Below, one piece after another: positions 1 through 64,000 of a DNA stretch of 64,000 nt. Positions within the stretch are counted from its first letter, which is position 1. The number at the start of each line of letters is the position of its first letter. A program made the position numbers and the translations under genes. The notes below the pieces were generated by a model. The model had not been told where the DNA came from. It made no database searches and was given only the letters and a program-made list of their open reading frames with translations. This DNA is from Flammulina velutipes (Eukaryota > Basidiomycota > Agaricomycetes > Agaricales > Physalacriaceae): assembly GCA_011800155.1 (NCBI GenBank), contig JAALGH010000011.1, positions 2,108,001 through 2,172,000 on the forward strand, in the 5' to 3' direction.

Positions 1-314
1 ATGTGGCAATGCCAGACACGCGTATACGTAGCGGAACTGGCAGTACCACTGCAGTAGGACCCCGTCGGACTGCCCCAAGCGCCGCCTCGTCGTCAAGACA
101 GAAAGCAGTGCCAGTGAGCAAACAGGACATCGTAAATACTTGGAGTACAGTATAGAGTCTAAGAGAGATTTAACGGAGCCATTGTCAAAATTTGGATCGA
201 GTTATATAGGTTCTCAATCGCGAAAGGTTACAGGACATCTCATTCATTCGCATCTATAGGCGTAGAATGGGCCGCTAAAGTTTGACACTTAGCGACGTCG
301 AGGTGTATCGAAAG

Positions 315-593
315 CTATGTTACTTTGCGAACCGATGCATAATGCACTGCTGGAAGAAGTGATAGGCCTGCGACTCTAGGGATTATTCTGTCGGTGTTTT
401 CGTGCTCTGACGAAACCGGACACTCACGTATAGTGTGGAGGCTCGTTTGTTCTTCTTGTCCCCCCCGAACATAGGTTAATGGAAAGGACTGGCGGAATCC
501 CGGGTTTGCAAATATGCGCTCCGTATCTTCCATCACGTCTTGTATGGTACTATCCGAAGCAAATGCACTGATTTCCGTCGCGCAGGCACTCAT
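315..593 (-). repeat. Relic X copy 1 (degenerate coding-like repeat)
   Basis: This minus-strand stretch encodes a 92-residue open frame that aligns by eye with the frame at 8117-8611. Both contain blocks such as FANPGFR / LRHPDFRSSS and CPVSSEHENTD / CEYPISLDHENTD. Related DNA, more decayed, lies at 16240-16500 and 19300-19700 on the plus strand. I do not recognise a protein domain. In the other copies (8.1-8.6 kb and 19.3-19.7 kb) this relic sits roughly 0.8-0.9 kb upstream of an SSP gene. This copy may thus be the upstream flank of another minus-strand SSP gene just outside the left edge. The rest of 1-1299 shows no supportable gene. Confidence 0.4.
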
Positions 594-1299
594 CAGTAGA
601 ATCTGGTGTTGCGTGTCAACAGGAAGCTATCTTGGATTTCTTGTAGGCTTTCCTAAAGCCAGTGACAAAGCGAATTTGGTCTAAATCCCATGTGGCGTAG
701 AGCAAAGTTGGAATCGTCCCCAGTATTCGTAGACGAGTAAGCGACAAGGCTGGTGGACACTTGACTGAAGCCGGTGGTACCTATGTATCATCTACCGTTC
801 GCAAAGCTACATTTTCCGTCAGTCTTTGTCCATTTCAAGTATGTTGTGTGCTCACATCCCGTTCTATGTATGGCATTGGGCCTGGGAGTCATCAACGATC
901 CAGCTGTAGCAGTACTTATTATTCACAGCAAGTTGTCGCAAGCTCAGAAAGATACAATGCAACCAACCTCGTATTCCCCTCGCCGTATCGTGACGGTCTG
1001 TTCTCATGGTATCACATAGCCTATTGATTGCCAATACCTAGGGCGTTCAGGCGATTACCGTACCCGGAGGCGCGGAGGAGAGCTGAGTGTCGAAAAAGAA
1101 CGACTTGGAGGAAGACGTTTGCAAGTACACAGAAGTAGCATAGATCTATCCAAGCATAGGTTATTATACATTCCGGATGATGGGCTGAGTGATGCGATCT
1201 TGAAAACGCGCTGAACGGAGATTGACGCCTGTGCGATTATAGGGCACCCCATGAAGTGTATCCTTGTGGCGTTCTGGGTTGTGATCAAGGTACACAGCT

Positions 1300-2370
1300 T
1301 GGCTATGAAAGAGGTAAACACGTCGATCGTTGGACGCTGAGGGTCCATGAATCGAAAGGATAAGATATAAACACAAATAAGCATTTAGACCACCATAGAT
1401 ACTAACATGAACCATCCTGATGCTGTATACAGACTAACGTCATGTTAGGACGTCGAGAAGGTCTCTGGACGGAAGGAGACGAGCTGTGAGAACTCTAGAA
1501 CGAGTCAGTTCATAACAAAGATAGGATCCTGACCGCTTGAACATGGTATGGCGATCAAAGTACGCGGCTTTCCAACGTCACCTCTAGTGTATTGGTCGTG
1601 ACCGTAGGCTAAGGCGGTGTGGACGCATCCACGGCGCCTACGCATACTTACACGATGGTGGATGAGTATACGTGTCGCTCGGGAATGATCGACTAACGCA
1701 GGCAGATGGGACAGTAAGCTTGGATAAGGCGTTCGACTCATGGTTGAGGGAACACATCTATTGCGAAGATCGTTAAAAGTTAGTGAGTGAACGCGTAGAC
1801 AGATGATTTCGACGCACAATTCTCACTCCCTCAAGCGCTCATGCCACCAGGCTATGCTCTCTTTTTCGAACTCCTCCGCTCGGGAGGATACGACAAGGAC
1901 GAACGAATGGACGCGGCATCCAGGGCTTTCTGACAGCGGTGAAGAGTGAGTGAGTGAGATCCAAGACTGTCAGGCAGTCCACTCGTTGATATACGGAGTT
2001 GATGGCGTGCTTGGTTCTGTGAGGACCGTCACCATCTGCGGGGGAGCGTATCTGGAAGTCGGGCATGGCCTAGCCCTTCTTTCCGGCCGGCAATGTGCGC
2101 ATGGTCCTTGGATGTGATGGAGAACACATAGCTGTGACGACGGTGAGTAAACGCGTAGACGGGCGGTACAGAGGGCGTACTTGCGGCAAATTACGACGGA
2201 CCCGTCGCGACGTACAGTAGCTCAAACGAGGAAGGCGTGGGTTGAAGACCGGTTATGCGATGATTTCCATATCTTGTGCTAGCAGAAACACATTGAGAGC
2301 AAGAAGAAAGAGGCGTTGGCTTACGAGATGGGTCACGTGCTTCTCGATCGCGTACCGGACCGCCACACTA
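1300..2370 (-). repeat. CACGTG block copy 1 (downstream flank of SSP1)
   Basis: Read on the minus strand, this segment begins near 2370 with a TGTGGCGGTCCGGTACGCG-like box followed by CACGTGACC. It continues through stretches matching the blocks at 22585-23870, 26480-27580, 29315-31110 and 36875-38500. Examples are the shared run around the CATTCGTTCGTCC-type sequence and the ATGGTGG-TAAATGCTTAT segment near 1370-1415. Short open frames occur but differ in frame between copies. I see it as a co-duplicated flank that may hold the remains of a gene or mobile element. No terminal repeats or target duplications were found. Confidence 0.5.
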
Positions 2371-2459
2371 CAGCGTTATCATGCAATATGCTAGCGCAAT
2401 GGGGGAAGTGAGGATTACATCTGTGTGTAACTAGTACAAATAGTATACAAACAGCATAT

Positions 2460-2994
2460 CTAGCCCTTTATAGTGTCTCCCGACCCATCAGAATCATCGA
2501 GCTCCTCACCATTTTTGAAGATAACATAGTACATTAATTGCGAATTATCGAGCTCCCCGCCGTCATTACCGAAGGCAAGAGTGTTTGCCTGCATAAATTA
2601 GCTCATAATGAATAATAGACCAAATAGTCACGCACATCTTCCCGTGTCCATTTCCGAGCCTCCATGAAGGATGGAGTCGCTTCAGCTATAGCAGGCTGTC
2701 CTTTCCAACCACCTTCAACGTCGAATACATTGTCCTCGCCTTGTCTCGGTATGAGCGTGATCTTGACTGGATCCGGGCAGTCGGCACTATTGCTATTGGG
2801 AGGACACTGTTCATGGAACGTGACGTGTCTAACGACACCGTCATTTCCCGCGCGCTCAGATAGGGAATGTGGACTATACAGCGAAGTTAGTACAATGTAC
2901 CCCAACGGATAGCGGCATACCTGGCACCAACGAGCAGAGCCGGTAGAATAAACGCGGCTACGCTAATAAGTTTGAATGATGAAGTGAAGAGCAT
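2460..2994 (-). CDS. SSP1: small secreted protein, single module
   Basis: Three exons: 2994-2921, 2873-2636 and 2588-2460, giving 146 residues. Exon 1 is a 74-nt signal-peptide exon (starts MLFTSSFKL, hydrophobic core, predicted cut after VGA). A phase-2 intron follows, and the mature protein starts SPHSLSER. Exon 2 carries VTFHEQC, a second Cys nine residues later (ADC), ITLIPRQGE and the GGWKG motif. A phase-0 intron with donor GTGCGTGA leads to exon 3, with LAFGNDGG, YYVIF and the acidic tail DDSDGSGDTIKG. The ATG is fixed by the shared promoter element 11 nt upstream. The family is not one I recognise. Secretion is inferred from the signal peptide; the function is unknown. Nearest relatives are SSP2 and SSP3. 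Confidence 0.8.
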
Positions 2995-3005
2995 GGTGAA
3001 ATATT

Positions 3006-3020
3006 GTACGGCCTGCGTAT
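3006..3020 (-). promoter_or_regulatory. SSP core-promoter dyad, SSP1
   Basis: Minus strand reads ATACGCAGGCCGTAC, one base short of a perfect ATACG-N5-CGTAT dyad. A TATAAG box starts at 3062, 42 bp upstream; the ATG is 11 nt downstream. Confidence 0.85.
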
Positions 3021-3870
3021 GAGTTTTAGAATGACATCTACTCTATCCCGTTCATTCTTATACAAACTCGAGTATATCCTAATACACTCAAATGCTGTAT
3101 TGGCTAACGATTCTCGCTCGGTATCATTGCCGCTCGTTGAGATGGTCACCGTTGTGATGGCATGGCCAGCTGTACTTGGTGTCGTCCTCCGCATCGTTGG
3201 GGTCCGATTTACTTATAGCATAGCGTAGTAATTCCATACAGTACTTGTAGTGGGTAATCGTGATAGTTCCAAATCTTCAGGGGGGTTGATCCACGGGTAA
3301 GATACCGTGTGAAGTTTGAACTTCTATGTACGTAATTTCCGTTTCTTTTCCGTTGGCGCCAACAAGGTGTCATTCGAAAGGTGTACTTCACTTGCATTTG
3401 AGGGAGAAACGATTCCGGGAGCCTCTATAGAGGTTTACTTGACCTGTCTCCGGTGCACGAATGTCAACTACTCTCCGTGCGTCGCTGACACTCGCCCATA
3501 CGCGGCGGCGATACATGTCGTACATAGATTTTAGCCATGGACAGAGCAGGCTCTCCCGCTACCCTTTTTTTGTTCGAGAATGACGGTTTGCGGCAGATGC
3601 CGAGACAGCGCAGGTCATTACCGGACTTCGTAATGTGGAGTATTGACCCAACTCAAAGAACCCCTCTTGTGCTTTAACCATGACTCCTACATTGCGCGCC
3701 GAAACCAATGGAAACGGTGTTTTTTCATTATTGTCCCATGAAAAGGCCGAAGATCCTACTCCGTATCTTTCCTTTTGGAGTACTTGGGGGGAAAGGTACG
3801 TCCTCAGTGCAAGGTATAATACACCTCCTAAAAATCCTGTCAGTGCATATGAAGCGATGTATGGAATATA
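3021..3870. other. SSP1 upstream flank, no gene
   Basis: This region is the duplicated upstream flank of SSP1. The stretch near 3308-3355 (CCGTGTGAAGTTTGAACTTC followed by ACGTAATTTCCG) recurs at about 6332 and 7526, and in the opposite orientation near 17050 and 20130. A plus-strand frame at 3680-3898 is open but has no recognisable motif. Confidence 0.5.
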
Positions 3871-4538
3871 TTGGAACGGTTTCAAGTCATTTCACTGATT
3901 GCGATTAATAGCTCGAACGGCCTGCCCTGTACGCCACCTCCCGATGTCGTTGTCCATGTTGGTGGCGAAATGTTCCCTTTCCACAGCCGCCTTCTTTATC
4001 ATGTCTGTCCCCACTCGGTCAACAGGTGGCCTCGCATCAATGACCGCAACATCGAATTCATCTGTCGCGGTCCCTCCCACTTTCGAGCGCTTCAGGAGTT
4101 CATTTACACGGGAAATAGGAGAAAGCTTTGGGACTATACTTTCGCTGGTGTGCCAATTGATAGCAGCCTGTGGCCCGAACGTCAAGACGATTTCATCCGT
4201 GCACTGAAGGGTTTAGATATCAGAGAGTTGGAAAATGCGGTGCACCGTATTCATGACTTTCTGTTTGTCATCGAGGCTGCGGTTACGCTGGACTGTTTCA
4301 TCGGGAGGCAGGCGAATTATGTCGTGTCTATAGCATGGCTGTATCTTGTTGTCCCGAAGGATCTGCAAAAACGGTGGGGGGATGAAGCGCGGAATGAACA
4401 TTTGGAAGAGTGAGTTTCGTTCAATCGTATATAAGGAAGTTATGTTGACGGTGGGATAGGCAAAACCGCAATGCCGTCGTACGGGAGATGAGGAATGTGG
4501 AGTATTGTATGCAGGGTTTGGACCTGGGGTCTGATTGA
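3871..4538 (+). CDS. BTB/POZ-domain protein
   Basis: Two exons, 3871-4409 and 4460-4538, encode 205 residues. The intron is GTGAGT...ATAG, phase 2. Residues 23-45 carry a BTB signature (PPDVVVHVGGEMFPFHSRLL), with ALQEFIYTG at about residues 75-85 as expected in the BTB fold. The C-terminal half is helical, which is common in short basidiomycete BTB proteins that act as protein-interaction adaptors. The start is uncertain: ATG 3871 gives 15 residues before the domain, and an upstream exon ending near 3907 is possible. A piece of the 3' end is duplicated at 15005-15120. The domain is clear; the partner and pathway are unknown. Confidence 0.6.
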
Positions 4539-5412
4539 ACTGTTTAATGGACGTGTACGCTGACAATGTGTTACTAACAATAAGACGAAGAATCGGAATG
4601 AACATCTCGTTATATCACGATGCCTTCATGTGGCTTCCTGGACGGACGGAAATTTCGAAGCCATGCAGATTGTCGACCGCGGTCAGCGAGTGTGTGTTTT
4701 TCAGACTGAACAAGGTGCAAGAATATGGAGAAGCTTCGTCTGAGGGCATTTCTCCGTTACTGGGAGCAATTAAAATGGCTTTCATCTCATTTTACAGCCC
4801 ACAAAAATGGTTGCATCCTTAGAAAAGCGCTCTGCCGCACCTGGTGGGTGCTCTCGAGCCCCGTGGACATTGCTGTCGGCTTGATAGGGATATATTGTGT
4901 GAAAGAAGAATGCGCTCTGTAGCGCCCATCTGCGATGGGTGCTACTGACATTCTACTCGATGACCAATATTGAGCGGTCTGTCGACGTCGAGACCGTTGC
5001 GTCGTCGTTGTCGTCGTCGTCGTGACGGCAAGTCCAAGTGCCAAAAAATCACACTGAACCTAAAACTTCATTAAAAGATAGACTGAGTATTTTTATGGCA
5101 GATGGCGGATTAATAACACGACAATCAGCTGCAGATCGACACCACATACGTCTGTTCATGCTCATTTATTAATATGCTACACTCATAACACTTGTATTTG
5201 ACCATAGCCTGTGTAACAACCATCAGACAACCAATATGCGCCACAAATAAAACGAGCAACCGACGGAAGCTTTGATTACTGCAGTACATCCGATGATCTT
5301 GATTCAAGCTACTTGGTTCGGTTGTATGGGGCAGTATGGGAGCGAGACGGCCGGAAATCAGGATTACAGCTATGCATACGTCGTACAACGAGTATACAAA
5401 CATAAAGCAGAT
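4539..5412. other. BTB downstream region, no gene
   Basis: The first part resembles DNA at about 15060-15300, downstream of the BTB fragment there, so it belongs to the same duplicated segment. A short tract of CGT trinucleotides lies near 5000-5025. Several open frames occur but none has a motif or paralogue. Confidence 0.4.
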
Positions 5413-5967
5413 CTATCTTCCTTTTATAGTCTCCTCCGACCCATCAGAGCTGCCTTCCGAGGACGATTCATCCTTGAAGAGAACGTAGTATGTAAATGAA
5501 CCCGTTAGCTCCCCGTTGTCATGCCCATAGGCGAGAATCGATTCCTCTGACTGTACCATACCATGCCCATTAGCAGAGAATATCAGACCAAATTGCCACG
5601 CACATTTGTTGTTAACCATCTATCAACATCAGACCAGGATTCTGTCGATTCGGCTGTCGCAGGTGTTCCGTTCCAATCACCTACAACAGTGAATATGGTG
5701 ACCTCGCCCGGTAGAAGCTTGAGGGTGATTTCGACAGCCTCGAGAGTATACTCGCAGTCGGCACTACTGTCCTTATCACATTCGTGGAACGTGACAGTCT
5801 TCTCTGTTTCCGCGCGCTCAGACAGGGAATGTGGACTATGCGGCAATGTTAGGAATTGCTGGCAGCCGATGGATATGGAGAAGAACTCTGTACCTAGCAC
5901 TAACAAGCAGCGCCGGTAGCAGCAAGGCGGATATACTGAGGAGTTTGAAGGACGATGTGAAGAGCAT
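5413..5967 (-). CDS. SSP2: small secreted protein, single module
   Basis: Exons 5967-5894, 5835-5604 and 5550-5413 encode 147 residues. Exon 1 (74 nt) is a signal peptide, MLFTSSFKLLS to LLVSA. The phase-2 intron and mature SPHSLSER match SSP1. Exon 2 has VTFHEC with a second Cys after DSSAD, an ITLKLLPGE strand and the VVGDWNG form of the GW motif. Exon 3 has LAYGHDNGE, YYVLFKDE and the tail SSDGSEETIKGR. The two Cys could form one disulphide. The intron-2 donor is again GTGCGTGG, with a GCTAATG branch site. Function is unknown; a secreted role is inferred. Confidence 0.8.
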
Positions 5968-5978
5968 GGTGAAATACA

Positions 5979-5993
5979 GTACGGCCTGCGTAT
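5979..5993 (-). promoter_or_regulatory. SSP core-promoter dyad, SSP2
   Basis: Minus strand ATACGCAGGCCGTAC; TATAAAAG starts at 6035 (42 bp upstream) and the ATG is 11 nt downstream. Confidence 0.85.
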
Positions 5994-6642
5994 GTGTTTT
6001 GGGATGATATCTCATGGATCTCGATTTCTTTTATACAAATGATGTTGTCCCCTCATAGCCACAAATGCTATGTTGGTTGACAATCGACGCTCGGAATGTC
6101 GGTCATTGATTGATCGACGTCGACGAGAGGGTCGCTCGTTCGTTGAGATAGTCACCGTTGAGATAGTCTCCGTTGCAATGGCAAGTCCAAACTGTTGCGT
6201 CGTCCTCCACAGCATCTGGGGTCCAATTTATAGCTCACCTATTGGCCAGCTCGTTTTATAGCAGTGCTGGTGGTTGGTATCGTGATGGTCTCGATTGTGT
6301 TGATCCAGGGTGAATATTTAGTATACAGTACCGTGTGAAGTTTGAACCTCTAAGTACCGCTTCTCTCCTATTCGATACGGTCCACTTTCATTTGAGGCAG
6401 AAAGGACGACTCAGCATGTACATTTATTCCGTCTCCAGAATATTGATCGAAAGTGAAATAAAAGGGCATAGCGACACTGTCTTACCAAAATGAGGAGTAC
6501 ATTGGAGCGGAGTGATCCGCTCAGACAGACTCAGAGGGAATTACAGGCCTCGAGCCCAATGATGGTGGATTGGATGTGAGAACATGATACGAGCTACGCT
6601 ACAAGGCTGAATCTACAACTACTATACTGTTAGAAAGCATAT
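5994..6642. other. SSP2 upstream flank, no gene
   Basis: Homologous to the flanks of SSP1, SSP3, SSP4 and SSP5. It includes the GTTGAGATAGTCACCGTTG stretch near 6143 and the AGTTTGAACCTCTAAGTAC stretch near 6339. No credible gene was seen. Confidence 0.5.
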
Positions 6643-7183
6643 CTAGCCCTTCACAGTGTCTCCCGACCCATCAGAATCCTCGAGGTCCTCATCAATCTTG
6701 AAGATAACGTAGTATGTTAGTTGTGAACCCAAGAGCTCCCGGTCGTCATGACCATAGGCAAGAACATACGGCTGGACCATACAATATCCATTAGCTGATG
6801 ATATCAGACCAAATCGACACGCACGTTTTCCCGTTTCAATGTCCGAGCTTTACTCAAGGACGTCATCGATTCAGCCCTGGCAGGCTGTCCCTTCCAACCA
6901 CCTTCAATGTCAAATTTGTCAGCCTCGCCTTCTCTCGGTATGAGCGTGATTGGGAAAGCATCCGGGCAGTGGGAACTATACGCCGAAACACATTCATTGA
7001 ACGTGACATGTCTGACTTCACCATTTCCCCTGCGCTCAGGTAGGGAATGTGGACTATACAGCAATGTTAGAACCTGTTAATTCGAAGGACACGATGAAGA
7101 ACTGCATACCTGGCACCAACAAGTAGAGCCGGTAGCATAAACGCGGCAACGCTAAGGAGTTTGAATGAAGATGTGAAGAGCAT
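6643..7183 (-). CDS. SSP3: small secreted protein, single module
   Basis: Exons 7183-7110, 7053-6825 and 6771-6643 encode 143 residues. The signal-peptide exon (MLFTSSFKLLSVAAF...VGA) is almost identical to that of SSP1. The mature part starts SPHSLPERRGN, has VTFNEC plus a second Cys (SSHC), ITLIPREGE, GGWKGQPARAE, then after the phase-0 intron VLAYGHDDRE, YYVIFK and EDSDGSGDTVKG. SSP1 and SSP3 look like a recent duplicate pair in the same orientation about 4 kb apart, with SSP2 between them. Function unknown. Confidence 0.8.
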
Positions 7184-7194
7184 GGTGAAATAAT

Positions 7195-7209
7195 GTACGG
7201 CCTGCGTAT
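7195..7209 (-). promoter_or_regulatory. SSP core-promoter dyad, SSP3
   Basis: Minus strand ATACGCAGGCCGTAC; TATAAG starts at 7251 (42 bp upstream) and the ATG is 11 nt downstream. Confidence 0.85.
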
Positions 7210-8116
7210 GTATTTTGGAATAACACTTACTGGATCCCGATCACTCTTATACAAAGGATATTATCACCTCATAGCTACAAAGGCTATGTTGGTTGACAAT
7301 CGACGCTCGGAATATCGGTCATCGATGTCGACGAGAGGGTCGCTCGTTCGTTGAGGTAGTCACCGTTGGGATAGCCGCCGTTGCAATGGCAAACTGTTGT
7401 GTCGTCCTCCACAGCCTTTCGGTCCAATTAGTGCGTTTGATTTCCTATTGGCCAGCTCTTTTCATCACATTGCGGCGGCGGCTGGTATCGTGATTGTTTC
7501 CACTGTGTTAATTCACGGTGAAGACACCGTGTGAATTTTGAACCTCTAAGTACGTCATTTCCGTTTCTCTTCCCATCGACGTATGCACTTCACTTGCATC
7601 TGAGTATGGAAGGACGACCCAGCATATACGTTCGTTCCGTTCCGTTTCCAGACGCTGCTAATCGCCCCCCGGGGGGAATAAAATGGCATAGCAACACGTC
7701 GACACCGTCTTACTAGAAGCATTCCTATAGAGGCTTACTTGATCTGTCGCCGGAGCGCGAATCAATTACTCTCCACGCGAGGCCTTCCTTCCCCAACGCC
7801 AACAGTTTGCAAGTGCCCGCCTATGCCCCAACAGGCAGACATGGAACCATCTGTCGACACCCCCAACCGCGTCTCTGGCTCCAAGGGTACCATCCACTTC
7901 AGCCGAACTGCCATACGGCTAGGCTCACGGTGAAGCAGTCTCGCAAGCGCTGCCTTATCGTCAAGGCAGTGTTTCCAAAGATTGAGCAAATAGAACAGTC
8001 ACAGGTCTCAAAGCATGCGTCGTATGTGACCTTAGAGGAGTAACCATTGTCAAAAATGATATTGAGATACAAGTCCCTACCGCAGAAGGTGAAATCGACA
8101 GTAGACCACTATTCCG
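7210..8116. other. SSP3 upstream flank, no gene
   Basis: Shares the duplicated flank blocks of the other SSP genes (near 7340-7400 and 7526-7575). The later part resembles sequence at the left end of the window. Only overlapping, unsupported open frames are present. Confidence 0.45.
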
Positions 8117-8611
8117 TTACGCCCGAAGGCGGAGAATGAGTCGCCTAGTCGATGCTGCCTGCAGTGGACACCAGATTATGTTCATATTTAGAACCGATGC
8201 GCATGCGACTCTAAGCAACGTTCCGTCAGTGTTTTCATGATCTAACGAAATGGGATACTCACATATTGTATTCGACGTTCCATTGTCGAAAAAGGAACTG
8301 GATCTGAAATCCGGGTGGCGGAGGTCAAAGTTGAGATCGTTCGCATATATTGAGAGACATGGATAGCACGTCGTGCTGAAGTTGGAGGCTAAGCAATGTT
8401 CCGTCAGTGTTCGTCCATTTCGAGAATTTCGGGCACTCACGTACCTTTCTATGTACACTATAAAGCTTAACATGCAGCCAATGAAGCAGTCGTCGTCGAT
8501 GATGGAATCGAGTTTCATTCCACCCGCGTCAGAGGGTCGATGGTAAAGTCGACGATCCAGCTGCTGCGTCGCAAATGAGTCCCGAAATAGACGGTAGTCG
8601 GCCCCTGCCAA
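8117..8611 (-). repeat. Relic X copy 2 (best preserved)
   Basis: A 164-codon minus-strand frame is interrupted by what reads as an intron, GTACGTGAG near 8444 to a CTTAG acceptor near 8391. The coding-like parts include IIDDDCFIGCM, FDLRHPDFRSSSFFDNGTS and ISLDHENTDG. DNA at 19300-19700 (+) shares the DDNFCIGC and PENTDTTLPKVACAS blocks. Copies differ by frame breaks, so I treat it as a decayed gene co-duplicated with SSP genes. No domain was recognised. Confidence 0.4.
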
Positions 8612-9243
8612 ATCGGCGGAGAAGATAGTGTACGACCCACGTCCAAATCCAAGGTCGCATTATGCAACGCTACCTCCCGACCTCCTCCTTCATCTTGCCG
8701 TATGACCTCCTCACTCCTCTCAAAGATCTGTTCTCATCTCCAAACATGGCTCGCAGATGCACGCGCAGGGCGTTCAGGCGGTTGTCATAGCCATTGTTCA
8801 AGTCCGGTTCGCCGTTAAAGAGGCTGTATGCGCGTCGGCGTTGGATACGGACGACGTGGGAATGAGCACGTCAATTCAGAAAGAGCACGTGTCTGGGGTT
8901 GGATGGGCCTGGCCTGGAGGCGCGAATAATGGGGGCGACGCTGCTGGGGCCAAATAGCTGGGATAAGGAAAAGAGGGGATGTTGCTTTTCCAAAGATATC
9001 ATGCACAAGGGTCGGGGGGGGGGGGGTGGCTGGATGTATGGCGTCGGTTAGCATCCTAGGAGTTGACAAGAACGTGGCATACCATGGACTTATGGAAATG
9101 AATGCGCCTTGATACGGGTGAATGTGCAGCTAGATGTGTATCTATCGGGGGTAGTGTTAGAGAGAGAGGACGTATAGACGATGAATGCACTTAGAACGCA
9201 CCTCCTGCGACTACGCGCGCCAGCACCAGTGTTCATTCAGCAT
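8612..9243. other. No gene seen; poly(G) tract
   Basis: No supportable gene. A run of G interrupted only by one C lies at about 9011-9030 and may be a homopolymer error site. Confidence 0.3.
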
Positions 9244-9454
9244 TCACAAGGAGAAGCTAACCAGAGAGGCTTGAGGACAGCCACACAGATTCAGTAGATC
9301 TTCCTTCTGCACGCCGTGGCGATTTAAGATTGATGATACATTGCGAGCAACGAAGAGACGCTCCCGGGTTTTGGACATGGTGGAAGGATGGTGACGAGGG
9401 TACGGCAAACTCCGAGATGGTTTGATGAGTTCGAACCAATCGACCATCCTTCAT
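9244..9454 (-). pseudogene. Fragment related to the 61-kb unrecognised gene
   Basis: The minus-strand frame contains EDLLNLCGCPQAS, which matches EERLVNLRGCPQAS near the 5' end of the gene at 61075-61875. The DNA GTGGCTGTCCTCAAGCCTC is shared. Beyond about 9244 the match is lost, so this is a short 5' fragment or an independent relic. Product unknown. From 9455 to 9902 I see nothing else supportable. Confidence 0.35.
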
Positions 9455-9902
9455 GGACGCTATGGGTTTAATTCAAGCGCAAGCTACGTGATCTCGAATC
9501 GACGACGACTGCTTGTGAACGTCCATTAGCACGTACTTGGACTAAGGACCAAGATTCCCTACTGCATGGGCCATTCTGGCGAATCATGTCCGACAAGCTG
9601 GGTACCTTCTTGGGAGTCGGAATAGATAGGGCGCAGCTTTGTGTGTCGTTTGTATCACTCCTCTTGTTAGCCACCTCATATAGTTTTACTTACATCCTTC
9701 CTCATATGACTATCAATGCTTCCATGCCAGTTTGGGCCGCCCATGCGTATTCCCTCCTCCTCTCCGAATAATCTTAGACGCTTCGTTCGCAATACTTAGT
9801 CGTATCTCAATCATGTACATGTTTGTTGTTGCTCTTAGCGGGGTCGTGATTACATGCATCGGAATACTGGAAGCCATCGACCTGGTACTACACGAAACTC
9901 CA

Positions 9903-10977
9903 CTAATCCATTAATCCCATTGCCTCCTTCAAGACCCTCTCGTGATCACCACTAGTCTTATTCACCTTCGTAATCCACTTATCGATCTTCTCCCTCCTTC
10001 CAAACATCAAAGCCTTTCTTCCCTTCCTTGCCAGTTGTTTATAATCATCCATCAATGATAACTTCAAACCATCCCCTCGCCACTTAGACGTGCCCTTCAA
10101 CTGAGCATCACGAACACATTGCACCTGCAATACACATCGAATTCCCTTCAGAAGTACACCACAGATGCCATTGTCGATGACCTCCTTGGAGTACTCTATC
10201 AACAATATTAGCGGGCCTCACAAGTAATAAGTGAGTCCGACCCGACTTGCCTGACAAAAAGATTCCCCGGGCCCGTTGACATGCATCGACCTCTTCCACA
10301 GCCTCTTTGATGCCCTTCAATGTCTGCCTTGCGGCCTGCTGATCCCGCGCCCAAAAAAGGACGATATTCAGAAAAGCAGTAGACATCAAGTACCTCTTGA
10401 TGACCTCCTCCGTGTTGTCGTCGTTAAACTGGGGGGTACGCAAGAAGTTCCGGATTATGCCGTACTTGTGTGGCGAGCGGTCCAGTTCATCGCGTAGAGA
10501 CCTGTACGTCTCGTACATACCCGTGCTGTGTCTCTCCCATACATCCTGTGATATTTGATCCTTGGCTGTATCGTTAACAAGCGCGTGGTAGCAGAAATTG
10601 CGCAGGAGTCGGTTGAGGTCACTGGTGAATGTAAAAAAAAAAGGGTTAGTCCGGCCGTTCTCAGAATGGACGTTAAGTAAGAGATGTTACATACATATCT
10701 CCATGAAATCAACGAGCGTGAGCGTGTCGCTGCATAGTTCAACCAACATCTGCGGAAACCCAACGGGGAGCCCAGTCCTGCATGAGACATGACGCAGTAC
10801 TTCGTATCGATGTCCGCCCTCCGGAAGTCTCGCTGAATGAAATCCGAGACGAAAGAATCAAACTCCGAGGTCGGCGTTCTTTGATTCTCGTCTTTCACGG
10901 CGAACTCCTTGCAAAAGTTGAGCATGAGCCACATCCGTACACAGGCCACTCATGAGATAAACTCACCTATTCAAGTG
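9903..10977 (-). pseudogene. HP1: decayed member of the HP helical family
   Basis: The locus aligns with HP2-HP4. Exon 4 is intact (10195-9903: IDNGICGVLLKGIRCVLQ, VQCVRDAQ, DDYKQLA, MGLMD then stop). Exon 3 ends at 10251 with a GC donor (G|GCAAGT) where the paralogues have GT. At the start of exon 3 the CGGCGCGCC acceptor region is replaced by a run of A (plus strand, about 10632-10641), so no AG remains. Exon 2 is frameshifted between MSHAGL and the GLP-V-GFP stretch. The exon-2 acceptor is deleted. Only a few bases of exon 1 survive near 10967-10975, next to an unrelated repeat. Several independent lesions argue for a true pseudogene rather than sequencing error. Confidence 0.7.
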
Positions 10978-11584
10978 TCTGCCTCGACTTCGGGTATGGT
11001 GGTGGTGCGAGAAGACGATTCTGCTGACACGTGCATCGCATGCAAGGCTCGTCTTTTGACCTGACGCCCATTTTCCATGTTAGATCCAGTTGCGCGAGGT
11101 TAAAGACGCCAGGATGTAGGATTAGATGGTTACGGCCGAAGATGCTCAAAAACCATCGACAACGGTCGCCGGGCACGTGAAGATGTAGCATCCATAGCTC
11201 TCGTCGGGTAGGTAGCAGGAACGAGGATGTGGCATCCCAAATCCTCCGGATGAAGGACGTATTGTACTGGTCAATGAGAAGATAGGTGCGTACTATTAGT
11301 ATTAGAGAGGACACATAGACGAAAGGTTTCCAACACACCTATTCCTCCTTCGCCGCATAACGTGTTCCAAGCGCAGAGGATCCCAGTATATGTTGATGAG
11401 CTCAGCTGGGCGATCTCTGGTAATGTATGCGTTGAATGGATCCGCCCCGAATACGGCGTGCGAAAGGACGATTCTGCTGACCACGTGCTCTGAATTTCGT
11501 CTTTCGACCTGAGACTTACAGGTTTCAATACTCCTGTTCGTCGTGTGGTACGGGGATAATTAAGTAGAAAACTGAAGACATCAT
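10978..11584 (-). repeat. Local tandem relic, two diverged copies
   Basis: Minus-strand segments at about 10995-11060 and 11450-11510 share a CACGTG-TCAGCAGAATCGTC-like run and a following CACCA/CACG-rich stretch. The same run occurs on the plus strand at 15470-15520 and 18290-18350. The frame at 11302-11484 contains FGADPFNAYI, which pairs with FEADPFNVFT near 15540. This suggests the remnants of one unknown protein-coding repeat in four places. Confidence 0.4.
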
Positions 11585-11682
11585 GACGCCAGCAGGATTC
11601 GAACCTGCGCCCTCAGAAAGGAACAGATGAACCTCCATTTGGCGGTTCTAATCTGTCGCCGTAACCCCTTGGCTATGGCGTC
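11585..11682 (-). tRNA. tRNA-Ser(AGA) with intron
   Basis: The minus strand folds as a tRNA: acceptor GACGCCA pairs with TGGCGTC; the D arm is GCC...GGC; the anticodon stem ACAGA/TCTGT encloses loop TTAGAA+A with anticodon AGA. A 17-nt intron lies after position 37. A class II variable arm and a T arm GCAGG-TTCGAAT-CCTGC follow. The long variable arm and AGA anticodon identify serine. Confidence 0.9.
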
Positions 11683-11780
11683 GTCCCTGTACACATTTGC
11701 GCCACTTTCATTCGAAAAGCAAAGCAAAGCATATACTTACATTAAACAGCTACACGAACATTACATCCCCATATGATACA

Positions 11781-14276
11781 TCACGACGTCGTATTGATAC
11801 TCGTAGCATTAACATTAACGTTTATATTCGTGCGCCTCCTGCGTCTCCTCCTCGGGAAGAGAGGACCCCTGGGCATGACGCGCTCGTCCAAATCGAGCGC
11901 GACGTTCGCTGCGGCATGCAGCGCCTCGACCCACCCCACGACACCCTCCCGTCCGCCTACCTCGTTACACTGAAGGAGAAACTGTTCGCCTTCCATACGG
12001 ATACGTATGACGTTCCGGCGCTTGATGTAATCGTTCCCCAAGCCGGATTCAGCGTTGGAGAGTCCATAAGACCGGAGGAGGGGCGGGGGAGAGGATTGAG
12101 GTGGGGTGGGCAAAGCAGCGGAGCCTATAGACGTGCGCGGACTTTCGCTCGGGGTGGGAGGCGCGAAGAAGGGGAGGTGGGAATGGTCGCGCACCCATGC
12201 TTCGTTGGGGGGCGTAGCGGTGGGTGGGGCGGAGATGGAGTGGGTGCTGGAGTGACCGCGGCCTGTTATACGCCCTAAGAACGAGCGGGTGTGGGGAGAA
12301 GAGCTCTGCACGCTGGGAGGAGCGTTAGTAGGCGCATGCAGAGAGAGGCGGGATGTGTTACCTAGGCGTAACAGGGACTCGCAGCTCCGTCTGACCCGCC
12401 CCAGAGACTTCACCTGATTTAGGCTCCGCATCGCGCTCTCTGGGCTGTTCGGCTGGGACGTTGGTGGTAGAGACGCGGGTGGTGACAACGGGCACAGTCG
12501 ACGGCGTGCTGACGTCTCCCACACCCACACGCCGTTCCCACCAACTCATATTAACCGGGTCTTGGTACACCCGCAGGACCGTCCCCTCCAGCTCCACGAG
12601 TACGCGTCTCCATTTACGATCGCGCGCCTGGACGCCGGGTGCGGTGAACTCCATCTTGCGCGGCATGGACGAGCGGAGGTAGATGGCGTTGGTGTAGGGC
12701 GGGAGACGTTCGGAGCCATCGCCGGTGTGGGTATATGGATGTGGAGGTGATGTGGAGGGTTCGCGGGGGACTTCTTGGATGGCGTCGTCGTCGTCTTCGG
12801 CGGGCCGCCAGATCGGTGCGAAGGACGGGTAGGGCGGGGGAGGGGAGCCGGGCGCGGTGAATGTGGGGAGGGAACGACGCCGGGAGAGTGTTAATGTGTG
12901 CTCTCGGCGGGGAGGAGGCTGGATGCGTGGAGGAGGCGGATGGGAATAGGGCGTGCGGGGTATAAACGGTGTAGGATGCGGGCTGGAAGGGGTTGGTGGG
13001 AGAGACGGCTCCCTCCGAGTTATAGCGGCATCTCCACTTAGAATATCGACCATACTCCTCGTCGCCTGGCCTTCATACGAAAAATAGTCATGCGGCGTCG
13101 TCGGGGGACTCTCCTCGATCGGGCTCTCCACGAGGTTGTGTTCGACGGCGTCATGGAACCCTTCGTCGTCGTCACTCCCGCTCTCGTCCTCGCTGTGATC
13201 CCCATCCTCCGCGTCGATCGTCCCCTGCCTAGGCAACGCCGGCACAGCCCTCATAGCCCGCGCCTCTCCCCTGCTCAAACTCCCCCTCCTCCCACTCCAG
13301 CTCGCCCCTGATGATGTCGCCGGTCGTCGATGTGCGCTCGCACTTGGTGTCAGCGTGGGAAGGTTGAGGAGGGGCATCGGTGCGTGTGTGATAAAACTCG
13401 GACTGAGCCGTGCGGAGGACGAGTCGAATGCGAATCGGGGGAGTGACCCGAGTCGACGGGGTGCCGTGGCTGGTCGGGGTGTAGTGGGTGGGGTCTTGGT
13501 ATTTATTGCAGGGAGCCCTTCCGTTCGTTTGGAAGGTTCATTAGATGTAGGCGGTAGTCCATCCAGCATGCGCACGATCGTCTCGAGCGATGCTGGAGGC
13601 GGCGTCGTCGGTATAGCTGCTGGAGGCGGCGTCGGTGTCGTTATCGTAGGCGTAGTCTTCGTCGTGATTGGAAATGATGACGGCGGTGCGGTCGTTGTCG
13701 TTGGTGATGACGCTATTGGAAATGATGACGATGACGGTCGCGCGGACGGCGGGGTCGATCCTATCCGGGGTGTACTCGTCGTCGTCGTTCGGGGTGGGGG
13801 TGGGTCACTTGCTCTCTCCCTTTCTGCATTCGTCGTCCGCCCGTCCCGTTCTCCCGGAACGACAGGCCTCGCCGGCAACCCACCCATACTCACCGTACTG
13901 CTACTCCCGTCCCCTTCCCCTTCTTCCCTCGCTATCCCCAGGGACAACATCGGCTGACTCATGAACGCGCTCTTCCCTCTCCCCCCTCCGTTCCGATAAG
14001 GATTCGTATCCACGGACGCTCGTCCGGCTGCAGGAGTGGATGGGGAGTGTTTATGTCTGTGGTGATGTAGCCGCGAGAGGGTTTTTTGTATGAATGATGA
14101 TGACGAAGGCTGTGATTTGATGTCAGTATTGGATGAGAGGGAGGGAGAGGAGGAGGAGGGAAGGGGAAGGGGGAAATGGGCACCTTGGAGGAAGAGGAGG
14201 AAACATCAAGCATGGAGGCTGCACCGTTGAATATACTCCGCGTGCGTCTCTTGTGTTGGGGCGCTTCCGTCGTCAT
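11781..14276 (-). CDS. PH-domain protein with low-complexity N-terminus
   Basis: Three exons, 14276-14184, 14109-12362 and 12312-11781, give 790 residues. Intron 1 is phase 0 (AAG|GTGCCC...CACAG). Intron 2 is phase 2, with CTAAC branch site and CCCAG acceptor. The N-terminus (MTTEAPQHKRRTRS) and a long Ser/Pro/Thr-rich central region are probably disordered. A pleckstrin-homology-like domain starts at about residue 520 (YLRSSMPRKMEF, KWRRVLVELEGTVLRVY). A Ser/Pro-rich insert splits it, and it closes with RIRMEGEQFLLQCN and a helix VVGWVEALHAAANVALDLDER. A split PH domain with a C-terminal Arg run fits known fungal cortical or lipid-binding PH proteins. Membrane phosphoinositide binding is inferred, not shown. 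Two tRNA-Ser genes flank it. Confidence 0.8.
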
Positions 14277-14645
14277 TCTCTTTTCTCTTCTTGTCTCTTA
14301 GCTTCCGTCCCTCTTTTGTTTGGAGGGGATCTTCCACATACGTTCGTGGGATGGAGACGGAGGAGATAGAGACGAAGCGGTGATGGAGGGAGGAAGCAGA
14401 GGAAATTCGGTTATGACAAATGCGATCCGGCTAATTTAGCGCGCGTCATGATGGCTTCCCCGGCGATCTGCACGCGGCTTGGTGGGTGTACACGATGAGA
14501 ATAGATAGAAGGGAGGGGGAGACAACGAGAGAGTTCGATGGATGGATTGACTTTGAAGCACGGGAGAGGGATCGACTCTGATGCAAGGGGGAACGCGGAG
14601 GAAGGAACGTAGAGAAAGAATGAAGGAGGGATGCGGGAATGAGAA

Positions 14646-14747
14646 GGCGCTATAGCCAAGTGGTTACGGCGACAGATTAGAATATCCCACTGAACCCAGA
14701 TTGATCTGTTCCTCTTTGAGGACGCAGGTTCAAATCCTGCTGGCGTC
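14646..14747 (+). tRNA. tRNA-Ser(AGA) with intron, second copy
   Basis: Acceptor GGCGCTA pairs with TGGCGTC through two G-U wobbles. The anticodon stem ACAGA/TCTGT, loop and AGA anticodon match the copy at 11585-11682. The 21-nt intron differs in sequence and length. The T arm is GCAGG-TTCAAAT-CCTGC. The wobbles are acceptable, but this copy is less canonical and may be weaker. Confidence 0.85.
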
Positions 14748-15459
14748 GGTGGCGGCCGTTCGCAACGTTTTCTCCATTCTCTGCACGACTAAGCGCACGC
14801 TATCCTTTACACATCAGCTATGCTCGTGGTGGTAGGTTGCGGTTGAGCACTTTCCGGCTGTCGATGGTTCGTTGCGAAGTTGCAACGTCGGAAGATGATT
14901 CTTGTTCAAGTTGTCGGATGGTTAAGAGATGGTTTCAATTGCTTTATTAGTCTCTGAGTACAAACGATGGGTATGTGTATACTCGGACGCGTAAAAAAAC
15001 ACCAATACGCGTACGGGAGATGAGAAATGTGGACTGTTGCTTGCAGGGTTTGGACTTGGGGGTCCGATTGAACTTTCAATGGATGTGTATCCTGACAGCG
15101 TCGTTCTAACAATTTAACGAGGACCCAGAATGATTGTTTTGCTTTATCTCAATGGCTTCCAGGGAGGATGGGAGTTCTGTTTCCCGTGCAAATCATCGAC
15201 CACAAAGCAGTATTTTCTCACATTGTATCGTAGACGATCCATCTGAGGGCGTTTCTCTGCATGTATTAGTATTTATCCTGATTTCTTCTTCCGCCATAGA
15301 TGTGGTACCCTCCAATTGTACATCTACGACCTCCATTTGTGATTGTGAGGGTCTATGGCTATATGGCCTGTTCATCTCTTTCCCGAATCTGAGTAGATTG
15401 AGCACGCGTCGTTCACAGGGTGTGTATTCGTGTCAAAGGACATTGAGAATTCGGTGCTG
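14748..15459 (+). repeat. BTB 3'-end fragment and flank
   Basis: Bases 15005-15120 repeat the last exon of the BTB gene and its 3' flank (ACGGGAGATGAGAAATGTGG, then GCAGGGTTTGGACTTGGG; compare 4478-4610). The BTB domain itself is absent. Homology continues weakly to about 15300. Elsewhere in the interval no gene is supported. Confidence 0.5.
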
Positions 15460-17200
15460 ATCGGGAGCACGTGGATACGTCTGTCAGCAGAATCTGAATC
15501 GTCCTTTTGTACCACCACCATGGCCATATTTCGAAGCGGATCCATTCAACGTGTTCACAAGACTGCAATCGCATAAAGTGCATCAGAGCTTATGCTGGGA
15601 GGCTCTGTGTTTGAAAAGTACTGCGTATAATCACGTGTGTTGTCAAAGGAGGGAAAGGTGCGTTGCATCCCCTTCGTCGTCGTCGTCTTCTAACATGATA
15701 GCCACGCGTACGCGGCCCTCTGCATCGACCTGTATTACGGAGCACTCTTGTCGGTCCTTATCAACCTAGACCCCTCCTTGACCGTACCCGCTATTCGAGC
15801 CTTTCAATAGACGCCTCTTCCTCCGTTCTGAGCTCCTTCACCGGTGCCTCATTCTTCGCGCCTCTTCCCAATCTCGGATGGTTACATCATCGACGTCTTC
15901 GTCATTCATCTTCGACGCTCACCTCGTAATCGGGGTCACAGCCGACGGAAAGCCCTTCACGTATGTATGGGATGGCGAGCAGCCTTTGGTGCAGAATAAG
16001 ACGACGACGAAAGGCATTGGAGGCGAAGGACATGTGGCAGGTAGGATAGTAGCGTCGGAGGCGACTGCTACCTTGATGTTCGATTTGGGCGAGTGACCTT
16101 ACTCGTACGCTATCCTTCAGGTCTGTTTAGCAAAGGCTTGGAGAAGCGGGGGCGTCGTTGGCTTGGGACTCTGCCGATCCCTTACCTACGCCATTTTGCG
16201 ATGTCGTAAACACACAGGAATACAGCTAGATCGTCGACTCTACTTTGGCGGTGGGAATGGGACTCGAGTTAACTTCTGACGATCACTTCTGCATCCGCCA
16301 ACATCCATGGACGATTTTGATTTCGACTGCGTGACTCCCCCCCAATTTGTTCTTCGAAATGGCTGTGTAGAGGGACTCTTGAAATGCCAAATATCTAGAG
16401 CTGTAAGTGAGTATTCAAATACATAGCCTGAGGGGCATGAAAAGACTGACGGAAAGATGCTCAGAGTCGCATGCGCGTCAGTCCTTGAAGCGAGCATAAC
16501 TCTTGGTACCCCGAAGGTCGAGCGTGAAATAAACGACTGATTCTCCGCCTACAGACTTGATTTGCTGTCCCTTGAAAACCGATATCTTTCACGGTTAGGA
16601 ACCTGACTCAATACAACACAATCGCTGCTCCTCTGAACGTCCCTCTGGGCCCACTTGGATACATGACTGTTCTGTCTGCTTGATCTTTGCGGGCGTCGTG
16701 CATTCTGCCTCGACGATTAGCCGGCGCTTGTCTTACTGCCTGACCGTCCATAGCGTAGGCGGGATGAGGTGGAGGGGGTCACGACAACATGGAAGAGATA
16801 CTAACGGTTACTTCGGAGAAGGTTTCGGAACCGTCGAGGTAGGAACTCAAAGATGTCGACGTAGGAGAAGGAAAGTCCCGCGGTCGGAATACACCAACAA
16901 CGTGGGGAGTAGTTTCCGCCCACTCTCTAGCGACAGGTCATGTATGCCTTCATGCATGCTCTCATAAAGGTCTGAGAAAGCTTTTCCTCAGGTTATGGTT
17001 GTTCGCTAGCATGTCTCCCTCAGATGCAAATGAAGTGCTTTCGACAGAGAAACGGACATTACGTCGTTAGAGGTTCAAACTTCCCACGGTATCCTCACCG
17101 TGGATCATCACTATCGAAACCATCACGACCAACTCTACCATGATACTGTAGGAGCTGACCAATAGGCGATTAATTAATAATGAACTATAAATTAGACCCC
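15460..17200 (+). repeat. Segmental unit 1 (upstream of SSP4)
   Basis: This stretch is collinear with 18285-20330. Matching landmarks: GGGAGCACGTGGATACG at 15466 with GGAGCACGTGATTGAG at 18294; CATCTTCGACGCTCACCTCG at 15907 with a near match at 18857; GGCGAAGGACATGTGGCAGG at 16024 with a diverged match near 19048; the relic X block at 16240-16500; and the TTTCACGGTTAGGAACCTGA block at 16588. Open frames are short and disagree between units, so no gene is called. Confidence 0.55.
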
Positions 17201-17244
17201 AATTGCTGTGAAGGACGACGTAACAGTTTGGACTTGCCATCGCA

Positions 17245-17712
17245 ATGACCACTATCGCAACGGTGACTATCTCAGCGAACGAGCAACGATCGAGAGATTA
17301 CCAACTTTCTGAGCGCCAGGGACCAGGTGGTATTACTAGGCATCTCAAGCTCAATGGATATGATTCAGAAGGTCGAATGAGGGAATTCGATGAAGTTATA
17401 CTCGAACCGGTACAAGGCGAGGCCGATACGTTTATCGTTGTTGGTGACTGGCTGGGGACTCGTGCTCGAGCTAAGACGACAGAATCATCAAAGGTTTATG
17501 CAGACTTGGTAAATGAGGGACTCGGAGTGCGTAACAGTTTGGTCTGGTAGCGTCAACTGATGGATGTTGTATAGTCTTCCAATCTTCTTGCGTATGGCCA
17601 GGACGGCGCTGTATCTGTGGGCAGGACAACAAAGTACTACATTATTTATAAAGATGACAAGGAACGTGATGATTCTGATGACGGGTCGGACGTCACTGAA
17701 AAGGGAAGATAG
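17245..17712 (+). pseudogene. SSP4: leaderless SSP copy, 5'-truncated
   Basis: Exons 2 and 3 of an SSP gene survive (about 17303-17526 and 17575-17712): LSERQGPGG, VILEPVQGEAD, VVGDWLG, then LLAYGQDG, YYIIYKDD and an acidic tail ending KGR. TATA box, promoter dyad, signal-peptide exon and intron 1 are missing. The upstream flank (17190-17300, matching 20280-20375) runs straight into exon 2 at about 17300-17306. Relative to SSP5 about 260 bp were lost. A frame from ATG 17245 stays open across the splice (139 residues) but has no signal peptide. It is either dead or makes a cytosolic product; I favour dead. Confidence 0.7.
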
Positions 17713-18284
17713 AGTTGTATTAGGTATACATAGATTAAGTACACAACCTAGCTACTGGGTGACTTTCCATAACATTTGAATAGATAGTTTCATTTCCCAG
17801 ACGCATAGTAACGACTCAGAATGAAAGGTAGCCGCGTCGGGCCGCTCTCGATGGCAAGGTAAGAGTGTTCCTTGAGCAGTATTCTACCCTTGGAGATTTT
17901 AAGTCTGCAAGGAGGGTAAGCCCCCGTCATTCAGATTCAAAACTAGCAAACTACTTCTTTGCGGAGCGGTCTTAACATTTTGAACACATTGTGAAAGGAT
18001 TTAACATGTTCTATGAAGCCCTTTGACTCGATTCAAAGCTCAAAAGTCGCCGTCATAACTCGACTTGCCCCAGAGTCCCGCCGTATCGAATATGTGGCAG
18101 GCAAGATATGCGCTCGTCCATGCGAAAGGCCTGAGACTGAACGTTCATTCGGAAAACTCGCCGCGTTGCGGAGGATCGCCATTCTAGATGAAGCTCCTTT
18201 CACACATATCGACATGAGCACACAAGAACATGAACGCTAGCATTCAAAACGACGAACTATCTAGTATGGCACGGCGACCGAATT
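17713..18284. other. Between segmental units, no gene
   Basis: The 75-codon frame at 18013-18240 has no motif or paralogue here. Nothing else is supportable. Confidence 0.3.
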
Positions 18285-20400
18285 CGGCTGATCGGAGCAC
18301 GTGATTGAGTGTGTCAGCAGAATCTTGGCGGAATCGTACTTTGATTTCGCACCACCATGACCGTCGGATTCGAGGCGGTTTCATTCAACACATTCCCGCG
18401 ACCGCGCAGCTTAGCTCGTTGCACTATCGGGAACCTATGCGCCTGAGACGCGGCATACGTCTCTGTATGTGATTCCACCGCGCGTAGTTGAAAAAGGAAT
18501 AGGTACGTCGAAATCCCTTCGTCTTCGTGTCCTATCTGTCTAACAGGACTTATAGATATGTATTTACCCCGCATTGGCCCATAGCTGTATCAAGGAACAC
18601 TTTTACCCCATCATTTGGCACGCTTCAGTCTCGTTCCTCCCAATGCTACTCGATACTGTATACTTAGCTCTCTCCCCGACGAGTACCTTCTGCAAGACTA
18701 GATTTCTTCAGGACCGTACTCGCCCTCGCACGAGGCACCTCTCCCTCTTTGGCGATGATCCTGAGCACCTTCATCCGTACCCTATCCTTTGCGTCTCCTG
18801 GCCAGACGTGCGCGTAGAATCTTGCTCCATGTATACGTCATTCAAGTCTCCACGTTCATCTTCTACGCTCATCTCGCCTCCGCTCGTCATCAGCATCATT
18901 GATTACACGACGTCAGGCTCATCTAGCCTCGTCAACAACCCGGAATCGGGTCTCTTCAATGGGTGACAACCGCCGGGATGTGGCAAACAGCTTTTCCTTG
19001 CTGCTCGATGAGATGCCTAAAAAGGACTCCGAAGACACGGCGAGGGGAGAAGGCATATCGCAGGATGTGGCCGGTTGGGTAGTAGGGTTAGAGGCAGCTG
19101 CTAACCTGACAGTTTGGGCGAGACGTCCTACTTGTACACTATCTTCCCGGCCTGTATCGCGGGGTCTTGTGGATACGGAACGTCGTTCAGCTTGCGACTC
19201 CGGCAATACCTTGCATGCACACTAAGACTTTGATTCTATATCATCGGGACTCATTTGATAGGCTCGAATCCAGCTCGATTGTCGACTTTATCTTTGACCC
19301 TCTAGCAGATAGTCAAAACAACGAGTTCATTATCGACGATAACTTCTGCATTGGCTGCCAGTGATATTTGATAACATCCATAGTGAGCACCCGAAATAAT
19401 CAAATTGCACGAACATTGACAGAACACTCAGCGTCCGTTTTCGATAAATCATCGTAATGGCTATAGCTTCGAGTACGGTCGACTATTCCACCAGTGTACA
19501 TCCATCGTCGACTAGCCGTGGCTCTCGATTCATACGGTCTTGGACGAATAGGCCATTGTGGATAATTTCGATTTCGACAATCCCCACGCCTGGAACCTCA
19601 CATACAAGTCCTAGAGCTATAGGTGAGTGTTTACTTCCGTTCGAGCCGGAAAATACTGACACAACGTTACCTAAAGTCGCATGCGCTTCTTGTGCGCTTC
19701 AGTGACAGGTACGACTGCGGCATCGCTAATGCCAAATAAACGACTTATTCTTCGCCTATCAACGTAAACGAGTAGCAATGCACTGTAAATTTGCGAATTG
19801 ACACCTTTCACGATGGTTATAACTCAATCCAACATCTTGACAGTTGCTCCTCCTCTGAATCTCCCTTTCCCGGCGAATGCTCTGATACGGGACTGTTCAA
19901 TCTACTCAATATTTGTAGGCACCGCAATCTGCCTTGACATTCAGGCGACGCTTGCGACCCCGACCGTATCGTAGCGTGTTCGATCGTTGGCTGGAGACGT
20001 CGCGATTCTTGTAGAGATCCTGCGGCTTATTCCGAAGGACAGACAATTAGCGTCTGTTCAAAGCCCTGTATGGTGCGCTGAACCGTCAGCGGGAGGTTCA
20101 TGTCGTAGGGTCGGAAGTACGTTCGTCGATGGAAAGAGAAACGGACATTACGTACTTAAAGGTTCAAACTTCGCACGGTATCTTCACACAATCGAAATCG
20201 CCACGGGCCTAACCACCCACATTGCTATGAAAGGAGATGGCCGATGTATGATTATTGGGTTGGACATTGGACCCCCAATGCTGTGGAGGACGACGCAACA
20301 GCTTGGACTTGCCATCGCAATGACGACTATCGCAACGGCGATTATCTCGACGTCGATCGAGCAATTACCAACTTCCCTTGCGTCGATCGCCAACTAACAT
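18285..20400 (+). repeat. Segmental unit 2 (upstream of SSP5)
   Basis: Collinear with unit 1 (15460-17200). It holds relic X copy at 19300-19700 and the SSP upstream flank at 20110-20400, including GAAACGGACATTACGTACTT near 20139. Spacing of landmarks is close to unit 1 with scattered indels. Confidence 0.55.
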
Positions 20401-20476
20401 AGCATCTGTGGCTATGAGGTGACGATATCGTTTGTATAAGAGGAATCGGGATCGATGAGATATCATTCCAAAGCAT

Positions 20477-20491
20477 ATACGCAGGCCGTAC
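20477..20491 (+). promoter_or_regulatory. SSP core-promoter dyad, SSP5
   Basis: ATACGCAGGCCGTAC; TATAAG starts at 20435 (42 bp upstream) and the ATG is 11 nt downstream. Confidence 0.85.
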
Positions 20492-20502
20492 AATATTTCA
20501 TC

Positions 20503-21063
20503 ATGCTCTTCTCAACTTTATTCGAACTCCTTAGCGTAGTCGCATTCTTTGTACCGGTATTGCTTGTTGGTGCTAGGTATGGAGCTCCTTGATCTCGTCT
20601 GCCGGGTTGCTAACATTCTCGTATAGTCCACATTCCCTATCTGAGCGCACGGGAACGCAACCGGACACGTATCGGCATCTCGAGCTTGTTGGTTATGCTG
20701 GATCAGATAGCGCAATGAAAAAGTTCCCTGAAGTCATGCTTCAGCCGAAAACAGGAGACGCCAATATATTTATCGTTGTCGATGGTTGGATGGGGGCGCC
20801 TGCGAAAGCAGTAGCGTTCGACAAATACAGCGAATATTATCAACAAACGAAGGTGCGTGACGGCCTGCGGACGGCGTCAACTGAGTCTTGACTGACATGG
20901 CGTGGTATAGCTCGGTGGCTTCCTTGCACGTGGCCATGACGGCGAGGCCCTTAATAGGGAGACGACTGGGAGACCAGTGTACTATATCATTTATCCAACT
21001 GACGAGGGGAACAGCGATTCTGATGGGTCGGATGAGACTATAAAGGCTAGTAAGGGCGGCTAG
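20503..21063 (+). CDS. SSP5: small secreted protein, single module
   Basis: Exons 20503-20576, 20627-20852 and 20911-21063 encode 150 residues. The signal-peptide exon (MLFSTLFELLS...LLVGA) is 74 nt. The mature start is SPHSLSERTGT. Exon 2 has HLELVGYAG, EVMLQPKTGDAN and the VDGWMGAPAKA form of the GW motif. Exon 3 has FLARGHDGE, YYIIYPTDE and the tail SDSDGSDETIKASKGG, a few residues longer than in SSP1-3. No cysteine is present in the mature part. It is the intact counterpart of truncated SSP4. Function unknown. Confidence 0.8.
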
Positions 21064-21650
21064 ATCTGCTTTGTGTCAGTTTACTCGTTGCATTTGGTAT
21101 ACATAGATGTAATCTTCAATTGCAGCTCTTGCACCCGTGTATTCCCTCATACAATTTGAACTTGATTTGCTTGTATCCTTCCGCTGCTGTTAAGTAATTG
21201 TGGCGCATGATAGTGAGATGGGTTGATACATATAATTCATTACCTGTACAACATCTAACTGACAGAATATAGATTGCACACTTATTGTTTTGGTAATCCT
21301 TAGAAATTGAGATGTTCCATAGGTGTGCTGCCGGTATCCATCATTCTGCCATCCCCGTGGTAAATAATTAGTACTCACTCGAGCTGCTAGTTCGGATGCT
21401 ATACAACTTTGTTGGTGTGAGTTTTGGAAATCGGACTTGCCATCACGACGGTGACTATCTCAACGATCCAACCGTCTCAACGTCAACAGACCGCCCGGCG
21501 ATGTCGATCATTGAGCAGAATGGCGGTGTCGATGACAATTATCTATGGCCTATCGGTTGATCATTGTCCAACACTGCCCTTGCGGTGATGGCTTCAAGAA
21601 ACCTCAGACATAAAAGCGACGAGGATCCAGGCAGACTCTTTACCTAACGT
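21064..21650. other. SSP6 upstream flank
   Basis: The part from about 21425 (GACTTGCCATCACGACGGTG, TCAACGATCCAACCGTCTCA) is shared with 23890-24060 upstream of SSP7 and more weakly with 25305-25440 upstream of SSP8. No gene is supported. Confidence 0.45.
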
Positions 21651-21651
21651 C

Positions 21652-21666
21652 ATACGCAGGCCGTAT
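21652..21666 (+). promoter_or_regulatory. SSP core-promoter dyad, SSP6
   Basis: ATACGCAGGCCGTAT, a perfect 5-bp inverted repeat with 5-bp spacer. ATAAAAG at 21610 is about 42 bp upstream; the ATG is 8 nt downstream. Confidence 0.85.
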
Positions 21667-21674
21667 ACTTCCCA

Positions 21675-22496
21675 ATGCTCTTCCAAAACTCTCTTAGACT
21701 CGTTGGCCTCGTGGTGTCCTTGTTACCGGCGCTGCTCGTCAGTGCGAGGTACGCAGTTTTAGTCCCGGTTTTGGCAGGTAGATGTCTCAAAGTTCATCTT
21801 TTTGTTTATGTAGCCCACATCCTCTTTCTGAGCGCGCTGGTCCTAGTATAGATCTCGCGCTCATTGGATATACTCCGTCATCCGAAGGCAATAGACCGCT
21901 TCCGTTCTTTCCTGTCAAACTCGACCCAGTGCCCGGCCCGGTGCATGATAATTTTTATACCGTCCAAAATAAATGGTATGGACAGCCTGCAATGGCCGAG
22001 CGGGTCTCCGAGTCTACCTATCTCGACTTTGGGTCGGTGGTACGTGCCAGTAGTGTGACTCGAACTCAAACACTTAGTTGTGATCTTTATAGTCCGAGGG
22101 CGTTCTGGCGTTTGGCAGCGACGGGAAGGCGGATCCAAAATATTATGTGATATCTAAGGACAAGCCCTTGACGCTCGTAGGAATTGAAGTGACCGATGGT
22201 GTTTCTGATCCCAACGCTCCGAAAAAGTTCTCGGAAATCAAGCTCTTCCCGATCCCGGGCCCAGATGTTAAATTTGCAGTTGTGGGAGGATGGGAAGGGA
22301 AGTCTGCGACGGTGAAGCGATTAACCGTATCAAAATATCAAGATGCGCTAAAGAACAAGGTAGGCAACACATTCCCTTGTGGCGTTTTTATTTGACTCAC
22401 TAAACACCTCATACTTTATAGGACAACATTTTTGCGTACGGCCACGATGGGGGCGACAATAAAGATTTTTATATTGTCTTCAATGGAAATATATAG
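21675..22496 (+). CDS. SSP6: two-module small secreted protein
   Basis: Exons 21675-21748, 21814-22039, 22093-22359 and 22422-22496 encode 213 residues. The signal peptide is MLFQNSLRLVG...LLVSA, then SPHPLSERAGP. Module 1 has DLALIGYTP, VKLDPVPG, the NKWYGQPAMAE variant of the GW motif, VLAFGSDG and YYVISKD. Module 2 follows at once: LTLVGIEVTD, IKLFPIPG, VVGGWEGKSATVKR, then after the third intron IFAYGHDGG and FYIVF. The second and third introns are phase 0 at the same place in each module, so the exon pair was duplicated inside the gene. The acidic tail of the single-module proteins is missing. Function unknown. Confidence 0.8.
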
Positions 22497-22584
22497 AGGC
22501 TTGTAACATGTATCTGGCATAGAAAAATATATGCGGCTACCTGTGATTCTCATTTTCTCTCATGGTACATCTATCTTGATTCAA

Positions 22585-23870
22585 TGAGACGTAGTGTGGT
22601 GGTCCGGTACGCGGTAAGATGAGCACGTGACCCATCCCGTAAGCCAACGCCTCCTCTTCCAATTCTTCTCTACCAACCACTGCCAGACTCAGCCACCAAC
22701 TCATGCTCGACTTGTTTCTGCTAGCGCACGATATGGGATAATGGGAATCGGTGAATGTTGACGGACACCTTCAGCGCGCGCATATAAGAATATCTACGTC
22801 TTCAATCATCCTCAAGAGCGTTCGTCGTGCCCACTTTTGTTAGCCCGATTACGGCCCGATTATCTTCCATGGTCGTATTCCGCTGGTGCGTCTTTTATGC
22901 CGCCTTTCTACGTGCTTTCTCATCGTTCATTGTCGTCACAGCTGTACGCTCTTTATCAAAAAACGCCAGGTATCCTGCCCTATCCTGTGTTCTCCTGCAG
23001 ATGGTGGCGGTCCCTCAAGGGCTGAGAGAGTCGTCTGTCATCGTTGTTCCCCGCCACCAACTCCGCACATCGACGAGGGTTGCCTGACACCATCAGAGTT
23101 CTGGATCTCGCTCACGGACACTTCACCGCTGTCTGGGTGGCGCGTCCATCCGTCCGTCCGCCAATGTGGTTGTTGTATCCTACTGAGCTGCGGTTTGCAA
23201 ACGAAAGCATATTCTGGCGGAATGGGGGCTCGAGGAGAGGGAAATCGTGCAAATCCTTCGTCTACGCACACCCTCACTAAAACAATCTTCGCCACAGATG
23301 CGTCCCCTCGACCATGAAGTGAACGCCTTGTCCATGCTTCTGTTCCCATTCGCCTCCCCGATCTCTGTTGGCCGACGAACATCACCCTCATTCCCTAGCG
23401 ATGCGTACACCTGTACCAGTGCTGCGATGGACGTGTAGGCATTGTGTACGCCGCCTTCTCCTACGGTCACAACGACCAATACACTATATCGGAGAAGCGT
23501 CGGAAGCTACGGACTTCTCTGTCCTGACAGTGTTTGACTTCACGCATAGTTAGGATTCTGTCCTTCCTGCTGTCACCATCAACTCACTTTTCCATAGTCC
23601 TCAAAGCTCATCCTCGACGTCTCCTGTCATCGGGAGATCTTCGTTTCGCATTAATATGATGCTGTACAGCATCAACGTACTTCCTGTTAGTATGCATGGT
23701 GGCGTAAATGCTTATCTGCGTTTCTGGTTCATCCTTTCGACCCCTCGAATAACGTCAACATTGCCTTGGAATTTTGGAATTCCCTAGGAGCAGCACTTAC
23801 CTACGCTCCCAGATATCTATCACCCAATCATCGTCTGCCACCAAAAAAAGAATTGCGATGCTAATTCGTA
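22585..23870 (+). repeat. CACGTG block copy 2 (after SSP6)
   Basis: Starts with GTGTGGTGGTCCGGTACGCG and GAGCACGTGACCCATCCCG, matching copy 1. Later landmarks include the run near 23020 that matches 26815, GTCCATCCGTCCGTCC at 23148, and ATGCATGGTGGCGTAAATGC at 23692. No frame is conserved across copies. Confidence 0.5.
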
Positions 23871-24117
23871 GGTGTTATGAGTTTCTTGGTGTATCTTTTG
23901 GCGCTTGGCATCGACGGTGACTATATCGACGATGCAACCGTCTCGACGCCGACAGACCCAAACGTCGATCTTCGACCAGATTGGCGGTGTCGATGCCAAT
24001 TATCTACGGCCTTCCGGCTGATCATTGTCCAACACCGCACTTGCGGCTCTGATGGGGCTATGAATTTCACACATACTTATAAAGCGACGGGGATTCTAGT
24101 AAACTCTATCCAACGAC

Positions 24118-24133
24118 ATACGCAGGCCCGTAT
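24118..24133 (+). promoter_or_regulatory. SSP core-promoter dyad, SSP7
   Basis: ATACGCAGGCCCGTAT: one extra C in the spacer, arms intact. TATAAAG at 24078 is 40 bp upstream; the ATG is 8 nt downstream. Confidence 0.8.
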
Positions 24134-24141
24134 AGTTTTCA

Positions 24142-24979
24142 ATGCTCTTCTCGAACTCACTTAGACTCGTTGGCATCGCCGCATTCTTGTTACCGGCACG
24201 GTTATTCGTTGGTGCAAGGTGTGCAGTTTTTGTCCCGGTCTTCGTTTTCTGGTACTAGATGTCTCACTGTTGATCTTTTTACGCAGCCCGCACTCTCTGG
24301 TCAGGCGCGCCGGCCCTGATATAGACCTCGAGCTCAACGGATTTTCTTCGATGGATCGTGATAGGAGACAGGTATTCCCTCCAGTGCAACTCGCCCCAGT
24401 GGGTAATTATCTGTATACCGTCCAAGGTGGTGGATGGAACGGACAGGGCGCAATAGCCCAGCACGTTGCCTTGCAGACATATCTGGCTTGGGGGACCTCG
24501 CGCGTACGTGGCAGTGGCCGGGCCTGCCAACTCGGACACTGATGTTACTTCAACAGCACAACACGCTCCTTGCGTGGGGTCACGACAATAGGTTGACTCA
24601 AAATAACAAATACTACGTGATTTTCAAGGATCAACCCCTCATACTCAACGGATTTGAAGCCAGTCAGCCTTCCAATGACAACTCACCGCAGAATTTTTCG
24701 GAAGTCAACCTCATCCCGACACTGGAGGAGGTTGGTAAATACGTCGTTGTAGGCGGATGGAATGAGAAGCGTGCGACGGCGAAGCGACTACTCGATAAAA
24801 ATCAATATGATGCTTTGTTAGAGCAACAGGTAGGCTACGCTTTTCTTGTCAGCAGGATTCTACAACTTACTACGATATTTCTATAGCCGCCCAATCTCCT
24901 TGCCTATGGCTATGATGTTCTAGAACTGGCACACTTTTATGCTATCTTCGAAGACACGGTGGGACGGGTCCGGGGATAA
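24142..24979 (+). CDS. SSP7: two-module small secreted protein
   Basis: Exons 24142-24218, 24287-24503, 24557-24829 and 24887-24979 encode 219 residues. The signal exon is 77 nt (MLFSNSLRLVGIAAF...FVGA), then SPHSLVRRAGP; the RR could be a Kex2-type site. Module 1: IDLELNGFSS, VQLAPVG, GGGWNGQGAIA, LLAWGHDN, YYVIFKDQ. Module 2: ILNGFEASQ, VNLIPTLEE, VVGGWNEKRATAKR, LLAYGYD, FYAIFED. All introns keep the family phases. It is the closest relative of SSP6 and SSP8. Function unknown. Confidence 0.78.
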
Positions 24980-25490
24980 CACGATAGGAATGTGACGGGA
25001 CATGCTGACCATATACATGTGCTGGAAATGCGTGGGTTTTGAATTGGGAGAGTATATGTGACTGGTCTCATCCACTCCTTCCGCGAAATTGAACCCTAAA
25101 AATAATACAAATGATACAACCCATCAAATCCGTCCGAATGAGTGGGAGTATTGCGCGTCCTATGTCTAGTTTGTGTTATGAGATGAATCAACATTCAGTA
25201 TAGACATGACTGAATGTATTACACTTCGTTGTCTCGGTACTAAACTCGTATGAAATAAGCTGGTCAATGCGGGCGGAGTGGAGGAAGATCTACTGTGAGC
25301 GGATTTGTCATCGCGACAGTGACGCGACCATCTCAAGGTCGACGCACCGCCCGGCGTCGATCGTCGGGTAGACGCCGTAAATTGGTTACAGTTGAGTCCA
25401 TCATGGTAGCACTTGCAGTGATGGCGATAAACAGCATCCGTCCATATAAAGCTACGGGGGTTCATATGAGTTCTTTTTACGACTTTGGAT

Positions 25491-25505
25491 ATACGCAGGC
25501 CGTAT
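25491..25505 (+). promoter_or_regulatory. SSP core-promoter dyad, SSP8
   Basis: ATACGCAGGCCGTAT, perfect dyad. TATAAAG at 25445 is 46 bp upstream; the ATG is 18 nt downstream. Confidence 0.85.
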
Positions 25506-25523
25506 ACCTTCGTCGTTCTGGCT

Positions 25524-26353
25524 ATGTTCTTCCCATTCCCTTTTGGATTCAGCCTCATATCCACGTTCTTATTACCGGCGCTGCTGGCTAATGCTAGGTA
25601 TGCGGTCGTTTTTGGCTTTTGTTAACTGGTATTGACTTTGTTATGCATGTAGCCCTTATTCTCTGGTTGAACGTGCCAGCGACATTATAGACTTCAAGCT
25701 CGTTGGACTTTCTACGCTCTCCTCTAATAGAACAGTTTTCGATGCAGTTACACTCACGCCAATAGACGGTCACGATAGACTTTTTACCGTCGAGGGTGGA
25801 TGGTACGGAAAGGATGCCATGGCCGCGGAGATAACATTCAATGACTTTAACACTTGGGCAGAATCGGATGTAAGTGTCAGGCTCTCTGTGCATTGAGGAG
25901 GTAACATGAGCTTTTATAGCTCAGCAGCATTCTTGCAATGGGAAACTACGCTAACAGATACTTTGTCATTGTCAAAGACGAGTCCCTCACACTCGTTGGA
26001 CTGAAAGAGTCCCCGGACTTGGAACTAAAGATATTCCCAAAAGTGCGCCTGTTTCGCTTACCAGGGAAGGGCCGGGTAGCCGGGAAGATTGTCGTTGTAG
26101 GTGGATGGTATGGGGAGAATGCGATAGCTAAGCAGCTATCTGTTTCTGAATATATAGATCTTCGAGAGGAAAGAGTAGGTTACACTTTCCCCTGAGACGC
26201 ACTTCGACTGACTATGGCATTTGACAGTTAGATGGTGTAACTGATTCGGAAGAGGGCCTCCTTGCGCTTGGAGACGACAACAGTGAGAATAGAGGACCCT
26301 ACGCTATATATAAAGAACCAGAGAGTAAGCAGAAGCCTGCAAAAGTGGTCTGA
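25524..26353 (+). CDS. SSP8: two-module small secreted protein
   Basis: Exons 25524-25597, 25653-25869, 25920-26174 and 26228-26353 encode 223 residues. The signal peptide is MFFPFPFGFSL...LLANA, then SPYSLVERASD. Module 1: DFKLVGLST, VTLTPIDGHD, VEGGWYGKDAMAAE, ILAMGNYAN, YFVIVKDES. Module 2: LTLVGLKES, VRLFRLPGKG, VVGGWYGENAIAKQ, LLALGDDN, YAIYKEPE, and a basic end QKPAKVV. The Asp after the AYG-type turn is lost in module 1, so this is the most diverged two-module copy. Function unknown. Confidence 0.75.
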
Positions 26354-26479
26354 ACCGCTAGCGTGCAACTTGATAGTAGTACGGGAGTGGTTTCGATGTG
26401 AATTTATGTGATATAAATCCTGATACGACTTGTTGTTCAGATCCTCTGTCGCGGTACATTTATCTTAGTATCTTGATTG

Positions 26480-27580
26480 CTTGACTTGTGTGGCGGTCCG
26501 GTCCGCGGCAAGCACGTGCCCGATTTGGTAAGCGAAGCCCTCCTTCTTCTCCTCCAACTCACGCTCGACTTGCTCTCGGCGCGTTTCTGTCAACGCACGA
26601 TGCGGGAATCGGCCAATGTTGACTGACACCTTCAACATCGACGCCTTCATCCTCTGCAGCATCCGTCGCTTCCGCTTTTGTTAGCCCTCGCTGTCTTATA
26701 GCACTGGTGCGTCCTTTATGTCGCCTGTTTACGTGTATGCTCACCGTCGTCGCAGCTGTATGCTCTTTCGTGCATCCCGCTCTATTCAGTGCTCCCCAGC
26801 GGACGATGGAGGTCCCCAAAGGGCTCAGAAAGTTGTCCGTCGTCATTGTTCCCCACTGCGAACTCTGCACGTCGACGACGAGGGAGTGCCCTCTGGATCT
26901 CGCTCACGGACTCTTCAACTGTATGTCGCGCCCATTCGTCCGTCCACCATCATCATATCGAGCCAGTCTATGTAGATGAAAGTGCATCCTGGTCGCCTGA
27001 GCGCCCGGGTAGATGTCCAGGATAAAGTGTGCGTCGAAGCAAATCATCTGTCTACGCGTATACCGACTGAACCTCGAGAATGAAGGCTTCAAGTGGACAC
27101 ATCGTCCAAGCTTCTTTCCCCATACGCCTCCCTGCTCTCCGTTTGCCGACGAAAATGGCCTCAGTACTGCCCGTCCACTATTGCGTAGGACTGTTAAGTA
27201 TGCTCGTAGGCGCTGTGAATGCATTGACACCATCTTAGCCTACACAACGACCGATCGGGACGCTGGAAAACCAGGTTGGAAGGTCGAAAGCGGCCTCTTT
27301 GTATGGCCAGACCGTGTTTAAACGCCCATAGATGGTCAGTACTCTATCTTTTACGCTGTCGTCTTCGGCTGATTCGTCCATCGTCCTCACAAGTCTCTCT
27401 CCGACGTCTTCTATCAGAAGATCTTCTTTCCCTCATCGTGGCGTCTGTCAAATACAGCATCAATACTGCATGTCGTTGTCAACGGAAACACGTTTTTGAC
27501 GCGTCCTCGTTATCAATATATGTCATTAGGTACGGTCGCAAATTACATGCATTCAAATACTGAAAACCGTCTGTCCACCA
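26480..27580 (+). repeat. CACGTG block copy 3 (after SSP8)
   Basis: Begins TGTGGCGGTCCGGTCCGCGG, then AGCACGTGCCCGATT near 26510. Shared landmarks include CTCACCGTCGTCGCAGCTGT at 26739 and TGGATCTCGCTCACGGACTC at 26895, matching copies 1 and 2. It ends close to the 3' end of HP2. Confidence 0.5.
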
Positions 27581-27600
27581 CGCATACTAAATCAATTCCC

Positions 27601-28941
27601 TTACTGCTCATCCGTTAATCTCGTTGCCTCCTGCAAGGCGGCCTCTTGCTCTCCACAACTCGTATCCACCTTCTTTATCCACTTGTCAATCTTTTCCTTC
27701 CTTCCAAATGGCAGAACCTTTCTGCCTTCCTTTGCCAGATGCTGATAATTCTCGATCGCGGAGAACTTCGACTCATCTCCCCCCTTCCAAGTTTGGGACT
27801 TACTCCTTGCTTGAGCATCCCGTACACATTGCACCTGCAATACGAGGCGGATTCCCTTCAGAAGTCGGTCGCAGATGCCGTTGGAGATGGTCTTCCTGGC
27901 GTAGTCTAACAACGTCATGATATCAGCAGAACGCGCAAGTACTAAATGAATCGACTTACCCATGAAATATGTTCCCCGTTGACACGCATCAACCTCTTCC
28001 ACCGCCTCCTTGATACCCTTAAAGATCTTCTTCGCTGCCTGTTCGTCGGCTGTCCCCCGCAGAACGATGTCCAGAAAAGCCGTAGTCATCAAATACCTGT
28101 TAAGAACCTCATCCACGTTGTCATCGTTAAACTGGGGAGCACGCAAAAAGGCCATGATGACACCGTACGTTTGGTCCAGCTCATTCCGTAGAAGCTTGAA
28201 CGCCTCGTAAATGCTCTTGCTGTGTTCCTCCCATATATCAAATGTTATTTGATGGATGGCGGTATCTCTAACCAGCGCATGGTAGCAGAAATTGCGCAGG
28301 AGCTGGTTCAGGTCGCTGATGAATGGTTCGCGCGCCGCTGAAGAGTGATTAGTCCGATCGTTCTTTGAATGCACGTGAAACGATGCTACATACATGTTTC
28401 CATGAAATCAACAACTACGAGTGTGTCGCTGCATAGTTCGACCAGCTTCTGAGGGAACCCTTCGGGAAGCCCGCCTCTACCATGATGACGAATAACACAG
28501 CACCTCGTTTCGATATCCTCGCTCCTAAAATCATGCCGAAGGAAATCCTCGACGAAGACATTGAATTCCGAAATTGGCGTCTTTTGACCCCAACCGCTCG
28601 CGGCGAACTGCTTGCAAAAGTCGAACCTCATCACGCATGAGCCACATTTCAAGGCTGATGAGATAAACTTACTTGTTCAACTTGGGCCATGCTTTGGAGG
28701 GGCTTCCTTGATTTGTGGCGCACACCAGATGTAAAGACTCCTCCTTGTCTTTCTCAGGCGTCTTTGGCACCTGCGCTTTATCGGGAAACTTGGTGTACAA
28801 GTCTTTGATGAGCGTCTTCCACGGAGAGGGGTCCTGAGAGGGGCTCGTCGTAGTAGGGTATTTGCGGTGGTATTTAGATACACTTAAGTAGGTGATATCG
28901 ATGACAGTTGAAGCGTGAGAGTCATAGTAGCGGTTATACAT
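27601..28941 (-). CDS. HP2: lineage-specific helical protein
   Basis: Exons 28941-28673, 28626-28394, 28337-27960 and 27905-27601 encode 394 residues with intron phases 2, 1, 1, the same as HP3 and HP4. N-terminal landmarks: YLSVSKYHRKYPTT, DPSPWKTLIKDLYTKFPDK, DKEESLHLVCAT. Exon 2: FDFCKQFA, KTPISEFNVFVEDFLRHDF, KLVELC and VVDFMET. Exon 3: SARE-FISDLNQLLRNFCYH, RYLMTTAFLDIVLRG, KGIKEAVEEVDACQRG. Exon 4: ISNGICDRLLKGIRLVLQ, VQCVRDAQ and a Lys-rich helical end. The sequence looks all-helical, with no signal peptide or membrane segment. I do not recognise the family. Confidence 0.75.
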
Positions 28942-29053
28942 CTGGTGATAAGGAGTGGCGACGGAGATGTTCCCGATTTATATGCCGTTTGTGTGTATTT
29001 TCTCACGGTTAGCCGGGGAAGCAGCCCAAGAATGAACAAGGGAGCTCTCAAGA
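28942..29053 (-). promoter_or_regulatory. HP family promoter, HP2
   Basis: TATAAAT starts at 28982, exactly 41 bp before the ATG. Between them lies CATCTCCGTCGCCACTC, shared with HP3 and HP4. Upstream, GTGAGAAAATACACAC is also shared, and an imperfect inverted repeat (AACAAGGG-AG-CTCTCAAG on the plus strand) lies at about 29035-29052. Confidence 0.7.
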
Positions 29054-29314
29054 AACAATAAGAGGAAAACCTGATCCAATCTTGAATATTGATCAGACCA
29101 CGCGAGCTGAATGCCGATCAGGCGGCTGGCCGTGGAAGGGAAGTTTAGTGGCGCGTTCCGAGTGATGTGACTTGGCACAGACGAGGATATGCTCTATGCT
29201 ATATTCCGAAACGGTGAGAGTGATTGGGCCTGCAAGGGGAATCTGAATGGCTATTATAGATGTTATTCGCAATTCTAGCTACATACCCAGATTGTTCAGA
29301 GTCAACGGGATCGT
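29054..29314. other. No gene seen
   Basis: Short spacer between the HP2 promoter and the next CACGTG block. Nothing supportable. Confidence 0.3.
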
Positions 29315-31110
29315 AGTGTGGCGGTCGTACGGTTCGCGTACAAACACGTGTCCGGTTACGTAACCAATCAATGGTTGCGTTAAGATATAAATCAATCGGA
29401 ATCGACTACATCACGTGCTTCTGCCATCACCTTGAACGGCTTTGGGGACGTCGTAGCGCCTCAAATCAGGAAAAACGGCTCCGTCACACCCTCAAAAATG
29501 TCTTTCTGGAGGCCATCACGGAGAGCTTTTGAGGGGAAAAGTCGTCGGGAGCAGGTTCAAAACTTTGCGGTGTGCACGTGATGTAGTCGGTTCCGCTTGA
29601 GGACTATCTTACTTTCTTCCACCATCATGCTCTCCTCTGACTTGGGCTCTACGCGTCTCTGCCAGTACATGATACGGGAATACAACTTTACTTGTGTGAT
29701 CCGAATGATTCCAAGAGCATTGCTTAGTCTCTGTGTGCTCCAGGTACGTTCCGTTTACTGAGCGGTCATTGTCATAGACGTACACTCCCATTCAAAGACC
29801 ACGCGTAGATTGACTTGTCTACCGAGACTCGCCTTGCACCACAGTCAGCTCTACGTCCCGAAAGACCAAACACCTTCCCCAGGTCTTTCACTAAGGCTCT
29901 TGCAGACCGTCGACGTCGCATGTTCATTGGTTCAGACATGCTGATGATAACTACGCCTACTCATTGGCTCGCAGGTCGTCGCAATGAACCTAGACTTTGT
30001 CGTCTGGACGCTGGATGGGAAGGAATCGTGCGTCGAATTGTCTTGCTTGTTCACACATATACTTATACCCTTCACTATAGATGCATTCCCTCCGCTATAT
30101 CCACCGACCGCAACTAGGGAAACTACGCGCCTATCTTACCACTCTCTCAGTATTCTTGTCTAGCCGACCGACGTCGCCTCTTCATGTTTCATCGACGTCC
30201 TCGAATAATGCCTCTACGTCCCGATTATCGCTGGGCCTCCGACGACGACGGGGTGTCGACGATCGATTTACTAGTGGAGAAAGTCAACAGAGCGACATGT
30301 TGCCAATAGTCCTACGACTTGCATCTGCGGTAGGATTCTACACGTTGTGGAGCCCTTCCAGACTGACTCGCTCATAGTGTCACTTCCCTAATTGTAGACG
30401 TCGTATATCATCGGTGCATTCTCTATAGTCTGTATCTCCCCTCAAATGATCCATGTCCATTTTCATTGCTGTCCCGCACCATGCCCGAGGAATACGCTGC
30501 GATCTTGAGCGAGTATGCATGTATGGTGGCGTGCGCACTTCATCTTCTCTGTGATAGACGCACGTAACGAAATGCTTATCTGCTTCCAGTCTGAATCAGT
30601 CCTTTCGATTCATGGTTATGTCGAACGTTTGGACTCTCCGCCAATGCCGAACCAATGATGCAACGTCAGACGTCTTCACACGGAGAACGAGTTGGTTCAA
30701 TGCCAACGTCTTGGATAGCAATAAGAGTTTCCAGGCAAGAATAATACCGCGATGACAACAATTCGAAGACACGGTTCATTTTGGATATTAATGTCAGCCA
30801 AGTGGTTTTAGGCAATATGGCATCACCTCCCGGGTAGAGAGTGATCGTGATGCTTATGGCGATGCTGGAGGGATATCCAGATTTCTGCGACATCAAGAGA
30901 AATGCTGGTACTAGTGAAAGGTTGGTGCTCTGTCGAGAGCGGGGGACGGGTGGGTATTCGAGCTTTGGAATGATGAAACCTGGCCTTGGGAGAACGGTGC
31001 TGGAGATCTCGAAATTGACTATTGCATACCTCTTTGGCTCAGGTCCCTTTGGACCCCGCGCGGAGAGAGGTCTACACAATTATGTCAGCTGCCACGACTC
31101 ACTGGAGGCA
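29315..31110 (+). repeat. CACGTG block copy 4
   Basis: Starts TAGTGTGGCGGTCGTACGG, then ACACGTGTCCGGTTACG. It is collinear with 36875-38500. Matching landmarks: the CGTCTGGACGCTGGATGGGA run at 30000 with the GCGTCTGGACACTGAACGGG run at 37474; TGCATGTATGGTGGCG at 30517 with a match near 37900; and GAGGGATATCC at 30869 with a match at 38194. No frame is conserved across copies. Confidence 0.5.
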
Positions 31111-31584
31111 AAAGGTGCATGTTAATGATTAAGGCTGCCTTTCCGCATATCTTCCCAGCGCAACGCGTGTGCGAGACTGCCATAGGTATACATTTTTGGA
31201 ACTAGTGTGGCGCATTTCTTGAGCGGGATCGCTGGTACCTGCACGCGTTCAGCTTCTCCAGAATATATGCGGGTACTTACATTATCATAATAATATACTG
31301 CCCAACACGCAATTTCGGGGTCTGGACTGTACACAGCACACAGTCAGTGCAAGTCTATACAGCAAGGCTACACAGTTCCCAGGCTGTGGATGGCGATATC
31401 TTACATATGAGGTTAGCGATGGCGAAGAATTGCCGTCTTTTGAAGAAATACCTGTGGGACGAGCCTTGAGGGCAGTGGTCGACACCGCGTCCCACACTGC
31501 GCAAGTTACCTGAACGTCTCACAGCGGTGCCGGTGCGCGTTTAGCCTATAAAGGAGTAAATTCCTTTTCATTCCATAACAATAC
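31111..31584 (+). repeat. SSP9 upstream flank
   Basis: Bases 31350-31560 (GCAAGTCTATACAGCAAGGC, TTCCCAGGCTGTGGATGGCG, GAAGAAATACCTGTGGGACG) match 35580-35790 upstream of SSP11. This marks a duplication that carried promoter and gene together. Confidence 0.6.
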
Positions 31585-31599
31585 ATACGCGGGCCGTAT
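31585..31599 (+). promoter_or_regulatory. SSP core-promoter dyad, SSP9
   Basis: ATACGCGGGCCGTAT: arms perfect, one spacer change. TATAAAG at 31547 is 38 bp upstream; the ATG is 12 nt downstream. Confidence 0.85.
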
Positions 31600-31611
31600 A
31601 TCCTCACATTC

Positions 31612-32141
31612 ATGCATTTCTTCCCATCTTCTATTCAATTCTCCAATGTGGCGTTATTACTGCTATCTGCCTTGTTCGCTAGCGCGCAGTATGTTATTTT
31701 CTCTGCTTTTCACTACTACACTTACACACACTCCTTCAAGCCCGCACTTACAGCGGAGCCAGCCTGACAAGAGTACGGAAATTAAGCTCTTTGAATACCC
31801 GGGCGCGATTGGGGAAGATATGACTCCGGTAGCTACGATCGCGCTTGAACAGCCCAGATATGGACATGAACCTGAAGGACTTTATTACGAATTTGAATGG
31901 GAAGAACCGGACAGAGTGAGTAGACCTGCGAAAGCCACAAGGATAGGCGAGTCAGGATACGATCAGTTGGTGGCTACGCTGAAACATGTGCGTCTCTTTT
32001 CCTGTATCTCTGGAATATCAAATGCCTAAGGATGTCCTTCAGTATGAGACATATATCACGTCTGGGCAGGATGACAAGCACCAGATTTGGGTCGTCACTA
32101 CACGAGAGGTGGAAAGGGGCAGACAACACAGAACCGTCTGA
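31612..32141 (+). CDS. SSP9: divergent small secreted protein
   Basis: Exons 31612-31688, 31741-31987 and 32043-32141 encode 140 residues. Signal peptide MHFFPSSIQFS...LFASA, phase-2 intron, then HPHLQRSQ. The body has EIKLFEYPG, VATIALEQP, YEFEWEEPDRVSRPAKATR at the place of the GW motif, then after the phase-0 intron YITSGQDD and WVVTT. The GGW glycine pair is not kept. Membership rests on gene structure, promoter and spacing more than on residues. Closest to SSP11. Function unknown. Confidence 0.7.
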
Positions 32142-33060
32142 CTACCACCAACTCTTTACGGGCCAGTAACACATCTGATATCTGAGCATACGGTGAGCGA
32201 CCTACACAATTTTATGCAGGATGTCTATAGTACCTCGACGAGGAGCATGACCCCCATATGTATTTCGATGCAACGTATATGAAACCCAACGATTACAAAA
32301 CGCGAGTATATGAAGTGCGATGCTGCCGTCCGTATTGAACAAGGAAGGTCGGAATGAGTGAATTCAAGCTGAGAATAGATGAATGTTATACCTAGCTGGG
32401 GCCCCATGATCACCATCTGCTGTATTCCGCCGCGCCGTGACAGCCTTTCCGGTTGGTAATCACCGAGACCAAGACTGAGCCTCGAATGAAACATCGCACT
32501 GCACCGTTGCGTACTCGATCTCTGTCTACACCGCCCCACTCAGATCACCATCGCGATAATCAGTACTCAGGGCAAAGCGCCGAGGCTTCACTCGTCTTCC
32601 CTTGTCAAAGCTATCACTAAACATAATCCTATCCATGTTCCCACTACAATACGCTGTGTGGCGCTCGGCTAAAGTTATGTCATAATGTTAGTATTTCTAC
32701 GAGTTTGGATCGTTTTGCCAGGCTGGTCGTCCAATGTGGCGCGTTGTTTATCGTATACCTGCAGATGTCAGATGTGCCGGAGGTAATGCTGGGAGATCGA
32801 ATATTTGCGTTCATCTACGACTGCACCAATTGCGTTGGTTATAAATGGTTGTGATGGAAGAGCTAGAAACGATCCCCATTTGGAAGTAGTTGAACGCAAC
32901 GGGACGAGATAATTTATCAGAGATACATGGTTATCTTCGCGCGCGATTCGGTATGCCTATACAGCTTGTATATACGGTATGTGTATCGTATATGTGGATA
33001 TATGGCCGACATCGAGCAGGCTATATAAAAGTCATCGCGGTTTATTCGAAATTTCATTAT
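32142..33060. other. SSP9-SSP10 spacer
   Basis: Bases 32215-32340 match the downstream flank of SSP11 (36430-36560), and about 32505-32720 match 38285-38440 upstream of SSP12. No gene. Confidence 0.45.
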
Positions 33061-33069
33061 TCAAAGTAC

Positions 33070-33084
33070 ATACGCAGGCCGTAT
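33070..33084 (+). promoter_or_regulatory. SSP core-promoter dyad, SSP10
   Basis: ATACGCAGGCCGTAT, perfect dyad. TATAAAAG at 33024 is 46 bp upstream; the ATG is 20 nt downstream. Confidence 0.85.
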
Positions 33085-33104
33085 ACTCATTCTTCAATCC
33101 CACT

Positions 33105-33611
33105 ATGCACATCTCCGCTTCTATAAAATTCCTCGGTACGGCGCTGCTGCTCCCTTCTTTGCTGGTTAGTGCTAGGTACGTGTCTTCCGCCTCAGGAAAC
33201 ATGGTAGTAATATTGTGATATGGTCTAGCCCGCATTCCCTTCGTTCAGCAGTAAAAGAGGTCACGATCATCAATCCTACCACATACGTCTCGGTGACAGT
33301 GAATCTCATTCAAGTCGGTGATTCGGAGATTCTCAAGGTTGAGGGCGGATGGGAGGGTACACCTGCCGCCGCTGAGAAAATGACAAAGTTCAATTATGAC
33401 CATGCACTAATAGATGTAGGTATTACAGATGAGCTGTTGGAGTATGCCGCTGATGGAATTTGCATAGATTGAACAGAAGGCGCTGACCGAGCCGTTTGCC
33501 CATGGATATGATGAGAACAACCAAGACGATTACTATATTATTGAGGAGGATATGAGTAGAGGAGAGTATAATTCTGAGGCGGGGAATGACCCTTATCCGG
33601 GACGTTACTAG
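33105..33611 (+). CDS. SSP10: small secreted protein, short form
   Basis: Exons 33105-33175, 33229-33415 and 33468-33611 encode 133 residues. Signal exon of 71 nt (MHISASIKFLGTALLL...LVSA), then SPHSLRSAVKE. Module: VTIINPTTY, VNLIQVGDSE, VEGGWEGTPAAAEKMTK, then EPFAHGYDE, DYYIIEED and an acidic Tyr-ending tail NDPYPGRY. Closest relative SSP12 shares the tail and the signal peptide. No cysteine in the mature part. Function unknown. Confidence 0.8.
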
Positions 33612-33657
33612 TAATTGGATCCTTCCCAGTGGCTCAGATTTTATGACAATCTTCCTA

Positions 33658-34480
33658 CTACGCTTCTTCAGGATCCGTCGCATCCCCCTCTTGGAACAAC
33701 TATGAATTAACCGCTGCTACTCCTTCGAAGCTGGTCAATAGCCTCCAAATTCGTCGAAAGCAAGGATTCTATCATTCCCTAACACTGCTACCGCATGTAT
33801 CTACCACTGGCGCCTCCTCAAAACTCCCTAATTCACTGTCTCCCTTTCATTTTCCACTTTGTCATGGTGGTTGCTTGGTTTGCGCCACATCTTGTTTTAA
33901 AGTCACGGCCGAAGACATTCAACGAACTGGTTATCAATAATTGATCTGAGATTCAAACCTACTGCTCATCGAAATGGAGCGAGTATTGATTATCTGTACT
34001 GCGGAGGCGGTTCAAACCCATTCTGAATCTTTGCCCTCATCTCCCCCATCTCCCTCCTCAGCTGCTCAACCTCACTCCTCAAATAGATTCCCGGCACATC
34101 TGAGCTTGATCCATTCGTCGAATAACTCACGTCAGCTGATCCATCGCCCCGGTCCTCAGGTTGGGTAGGGTTCGTCATATGCATCAATCCCGCCTTCTCT
34201 GACTGAGGCGGGGGGGACATTGCAGGCACCGGCGGGACGGGATTAGCCAATGACGAATCGAGACTCGTTGTGCTTCTCTCTCCAACGACGAACGGGGGTC
34301 CTAGAGACTTGATCGTCGTGCAGATTGTACGGTTGCGCGTTGTATTCCTCCCCAAGGATTTCCGGCTGCTTCGATCGCTCTTTGCGCCCAAAACAGCCAG
34401 ATTCTTGAGAACCCGCAGCGTAGCCACCGTGCTTGCGGCGCTGGTGACGCCTCCAGAATATGATGCCCCCTACGATGCAC
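33658..34480 (-). pseudogene. Inverted duplicate of the glutaminase gene 3' end
   Basis: Minus strand 34480-33990 repeats the last ~490 coding bases of the gene at 47020-50446, and 33990-33658 repeats its 3' flank. Shared protein blocks include SLDSSLANPV-PVPAMSPPP, MTNPTQPEDRGDGSADV and AKIQNGFEPPPQY. A small deletion near the LGPPF block shifts the frame of the upstream part. The catalytic domain and most of the membrane anchor are missing, so it cannot make an enzyme. The high similarity, including non-coding flank, points to a recent event. Confidence 0.85.
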
Positions 34481-35580
34481 GGTTGGCGAATGGGTGTAGC
34501 TCGTCAAAAGGGCTGCAGGAGCGACTGATACTGCTGCATGTGGGTGTTGAAGGGACGCCATGTGCTTGATGTGCACTCAAGCCTGTGAGTGGGATGAGCG
34601 ACTCCGTCTGGGAAACACGGCCGGAGGTGCAGAGGTCCATCCTCCCATAATGTAGCGGAGAGTGCAGGAATGGGCAGAACGACAGGCTATCTATCTCGTC
34701 ATAGGCTACGTCCTTGGGTCAGAAACGCGCAAAAAGCTGGGATGCAAATACGCACTCATTTGAATCTTCCGATAATCGTTCAACTGACGCCTCTCAGCAT
34801 TCCTCTTCATCCGTGTGCTATGGAAACATTGGACGGTGATGGCAGCCAGCAGGAAGTACGAAAGGTTTGGGGTTTTGACAAGTGCGCGCGCGGGTCGTGG
34901 GGCATCGTCAAGCTATCAGCTGGAGGGTTGCCGCTCGACGAGCAAATGTTGACGATAAACTGCATAGGGTCCATTGCGCGCTGGCCTTTGAGTTCTCCGA
35001 GCGATATCGACCAAGAGCATCGACAGGGAACGATGCTCTTGCGATTATTTTTGTGAGTCAGTCAGCGCACAAAATATTGGCTTATCACAGCGCACCTTTG
35101 ATACATTTAGTAAATTCCTCCTTCGTGCCTACATGATGCGTTGTATGGGGTCCGTGAGCGCAACGATGTCGCTCTCTGTTGGGCGACAATGATGGAAGGA
35201 AAAAGGAAACCATGTGCTTGCACTAAAGCTTCCGCGCCCGAATAGGCAATGAACGTATGTCGAACTCACACCAGCTTGGGAAGGCACGTAGGGTTACCAC
35301 GCCTCAGGTTCTAGGCAGTATCAATCCTTCCATCATAATGATGTTTCGGATATCCACCGGATTCTAATCAGACCACAGCCTCTGACGACGGGGCTGGGAG
35401 GTTCTAAAACATACCAGAATCTTCACCAAGATTGTGTCGACGTCTGGCACCTGGCTGGACACCTTGTCCTCCGAATTCTGTATTCTGTGAGTTGCACACA
35501 CTGTATCTTTTTCAATACCCAGTTCGAGGTAGGTCTTCCTCGACCTTGGTGTAAAGTCACTGGACGGGATGACACAGCGC
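34481..35580. other. No gene seen
   Basis: Plus-strand frames at 34670-35136 are open but without motif or paralogue. Nothing supportable. Confidence 0.3.
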
Positions 35581-35805
35581 ACTGCAAGTCTATACACCAA
35601 TGCTACGCACTGGCAGTTCCCAGGCTGTGGATGGCGATATACCATTAGGTATGATATTGACGATAGGGGCTCGCCGCCATCTTATGAAGAAATACCTGTG
35701 CGACGAGGTCACTGGTCGACACTGCGTCCCGCACTGCGCAAGCTTCTCACAGCGGTACCGGGGTGCGTTTATAAAGAGGCAAATCCCCTCATTCCAAAAC
35801 AACAC

Positions 35806-35820
35806 ATACGCAGGCCGTAT
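35806..35820 (+). promoter_or_regulatory. SSP core-promoter dyad, SSP11
   Basis: ATACGCAGGCCGTAT, perfect dyad. TATAAAG at 35770 is 36 bp upstream; the ATG is 12 nt downstream. Confidence 0.85.
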
Positions 35821-35832
35821 ATTGTCACCTCC

Positions 35833-36353
35833 ATGCATTTCTTCTCATTTTCAGTCCAATTCTCTGCTGTGGCATTATTGCTGCTACCTGCCTTGTTCGC
35901 TAGCGCGTTGTGTGTTATTCTCTCTGCTGTTCATTACTGCGCTTACTAAAACTCCATAAAGCCCGCATTTACACGAGCGGAGCGGGGAACCGAACCCAAC
36001 TTCACAACTCACGCTCTGGAATTACCCCGGACTTCGGACGAATCGAATAATCGTAATTACGCCCGATGGTCCAAGAGTGCAAAATGAGCCTATAGGACAT
36101 ATCTATGATTTTCCTTATGTAGAACGAGGCCAACAGATCAAACCTGCGAGAGTCAAAAAGGTCAGTGAGGAGGCGTATGATTCAGAGGTGAATGGAGTGA
36201 AAGCTGTGCGTCTCTTCTCCACTGAGAAATTTTCAATGCTGACTTAGTGTCCTTAAGAATTCGACATATATCACGTCTGGGCAAGATGAGAGTTCAGGGC
36301 TTTGGGTCGCCTTTAAAGGACTGCCTCCGATCACAAGGGGAGATCAAGTCTGA
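35833..36353 (+). CDS. SSP11: divergent small secreted protein
   Basis: Exons 35833-35909, 35962-36205 and 36258-36353 encode 138 residues. Signal peptide MHFFSFSVQFSAVALLL...LFASA, then FPHLHERSGE. Body: SQLTLWNYPG, VITPDGPR, GHIYDFPYVERGQQIKPARV, then YITSGQDES and LWVAFKG. It mirrors SSP9 in length, splice sites and flanks. The intron-1 donor is TT|GTGTGT, the weakest in the family, so that boundary is less certain. Function unknown. Confidence 0.7.
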
Positions 36354-36874
36354 CTACCTCCAACTCTTTACCGGACAGTGACACATATGATATATGAGCA
36401 TACAGCGAACTACCATCTCACTGTTATATAGAATGTCTATGGTACCTTGACGAGGAGCATGAATGCCGTAGTATGGATTTCGATGCAAACGTCGATGAGT
36501 AAGAAAGCCAACGATAACAAAATGCGAGTCCAGATGCGTAAAGACAGAATTAATACGATGAGATAATTAGCCAAGGATTCAGAAGGATCTGGAAGAGACG
36601 TCCCGTGTAGGACTATGCTAAGCCCGCTGAAGAAGAATAGCGAGGGATCAGCAGAGTTCGTCATTTCCAAGATGAATTGTCTTCAAGCTACAAGAACGGG
36701 ATCCAAGTAATGTCCTCGATGAACGACGAAAGGATGCTCCTCTTGCCCAGCCAATACTCCAACAAGGTATATCCCAAATTACTAGCGCCGGACGTCGATG
36801 TCGGGCGCCCATCCGAGGAGACAATACTGTAGAAACATCTAATTTGTCAATAATTGTGTAGCAAGGAAATTCAA
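36354..36874. other. SSP11 downstream flank
   Basis: Matches 32142-32340 after SSP9 (GGAGCATGA and GATTTCGATGCAA blocks). No gene. Confidence 0.4.
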
Positions 36875-38500
36875 AATGTGGCGGTCGCCGGTCCGGTACT
36901 ACAGGACAAACACGTGACCGATTGCGTGTCCAAACCAACCTCGGTTTTCTTCCACCTAGACTACCATGCGCTCCTTTCAACTTGCGCACGACGCGTCTCT
37001 GCCAGCGCACAATATGTGAATCTCGAAAACTGAATGATTGCAAGATGATCCTGTTCTTTGTGTGCTCCAGGTGCGTCCATTAGATCACTCTCTCCGCGTC
37101 TACTCAACGGCTGTCGTTAGACGCACGATCTCCATCCTGTCCAAAGGCCGCACATAGTAGTACATCGACTTGTCTACCGAGAGTCCTCTTACTCCACACC
37201 CGACATCATCCGCTATATTGCCATCATCATCTTCGTCGGGTCTTCCCCCCAGACTCTCGCTCTCCCCGTAGAGGCTTCCTGCAATAGACAGAGAGAGTCA
37301 TCATCGACGTCGCATATCTTTTTCCCGTGGTACTGCAGAAACTGCCAGGGAACGAGACGGTCCCCGCGCCGGGATCCATAACACATACAATGACAACGAC
37401 GTGCTGGCAATAACTAGCTGCCTGAGCATCGGCTCGCGAACAAAGGCATACTATGGAACTGAAACTAACCTCCAGCGTCTGGACACTGAACGGGAAAGAA
37501 TCGTGCGTCGAATTATCTTGGCCTTATACGCATACACTTACTGCGTCGTGATAGACGTAATTCGCCATATCCACCGACCTCAATTAAAGAGAACTACACG
37601 CCGACCAATTATCTCTTGCCACCCCCTCGGTACTCTTGTCTCACCGACCGATATCGCCTCCTCAGGTTTCATCGATACCCTTGAAGAGAGGGCGGGGTGC
37701 TGTCAATGTGTCTACAAGCTACACCTTCGGTAGGATACTACATGTTCTGCAGCCCTTCCAAGCTGATTCTCAAACAGTGATCAAAGCTCAAAAAACTCAC
37801 CGGTCACCTTGCAAAACCGTGTACGGCCGGTGCCTGTTCCATAGCCGTGCCACTACCGCTGTCCCGTACATAATGCAAACACTCCGACTGTCTTCGAATA
37901 TGCATGGCGGTGTAATAAAATGCTTGTCTCCAGTCAATCCTTCCGATTCCTAGATCCTCGGTGTCAATTGTCTCTCTCTACCAACGATTCAGCATCAGAC
38001 CACATGTGCATGGAGAACAAATTGGTTCGATGCTGCCTCGGATATCAATGGGGGCTCCCAGGCGAGTGCGATGACAACGATTCGTGTGAGAAAGACACGG
38101 TTAACAAGTAGTGGATATTCATGTTAGCCAAGGGGTGTCAGGCAATATGACACATCACTCCAGTGTCGAGAGTGATGTGGCGACGGTGGAAAAGAGGGAT
38201 ATCCGTGCTTCTGCGAAATCGAGAGTAGGCTGTCTACGCATGGCATATCCTAGTATCATCATTTGCGTTGGCACGTCTCGTAGTACTCGATCTCCTCCTG
38301 CACTGCCGTCAGTAGTCAACGATCACCATCCCAATGATCAGCGCTATCTTTACTTGTCATGGAACCTATCTCCCTCGCTAATTATAATCACAAGTAACCA
38401 TTACTTCATATTATTGTTACAGTACGTCGGGCTGAACCATTGTCTGACCAGGCGGATGGCCTTCTTTCAGGGAACGATGGGGGTGCATTTTAATCTCCAT
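36875..38500 (+). repeat. CACGTG block copy 5
   Basis: Starts AATGTGGCGGTCGCCGGTCC, then AACACGTGACCGATTGCG. Collinear with copy 4 (29315-31110). Open frames are not shared between copies. Confidence 0.5.
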
Positions 38501-38847
38501 ATCTAACATTCGGCGGAGAATATCGTGAACGTGGCTTGGGTTTCTTTGAGTTTTTTGCGGTGCTTACTGCGCCCCGCCAATTGCTCTAGTACTGGTTCAA
38601 CATCGTCATGACGGAGGACGTAGAAACTTTCCATTTCGGGAAGTAGCAGAACGCGCTATTGAAGGAAACGTGTACTAGGAGATGTAGGCATTGCAATGTA
38701 CGGCCCAGTTTCCGTATACAGCTAATTTTAATGCTATCTATCGTTACACACACACACACACATAGCCATGGGACAGAGGCACAGGACGCTAGTGAACAAG
38801 ATATAAAAGTGATAGCCTTCCATTGCCAAAAGCATTATCCAAGGTAC
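38501..38847. other. SSP12 upstream flank; CA microsatellite
   Basis: Matches the flank of SSP10 weakly (for example GGAAGTAG near 38639 and 32881). A CA dinucleotide run lies at about 38746-38761. Confidence 0.4.
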
Positions 38848-38862
38848 ATACGCAGGTCGTAT
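38848..38862 (+). promoter_or_regulatory. SSP core-promoter dyad, SSP12
   Basis: ATACGCAGGTCGTAT: arms perfect, one spacer change. TATAAAAG at 38802 is 46 bp upstream; the ATG is 27 nt downstream. Confidence 0.85.
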
Positions 38863-38889
38863 ACTTACTTCACAATCCCCACCATTACA

Positions 38890-39408
38890 ATGCACTTCTC
38901 CACTTCACTCAAATTCCTCGGTGCGGCGTTACTGCTCCCCGCTTTGCTCGTTAGCGCTAGGTATGTGCTTTTCGATCTCCGAGTCGGGAAACGCGATGGC
39001 TTACATTGAAATGCAATCCAGTCCCCATTCCATTCGTTCAACAGCCCGAGACCTCACGCTCATCGATCCCGCTACGGGATCCCAGTCCGAGACGGTGAAA
39101 ATCATCCAGAAGGACGACTCAAATGAATACACAGTCGTTGGTGGGTGGAAAAACACGCCTGCTATTGCGGAAAAGATGTCGAAGAGTAGATACAATTCGG
39201 AGTTGAAGATGGTGTGTTTCTCCTCTGATTGTTCGTGGTCATGTTGTTGATGGGCATCGGGTAGATTGACCAGAAAGGATTGGACAAGCCGTTTGCGCAT
39301 GGGTATGATCAAGCTTTGGAGGAAGATTATTATATTATTGAGGAGGATGTGAGTCCAGGGGAGTATGATTCTGGGGCGGACGATGAGCCGTACCCAGGGA
39401 GCTACTAG
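38890..39408 (+). CDS. SSP12: small secreted protein, short form
   Basis: Exons 38890-38960, 39022-39211 and 39265-39408 encode 134 residues. Signal exon 71 nt (MHFSTSLKFLGAALLL...LVSA), then SPHSIRSTARD. Module: LTLIDPATG, VKIIQKDDS, VVGGWKNTPAIAEKMSKS, then KPFAHGYDQ, DYYIIEEDVS and tail DDEPYPGSY. Pairs with SSP10. Function unknown. Confidence 0.8.
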
Positions 39409-39940
39409 TGGTGAATAGTGAGACATAGCCAAAATATATGTTGAAGGCAAACGAAAACAGATCCAATGGCTGATATTCAAGACAAGTCGGACGAAGTGAG
39501 CAGCATTACTTCATTGTGGCAAGACTATCGTAAGACGGCAAGAAATTTGATAGACTCGAAGGCGATCAAACATATGAGAGCAGGGCTTCGTCGATTATGC
39601 AGGAAGGCCAGGACGCAGCAGATAGTGCGTATATTCAAGCAGTATCTACAGCCTTCCCGAGGGATGTTAGTTTGACGTTGAAGCATTGGCGACGCGACGA
39701 ACCTATACTTGCCACATGATGGCAGGTGGCGAAAGACGGTGAACCGGCCCGTCAAGCCGGTTCTGCTCTTGCTCCATACATTCATGACGTCCAATGTAGC
39801 TCCTGGTAAGAATGGTGGATAATGAGTACCTACAGGCTCATTTCATGGTCCATTCAATAGATATGACCTCTTCGGACGTCCTTCGAATCATTTTCAACCT
39901 ATGACGACCGCGAGGATGATGCAGCGGCAGCAAGTCACAG
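39409..39940. other. No gene seen
   Basis: A 69-codon basic frame (39466-39675) is the only ORF of note, with no motif. It could be a detached 5' exon of the next gene but no splice join was convincing. Confidence 0.3.
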
Positions 39941-41213
39941 ATGTTGAACATCTCAGTCTGGCCCACCTACAGTACAACTGCGAAGGGTATGGGGCTCGTG
40001 ATGGCTACATGGCTGGTGCCACGTGATGGTAATTTCCGGGATTTTTTCTTACGTTCAACGTTTGCCAGATGTCCACGCCCATACGAGGATGGGCCACCTC
40101 CATCATCACATTCCAAGTATCTCAAGAGGGACACATATATCTATGTGAATCTCTCACCAACGATTTTTCTCTTTGGTACGCGTTTACATCCTTCGTCGAC
40201 AGGAACTCATGATAGCCAGGACTGAACCAACGTATCACTCGCGCGAGCATGCAGTCTATTCGACGTTGGTGTTGTTTTATCAATGTAGGGCCCAGCCAGT
40301 GGGAATGCGGCATCTCCAATACCCAACCTCGTCCCGAGAGGGAATGGGATTTGTGTCCAGTAAAATTACGGGGATCGGGAAGCACTTGGGCCATACATCC
40401 TTATGGAGACGTCATTCCCCGGGAGTCAACAGAACCGATTCCTCCCGGGAATTATGGTTGTTTCCTCGTCTGTGAGTCGTCTGTTTCCTCCTGCCAACGC
40501 TTCGCCTCACATGTCGATTTTAGATGAGATCGGGGGAATTCCAGCTGCGTTAGATGGATATCGCATTCGTTTATACAGCTTTAATCAAATGCCGAAGTAC
40601 ATTCGCTCGGAAAATATTGAAGCATTATACGATTTATCCTCCGTGCGTAAGTTGAATGATACCTGTTTGTTGTCTAATGGGTAACTCTACAGAACGACAT
40701 TGATGATACACTGGCTTCAGTGTCGATGCGTGCTTCGAATGGTCGCTGTGATCTCACGGCAGATATGAATAATGTGGCGGCATCGTGGATATTCCCGCCC
40801 GCCTACGGAGAACTGGTATGAACTGGTTCCTGGAGTATCCAACCACTCTGACCTTTCTTAGTCAAAACGACATCTACCTGGCCTAAAACCTGATTACGAT
40901 CCCAAAAACTACAGAGTCGCTGCGAATATCATCGTGATGCGAAGGGACTTGCACGTTCTGTTCTGGGACAACGCCTTTTCTTTCGACCCTACGGTGAGCT
41001 TCGCAGTTAATAATTATTGTCGTTGCTGACGAGATACATTTCTAGGAATACTACAAGGTTGTTTGCTTCCGTGATATGGGCGGGATGGAAGACGAACTAC
41101 CGGATCGTCTGCGCATTGAGTATCTTGCACCAGGAGTCGGGGAGTATCTGAATATGCACTTTCACCATTCTCTGGTCGTTAACGTACGCTCTGGTGGCAT
41201 TACTCGACAATAG
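39941..41213 (+). CDS. HNH_2-like protein lacking the HNH histidine
   Basis: Six exons: 39941-40175, 40289-40471, 40524-40642, 40693-40815, 40862-40993 and 41046-41213 (319 residues; start uncertain). The layout is that of basidiomycete HNH_2-type proteins: IPPGNYGCF near the middle, a GRCDLTADMNNVAA-WIFPPAYGEL block where the nuclease motif is expected, then IIVMRRDLHVLFWDNAFSFDP and a EYYKVVCF strand. In the usual motif the block reads like C-LT-N-VQAAHIFP. Here the His is Trp (ASWIFP), so nuclease activity is doubtful. All introns are GT-AG with consistent phases. The N-terminal 78 codons are the least secure part. Confidence 0.6.
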
Positions 41214-41814
41214 TCGACTGATTGTATCACGGGATTCATGAACGAGTTTGAGTGTTGAAAGGGAAGAGTGAAACGCTTGAGGATGCGCGATAGGAAGCAC
41301 CTCCTTGGAAGGTTATTCTGGCACAAGTGTATTCATGAGGGTTCGGAGAACTGTCCCATAGTAATCCAGAGCTCTTCTCCAAAAGGAGATGCGTTTGCGA
41401 CACTTACATCTAACTTGACTAGCACAACACTTCGGGAACGTCATTGGAATTGAAGATGTCGCAACAAGCAGACGCCATGGTAGTGAGAGGCTTGACTTCC
41501 ATCGTCCAAATCATGATGATGATGGGCGTACCATAGAGTCGCTATTACCCCAGTCGATTTCTGAATTCGGTCTCCTTCATCCTTCCCTCTTCTATCTTGA
41601 GGTAATGCGTGAAGACGTAGCACAAGGAGAATAGGCACATTGCATTTAGACAGTCAATTTACGCAAGCAAACCACAGAGAGAAATGGAAGAACGGGAAAG
41701 ATTATCGAACACAAGTCTCCTTCAACATGATTTAGGCAAGCAAAATAGGCCCTCCCTGGCTGCTGTCCTTGACGATGGAGATAGAGCAGAGCCCGACTAA
41801 ATGATGGACGACGG
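41214..41814. other. No gene seen
   Basis: Spacer between convergent genes. Frames here have no motif. An ATGATG run lies near 41515. Confidence 0.3.
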
Positions 41815-42502
41815 TCAATTTCTGGTAGCACGTGCAATATAAGTGATGGACGCACAAGAGTTCTCGTCGGTGCCTGCAAGAGCAATAACTTGACCGAACG
41901 TCCCAAAAGACGTTCCCGGGTTGGGAGGGGATCCCCAGGGTCCTTGAAGAACGAAGATGAGCAGCTGCTCAGAATTTCAGTATAGTACCATGAACACTCT
42001 TACCTTGGACAGTTACTCTGCCTTTGTCAGCCTCAAAGACGACAAGACTCAAGCTTCCGATGTTCTTGTCAGTGTCCCTGCGCCCGAAGACGCCGACTAT
42101 CCATTGGTTCTCTGTGAAGAGTTTCAGTACTTTCATGAGACTATAGTGAACGAAGGGATCGAACCCAGGATGTCGGCGGAGTAGTATTCGCTCGAGCTGG
42201 TTTTGCGCCCGTGCAACGGATGGGATGTCGAACCATCCTTGAGCTCGTAGGTGGGCTGGATTCCGTAGACACGGTCGCCAGCCCAAATTTCAATCTTGGT
42301 GATTCTTTCGATGTTCTGCTCGACTGGGAACTTTCCGTCTGTGGAATGGCGTTAAGTACAGCATTATGAGCGGAGATGGAGACGTTGACTGACGGTCGAC
42401 GAGGTCGTTGAAGGGTCTGTAATCCTCCTGGTTGACACCGACGGCTGCGGTCTGGCTGATGCTACCGAGAAGGCTGGCGTAAACGTTGGTGTTCTGGGGC
42501 AT
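41815..42502 (-). CDS. Jacalin-like lectin
   Basis: Exons 42502-42394, 42338-42165, 42111-42004 and 41942-41815 encode 172 residues; all three introns are phase 1. Jacalin-fold strands are readable in order: ITKIEIWAGDRVYGIQPTYEL at about residues 49-69 (the IxxIxVWxG-VxGIQ-Y pattern), ENQWIVGVFGRR, IGSLSLVVFEADKG, then GPWGSPPNPGTSFG and VIALAGTD near the C-terminus. This matches a single beta-prism domain. There is no signal peptide, so it is probably cytosolic or exported unconventionally. Intron 2 has an unusual donor (G|GTTCGA) but restores the frame. A TATA-like TATAAATA lies at 42592-42585. The ligand is presumably a mannose- or galactose-type glycan, which the sequence cannot decide. 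Confidence 0.7.
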
Positions 42503-42599
42503 GTTGATAGAGCTGATAGTAGCGGACAGTTGAGGTGAAAATGAGATGAGGAACTGTGATACTATGCGACCCAATGTAAGGCGTTATTTATACTGTTCA

Positions 42600-43672
42600 A
42601 AAAGACGAACATTATTCCGTGAAGAAGGGTGAAATTACCACACGCAATGGAGAAAACGCCACAAATCCGCGATGACATCCGTATCGCAGGCATTTGGGAC
42701 TTCCGATGTTGCTGTGAGATGGTGCCACAGCTTCCGTTCCAGTCACGGTACCGCTCCCATTCACCAGAACCATGGTATGTTCGAGAGAGCTGTCTATCTG
42801 TTATCGGAGGTTTGAGCTCCCGATGTCGAGTTATTGATTCAATGCCCTCACGTATATGATTCTAGGTCCTGCCAGTCCTGCGTGAGTGTTTGGGATCACA
42901 GCGCCACAGAGTGATTACTGGTCATGGGAACACTTGAAATGAGGTGACCACGAAAATCGCGGGAGCGTAAGACATTTGTCAATTACCGGACAGTATTGAA
43001 CTGGTGACATGGCTATTCAGTCGTTGTCCAAGAAGCTTCGCATTTACCCATTCTACGACTCGACGGGCGCCCCGAGTGCCCTTCACTGTACACAGGTAAG
43101 GAATAGCTTGAGTTTGACAGATGCGCTTTGAAGGAGCCGCTGGATTCGAGAGGCGACGAGTTGCTACGAAGTGAAGTCTGCCGGCCCGGTTCTTCTTCGA
43201 GATAATGAATCATGGCCACATTGAACCTAGTCATGAGAATTGGAGATGAGAAGATGAGCAAGACCAGTCGCAACAGTTTCTAGTCTTCCATGTCACTCTC
43301 CCCATCAATGGCCGTGCGCCACAACGTTGAATCGTATCCGAATCGTCGAATTCAGCTCAGTTGGGACACGGACTTGAAGGATTTGAGGTGGTGGTTACCA
43401 GTGCCATATCCTGCCTGCGAAACTAAGGCCGTACCACAGGCATCAATTGTATTTGTACCACACTTGGAAGTACATCGTTAAATAGACGCATTCTACGCTC
43501 TAACAATTGGCTCCCAGAGCAATTAGTCGGTCATCCTCAAGATTGATATGTGTCGTCACAGAATCAATCATCATTAATCGTCCATGAATATCAAGGCATA
43601 GACGAACGTGATGCTAAAATTTCCATTAGCGCCACAGATTCTCTGAATTCCAGACGATGCTTACTTGTACCC
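42600..43672. other. No gene seen
   Basis: About 1.07 kb between the lectin and LPMO genes. A minus-strand frame at 43013-43273 and plus frames at 43290-43481 are open without motifs. Nothing supportable. Confidence 0.3.
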
Positions 43673-44893
43673 TTAAAGGAGACGTCCAAACTTGCCATCG
43701 CGCTTCAAGCGGTTGAAGTTGTACATAGTCCTCTTCTCGGGGGAAGCGCTAGCGCAGGAGCTAAGTTTGTTCGGAGCTACAGTGTTTATTACTGAGCACA
43801 CACTATAAAATACGAGATGGAGGAACGTACCAGGCGTCGAGCCTCCGCCGCTCTGTCCATTGCCATTCCAAACAGCAGGACCAGGAATCACGTATCCGGA
43901 GAATTCAGAACTATAAATATCAAACTGGATACCGGGGGTGGAGTCGGTGTATGCGCTGGCTAACGATTAGACCGTCTTCTGTTACAAGCTTAGATGAAGG
44001 AACCATACCCGGGGAATGCGACGCCAGCGGGAAGAGGGGTCGTACCAGAGCCGGTTACGGTAATCTGGTTGCATGAGGGATCTATGATGTCGACTGTTAA
44101 GATGTGCTCGACGCAATTTAATGGACGACAAAACTCACAAAGTTGGACGCCACGGGCAGGGTTGGCGCTGTAAAGAGTGTCGGCTTCGTGTAGAGTGATG
44201 AGTTCAACGCGCATGAGGTAGTCTCCGGGAGCGAGACTCGAGGGGATCTGAAAGCTGACTTTGCCTACAATCGTAGACGATCAAAACTTTGTCGATGGTG
44301 CAAGATTATCACGTACCAGCATTGTTCTTCATCTTGACAACGGCCCATTCGGAGCCGTCGAATCCGTCTTCAAATATCTTCACCCATGCAGCTTGACCGG
44401 GGGTCGCAGTCTAGAGATGAAGCGTGAATGTGGTTTCCAATCTATCTATCGCAGTCGCGGTGCACCTTGGGGGCCAAATAGACAACGATGGGTCCGACAT
44501 GACTGGCATCGATAATGTCATCGCCACTGCATAAAAGTTCTGTCAAAGACAGCCCAACACGACTGTACTGACCCACGAACCGGACATTGTGGAACCACTC
44601 CGAGGTGACAGTCGATCCGGCGGGAACAGAGACAGAGCTAGCAACAGCGGTAGTTCCACCGACGTTGCAGAACATATCATTTCTGGAAATAGGTAAGAAA
44701 GATCGGCTACATCTATGTCATTGAGAGCTTACGACGTGAGGTCCTTAACCGGGTTGTTGTTGGGTGGCTGGCGTAGGTATTTACCTTGGCCGTCGCCTTG
44801 GTCGGTACCGGCGACATGGAGAGCCCACTCGCGAGAATGAGCAGAGACGAAGGCGACGCACGAAAGAATGGATGATACAAGCGCGAACTTCAT
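43673..44893 (-). CDS. AA9 lytic polysaccharide monooxygenase
   Basis: Eight exons: 44893-44733, 44682-44569, 44526-44466, 44410-44317, 44264-44139, 44081-44009, 43955-43831 and 43776-43673 (285 residues). Signal peptide [18 protein letters not shown]; the mature enzyme then starts with His, the first ligand of the copper brace. Family landmarks: [62 protein letters not shown] (second copper His), [22 protein letters not shown] (likely the axial Tyr) and [10 protein letters not shown]. Substrate is expected to be cellulose or a related glucan, cleaved oxidatively outside the cell. No CBM1 is present; the C-terminus is short and basic. Exon 2 ends at CA|GTACAG, the only donor that keeps frame there. 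Confidence 0.88.
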
Positions 44894-47019
44894 GATCGTT
44901 GGTGGGGTGAAGCGAATGTGAGGAGAACAGAGGGACGACGAAGATGGACTCCGAGAGAAAGACAAGAGAAAGGATGCAGCACAAAAGAGTAGGAGAGGCT
45001 GCTTAAATACCGTGCATGCAGCGTTGGTTGCAATGCAACGGTGAAGGGATATTCCATGTTTCCCTCGTAAAGTAGTTCGAAGGCAGAAAGGAGCCGAAGT
45101 AAGGCCTGATATGTATCTGCGGCGTAACAAGAGAACATATGCGTCCTTCGAGGATGTGGATGCCGTAGAAACGAGTCCCGGGCGTCACAGCGGACTCTTT
45201 ACAATCAGCCTACATTCAGCGAAAGGATACAATGGTAGATCTGTGCATAATCAGCAGATAGCAACCTCGAGGAAGATCTGCGGGGACTACCTCTGCCATG
45301 TTTTTCCTTCTTCAAGTTATGTCTTGTCTAAAACAGCAGACATCGAGGCTGCGACCGTCGCTTGCCGTTATCTTCACGCGAGTATCGAGCGTTGGAAGGA
45401 CGTCGTATTTCCTGGCGCCACTTCCGAGAGTTCTCAGTCCACAGGTTGCGTAAAGCGATGCGAAGATCGGAGTCGCAAGGTGGGTAGCGGAGCGCTGTCC
45501 ATGCTGAATTCCAAAGACGACATAAATGGAGATGTGATATTTGATGGCTTCTGTCGTTGGTCGTCGGCCAATGCGTCCAGGAGTTTGGGGGTGGCTGGTA
45601 GGCACGAAGCGAAGGCGCATGAGTCATGGTGTATGGTGGAATGGGATTTGGCCATATTGCCATGTAGATATTGGTCGTTCCGGGAAAGTTGGCGTACACA
45701 TGAGCCTTGGAGACAGGCATCTTTCAGGGCATGAGCAAAAAAGAAGCATGGACGTGGTGGACATGAGGTAGCTCGAGCGACTGTTTCAGAATTAGCAAGT
45801 TAATCGTTCTGAGCCACAGATGGCGTACCCCCAGCGACACACGTTTCGAGGTATCCAGCTCCTGGGACGCGGCGTCTAAAAGACGCAGATGTGGTCATAC
45901 GGCGCTAGCGGCGCTCGGATCGCCGTTGAGATCGACGGTTGTTAGCCAGCCGGGAAGAGCCAGTTGCATCGTATTGTGATTACGCGGATTAGTGTCTGAA
46001 TCCCAGAGTGAGCGCGTCCGTGGTGGATGGTCATCCTGGCCGAGCTGCTTGATGGTAGTCGTTGTCGTTGATCAGAGCGTCTCGCAGTTTGCCGTAATGG
46101 TCATCGTCTTGGGCATCAACAATATTTTTTAGTTTTCAGTTTTGTACTAGAGGCTTTTTGCAGGAATATATATTGGAAACCGATAAAACATACTACGCGA
46201 AGTTAAATGCAAAATGTCAACACATCATCTAACTGTCCAGTGCCTTTGAGGCCAAAAAGCGGCAAGCGGAGGGCGTGAAATGAGCTCGACGGGACAGTGA
46301 AGCACCAAGGTTTACTTGAGATCCCTTGAATGGGTGAAAATGGACTACTTCCTCTGCATACTCACCTCATTGAGTAGATGAGCTCTGGGTTTCATCAAGG
46401 CATATGATATGTACTAGCCTTTCCTTAATGTCGAAAAAGCTTGATATATATCGGTGCAAAAAGCCTCTACTGAGCGTTTTAAAACGTTGGACGAGTATCA
46501 CGCATGCGTCTGAGGTGCAGTGGTGGAACCATTTGTTAAGGACCCGCCGTATTCAAATTTGGGCATCCTTTCCCACGGTTGCTTTGGAATCGAACCTCAC
46601 CGATGAAACCACACGTACCTAGTTAAATCCAGTACGGCAGCCACGACATGACTCGTGTACCATCGACGTGAGCATGATTCAAGCTCCTAATTTTTGGTCG
46701 AATGCCCAGGTAGGATCTTTTTGCCTGTTCGCGAGCCCACCGATAAAATCCACCCATCTGTGGCTATTTCAAGTTCCGGATTGAACATATCTCCTTTCTA
46801 GCGTGTATAACTCTTTCTGATGATCTTTTTTGGGCGAACATCTAAGTGCCAACTCGCCATCCAGTTCCTCATACGTTCACACGGGTATGAGAATGCATTT
46901 CCACAAAACACAGCCCCATTTCCCCTCGCCCACCGTGTTCTATGTTTTGAGCCTTGTCGTTCACTCTCATCAGCCCACACTCCTTCGCTTCTTTCTGCCT
47001 GGCTCTTAGAATTAACTCT
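44894..47019. other. LPMO promoter side and spacer, no gene called
   Basis: A TATTTAA-type box lies at 45010-45004, about 110 bp above the LPMO ATG. A 207-codon plus frame at 45111-45734 overlaps long minus frames, and none has a recognisable motif. DNA at about 46072-46100 (GTCGTTGATCAGAGCGTCTC) is nearly repeated at 60950-60980 next to the unrecognised 61-kb gene. Confidence 0.35.
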
Positions 47020-50000
47020 ATGTTATCCCCTCTCGCCCTCGTTACATTCATCGGGATATGTGTGCTGGTGCACGCGCAGTATCTCTATCCCGCTTCCCTT
47101 CCCGCTGCTGTTCGTTCTCCCTACCTTAACGCCTACATCTCTATGGTTGGCCCTCCCTCTCAACTATGGACTCAGCACTGGAATTTGCAAAGGGTGAGTT
47201 TCCTCGCTGTCCTCACCTGTTTGCCCGACTTATTCGTATCAATATGCAGAACTTGGGATGGACTGGCTCCATTAGAGTAGACTATGAGCTGTATCAACTA
47301 TGGGGAGCGTTAGGGGATGTTTCAGATATCGTCAGCGTCGAAGTAACACCCACCCGTTCCATTATTCACTTGATTGCGGGATCTATGGATGTCAAAGTGA
47401 CATTCCTCAGTCCCATAGAGGTGCGCATCCTAATTTCTCTACTCCTCTCTTTTTTCATTGCGAATCCTAGCCCGACGATCTCGTCCTTCAGTCATTGCCA
47501 TTTTCATACGTGTACGTGGAAGCGTCGTCGAACGACGGGGAAACCCACTCCGTGGAACTATATTCTGATATTAGCTGTGGTATATCTGCTATGCATTCCA
47601 TAGTACTTACACATACTGATCATGACTCCAGAATGGATCTCCGGAAATGACGCGAGTGAGGCAACATGGAACACTACCGAGATTGATTCCACAACTTTTC
47701 ATCAGTGTATCCGACGTCATCCAGAGATTGCGGGCGAAATGAAAGACATGGTAGAAGACGGAGTGGTCTATTACGCTTTGTCTACGGTTTGTCTCCTGGT
47801 TCTCATCTCGAGCAGTAGATTGATGTCTCGCAGAGTGCCGCCAGTACTTATCGAATCGAGAATGCTACTATTGCTGGACCAACCTTTGGAATAGTAGGTA
47901 ACTTAAAGAACGGCAGTGCGAGTACAACGTCCAGTGCTATCCGTGATTCGGAGTGAGCGTCACCTCGTACTTGATGTGTTATATCGACCAACATCTACTA
48001 GCCATTACGTCGTTCTTGCACACGCTGTTCGCCTGGGTGATATCACGAACACCTCCTCCCCCGTAGTCTGGGGCATTGGCCTCGTTCGCGACCCCGCTAT
48101 CTTAATGGCCTCAACGTCGGGAAATTCAACTCGGCATTCATACTTCTTCACCGAGTATGACACTGTGGATGATGCCGTAGGCCCATCTCCGCTAATTTTA
48201 ATTCTCGCTCATTTCAAGATTTGTCTAGATTGGTTTCTTCATGGGAGATTTCAGCAATGTTCAACAACGCGCAATTGATCTTGACGAGAGAGTTCTCTCT
48301 GACGCAAGAGCAATATCTGAAGACTACGCTGATCTTATCTCCCTTTCGGCTCGTCAATCTCTGGCTGTCGACATCACTGTATCCAGAACTAGCGAAGGCG
48401 GTTTCAACACTTCGGATGTCATGACATTCATGCGAGATAATGGAAGCTCACGGTGAGTAGTTATCATCGCTCGCCTTGCGTGAAGATAATACTCACTTTA
48501 TTAGGCGCTCTAATCCTGTCGAGACGATATACGCGGCTTTCCCGATATATCTGTATTTCAACCCCAGCTGGGCTGGGTCGCTATTGTCGCCACTCTTGAG
48601 CTATCAATCCTCATCAATGTACTCTCATGACTACGCGTGTCCTGATTTAGGTGAGAAACAGTCCCGGGAGTTGAGTATATGTCTGAACGACTAGCAGGTG
48701 CCAATTACCCATATATCGACGGAAACAGCGATCCCGGCGCATCGCGTGCCATTGAAGGTGCGCCGGTGACAGGAATCTCGAATACCTACTAATCCAAGTT
48801 GCAGATTCTGGAAATATGCTCATTATGGGTTGGTCCCATGCTCGGTTCTCGGGCGACATCTCCATGTTGCATGAATATGTGCGAATTATTCTACCATTGC
48901 CTTTTATATGGACTAACCTGATCGTTCTCATACTTAGTATTCGACATACAAATCTTTCGCCGATTTTTTGATCAATAACGATGTCGTGACACCGAATGAA
49001 TTGTGCGTTGTACAGGCTTCTCCAAAGGATGTTTCTCATGTGATTCTAGCGAGGACGCGGATGGTTTGAAAACTGCGAACATGACCAACCTTGCGCTCAA
49101 AGGAATTATTGGAATCAAGGCAATGTCAGAAATCGCTTCCGCGGTTGGGGATGATGCGGATGCGAACTTGTATTCGGTACGTCGCTATGGTCATCCGTGA
49201 GATATACTGTACAGTGGCTAATTGGTATATCGTTGCAGAGTCAAGCAGACGAGTTCGTCCGAGAGTGGAAGAGCCTTGCGACACCAGAGGGTCATTTGGT
49301 GTCTACCTACAACAATCGTACTTCTTGGGCTTTGATATACAACCTGTTTGCAGACAAGTTGCTCGGAATGGGATTGATCGATGATTCTGTGAGCAATTTC
49401 CCCTCATCGGGGCTGTAATGCTGACGAAATATAGATTTATGCTGCACAAGACACGTTCTATGCAAACCAGGCCCAAATCGCTCAATCATTCTGTTTACCG
49501 TACGATAGCAGTGCTAACAACGAAGTCAAGTCGCGTACGTCTTTTGAAAATCTAACCGTCGTTCATTGACTTAATCCATATTTAGATTGGACTATGTTTA
49601 CAGCAGCCGCAGCGTCTGATACACAAGTACGAGATACCTTAATCTCAATGGTCCACACCAAGGCTGCGTCGAATGAGTCTGTGGGAGTCTTTCCATCGAC
49701 ATATAACGCCACCGATGGTTCGAGTATCTCTGGAGCGGCTAGCCCTGCACAGGGAGCCATGTTCGCCATACTATCGCTCAAGTAAGTCTTCTCTTAAAGT
49801 ACCTTTGAGTGATTTAATTCTATATAGTTTAAAGTCCAAGTTATCAGCGACTGACACAGATCCCAACGGTTCGGATTCACCAAGCCCTAGGAACATTACG
49901 GGCGTCATCGTTGGTGGCGTGGTTGGTGGCCTGGCCGTACTTGCTCTCATCGTGGGGGGTATCATATTCTGGAGGCGTCACCAACGCCGCAAGCACGGTG

Positions 50001-50446
50001 GCTACGCTGCGGGCTCTCAAGAATATGGCTGTTTTGGGCGCAAAGAGCGATCGGAGCCGCCGGAAGTCCTTGGGGAGGAATACAACGCGCAACCGTACAA
50101 CCTGTACCACGATCAAGTGTCGAATACTAACCTAGGACCCCCGTTCGTCATCGGAGCGACACGGGCAACGAGTCTCGATTCGTCGTTGGCTAATCCCGTC
50201 TCGCCGGTGCCTGCGATGTCCCCGCCGCCTCAGTCAGGGAAGGCGGGATTGATGCGTATGACGAACCCTACCCAACCTGAGGACCGGGGCGATGGATCAG
50301 CCGACGTGAGGTCTTCGACGAATGGATCAAGCTCGGATGGGCAGGGAACCTATTTGAGGAGCGAGGTTGAGCAGCTGTGGCGGGAGATGGAGGAGATGAG
50401 GGCAAAGATTCAGAATGGGTTTGAACCGCCTCCGCAGTATACATAA
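47020..50446 (+). CDS. Secreted, membrane-anchored glutaminase (GtaA-like)
   Basis: A multi-exon gene. Exons 1-3 are 47020-47193, 47250-47420 and 47471-47579; later introns are clear except one junction near 48150-48230 that I could not resolve in frame. Signal peptide MLSPLALVTFIGICVLVHAQ. Landmarks of the fungal GtaA/DUF4965 family follow: AVRSPYLNAYI, VDYELYQLWG, ITVSRTSEGG, RSNPVETIYAAFPIYLYFNP, YACPDLGANYPY, LMIMGW-type segment, NMTNLALKGIIGIKAMSEIA, STYNNRTSWALIYNL, and VGVFPSTYNATDG. It ends with a membrane span (GVIVGGVVGGLAVLALIVGG), a basic stop-transfer and a Pro/Ser-rich cytosolic tail. The role is extracellular glutamine hydrolysis for nitrogen uptake. Its 3' end is copied in inverse orientation at 33658-34480. 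Confidence 0.8.
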
Positions 50447-51000
50447 TCAATACTCGCTCCATGAAATTTCGATGAGCAGTAGGTTTGAATCTCTGATCAA
50501 TTATCGATAACCAGTTCGTTGAATGTCCCGTAGTTCTTCGGCCGTGACTTTAAAACAAGATGTGGCGCAAACCAAGCAACCACTATGACAAAGTGGAGAA
50601 TGAAAGGGAGACAGCGAATTAGGGAGTTTTGAGGAGGCGCCAGTGGTAGATACATGCGGTAGCAAGGCTTGGGAATGATAGAATCCTTGCTTTCAACGAA
50701 TTTGGAGGCTATTGACCAGCTGATGGAGTAGCAGCAGTTATTTCATAGTTGTTCAAAGAGGACGAACCGACGGATTTCGAAGAAGTGGAGTACTGGAAAG
50801 ATTGTGCTCTCTTCCTTGGAGGCCTTATGATTGGGAGTATTCCATGTTCGACATATGCCCATCAAGCGATAAATGTGGCGCGGGAAACATGTAAGCTAGA
50901 ATTCTCTTCGAATTGATGGCATGGCTCATGGTTACATAAATTACAATGAGCGCGCTAATACACGTCATAAAATCTGAGCCACTGGGAAATAAGGGAGTGA
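50447..51000. other. Glutaminase 3' flank
   Basis: Bases 50447-50780 are the source of the non-coding part of the 33.7-34.0 kb duplicate. No gene. Confidence 0.4.
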
Positions 51001-51112
51001 AACAAGAGTTCTCTTGTTCTTCCCGGAATTGTTTTCCAAGCTTAGCCGTGAGAAAACACACACGGACAACATATAAAAGGAGGGCATCTCTGTCGCCACT
51101 CCTCATCACCCA
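51001..51112 (+). promoter_or_regulatory. HP family promoter, HP3
   Basis: AACAAGAG-TT-CTCTTGTT at 51001-51018 is a perfect 8-bp inverted repeat. GTGAGAAAACACAC follows. TATAAAAG at 51072 is 41 bp before the ATG, with CATCTCTGTCGCCACTC between. Confidence 0.75.
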
Positions 51113-52454
51113 ATGTCTTACTATCGGCGCTCATCCGCCATCGATGTCACCCTGTTAAGTGTATCTCGATACCACCACGAATACCCTACCTCAATGAGCC
51201 GCTCCCAAGACCCCTTGCTCTGGAAGACGCTCGTCAAGGACCTGTACAGCAAGTTCTCCGACAAGGTGTGGTTGGCGGAGATACTCGACAAGGAGAAGGA
51301 TGAGTCTTTGTACCGGGTATGCGCCACATATGGAGACTCCATGTATTACCACTACACACGGTCTCATTTGAATAGGTGAGCGTAGTTGTTCGTCAGTGGC
51401 TCCCGTGTGGATGTGGCTCAACCATTTATAGGTTCGACTTTTGCCGGAGGTTCGCTATGAAAGACGAGGATCAAAGGACGCCGACCTCGGAGTTCGATCT
51501 CTTCGTTGGGGATTTCCTTCGGCATGAATTTAGGAGTGCGAATATTGATACGAGATACTGTGTGGCGTCTCGAGAGGGTAGAGGTTGTCTCCCTGCTGGT
51601 TTCTCTCAGATGCTGGTCGAACTGTGCAAGGACACATTCGCGGTTGTCGATTTCATGGAGTTATGTATGTCCCACTATCTTTTCCTATCTATCTGGGCTA
51701 ACTCTATACTCCCCAGCGGCGCGCCAGCCATTCACCAGCGACCTCGACCGGCTCCTCCGCAATTTCTGCTACCATGTATTGGTTAAAGAAACCGCCCAGA
51801 GCCAATTCTCGCTTGACGTATGGGAGAGACATAGTCGAAGTATGTACCGGACGTACAGCTATCTGCGCCATGAGTTGGACAACCGGCCACAAGAGTACGA
51901 TGTCATCCGGACCTTCCTGGGAAACCCCCAGTTCAACGACAACAACGCGGATGAAGTTATGAAGAGGTACTTGATGTCCACTGCGTTTTTGAATATCGTC
52001 CTGCGGGGAACGAAGGACAAGCCGGCCGCGAAGAAGGTTTTGAAGTACATTAAGGAGGCGGTGGAAGAGGTTGATGCGTGTAAACGGGCTACGTTCTTTC
52101 CAGGTGAGTTGAGTCATTCATTACTTGCGCGGTTTGCTAATGTTGCTGTTAGATTATTCCAGGAAGATCATCGGCGATGGCATCTGCGACCGACTTCTCA
52201 AGGGAATCCGCCTTGTATTGCAGGCGCAATGTGTTCGTGATGCTCAAACGAGGATTAGGGCCCAGACTTGGAGAAGTGCAGATGATTTGAAGTTATCTGC
52301 GATCGAGGATTATCAACATCTGGCGAAGGAGGGGTGGATGCCTTTGACATTCGGATGGAAGGATAAGATTGATAAGTGGGTAAAGAAGGTGGATGCGAGT
52401 TGTGAAGAGCATGAGGTGGCCTTGCTGGAGGCAACGGGATTAATGGATTACTAG
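51113..52454 (+). CDS. HP3: lineage-specific helical protein
   Basis: Exons 51113-51375, 51432-51664, 51717-52103 and 52153-52454 encode 394 residues; intron phases 2, 1, 1. Landmarks: IDVTLLSVSRYHHEYPTS, DPLLWKTLVKDLYSKFSDK, FDFCRRFAMKDEDQRTPTSE, VELCKDTFAVVDFMEL, FTSDLDRLLRNFCYHVLVKE, RYLMSTAFLNIVLRG, YIKEAVEEVDACKR, GDGICDRLLKGIRLVLQ, QCVRDAQ and GWKDKIDKWVKKVD. No signal peptide. It lies immediately downstream of the glutaminase gene. The family is unknown to me; the conserved YHHEYP, NFCYH and GICDxLLKGI blocks define it here. Confidence 0.78.
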
Positions 52455-52681
52455 GAATGGAATTAACATAGTTTGCGTACTAGTGGGGCGATGTTTTACG
52501 GTATTTGAATGCATGTAATTCACGACTCCGCTCCGAGTGATGGCAGACATTGAAAACGAGTAGGCGTCAAGAACTTGGTGTTCGAACTATATATGTACAT
52601 TGCCGTTAGACTCAGTCGAAGACAGACAAGTCGAGCACGTACATGGAACATGACGGGAGCAACTTCGCCATCCTTCTAATC

Positions 52682-53222
52682 CTAATCCCCATTCTCATTT
52701 ATGATGACCCACCATACCGGAGGACTCTGCCGATCTCTACCTGCTGCAAGCACCGTGTTATCACTGGCCTACAAAGAACATCTTTCAGTATCTTGGTTGA
52801 ATAATAAATGCAACTCACCTCAAATGCACGTGTAACTCTCTCGAGCCAAGCTGCGCGGTCCCCGTAGAATGGCATCGCCTCTGCGTTTCCTATACCATCC
52901 CACCCCTCTATAATTTCCCAACATACGCCGTCCCATCCATTGAGTGTCACTGGGGCGAATGTTTCGAATATGCGTTCAGTGGCATGTATATCTTCGCCAT
53001 TGGTCACTATCTCTTGGACGTTCGCCGTTCCGTATAGCGAGAGTCGCACGGCATCCTGAAGGACAGAAGGTCGAGGGCTACACGTCCCGCAAAGTGTCAG
53101 AAATACATGCAAAAATACCCAGAGAATGGCAGGACATACAGTTCGTGCCTGAGGGCGCTGGTGAGATGCGCTGATAGCGTGACTGAGCTGACAAGCTTGA
53201 GTGAAGACTGGAAGATGTGCAT
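52682..53222 (-). CDS. SSP13: outlying, diverged small secreted protein
   Basis: Exons 53222-53149, 53077-52819 and 52768-52682 encode 139 residues. Exon 1 is exactly 74 nt as in SSP1-6 and SSP8, with start MHIFQSSLKLVSS. Its donor would be GC (AG|GCACGA), a GC-AG intron, and the phase-2 acceptor leads to SPRPSVLQ. The module is readable: VRLSLYGTAN, APVTLNGWD, WEIIEGWDGIGNAEA at the GW site, then after the phase-0 intron VLAAGRDRQ and WWVIINENGD. The signal peptide is less hydrophobic than in the others. A degenerate promoter dyad lies 8 nt upstream of the ATG. It is 13 kb from the main cluster. Function unknown. Confidence 0.6.
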
Positions 53223-53230
53223 TCTATGTT

Positions 53231-53244
53231 ATGGTCCTGCGTGT
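53231..53244 (-). promoter_or_regulatory. Degenerate SSP promoter dyad, SSP13
   Basis: Minus strand ACACGCAGGACCAT keeps the CGCAGG core of the element, but the right arm is damaged and I see no TATA box in the expected place. Confidence 0.5.
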
Positions 53245-54411
53245 CGTTAGTATCTTCTTCTGGGGGCCGCTGTATGGTGGGAATTGCCAGCGTATGTAGC
53301 GATTGATTTGGACCGGGCAGATTGAATGAGAAACTAACCGCAGGTCCCGTCTCCTTTTGTAGTGGAGATCATCAGAGTTTCCGTGAGGTGCGACAATCAC
53401 ATACACCGCGCGGCCTTGTTGCGTGCGATACCGACGACGATGGACCACAAAGCTGTGTGGTTGGAGTCTTGAAGGCGTTCAAGGTTCAATCGTCTCTAGG
53501 ATACTCAACCGTAAGGACATTGGTAGGGCGATCGTAGTCGAGCTGACACGTTTCCCGTTGCCTGTGGTAGGGAATCTAATGGATCGTCGTCCGTGATTAC
53601 AACTGACAGCCAAAGGGGGCTCATGAAGATCGACAATAAAGTACTACCTACTATGAGCGGACGACATTGATCCGACGACCGTGGGGTGGGGAGCTCGGAA
53701 TTGGAAGGATTGCAGGCGAGGGACCGAGCCATAAGAGAAGCCGATCGTTACAACAGCGGAGCTATTCCACTACGAAACGTTGTACATGCAAGACGAGCTG
53801 GTCCCTCCCCGGAAGGTCGGACTTGGAGGAGCAGTCTCTGCGAATATCCCCAGATTTGCGAGCGTTCTGCCGCTGGCGGGGGTTTGCATCTATTGGCTAT
53901 TCGCGAGGTCGCTGCTTTGGTGATGCGTAGTTTCGGATGGATAGCATAGTCGGAGAGCTACCGCGTTCGCTCGTATGTCCGGTCGAGGTATGCAGGAAGA
54001 GAGATTGGGCGATCAACCAAGATTGGGTCTCTGAAATCCGTAGTGGAGACAGCCTAAGGAGGCGCCTGACGCGCACCGGGATCTTGACTCAAGAAAGATA
54101 AAAATAAGTGTAATCGTCGTGCATTCTCGGTCTGGTATGAACACGGCTAAATATAAGGGAACGCTGCGAGATCTTAGATGTGGCGCACGCATAGCAGTGG
54201 GGTAGCCGTACCAAATGACGGTGTTCGAAGACATGATTCGTCTCGCAGAAGAGCGCGGAACTGTTCTGTCCAAGATGATCGAATCATGGAAGGTGGTTGG
54301 GCGGCGATGACAAACACGGCCAAGCACGGGCTGATCCCTTTCTTCAACGACGTTGACGTTTGCCTCCATCCTCGACATTCTCTAATTGCGAACGCGTTTT
54401 CTGGTCGAATC
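53245..54411. other. No gene seen
   Basis: Overlapping short frames only. No motif or paralogue was recognised. Confidence 0.3.
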
Positions 54412-57116
54412 ATGGCATCGTGGACACCCGACCCCAGCGGTCTCGCGCAGATTCTGCAAACAATCCACGAATCGACCGATATGAGCGCGGCCGTCCAAAA
54501 AACATAACCCAAGTACGTAGCACGTCCTATCGCAAGTCTATCTGCTCATCCTGCTCTCCTTTCGCCAGACACCGAACAATGTCACGCGCGTACCCGACTA
54601 CTTGGGCTAGCTGGCGTACATCCTCTGCTGGATGAGGGACGAGGAGGAAAGGATTCGCAGCATCGCAGGCTATCTCGTCAAGAACAACTTCGAGTCAGTC
54701 TTATGCCGTCTCCCGAGGCCGCTGAGCTCGTCAAATCATCCGTCACCAAAGCCCTCAACGACTCGAATGCTATGATTCGCGACACAGCAGACCAGGACTT
54801 CGTCGCGGACCCTCGAACCGAAGAACTGGCCAGAGTGCATGCAGTAGCTGGTAGCGATGCTGGGCATGGATCGGGGGATGAGATCGATCGGCAAGAGGTA
54901 AGCGGTGTAGCCCTATTCTCCGCCCCCCACCGTTGTTCTAACGCTATGCCCAGGCCGCATGCAATGTCGTCGAAGGGGCATGTGAAGACTATCCCCGCAA
55001 GATGGACGTGAGAATTCCAACAGGACGCGTCTGCTGCACTCCATGATTCTCATACTCCACACGCTCGCCAACCATCTATCGTCCAAAATGGAATCTCGCG
55101 CAATCGTCTGTTTGTCCCCGGAGAGCTCTAGTTATTCTTCGTTCACCCTGACACCTTCCTTGCCGCTCTCTTCAGATGCGCCTCCGACGACGACGCACCC
55201 GTCCACCGACACCTCTGCCACGACCTCGTCTTTATCCTCGCCGCCCGTCCAGAGCGTCTCATGCCAGAGATGAAAAATGTGGCTGAGTATATGCGCTAAG
55301 CACGTGGCCCTTGAAGCCAGCGAGTTTTGGTTGACATTCGCCGAGGACCAAGAATTGTCGGGTTATCTCCACCCTCTGCTTGCCGGGGTCGCACCCGTGC
55401 TGCTCGATTGCATGGTCTACGGCGAGGACGATCTCCTAAGGCTCGACACCTATACAGTCCCCGACAAAGATACCGACATCAAGCCCCGCCACTACGGTGC
55501 AAAGTCACACGGGTCGAGCATGACGATGTCCCAGACGAAGCTCCGAAGAATCGTGTCGGGATATACGGCGAGGGGATATTCAACGACGATGCCGACGACT
55601 TTGACTACGACGACGCGGCTTCGGTGACGACATGTCCATCGAATGGAATTTTCGCAAGTGCGCAGCCGCCGCCCTCGATCTTCTTGTCGTTTTCTTCTCT
55701 GGCGAGCCGTTGACCGTCTTATTGGGAGGATAAACTCTGGAGCTCGAATTGACTCCAGAGAAAAAGTGGCATCTTCGCTCTTGGTGCCATGGCTGAAGGC
55801 TGCATTGACGCTATCGAGTCCACGTTGGTGCCATATCTGATAAACAACCTTAACGATTTCAAGGTGAATATCCTTCCATTTCTATTTTGACTTACTATCG
55901 CTGATAATCTATCCACAGCCGTTGGCTCGCTCGATATCTTGTTGGACGCTAGGTCGATACGCCAGCTGGACGACCTAGCCCGAGGAGCACAAGGTGACAT
56001 ACTGTGTTCTGACAGTGGAAGGGGTTAGTCGTCTAACCTCGTCAAAGCGCTTATACTTACCTTTGGGTCTAGCGCCTTCGTATGGTACTTGACGTGCGAG
56101 AAGGTGGCTGCACAACGTCTTTGCGACCTCGAGGAAGATGCTGATCCCGGTTCCTCGACCCGGTGCTCCGCAAGCTGGTCTTTGTGTTCGAAAAGTAACG
56201 GCACAAGAATATGTGGATCCCCTACGACGCGGTAGGCACGCTCGCCGATGCTGTTGGTCTCTCGAATCCTGCGTACGTCGAGATCCTCATGCCCCCCTCT
56301 GACTTTGGGCTGGTCAGAGCTCAAGAATGACAGTCCTCGAGGTATGCTCTCATGTTTTGCGTCTCCGCTTTTGCTCATCTATGGATTGCAGTGTCTCTTG
56401 TCTGTAACGATCAGACAAAAACTGTTCTGCAGCTCTTGACCCTCCAGGCGCCGGTTCGACAATCTGCCTACGCACTCGTTGGCGACGCTGCTTCCCCGTC
56501 CTTTGCCCGCACATGCCAAGCTTATCTTGACGCGCGACCCGGAACCGAAGATAGAGTTTATTAGTGCTTCCAACAGCGCTGCTTGTTCTGTTGGCTGGGT
56601 AGTCATGCGCTATGGACGAGGTGAATCTGTTTTCTCTTCCGTTACTTATCCTTGACGCTCACTCGTTTTCAGGTGACTCTGAGTTACAACAAAGGGTCAA
56701 CCTACTCGTCGCTCGCCTCATCCCCATCCTCTCGAATCCCAAGGCGCCCCGAGGAGTCTCCACGAGAACGTTGCCGTTTCGATTGGTCGGATTGGGCTAA
56801 CTTTGGTTGCCTCCCATCTGGTCAAGTTCGCCCAAGCTTGGTGCCAGGCGCCCTACGGGACTCGCGACAACGAGGAGAAGGACGCTGCGTTCTGGGAACT
56901 GTACACGATGATCGAGGTCAACCTGTGAGGAATCGCCAAGGTTCGTGAATCCGCTTCTTGCACCGATCCTGATACTAACGATTTCTACAGATTCTGCAAC
57001 TGGAACTCGCCTTCGCAGGAGCTGAACACCATGTTCCAGCAACTCCTCCTCGCTTTCAAGAACCACGACGATGCTGGATGGGCCGCCCATGTCGCTGCGT
57101 TCCCGCCCTTCATTTA
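54412..57116 (+). pseudogene. Transportin (importin beta-2, KAP104-type) pseudogene
   Basis: Ordered fragments of transportin are readable in changing frames: WTPDPSGLAQILQTIHEST, PDYLG then an in-frame TAG then LAYILCWMRDEEERIRSIAG, LVKNNFES, CEDYPRKMDV, a region ending PEMKNVAEYM, GEDDLLRLDTYTVPDKDTD and KPRHYGAKSHG, EWNFRKCAAAALDLLVV followed by a stop, ALGAMAEGCIDAIES, YLINNLNDFK, CWTLGRYASW, RLIPILSNPKAP, RDNEEKDAAF, and a last exon NSPSQELNTMFQQLLLAFKN ending PPFI and stop. Multiple stops and frameshifts along the gene, plus missing segments, show it is dead. An intact copy must exist elsewhere if transportin import of PY-NLS cargo is essential here, as it usually is. Confidence 0.85.
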
Positions 57117-59240
57117 GGAACGTCTTACCGCATGTTGCGGTGTACGATCAATAACTTATTTACTTGCCTTATGGTGGGCTCGTAGCAGTAGTGGCCGTAG
57201 TATCTCTCGTCGTCGTCCATCATATAACGCAGCTCCCTTACGTCTCGTTTCCTCTAGCAGTAGTCATCCGTGCTTATTTCTCTATAGGTACTGTAGCATT
57301 GGTAGGTAGACACCTTCGTTGTATAGTTTTCGTTTTCTCACGTAGGATTTTATCACCCTTCATGGCAGGGATAATCCAGTACGTAATCGGTGCGGTACGA
57401 GGAGCTACATCTCGCTTTGACAAATGAGGGGGTGTTATTACTGAACGCTGCGAAGTAGTGGTTTCTCTGTTGTCGCTCGTCTGGTTCTAGATCTATCTTC
57501 CTCGTGGTAGGTTTGAAGCAGAACAACAAGATGTCTAAAGAAGAAAAGATGTACAGTAATGAGATAGCGAAAGCGATAGCAGGTACGACAACAATAGTAG
57601 GTATGACAATGGTAGTAGGCGGAAGTAGTTTTTAGCGGATAGGGAATGACGAGGAAGTTTTTCTACAGCGTTGGTTTGACCGAGACGAACACGTCGATTC
57701 TCCTGTGTCAGTGGATATTTCTTAGCATGCCAAGGTGATAAGATAGAAAGAGACGTACGACGACGACAGCGACAAACGAAGAGGGTTGGAATTCCACGTC
57801 TATGACATCCTAGCAGGCCTTCCAGTTGCCTGACGGATCTACCTATTGAGCTTCGCGTTGGATAGAGAAACTGAGAACTCACCAGATTCATCTCGAACAC
57901 GACGAAGTTATCCCAGTCGATGTTCTCTCCAACTTCAACTACTCGCTGGATTTTCGCGAATCAAAAACTACGAGAAGAGGATAAAACGGGGGAGAGGGTA
58001 CCATAAGGGCGTGTCTGTTGATATATTCACGGGCGTAGGGATGGTATCTGAGCCAGTGTTGACGCGTGGCCATAGAAACAGCGACGTCTGGGATGTAGAC
58101 CGCGGTACCGGGTGGTACAAACAGCACGACTCGGGCTCCCGGGCTGAAAAAGCCTTCGTTTCGACGAGAAGGTGGCATTTTTTCCTGGTCTGGGGTTCTG
58201 GAGGAGGCAAAAGAATGGCAGCTCGTGCTTCGTGGGAGTTTTAGGAGGGAGGGTTGGGGATTGAGTTTATTCAATTGTAGACGGCGTCCGCATCAAAAAA
58301 GGTAGTGATTATGGCATTGAACGTTGCATTCCTCCTAACCTTTTCATATGTTTCTCTCCCCTTTGTCCATGGTCTGGGTTTCTTCCTTGGTTATCGCCCG
58401 ACTCAGGAAATTAGGAAGGAGTACGTTACACAACGTTACAAGTCGATCAGACAGTTCAAGTTACCGACTCATTAAGCGAGTATGATTCGTTTCTACCTGG
58501 ATTGCGTGGTAATCATACAGGAGAGACCTCTGAACACAACAAATCCCAGCCGAAAGTGTCTATACACCGGAATTCATGGTACGAAACGCCCTCTTTACGA
58601 TAAACTCGGTGATTGGCTTTGTTTGGGGGTGAAGATCTTTAGTGCGCCACCTCTCGTGATGTTCAGAAGAGCGTCATTCCCACATTCGGGTTCTCGTTCG
58701 CCCTTACTACGCCCGTACATTGAGTATCATTTGTGCCGCAGCTGAACGTGGACACGAGTACATAGGTAGGACCGGTCAACATGGGATATTTGGATTGAAT
58801 GATGTAAAGGGCGACAAACTTACCGCATCTTAGCTCTCAGAACAGCGGGGTCACCAGAGTACCTACGGAAGATGAGGGATTTTGACATGAAGTCCCGTGA
58901 TATCGTCACAGGTTCCAATATCCCTCGAAACTGAAGGCTGCGCATATGATCGTGCCAGGCTGGGCTGTCGCGTACGCCGTACTACGCCACCTTTTCGGGA
59001 TACTTGATCAACTCTTATGAATCGGCTTGCTCTATGCTAGCTCGTCCCAGGAGAAATAGAAAAAAATCAAATCTAAGTACCATCACACTCATAGACCTTG
59101 AAGCGTTTCATGGTTGAGGTTTCCAAATCGAGTGGCGCGGGAAACATATGAGCTAGCGTGCTCTTCGAATTGATATCATGGTTACCTAAATCATCATGCG
59201 TCTTCAGAAACACGTCACAATAACATGAGCCACTGGGAAG
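57117..59240. other. No confident gene; possible tiny secreted ORF
   Basis: A frame from ATG 58311 begins MALNVAFLLTFSYVSLPFVHG, which resembles a signal peptide, but stops after 54 codons and I found no convincing splice to extend it. The remainder holds only overlapping open frames. Confidence 0.25.
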
Positions 59241-59351
59241 AACAAGAGTTCCCTTGTTCCTTCTTGGATTGTTCCCCAGGTTATCCGTGAGAAAGCACAC
59301 ACAGACGGACTATAAAAGAAGGGCATCTCCGTCGCCACTCGTCATCACCAA
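59241..59351 (+). promoter_or_regulatory. HP family promoter, HP4
   Basis: AACAAGAG-TT-CCCTTGTT at 59241-59258 (one mismatch in the dyad), GTGAGAAAGCACACAC, then TATAAAAG at 59311, 41 bp before the ATG, with CATCTCCGTCGCCACTC between. Confidence 0.75.
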
Positions 59352-60686
59352 ATGTCTTACTCGTACTATCGCCCTTACCGTTCGTCCGCCATCGATATCG
59401 TTTATCTCCGTGTCTCTCGATACCATCATGAATACCCCACCACTATGGGCCTCTCCCAAGACCCCTCTCTGTGGAAGAAGCTCGTCAAGGACTTGTACAA
59501 CAAGTTTCCTGACAAAGTTTATGTGGCGGAGGCGCTCGACAAGGAGAAGGAAGAGTCATTGTACCGTCTATGTGCCACTAATCGAGTAAACTGGTACTAT
59601 CTTCACCATGGAGTGTTGGACAGGTAAGCTTATTACTTGAGTGGCTCATGTATGGATGTGGCTCATGCACTGTTACTAGGTTCAACTTTTGCAAGCAGTT
59701 CGCTAAGAGCAACGAGAATCAGAAAACGCCAACCTCGGAATTTGATCTTTTCGTCGCGGATTTCCTTCAGCGTGAATTTCGGAGGGAGGATATCGATACG
59801 AAATACTGCGTCATGTCTAGAGGCGGGCTCCCCGAAAGGTTCCCTCAGAAGCTGGTCGAACTATGCAAGGATACACTCGCGGTTGTTGATTTCATGGAGA
59901 TATGTATGCATCGTTCCACGCCCACGTTCAGAGAAACAGCCGGACTAATCTTCACTGTTCAGCGGCGCGCCGACCATTCACCAGTGATCTCAACCGCCTC
60001 CTGCGCAATTTCTGCTACCATGTACTGGTTAAAGATACTGCCAAGCATCAAGTATCACAGGATGTATGGGAGAGGCACAGCAGGAGCATGTACGAGACGT
60101 ACATGTATCTACGTGACGAGCTGGACCACTCGCAACAGAGGTACAGCATCATCCGGACGTTCTTGCGGACCCCCCGCTTTGATGACGACAACGTGGAAGA
60201 AGTTATCAAGAGGTACTTGATATCAACCGCTTTTCTGAATATCGTCCTTGTGGGGGCGCGAGACCATGCGACCGCAAGGAAGACATTGAAGGGCATTAAG
60301 GAGGCTGTGGAAGAGGTTGATGCGTGTCGACGGGGTATAGCTTTTTCTGGTAAGTCGAATCAACTGTTGCTCGCGTACTGCTAATCGATCTATCGTTCTT
60401 AGAGTATGCCCAGAAGGTCATCACCGATGGTATCTGTGACACACTTCTGAAGGGAATCCGCTTTGTTTTACAGGTGCAATGCGTTCGTGATGCTCAGGAA
60501 AGTAACAGGTCCGAGAGGCACGGGGATGGTTTGAAGTTGTCCTTGATGGACGATTATAAACAACTGGCAAGGGATGGAAGAGTGGCTTTGGCACTCGGAA
60601 GGAAGGGAAAGATTGAGAAATGGGTTGAGAAGGTGAATAAGCTTTGTGGTGACCACGAGGCGGCCCTGGCAAGGGTAATGGGGTAA
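59352..60686 (+). CDS. HP4: lineage-specific helical protein
   Basis: Exons 59352-59623, 59680-59903, 59963-60349 and 60403-60686 encode 388 residues; intron phases 2, 1, 1. Landmarks: IDIVYLRVSRYHHEYPTT, DPSLWKKLVKDLYNKFPDK, FNFCKQFAKSNENQKTPTSE, LVELCKDTLAVVDFMEI, FTSDLNRLLRNFCYHVLVKD, RYLISTAFLNIVLVG, GIKEAVEEVDACRRG, TDGICDTLLKGIRFVLQ, QCVRDAQ and WVEKVNKLCGDHE. It is closest to HP1 at the C-terminus (DDYKQLAR). Helical, soluble, no known domain. Function unknown. Confidence 0.78.
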
Positions 60687-61074
60687 TGAAGTTATTAGCT
60701 TAGTTTAGTTTGAGTAGGTCGATGTTTTTCAGCGTTGAGATGCATGTAATCACGACCCCGCTATGAATAACTACAGGCAATGAAAACAAGTACGGGTCAA
60801 GCATATTTCTGCGGGGATGACTAACTTTCAAAGTCGGAAGTAGGTTAACAGACGTTCACATGCTCGTAAAATGATCAGCATTAACTTGACGTCGCGTAGC
60901 TCATGCAGAAAGGTTAGATAATGTCCATAGAGGATGTCCGACATCGAGGTCGTTGATCAAAGCGTCTCGGAGTTTGCCGTAAGCTCTTCCCTTCCACCGT
61001 CATGTCCAAAACCTGGTAACGTTTCTCCGTTGCTCTCAATGTAACACTCATCTGACACCGTGACACGACGCTAG
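60687..61074. other. Possible 5' exon of the next gene
   Basis: A frame starting MSDIEVVDQSVSEFAV at about 60937 and a GTAAGC or GTAACG donor may be a first exon, but the splice to 61075 does not keep frame as written. The run near 60953-60980 is nearly repeated at 46072-46100. Confidence 0.3.
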
Positions 61075-61875
61075 TGCTCAGGAAGAACGTCTAGTCAACC
61101 TGCGTGGCTGTCCTCAAGCCTCCCAACCTCTCACTGCGAATGCTCCGCCCTCGTCGCGTCCTGCACACTACATCTTCTCTGTGATAAACGAAAGCGACAG
61201 GAAATCTGGCTTCGTCTGCAACGCATACAAGAACAAACTCTGGCCACATACATCGACCTTGCCATACATTCTGCTCCTGCACCGCTACGGAAAATGGCGA
61301 AAGGACGAATACAGCCCTATGGTCTCTGCGACGAAATCGCTCTTATGGGCTATCTGGGAAGCGAGGAAGAGGGCTGAGGAGATACGTGGAGATGCTAAAG
61401 TGTCTATTGCTGAGTGTTGGTCTGAGACGTCGAAGCAGTGTATCGACAAGCCAGAGACTGCCATTCCTGCGATCAAAATCCTTGTCATCGACGCCTCTCT
61501 CTCATTCGCGACAGAATCGTACAGATCAACCACGAACCCTACATGAACGTCAACAGCGACAACTCTCCTTTCTACATGAATGCCAGCGAGGTCCTCATCC
61601 AAGGACGCATCCCTGACTATGCCATCTCCGCCGAAATTCCTTACACCGATATCGAACGCTCCATCCCATCCATCCTCAGGCTTCGTATCAACGACGATCG
61701 CAACTTCACTGGATTTCAGAGAGAGGCGGCTCGGTGCAGGTCTCGTTTCAAGAAGATTAGCCGGGAGGAGGGAATGCGGGTGATGGAGGCGTTCCTGTCG
61801 TGTTTGGCGCCAACGTACGTCTCGCAAGTCATGCTTCGGCATTTATCTGAGGAGGTCATTGTGGAAGCGCCGTGA
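61075..61875 (+). pseudogene. Unrecognised gene with a CT-repeat frameshift
   Basis: The frame from 61075 reads EERLVNLRGCPQAS, FVCNAYKNKLWPHTS, LLHRYGKWRKDEYSP, LLWAIWEARKRAEE and PAIKILVIDAS. It then meets a CTCTCTCT run at about 61494-61501 and goes out of frame. The next frame continues RDRIVQINHEPYMN, ASEVLIQGRIPDYAISAEIP, PSILRLRIN, and ends with a Glu-rich helix (LRHLSEEVIVEAP) before stop at 61875. Removing two bases in the CT run would rejoin the frames, so this is either a recent frameshift or an assembly error. The layout (KxK-WP, many Ala/Glu helices, IP motif) recalls uncharacterised basidiomycete proteins, but I name no domain. The start is unresolved. Confidence 0.5.
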
Positions 61876-62422
61876 TGGGCGAGTGCTGGAATGCTCTCGT
61901 TATCTAGCCTAGAGTTACTGAATCTCCGTAGATTACTTGTACCTCTACTACGTTATTGTTGCTTTATTTGACCCAACTGCTGCATCATGCATTTTGCTGT
62001 GGAATCTATTCCTTTCGAACGCACTGGGGAAGGGTTATGATCAGTAGAGACACTTCGGAGAGCGCCCATTACTCAGAAAATTGGGACGTGTCTAAAGTCA
62101 GCTCGTTTCTGAATCCTCACGGGGTAGTAGAATGGTAGCGCGCGAACGCTGAAGGCTTCACTGACCAGTGTACTCGATCATTCTAATACATGCAATTACG
62201 ACCTCGCTACGATCAAGTACGCGTAAAGAGCGTGTTTTGTGTCACGTCTGTCTATCCCGGAGAAGACGAGGTGTGCAGGCCGCGAGGTTTGCAAAATTTG
62301 CTTTATATTCCTTTTAGTACTGTTAGTTTACGAGCGCCGTTGGTGCTGGCAGTCTCCCTCATACTAGTTATGAAGTTCCCAAACAGTTCCTTCGGCTGGA
62401 TGGACACGCTAATGATATATAG
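61876..62422. other. No gene seen
   Basis: Intergenic between convergent genes. Nothing supportable. Confidence 0.3.
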
Positions 62423-63724
62423 TTAGTAAGGGGAACGGATCGCGATGGCGCGACGTACATTGTCAGCCAGCTCCATTCCAACCAAAGCCTCCAAGACACC
62501 CTAACAACGCGTCAGAAACACAGAACGAATGCTAGCGCGCGAGTGAAGAAGGATACACTAACCTTGCCCGTCCATCTCTCCGTCTCCTGCACCTGTTGGG
62601 GAGATATGAAGTCCTGCGAAGTCCGGGAGGCAAAAATCATCTGCGCCGCTGCAGCGCGTATGATCGTTCCAGGCGCTGCTAGCGCCTGCTGAGCTGGTGC
62701 GTATGTCCCGATTACTGGGCTCGTCGTCAGTGGCGCGGCGTTGAGGAGGTTATGGCGTGCGCTCCAGCATGCTGCCAGGTGGTAGAGATGGTGTGTTTCC
62801 ATCTGCGGATACGATGTTAGGGAAGAAACGTTGGGAGGTGCGGTAGACAGACCTCCAATGTGGCGACGTCCGTGGTGGAGGCGATGATTTCTTGGATGAT
62901 GGATTGGTTACAATCTGGGAACGACGTCTGGCGGCCTTGGGATGAGTAGAAGCTGTCGGCTGAGGCGTTGACGATCCCGGCTACGATTTGGGTGTTGTTT
63001 CCCTCTGGTTTGTTGGCTTCGAGTGCAGCGTGTACGACATCGTGGAATTCGGGGTCCGCGTAGACCTAAGGGACGCGTTAGTGAATGAAAGTGGATTTAA
63101 CTGCCTTCCTTACTGGTTTCGAAATGAAATATGGCTTCTCCCCGGCTTGCGGGTCGACGAAATTATAGTCCACGTTACGATTCACCGCAATACATGCTTT
63201 AGGAACGACGACAGTTCCCACAGGCACGTCAATTAAGCCACCGCAAGAGCCCAATCTGAGAAATGGTCAGTTTCGCGATAAGCCCATGCGTTCCCTTCAA
63301 CTTACCGGATAACGAGCATGTCCCCGATGATACACTCTCGGACTTCTCGTACGAAGAAGTCCATGTTTGGGGCGCCCATCCCGATGCTGCATATGGATAC
63401 TGGAACGCCTTTGTAGCGCCCAGTAATGGTGAGGAAGCCGCGCTCGGAGGAAAGCCGGAAGGGAGCGGGATTGGCGTCGAGGTGTGAGGCGATCGTTGTG
63501 GCTCTGGAGGGAGATCCTACGGTTATCTGGGCGGAATGGGTTAGTGGGGACTTGGGTCTTTGGATGGGCGCGTACCAACCGATTGGCGACTTCCCCAGGA
63601 CGCAAACCTAGGTGATATACCCGTAGGTCGGCAGTACGAGGGAAATCTGGAAGAGGGGAAGGTTAAGGCGGTCCCGTAGGGGAGGGTTTGGACACGTACT
63701 GGCGTCCGTTAGCGTATCTTTCAT
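62423..63724 (-). CDS. Uridine/nucleoside phosphorylase
   Basis: Exons 63724-63700, 63646-63576, 63526-63306, 63255-63114, 63065-62853, 62802-62563 and 62500-62423 encode 329 residues. Family landmarks in order: MKDTLTDANFPRTADLRVYH, GEVANRLITVG, LSSERGFLTITGRYKGVPVS, SIGMGAPNMDFFVREVREC, LGSCGGLIDVPVGTVVVPKA, NASADSFYSSQGRQTSFPD and VATLEMETHHLYHLAACW. The GSCGG loop and METHHLYHLA segment match the phosphate- and nucleoside-binding parts of PNP/UDP family enzymes. Expected reaction: uridine plus phosphate to uracil and ribose 1-phosphate, in the cytosol (pyrimidine salvage). A fungal Ala/Pro-rich insert (NAAPLTTSPVIGTYAPAQ) lies before the last helix. Length is normal. All introns are GT-AG. 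Confidence 0.88.
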
Positions 63725-64000
63725 GGGAAGAGGAAGAGATAGTGCTCGGTGAATTACGTGGTCATATTTGGATAGGTCACGGGATCGATACCGATGCGTG
63801 CCATTTCAATTTGGCACTTCGTCGCGACGTCAAATGGCAACCCCGCCATCCAGAGCTCTTTAGAAACATGATCAATCCGTAAAACAAACCAGTAATCGCG
63901 TTCGGAAACAAGATCGGATGGTTCTTGACGGAGGGTAGAACTCATGGAAAGCAATAATCGTCTGGAAGAGGGTGCCCGTGTGGCTTTCCATAGAATGACC
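63725..64000. other. Right edge, no gene called
   Basis: Upstream region of the phosphorylase gene. Open frames on both strands overlap and none has a motif. Confidence 0.3.

Follow-up and report, generated by a model that had tools for sequence, protein, structure and literature searches.

A short element that recurs just above the ATG of predicted small secreted-protein genes in Flammulina velutipes is, on well-supported sequence grounds, accounted for better by an RNA hairpin in the 5' leader than by a promoter dyad, and it is probably a Vts1/Smaug recognition element (SRE) through which these mRNAs would share post-transcriptional control. We favor a reading at the RNA level because some copies are split by a leader intron, pair 2-14 of the stem covaries, and the loop has the form CNGGN; among the options raised in an initial annotation of this DNA, a short 5'-UTR hairpin thus fits best. 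Specifically, we propose that a small hairpin with stem NNACG/CGUNN and loop CNGGY would be bound through the SAM domain by one Vts1-like protein of this fungus or by both, joining unrelated-looking secreted-protein genes into a single post-transcriptional regulon. Yeast Vts1 acts through deadenylation and decay, with an eIF4E-binding partner, and by analogy binding here would lower mRNA stability or translation until relieved. We infer from sequence where transcription starts, that the introns are spliced and the proteins secreted, that Vts1 binds, and in which direction control would run.

A pattern scan of the window (the whole 64-kb stretch of DNA analysed) found 10 sites with 0-1 mismatches, three on the minus strand and seven on the plus strand, and at three or fewer mismatches there were 13 matches, compared with a mean of 1.18 and a maximum of 4 in 100 shuffles. 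Eleven genes of the window carry the element, the eleventh (at 24118) with one additional loop base. All 11 copies lie 8-27 nt above the ATG of a hydrophobic, signal-peptide-like frame, with the start of a TATA-like box 36-46 nt further up (48 at 33070 if measured from the first of its two overlapping boxes), an arrangement that the initial annotation had described correctly. That annotation had counted twelve genes with at most one or two changes; the sequence put forward for the twelfth (53230-53244, minus strand), ACACGCAGGACCATA, has six changes from consensus. The longer segment 53230..53295, in which pairing of the right arm is lost, may be a decayed split copy. Nor does every family member carry the element, as had been claimed, and we rejected that generalization because three family-A relatives are without it: two elsewhere in the genome and one at 17245, in whose upstream region our search found the element absent and which may be broken.

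Table 1 Leader elements and related features in the 64-kb window.
Feature	Position	Strand	Box upstream (nt)	ATG downstream (nt)	Remarks
Leader hairpin ATACG-CAGGC-CGTAC	3006..3020	-	TATA-like, 42	11	
Leader hairpin ATACG-CAGGC-CGTAC	5979..5993	-	TATA-like, 42	11	
Leader hairpin ATACG-CAGGC-CGTAC	7195..7209	-	TATA-like, 42	11	
Leader hairpin ATACG-CAGGC-CGTAC	20477..20491	+	TATA-like, 42	11	
Leader hairpin ATACG-CAGGC-CGTAT	21652..21666	+	CATAAAA, 43	8	
Leader hairpin ATACG-CAGGCC-CGTAT	24118..24133	+	TATA-like, 40	8	Six-base loop
Leader hairpin ATACG-CAGGC-CGTAT	25491..25505	+	TATA-like, 46	18	
Leader hairpin ATACG-CGGGC-CGTAT	31585..31599	+	TATA-like, 38	12	Loop base 2 altered
Leader hairpin ATACG-CAGGC-CGTAT	33070..33084	+	TATA-like, 46 and 48 (overlapping); others at 71 and 81	20	
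Leader hairpin ATACG-CAGGC-CGTAT	35806..35820	+	TATA-like, 36	12	
Leader hairpin ATACG-CAGGT-CGTAT	38848..38862	+	TATA-like, 46	27	Loop base 5 altered
Possible decayed split copy	53230..53295	-			ATACGCTG (53288-53295), putative GC-AG intron of 51 nt containing TACTAAC and CGCAG, GACCATA; assignment uncertain
Relative's open frame, element-free upstream region	17245..17550	+			Negative case; without clear signal-peptide exon

Across the 38.1-Mb genome ATACGCAGGCCGTAY occurs 14 times and the reversed pattern not at all. The initial annotation had proposed a genome-wide scan near ATGs as well as placement of transcription starts; the scan, which is the part covered here, found 22 sites with at most one mismatch, 21 of them above a signal-peptide-like ATG (two being mutual duplicates on C8 and C23). 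Genome-wide we gathered 49 genes with a signal-peptide-like start, separated by eye into about six families. These were picked non-blind from pattern matches with a signal-peptide-like frame below, and consist of 46 genes, to which the TATA scoring and hydropathy apply, plus three others; a simple hydropathy score found a strongly hydrophobic N-terminus in 46/46, a signal-like start having also been the criterion for retention. The search patterns were tied to the stem, so that the 49 cover copies with this stem. Left out were one of the 22 matches at up to one mismatch, most of the 60 two-mismatch matches (among them, set aside unread, four repeats of ATCCGCATGCCGTAT, at C8:211636, C8:288104, C10:126474 and C13:1319525), 14 of 39 core matches, 2 of 12 split matches in one search and 1 of 17 in another, the C23 duplicates, and C9:678156, where ATACACAGTCCGTAT stands above a signal-like ATG and was judged too distant. 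Four genes were retained despite a poor fit (C10:2423224, C9:2223860, C5:872072 and C1:174145). A search for a looser core at TATA spacing gave 48 matches against 22 for the reversed control, indicating that many arise by chance, and a second, in which overlapping boxes count double, gave 74 against 59. The latter yielded two more genes, C1:976568 (also labelled C1:976566) and C5:872072; five of its other new matches were inspected and none was of the element kind.

A paired stem is indicated by pair 2-14, which is Watson-Crick in 46/48 genes against a shuffled mean of 29.3 and occurs in all four Watson-Crick forms; among 14 matches to the 11-bp core judged to lie outside secreted-gene leaders, it is Watson-Crick in two. 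Over 43 distinct sequence windows 93.0% of cells are paired (85.0% when shuffled), and the covariation score of 0.174, compared with 0.044 for shuffles, is reached by 0 of 500 shuffles. The inner four pairs are Watson-Crick or G-U in 45/48 and all five are Watson-Crick in 30/48, the inner three being partly fixed by the searches; likewise, the nearly invariant inner stem ACG/CGT was demanded by the core searches. Pairing is poor in two retained genes, C5:872072 and, at pair 2-14, a family-E gene. We note that the fold itself is energetically weak, and that on a thinned 27-row alignment sliding the partner by +2 raised the number of double-changed cells to 8, from 5 in the unshifted structure, with a score of 0.120 against 0.142. 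Covariation is absent at the outermost pair, 1-15 (Watson-Crick in 32/48, shuffled mean 30.4), so the supported stem is one of four pairs, and the five-pair dyad was rejected as the selected unit.

The loop conforms to CNGGN in 45 of the 48 genes with five-base loops, position 2 being A, T or G and position 5 being C or T; the three that break it are CAAGC, CAGCC and TCGGC. In the 49th gene the loop is CAGGCC, whose six bases go beyond the published four or five. The available text of one source gives the SRE loop as CNGGN(0-1) (PMC2573929), and the portions of the literature available place SREs in coding sequence or in 3' regions rather than in leaders. The element thus resembles the SRE read by the SAM domains of Smaug, Vts1 and SAMD4 in its short stem, its CNGGN loop and the freedom of loop positions 2 and 5, and this genome also encodes SAM proteins with the contact residues. 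Two Vts1-like genes, one on C4 and one on C3, have the SAM and Pfam Vts1 domains, and their proteins match solved Vts1 chains with E values of 3.1e-18 and 5.1e-19. The RNA-contact residues of Vts1 listed in the accessible text of PMC9893680 (R464, K467, Y468, L496, G497, R500 and K501), with numbers placed by hand on the aligned motifs, are kept at 7/7 positions in the C4 protein and 6/7 in the C3 protein (K501 to R). Unlike known SREs, however, the element lies in the 5' leader, has a nearly invariant ACG/CGT stem, is common to about six secreted families, and in 15 genes would be paired only after splicing. Since Vts1-like genes are present, the yeast Vts1 mRNA-decay pathway, which involves Ccr4-Pop2-Not and Eap1 according to the available text of PMC3468468, would be a likely reading mechanism, with the difference that this fungus has two Vts1-like genes, one of them divergent.

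The leading alternative, unlikely but still a serious contender, is a leader hairpin that acts through another RNA-binding protein or directly hinders cap-proximal scanning, with Vts1 uninvolved. The split copies and the covariation do not name the reader protein, in family A the position of the TATA-like box points to a site near the cap, and the conserved ACG/CGT stem, which Vts1 is not known to require, could be an extra specificity. Against this, the loop is fixed and free at the same positions as the SRE, the genome encodes intact Vts1-like SAM domains, and the folding energy (-0.9 to -3.6 kcal/mol for seven strings, not unusual relative to shuffles) is weak for a bare scanning block.

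Fifteen genes bear on whether the element acts as DNA. In these a putative intron of 47-61 nt with canonical signals interrupts the element at one loop position, and the paired hairpin would form only once the leader intron is removed: four or more contiguous stem pairs, three of them fixed by the search patterns, are present in 15/15 spliced sequences and in 0/15 when the unspliced sequence is read at the 3' splice site. Genome-wide there are 17 matches to the split pattern, of which 16 lie above signal-peptide-like ATGs (including two C23 duplicates); the reversed pattern has none, and the permuted halves match at one place only. At C3:166536 the arms are ACACG/CGTGT when spliced, compared with TAACG/CGTGT in the DNA.

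The initial annotation had proposed a core-promoter (initiator or downstream) element or a dimeric transcription-factor site. We consider a DNA site improbable, and rejected the DNA dyad, because these 15 genes carry intron-split copies that pair only when spliced. Like core-promoter elements, the element has a fixed orientation, and in family A it keeps a narrow, roughly constant spacing of 33-48 nt from the TATA-like box (scored in 22/24 genes); its arms are inverted, and a contiguous dyad is present in the DNA of unsplit genes. In addition, several split genes hold an imperfect contiguous copy in their DNA because the 3' ends of certain introns are similar to the left half, the best such copy having one mismatch (C8:7929). 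Yet intron sequence separates the halves by 47-61 bp in the 15 genes, and at C1:137734 and C10:8106 the exonic half, CTACGCTG, is intact whereas the left half in contiguous DNA is degraded (ATTCTCAG). Changes in the arms of the element are complementary. In family D the spacing to the TATA-like box is 64-68 nt; overall, a TATA-like box lies 28-90 nt above the element in 40/46 genes.

A linear RNA target, for a small RNA or a single-strand-binding protein and with incidental inverted arms, would accord with the highly conserved core ACGCAGGCCGT and with the absence of covariation at pair 1-15, but is made very improbable by the four forms of pair 2-14 and by loop variation falling at the two SRE-free positions.

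Selection on the element, as the initial annotation had suggested, is supported by its slower decay than its flank: across 253 family-A pairs identity is 0.906 in the element, 0.595 in the 30 nt upstream, 0.557 after shuffling and 0.689 in the first 60 nt from the ATG. A functionless remnant of common ancestry or of the gain or loss of introns is scarcely credible, for although the first exons of families A and C are similar, the 3' ends of some introns look like the left half and CAG followed by G is a usual splice-site context, the 60 nt upstream in family A lie close to the shuffled level, and comparison of family A with family B gives an identity of 0.802 in the element and 0.56-0.58 in the flanks.

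Promoters and chromatin are where the co-regulation of large, fast-evolving sets of fungal small secreted proteins is generally looked for; if such a set shared an RNA hairpin whose reader can be named, the question would become testable at the mRNA level. A more elaborate proposal, tentative and on balance doubtful, is a secretome regulon in which a leader SRE of unrelated secreted families is read by the diverged second Vts1 and completed by splicing in a subset, so that Vts1 would act only on spliced mRNA. If true, an intron would interrupt the recognition element and an exon junction would create it, and such junction-completed copies would offer an unusual natural test of whether the element works as mature RNA. 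Among the matches listed in open-licence literature, as judged by titles and the starts of abstracts, we found no description of the element. Ten frames of the window gave nothing above the curated cut-off in Pfam. Queried with an alignment of single-exon pieces, a search in which full-length relatives may exceed the length limit, the secreted family has five unnamed matches at E <= 0.01.

The initial annotation described a dyad, ATACG-CAGGC-CGTAT, above the start codons of small secreted-protein (SSP) genes and proposed that it is a promoter element or the site of a dimeric regulator, with a hairpin as the alternative. The window (C12:2108001-2172000) ends 30 kb short of the right-hand contig end in a genome of 38.1 Mb and 23 contigs, and the named matches of one of its frames are mushroom-forming fungi. 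Ten sites in it match this element with no more than one mismatch, and an eleventh, at 24118, has one additional loop base; allowing up to three mismatches gives 13 matches against a shuffled mean of 1.18. As had been claimed, each of the eleven has a TATA-like box 36-46 nt upstream and, 8-27 nt downstream, the ATG of a signal-peptide-like frame. The supposed twelfth site (53230-53244) differs by six changes and could at most be a decayed copy, and not every SSP gene carries the element, since a relative at 17245 is without it.

Genome-wide, 21 of 22 sites with at most one mismatch are above signal-peptide-like ATGs (C8:7929 and C23:67886, copies of one another, both counted) and one (C3:1377854) is not. 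The 15-mer ending in Y is found 14 times, versus 0 for the reversed pattern, and the 11-bp core ACGCAGGCCGT 39 times versus 6, with 25 of the 39 above secreted-type genes and 14 elsewhere; the class with up to two mismatches is largely noise, because its 82 matches compare with 47 in the control. The resulting collection, gathered by hand from pattern matches, holds 49 genes that we separated by eye from their first exons into families A-F (24, 8, 10, 5, 1 and 1 genes, respectively), of which A and C possibly belong to a single superfamily. Both arms have changed together in a second, unrelated-looking family (C5, C7, C8), seven genes of which carry AGACG-CAGGC-CGTCT at the same place; arms of AAACG/CGTTT occur at C12:2106312, and AGACG-CAGGT-CGTCT stands above yet another secreted-type protein at C1:976568.

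Selection on the element, as originally suggested, is supported by its identity within family A of 0.906, compared with 0.595 and 0.592 in the first and next 30 nt upstream (shuffled upstream, 0.557), 0.636 in the 20 nt downstream and 0.689 over the 60 nt that begin with the ATG (253 pairs from 23 genes; gapped alignments make the random level high). In comparisons of family A with family B the element scores 0.802, the flanks 0.564-0.582 and shuffled sequence 0.563. Flanks are not random everywhere, reaching 0.693 in the 30 nt upstream within family D and 0.705 in the 20 nt downstream within family C (element 0.867 in each). Motif and surrounding sequence have not decayed to the same degree, the outcome that the initial annotation had named as refuting. 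Two exon-piece queries returned 14 family-A genes, 11 of them with the element; it is absent at C6:3014495, C12:2194772 and window 17245, where the stretches scanned upstream of the ATGs held no other CNGG hairpin of at least four pairs.

In several genes a leader intron with canonical signals (GTRNGT ... AG and, usually, a CTRAY-like branch site) interrupts the element after the third loop base, so that the uninterrupted genomic sequence matches only in part. A search for this split form that did not require a branch site gave 17 matches versus 0 in the reversed control, 16 of them above signal-peptide-like ATGs (two being C23 duplicates) and one, C6:2939022, not. An earlier, differently drawn search gave 12 versus 0: ten belong to secreted-type genes, among them C1:174145 (loop TCGGC) and a C23 duplicate, and C3:1216505 and C6:2939022 do not. 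When the exonic halves of the pattern with 17 matches were permuted, CpG being kept, a pair of overlapping matches appeared in a single repetitive stretch. There are 15 distinct split genes.

Selected split elements and repeated features
Feature	Position	Left part	Right part
Split element	C8:9061	ATACGCTG	GCCGTAT
Split element	C3:166536	ACACGCTG	GCCGTGT
Split element	C8:1410130	ATACGCAG	GTCGTAT
Split element	C8:1438555	TTACGCAG	GTCGTAA
Duplicated split-element genes	C8:7929 and C8:9061; C23:67886 and C23:69018		
Identical ATCCGCATGCCGTAT	C2:847618, C6:608682, C8:186974, C8:211636, C8:288104, C10:126474, C13:1319525		
Open frames resembling copies of another gene family	window 10108-10934, 27601-28631, 51113-52454, 59352-60384		

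At least four contiguous stem pairs are present in 15 of 15 split genes once spliced (three of the four being imposed by the search patterns) and in 0 of 15 in the contiguous unspliced form at the 3' splice site. To a DNA-binding dimer or core-promoter factor the split halves would not be visible as one site; in a mature mRNA they would be. Pulling the opposite way from this count are a two-column slide in the pairing analysis and the imperfect copies in the DNA of split genes (one mismatch at C8:7929; two at C8:9061, C1:137734 and C10:8106), which arise because the 3' ends of some introns look like the element's left half. At C1:137734 and C10:8106 the intronic copy has drifted (ATTCTCAG), while CTACGCTG, the left half in the exon, has been retained. 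Such 3' ends (ATTCGCAG, TAACGCAG, ATATACAG) are seen at C8:7929, C8:9061, C3:166536 and others, and from their sequence the leader introns look as if they originated when the element region was duplicated in tandem.

Pairing was assessed against shuffles that ignore relatedness. Across 43 distinct element windows, 93.0% of cells are paired versus 85.0% when shuffled, both sides have changed in 11 cells versus 2.4 (0/500 shuffles), and sliding the partner by 1-3 columns leaves at most 54.9% paired. In a set thinned to 27 rows, with a single row for each family and element type and three more, the values are 90.4% versus 84.1%, with a score of 0.142 versus 0.044 (0/500 shuffles); here the slide control is weaker, because the +2 slide has 8 double-changed cells versus 5 for the structure and scores 0.120. 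Of the 48 genes whose element has 15 bases, 46 have a Watson-Crick pair 2-14 (shuffled mean 29.3); counting each family-by-type once gives 22 of 24 (mean 14.7; fraction of shuffles 3e-5), and among the 14 core matches outside secreted genes 2 have such a pair. The outermost pair, 1-15, shows no covariation signal in the same 48 genes (32 versus 30.4), so the supported stem is of four pairs. Predicted hairpin energies (-0.9 to -3.6 kcal/mol) are not unusual for the composition; stabilising the stem of a Smaug/Vts1 recognition element (SRE) lowered affinity, according to a review (PMC11499389).

The loops of these 48 genes are CAGGC (25), CAGGT (7), CTGGC (7), CTGGT (5) and, once each, CGGGC, CAAGC, CAGCC and TCGGC. 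Conservation of loop bases 1 and 4 is not wholly ascertainment, because base 1 was left open in the earlier split search and both were in a TATA-spaced looser-core search; that of the inner stem ACG/CGT, demanded by most searches, partly is. At the sequence level, the loop C-N-G-G-Y is the SRE loop pattern, described as CNGGN(0-1) (PMC2573929) or as CNGGN or CNGG (PMC9893680). Three SAM_2 matches are present in the genome, on C1, C3 and C4. We take the C1 protein to resemble Ste50; the C4 and C3 proteins match Vts1 chains of known structure (E 3.1e-18 and 5.1e-19) and carry the Pfam Vts1 domain above cut-off. When published residue numbers are placed by us on aligned motifs, C4 keeps 7/7 RNA-contact residues and C3 6/7 (K501 to R) (PMC9893680). 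The C3 gene (C3:1051186-1052134) is a second, divergent Vts1-like gene, whose nearest named relatives among 120 matches listed of 280 are from Hymenopellis (59% identity) and Armillaria (51-52% identity), both Physalacriaceae.

We suggest that transcription starts slightly below the TATA-like box, which was scored 28-90 nt above the element in 40 of the 46 genes collected first, and that the leader would then bear the hairpin, in 15 genes only once spliced, as judged from splice signals. Vts1 SAM domains may bind the CNGGY loop, and by analogy with yeast the message might be destabilised or less translated until control is lifted. Yeast Vts1 is reported to drive deadenylation and decay, with the eIF4E-binding protein Eap1 as partner (PMC3468468), and tagged Vts1 of the basidiomycete Cryptococcus to move to P-bodies on heat shift (PMC5017699). 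Proximity to the cap would not be universal, because the family D element is farther from the TATA-like box (64-68 nt) than in family A.

A different secreted-type protein at C10:2318791, apparently without an intron after the signal peptide, has AAACG-CAGGC-CGTAT above its ATG, and ATACACAGTCCGTAT, 59 nt above a signal-like ATG at C9:678156, was excluded as too far from consensus. ATCCGCATGCCGTAT, identical at seven places, probably belongs to a dispersed repeat that has nothing to do with the element. The start of C8 and part of C23 hold near-identical copies of two split-element genes at the same spacing, which suggests a duplicated chromosome end. In the window, open frames interspersed with the secreted genes look, by eye, like at least four copies of another gene family on both strands; two of these frames had no Pfam match. 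Secreted proteins of the gene at 21652 and its neighbours seem, also by eye, to contain a short module (..VVGGW.G..A.A..) that recurs in an open stretch further on.
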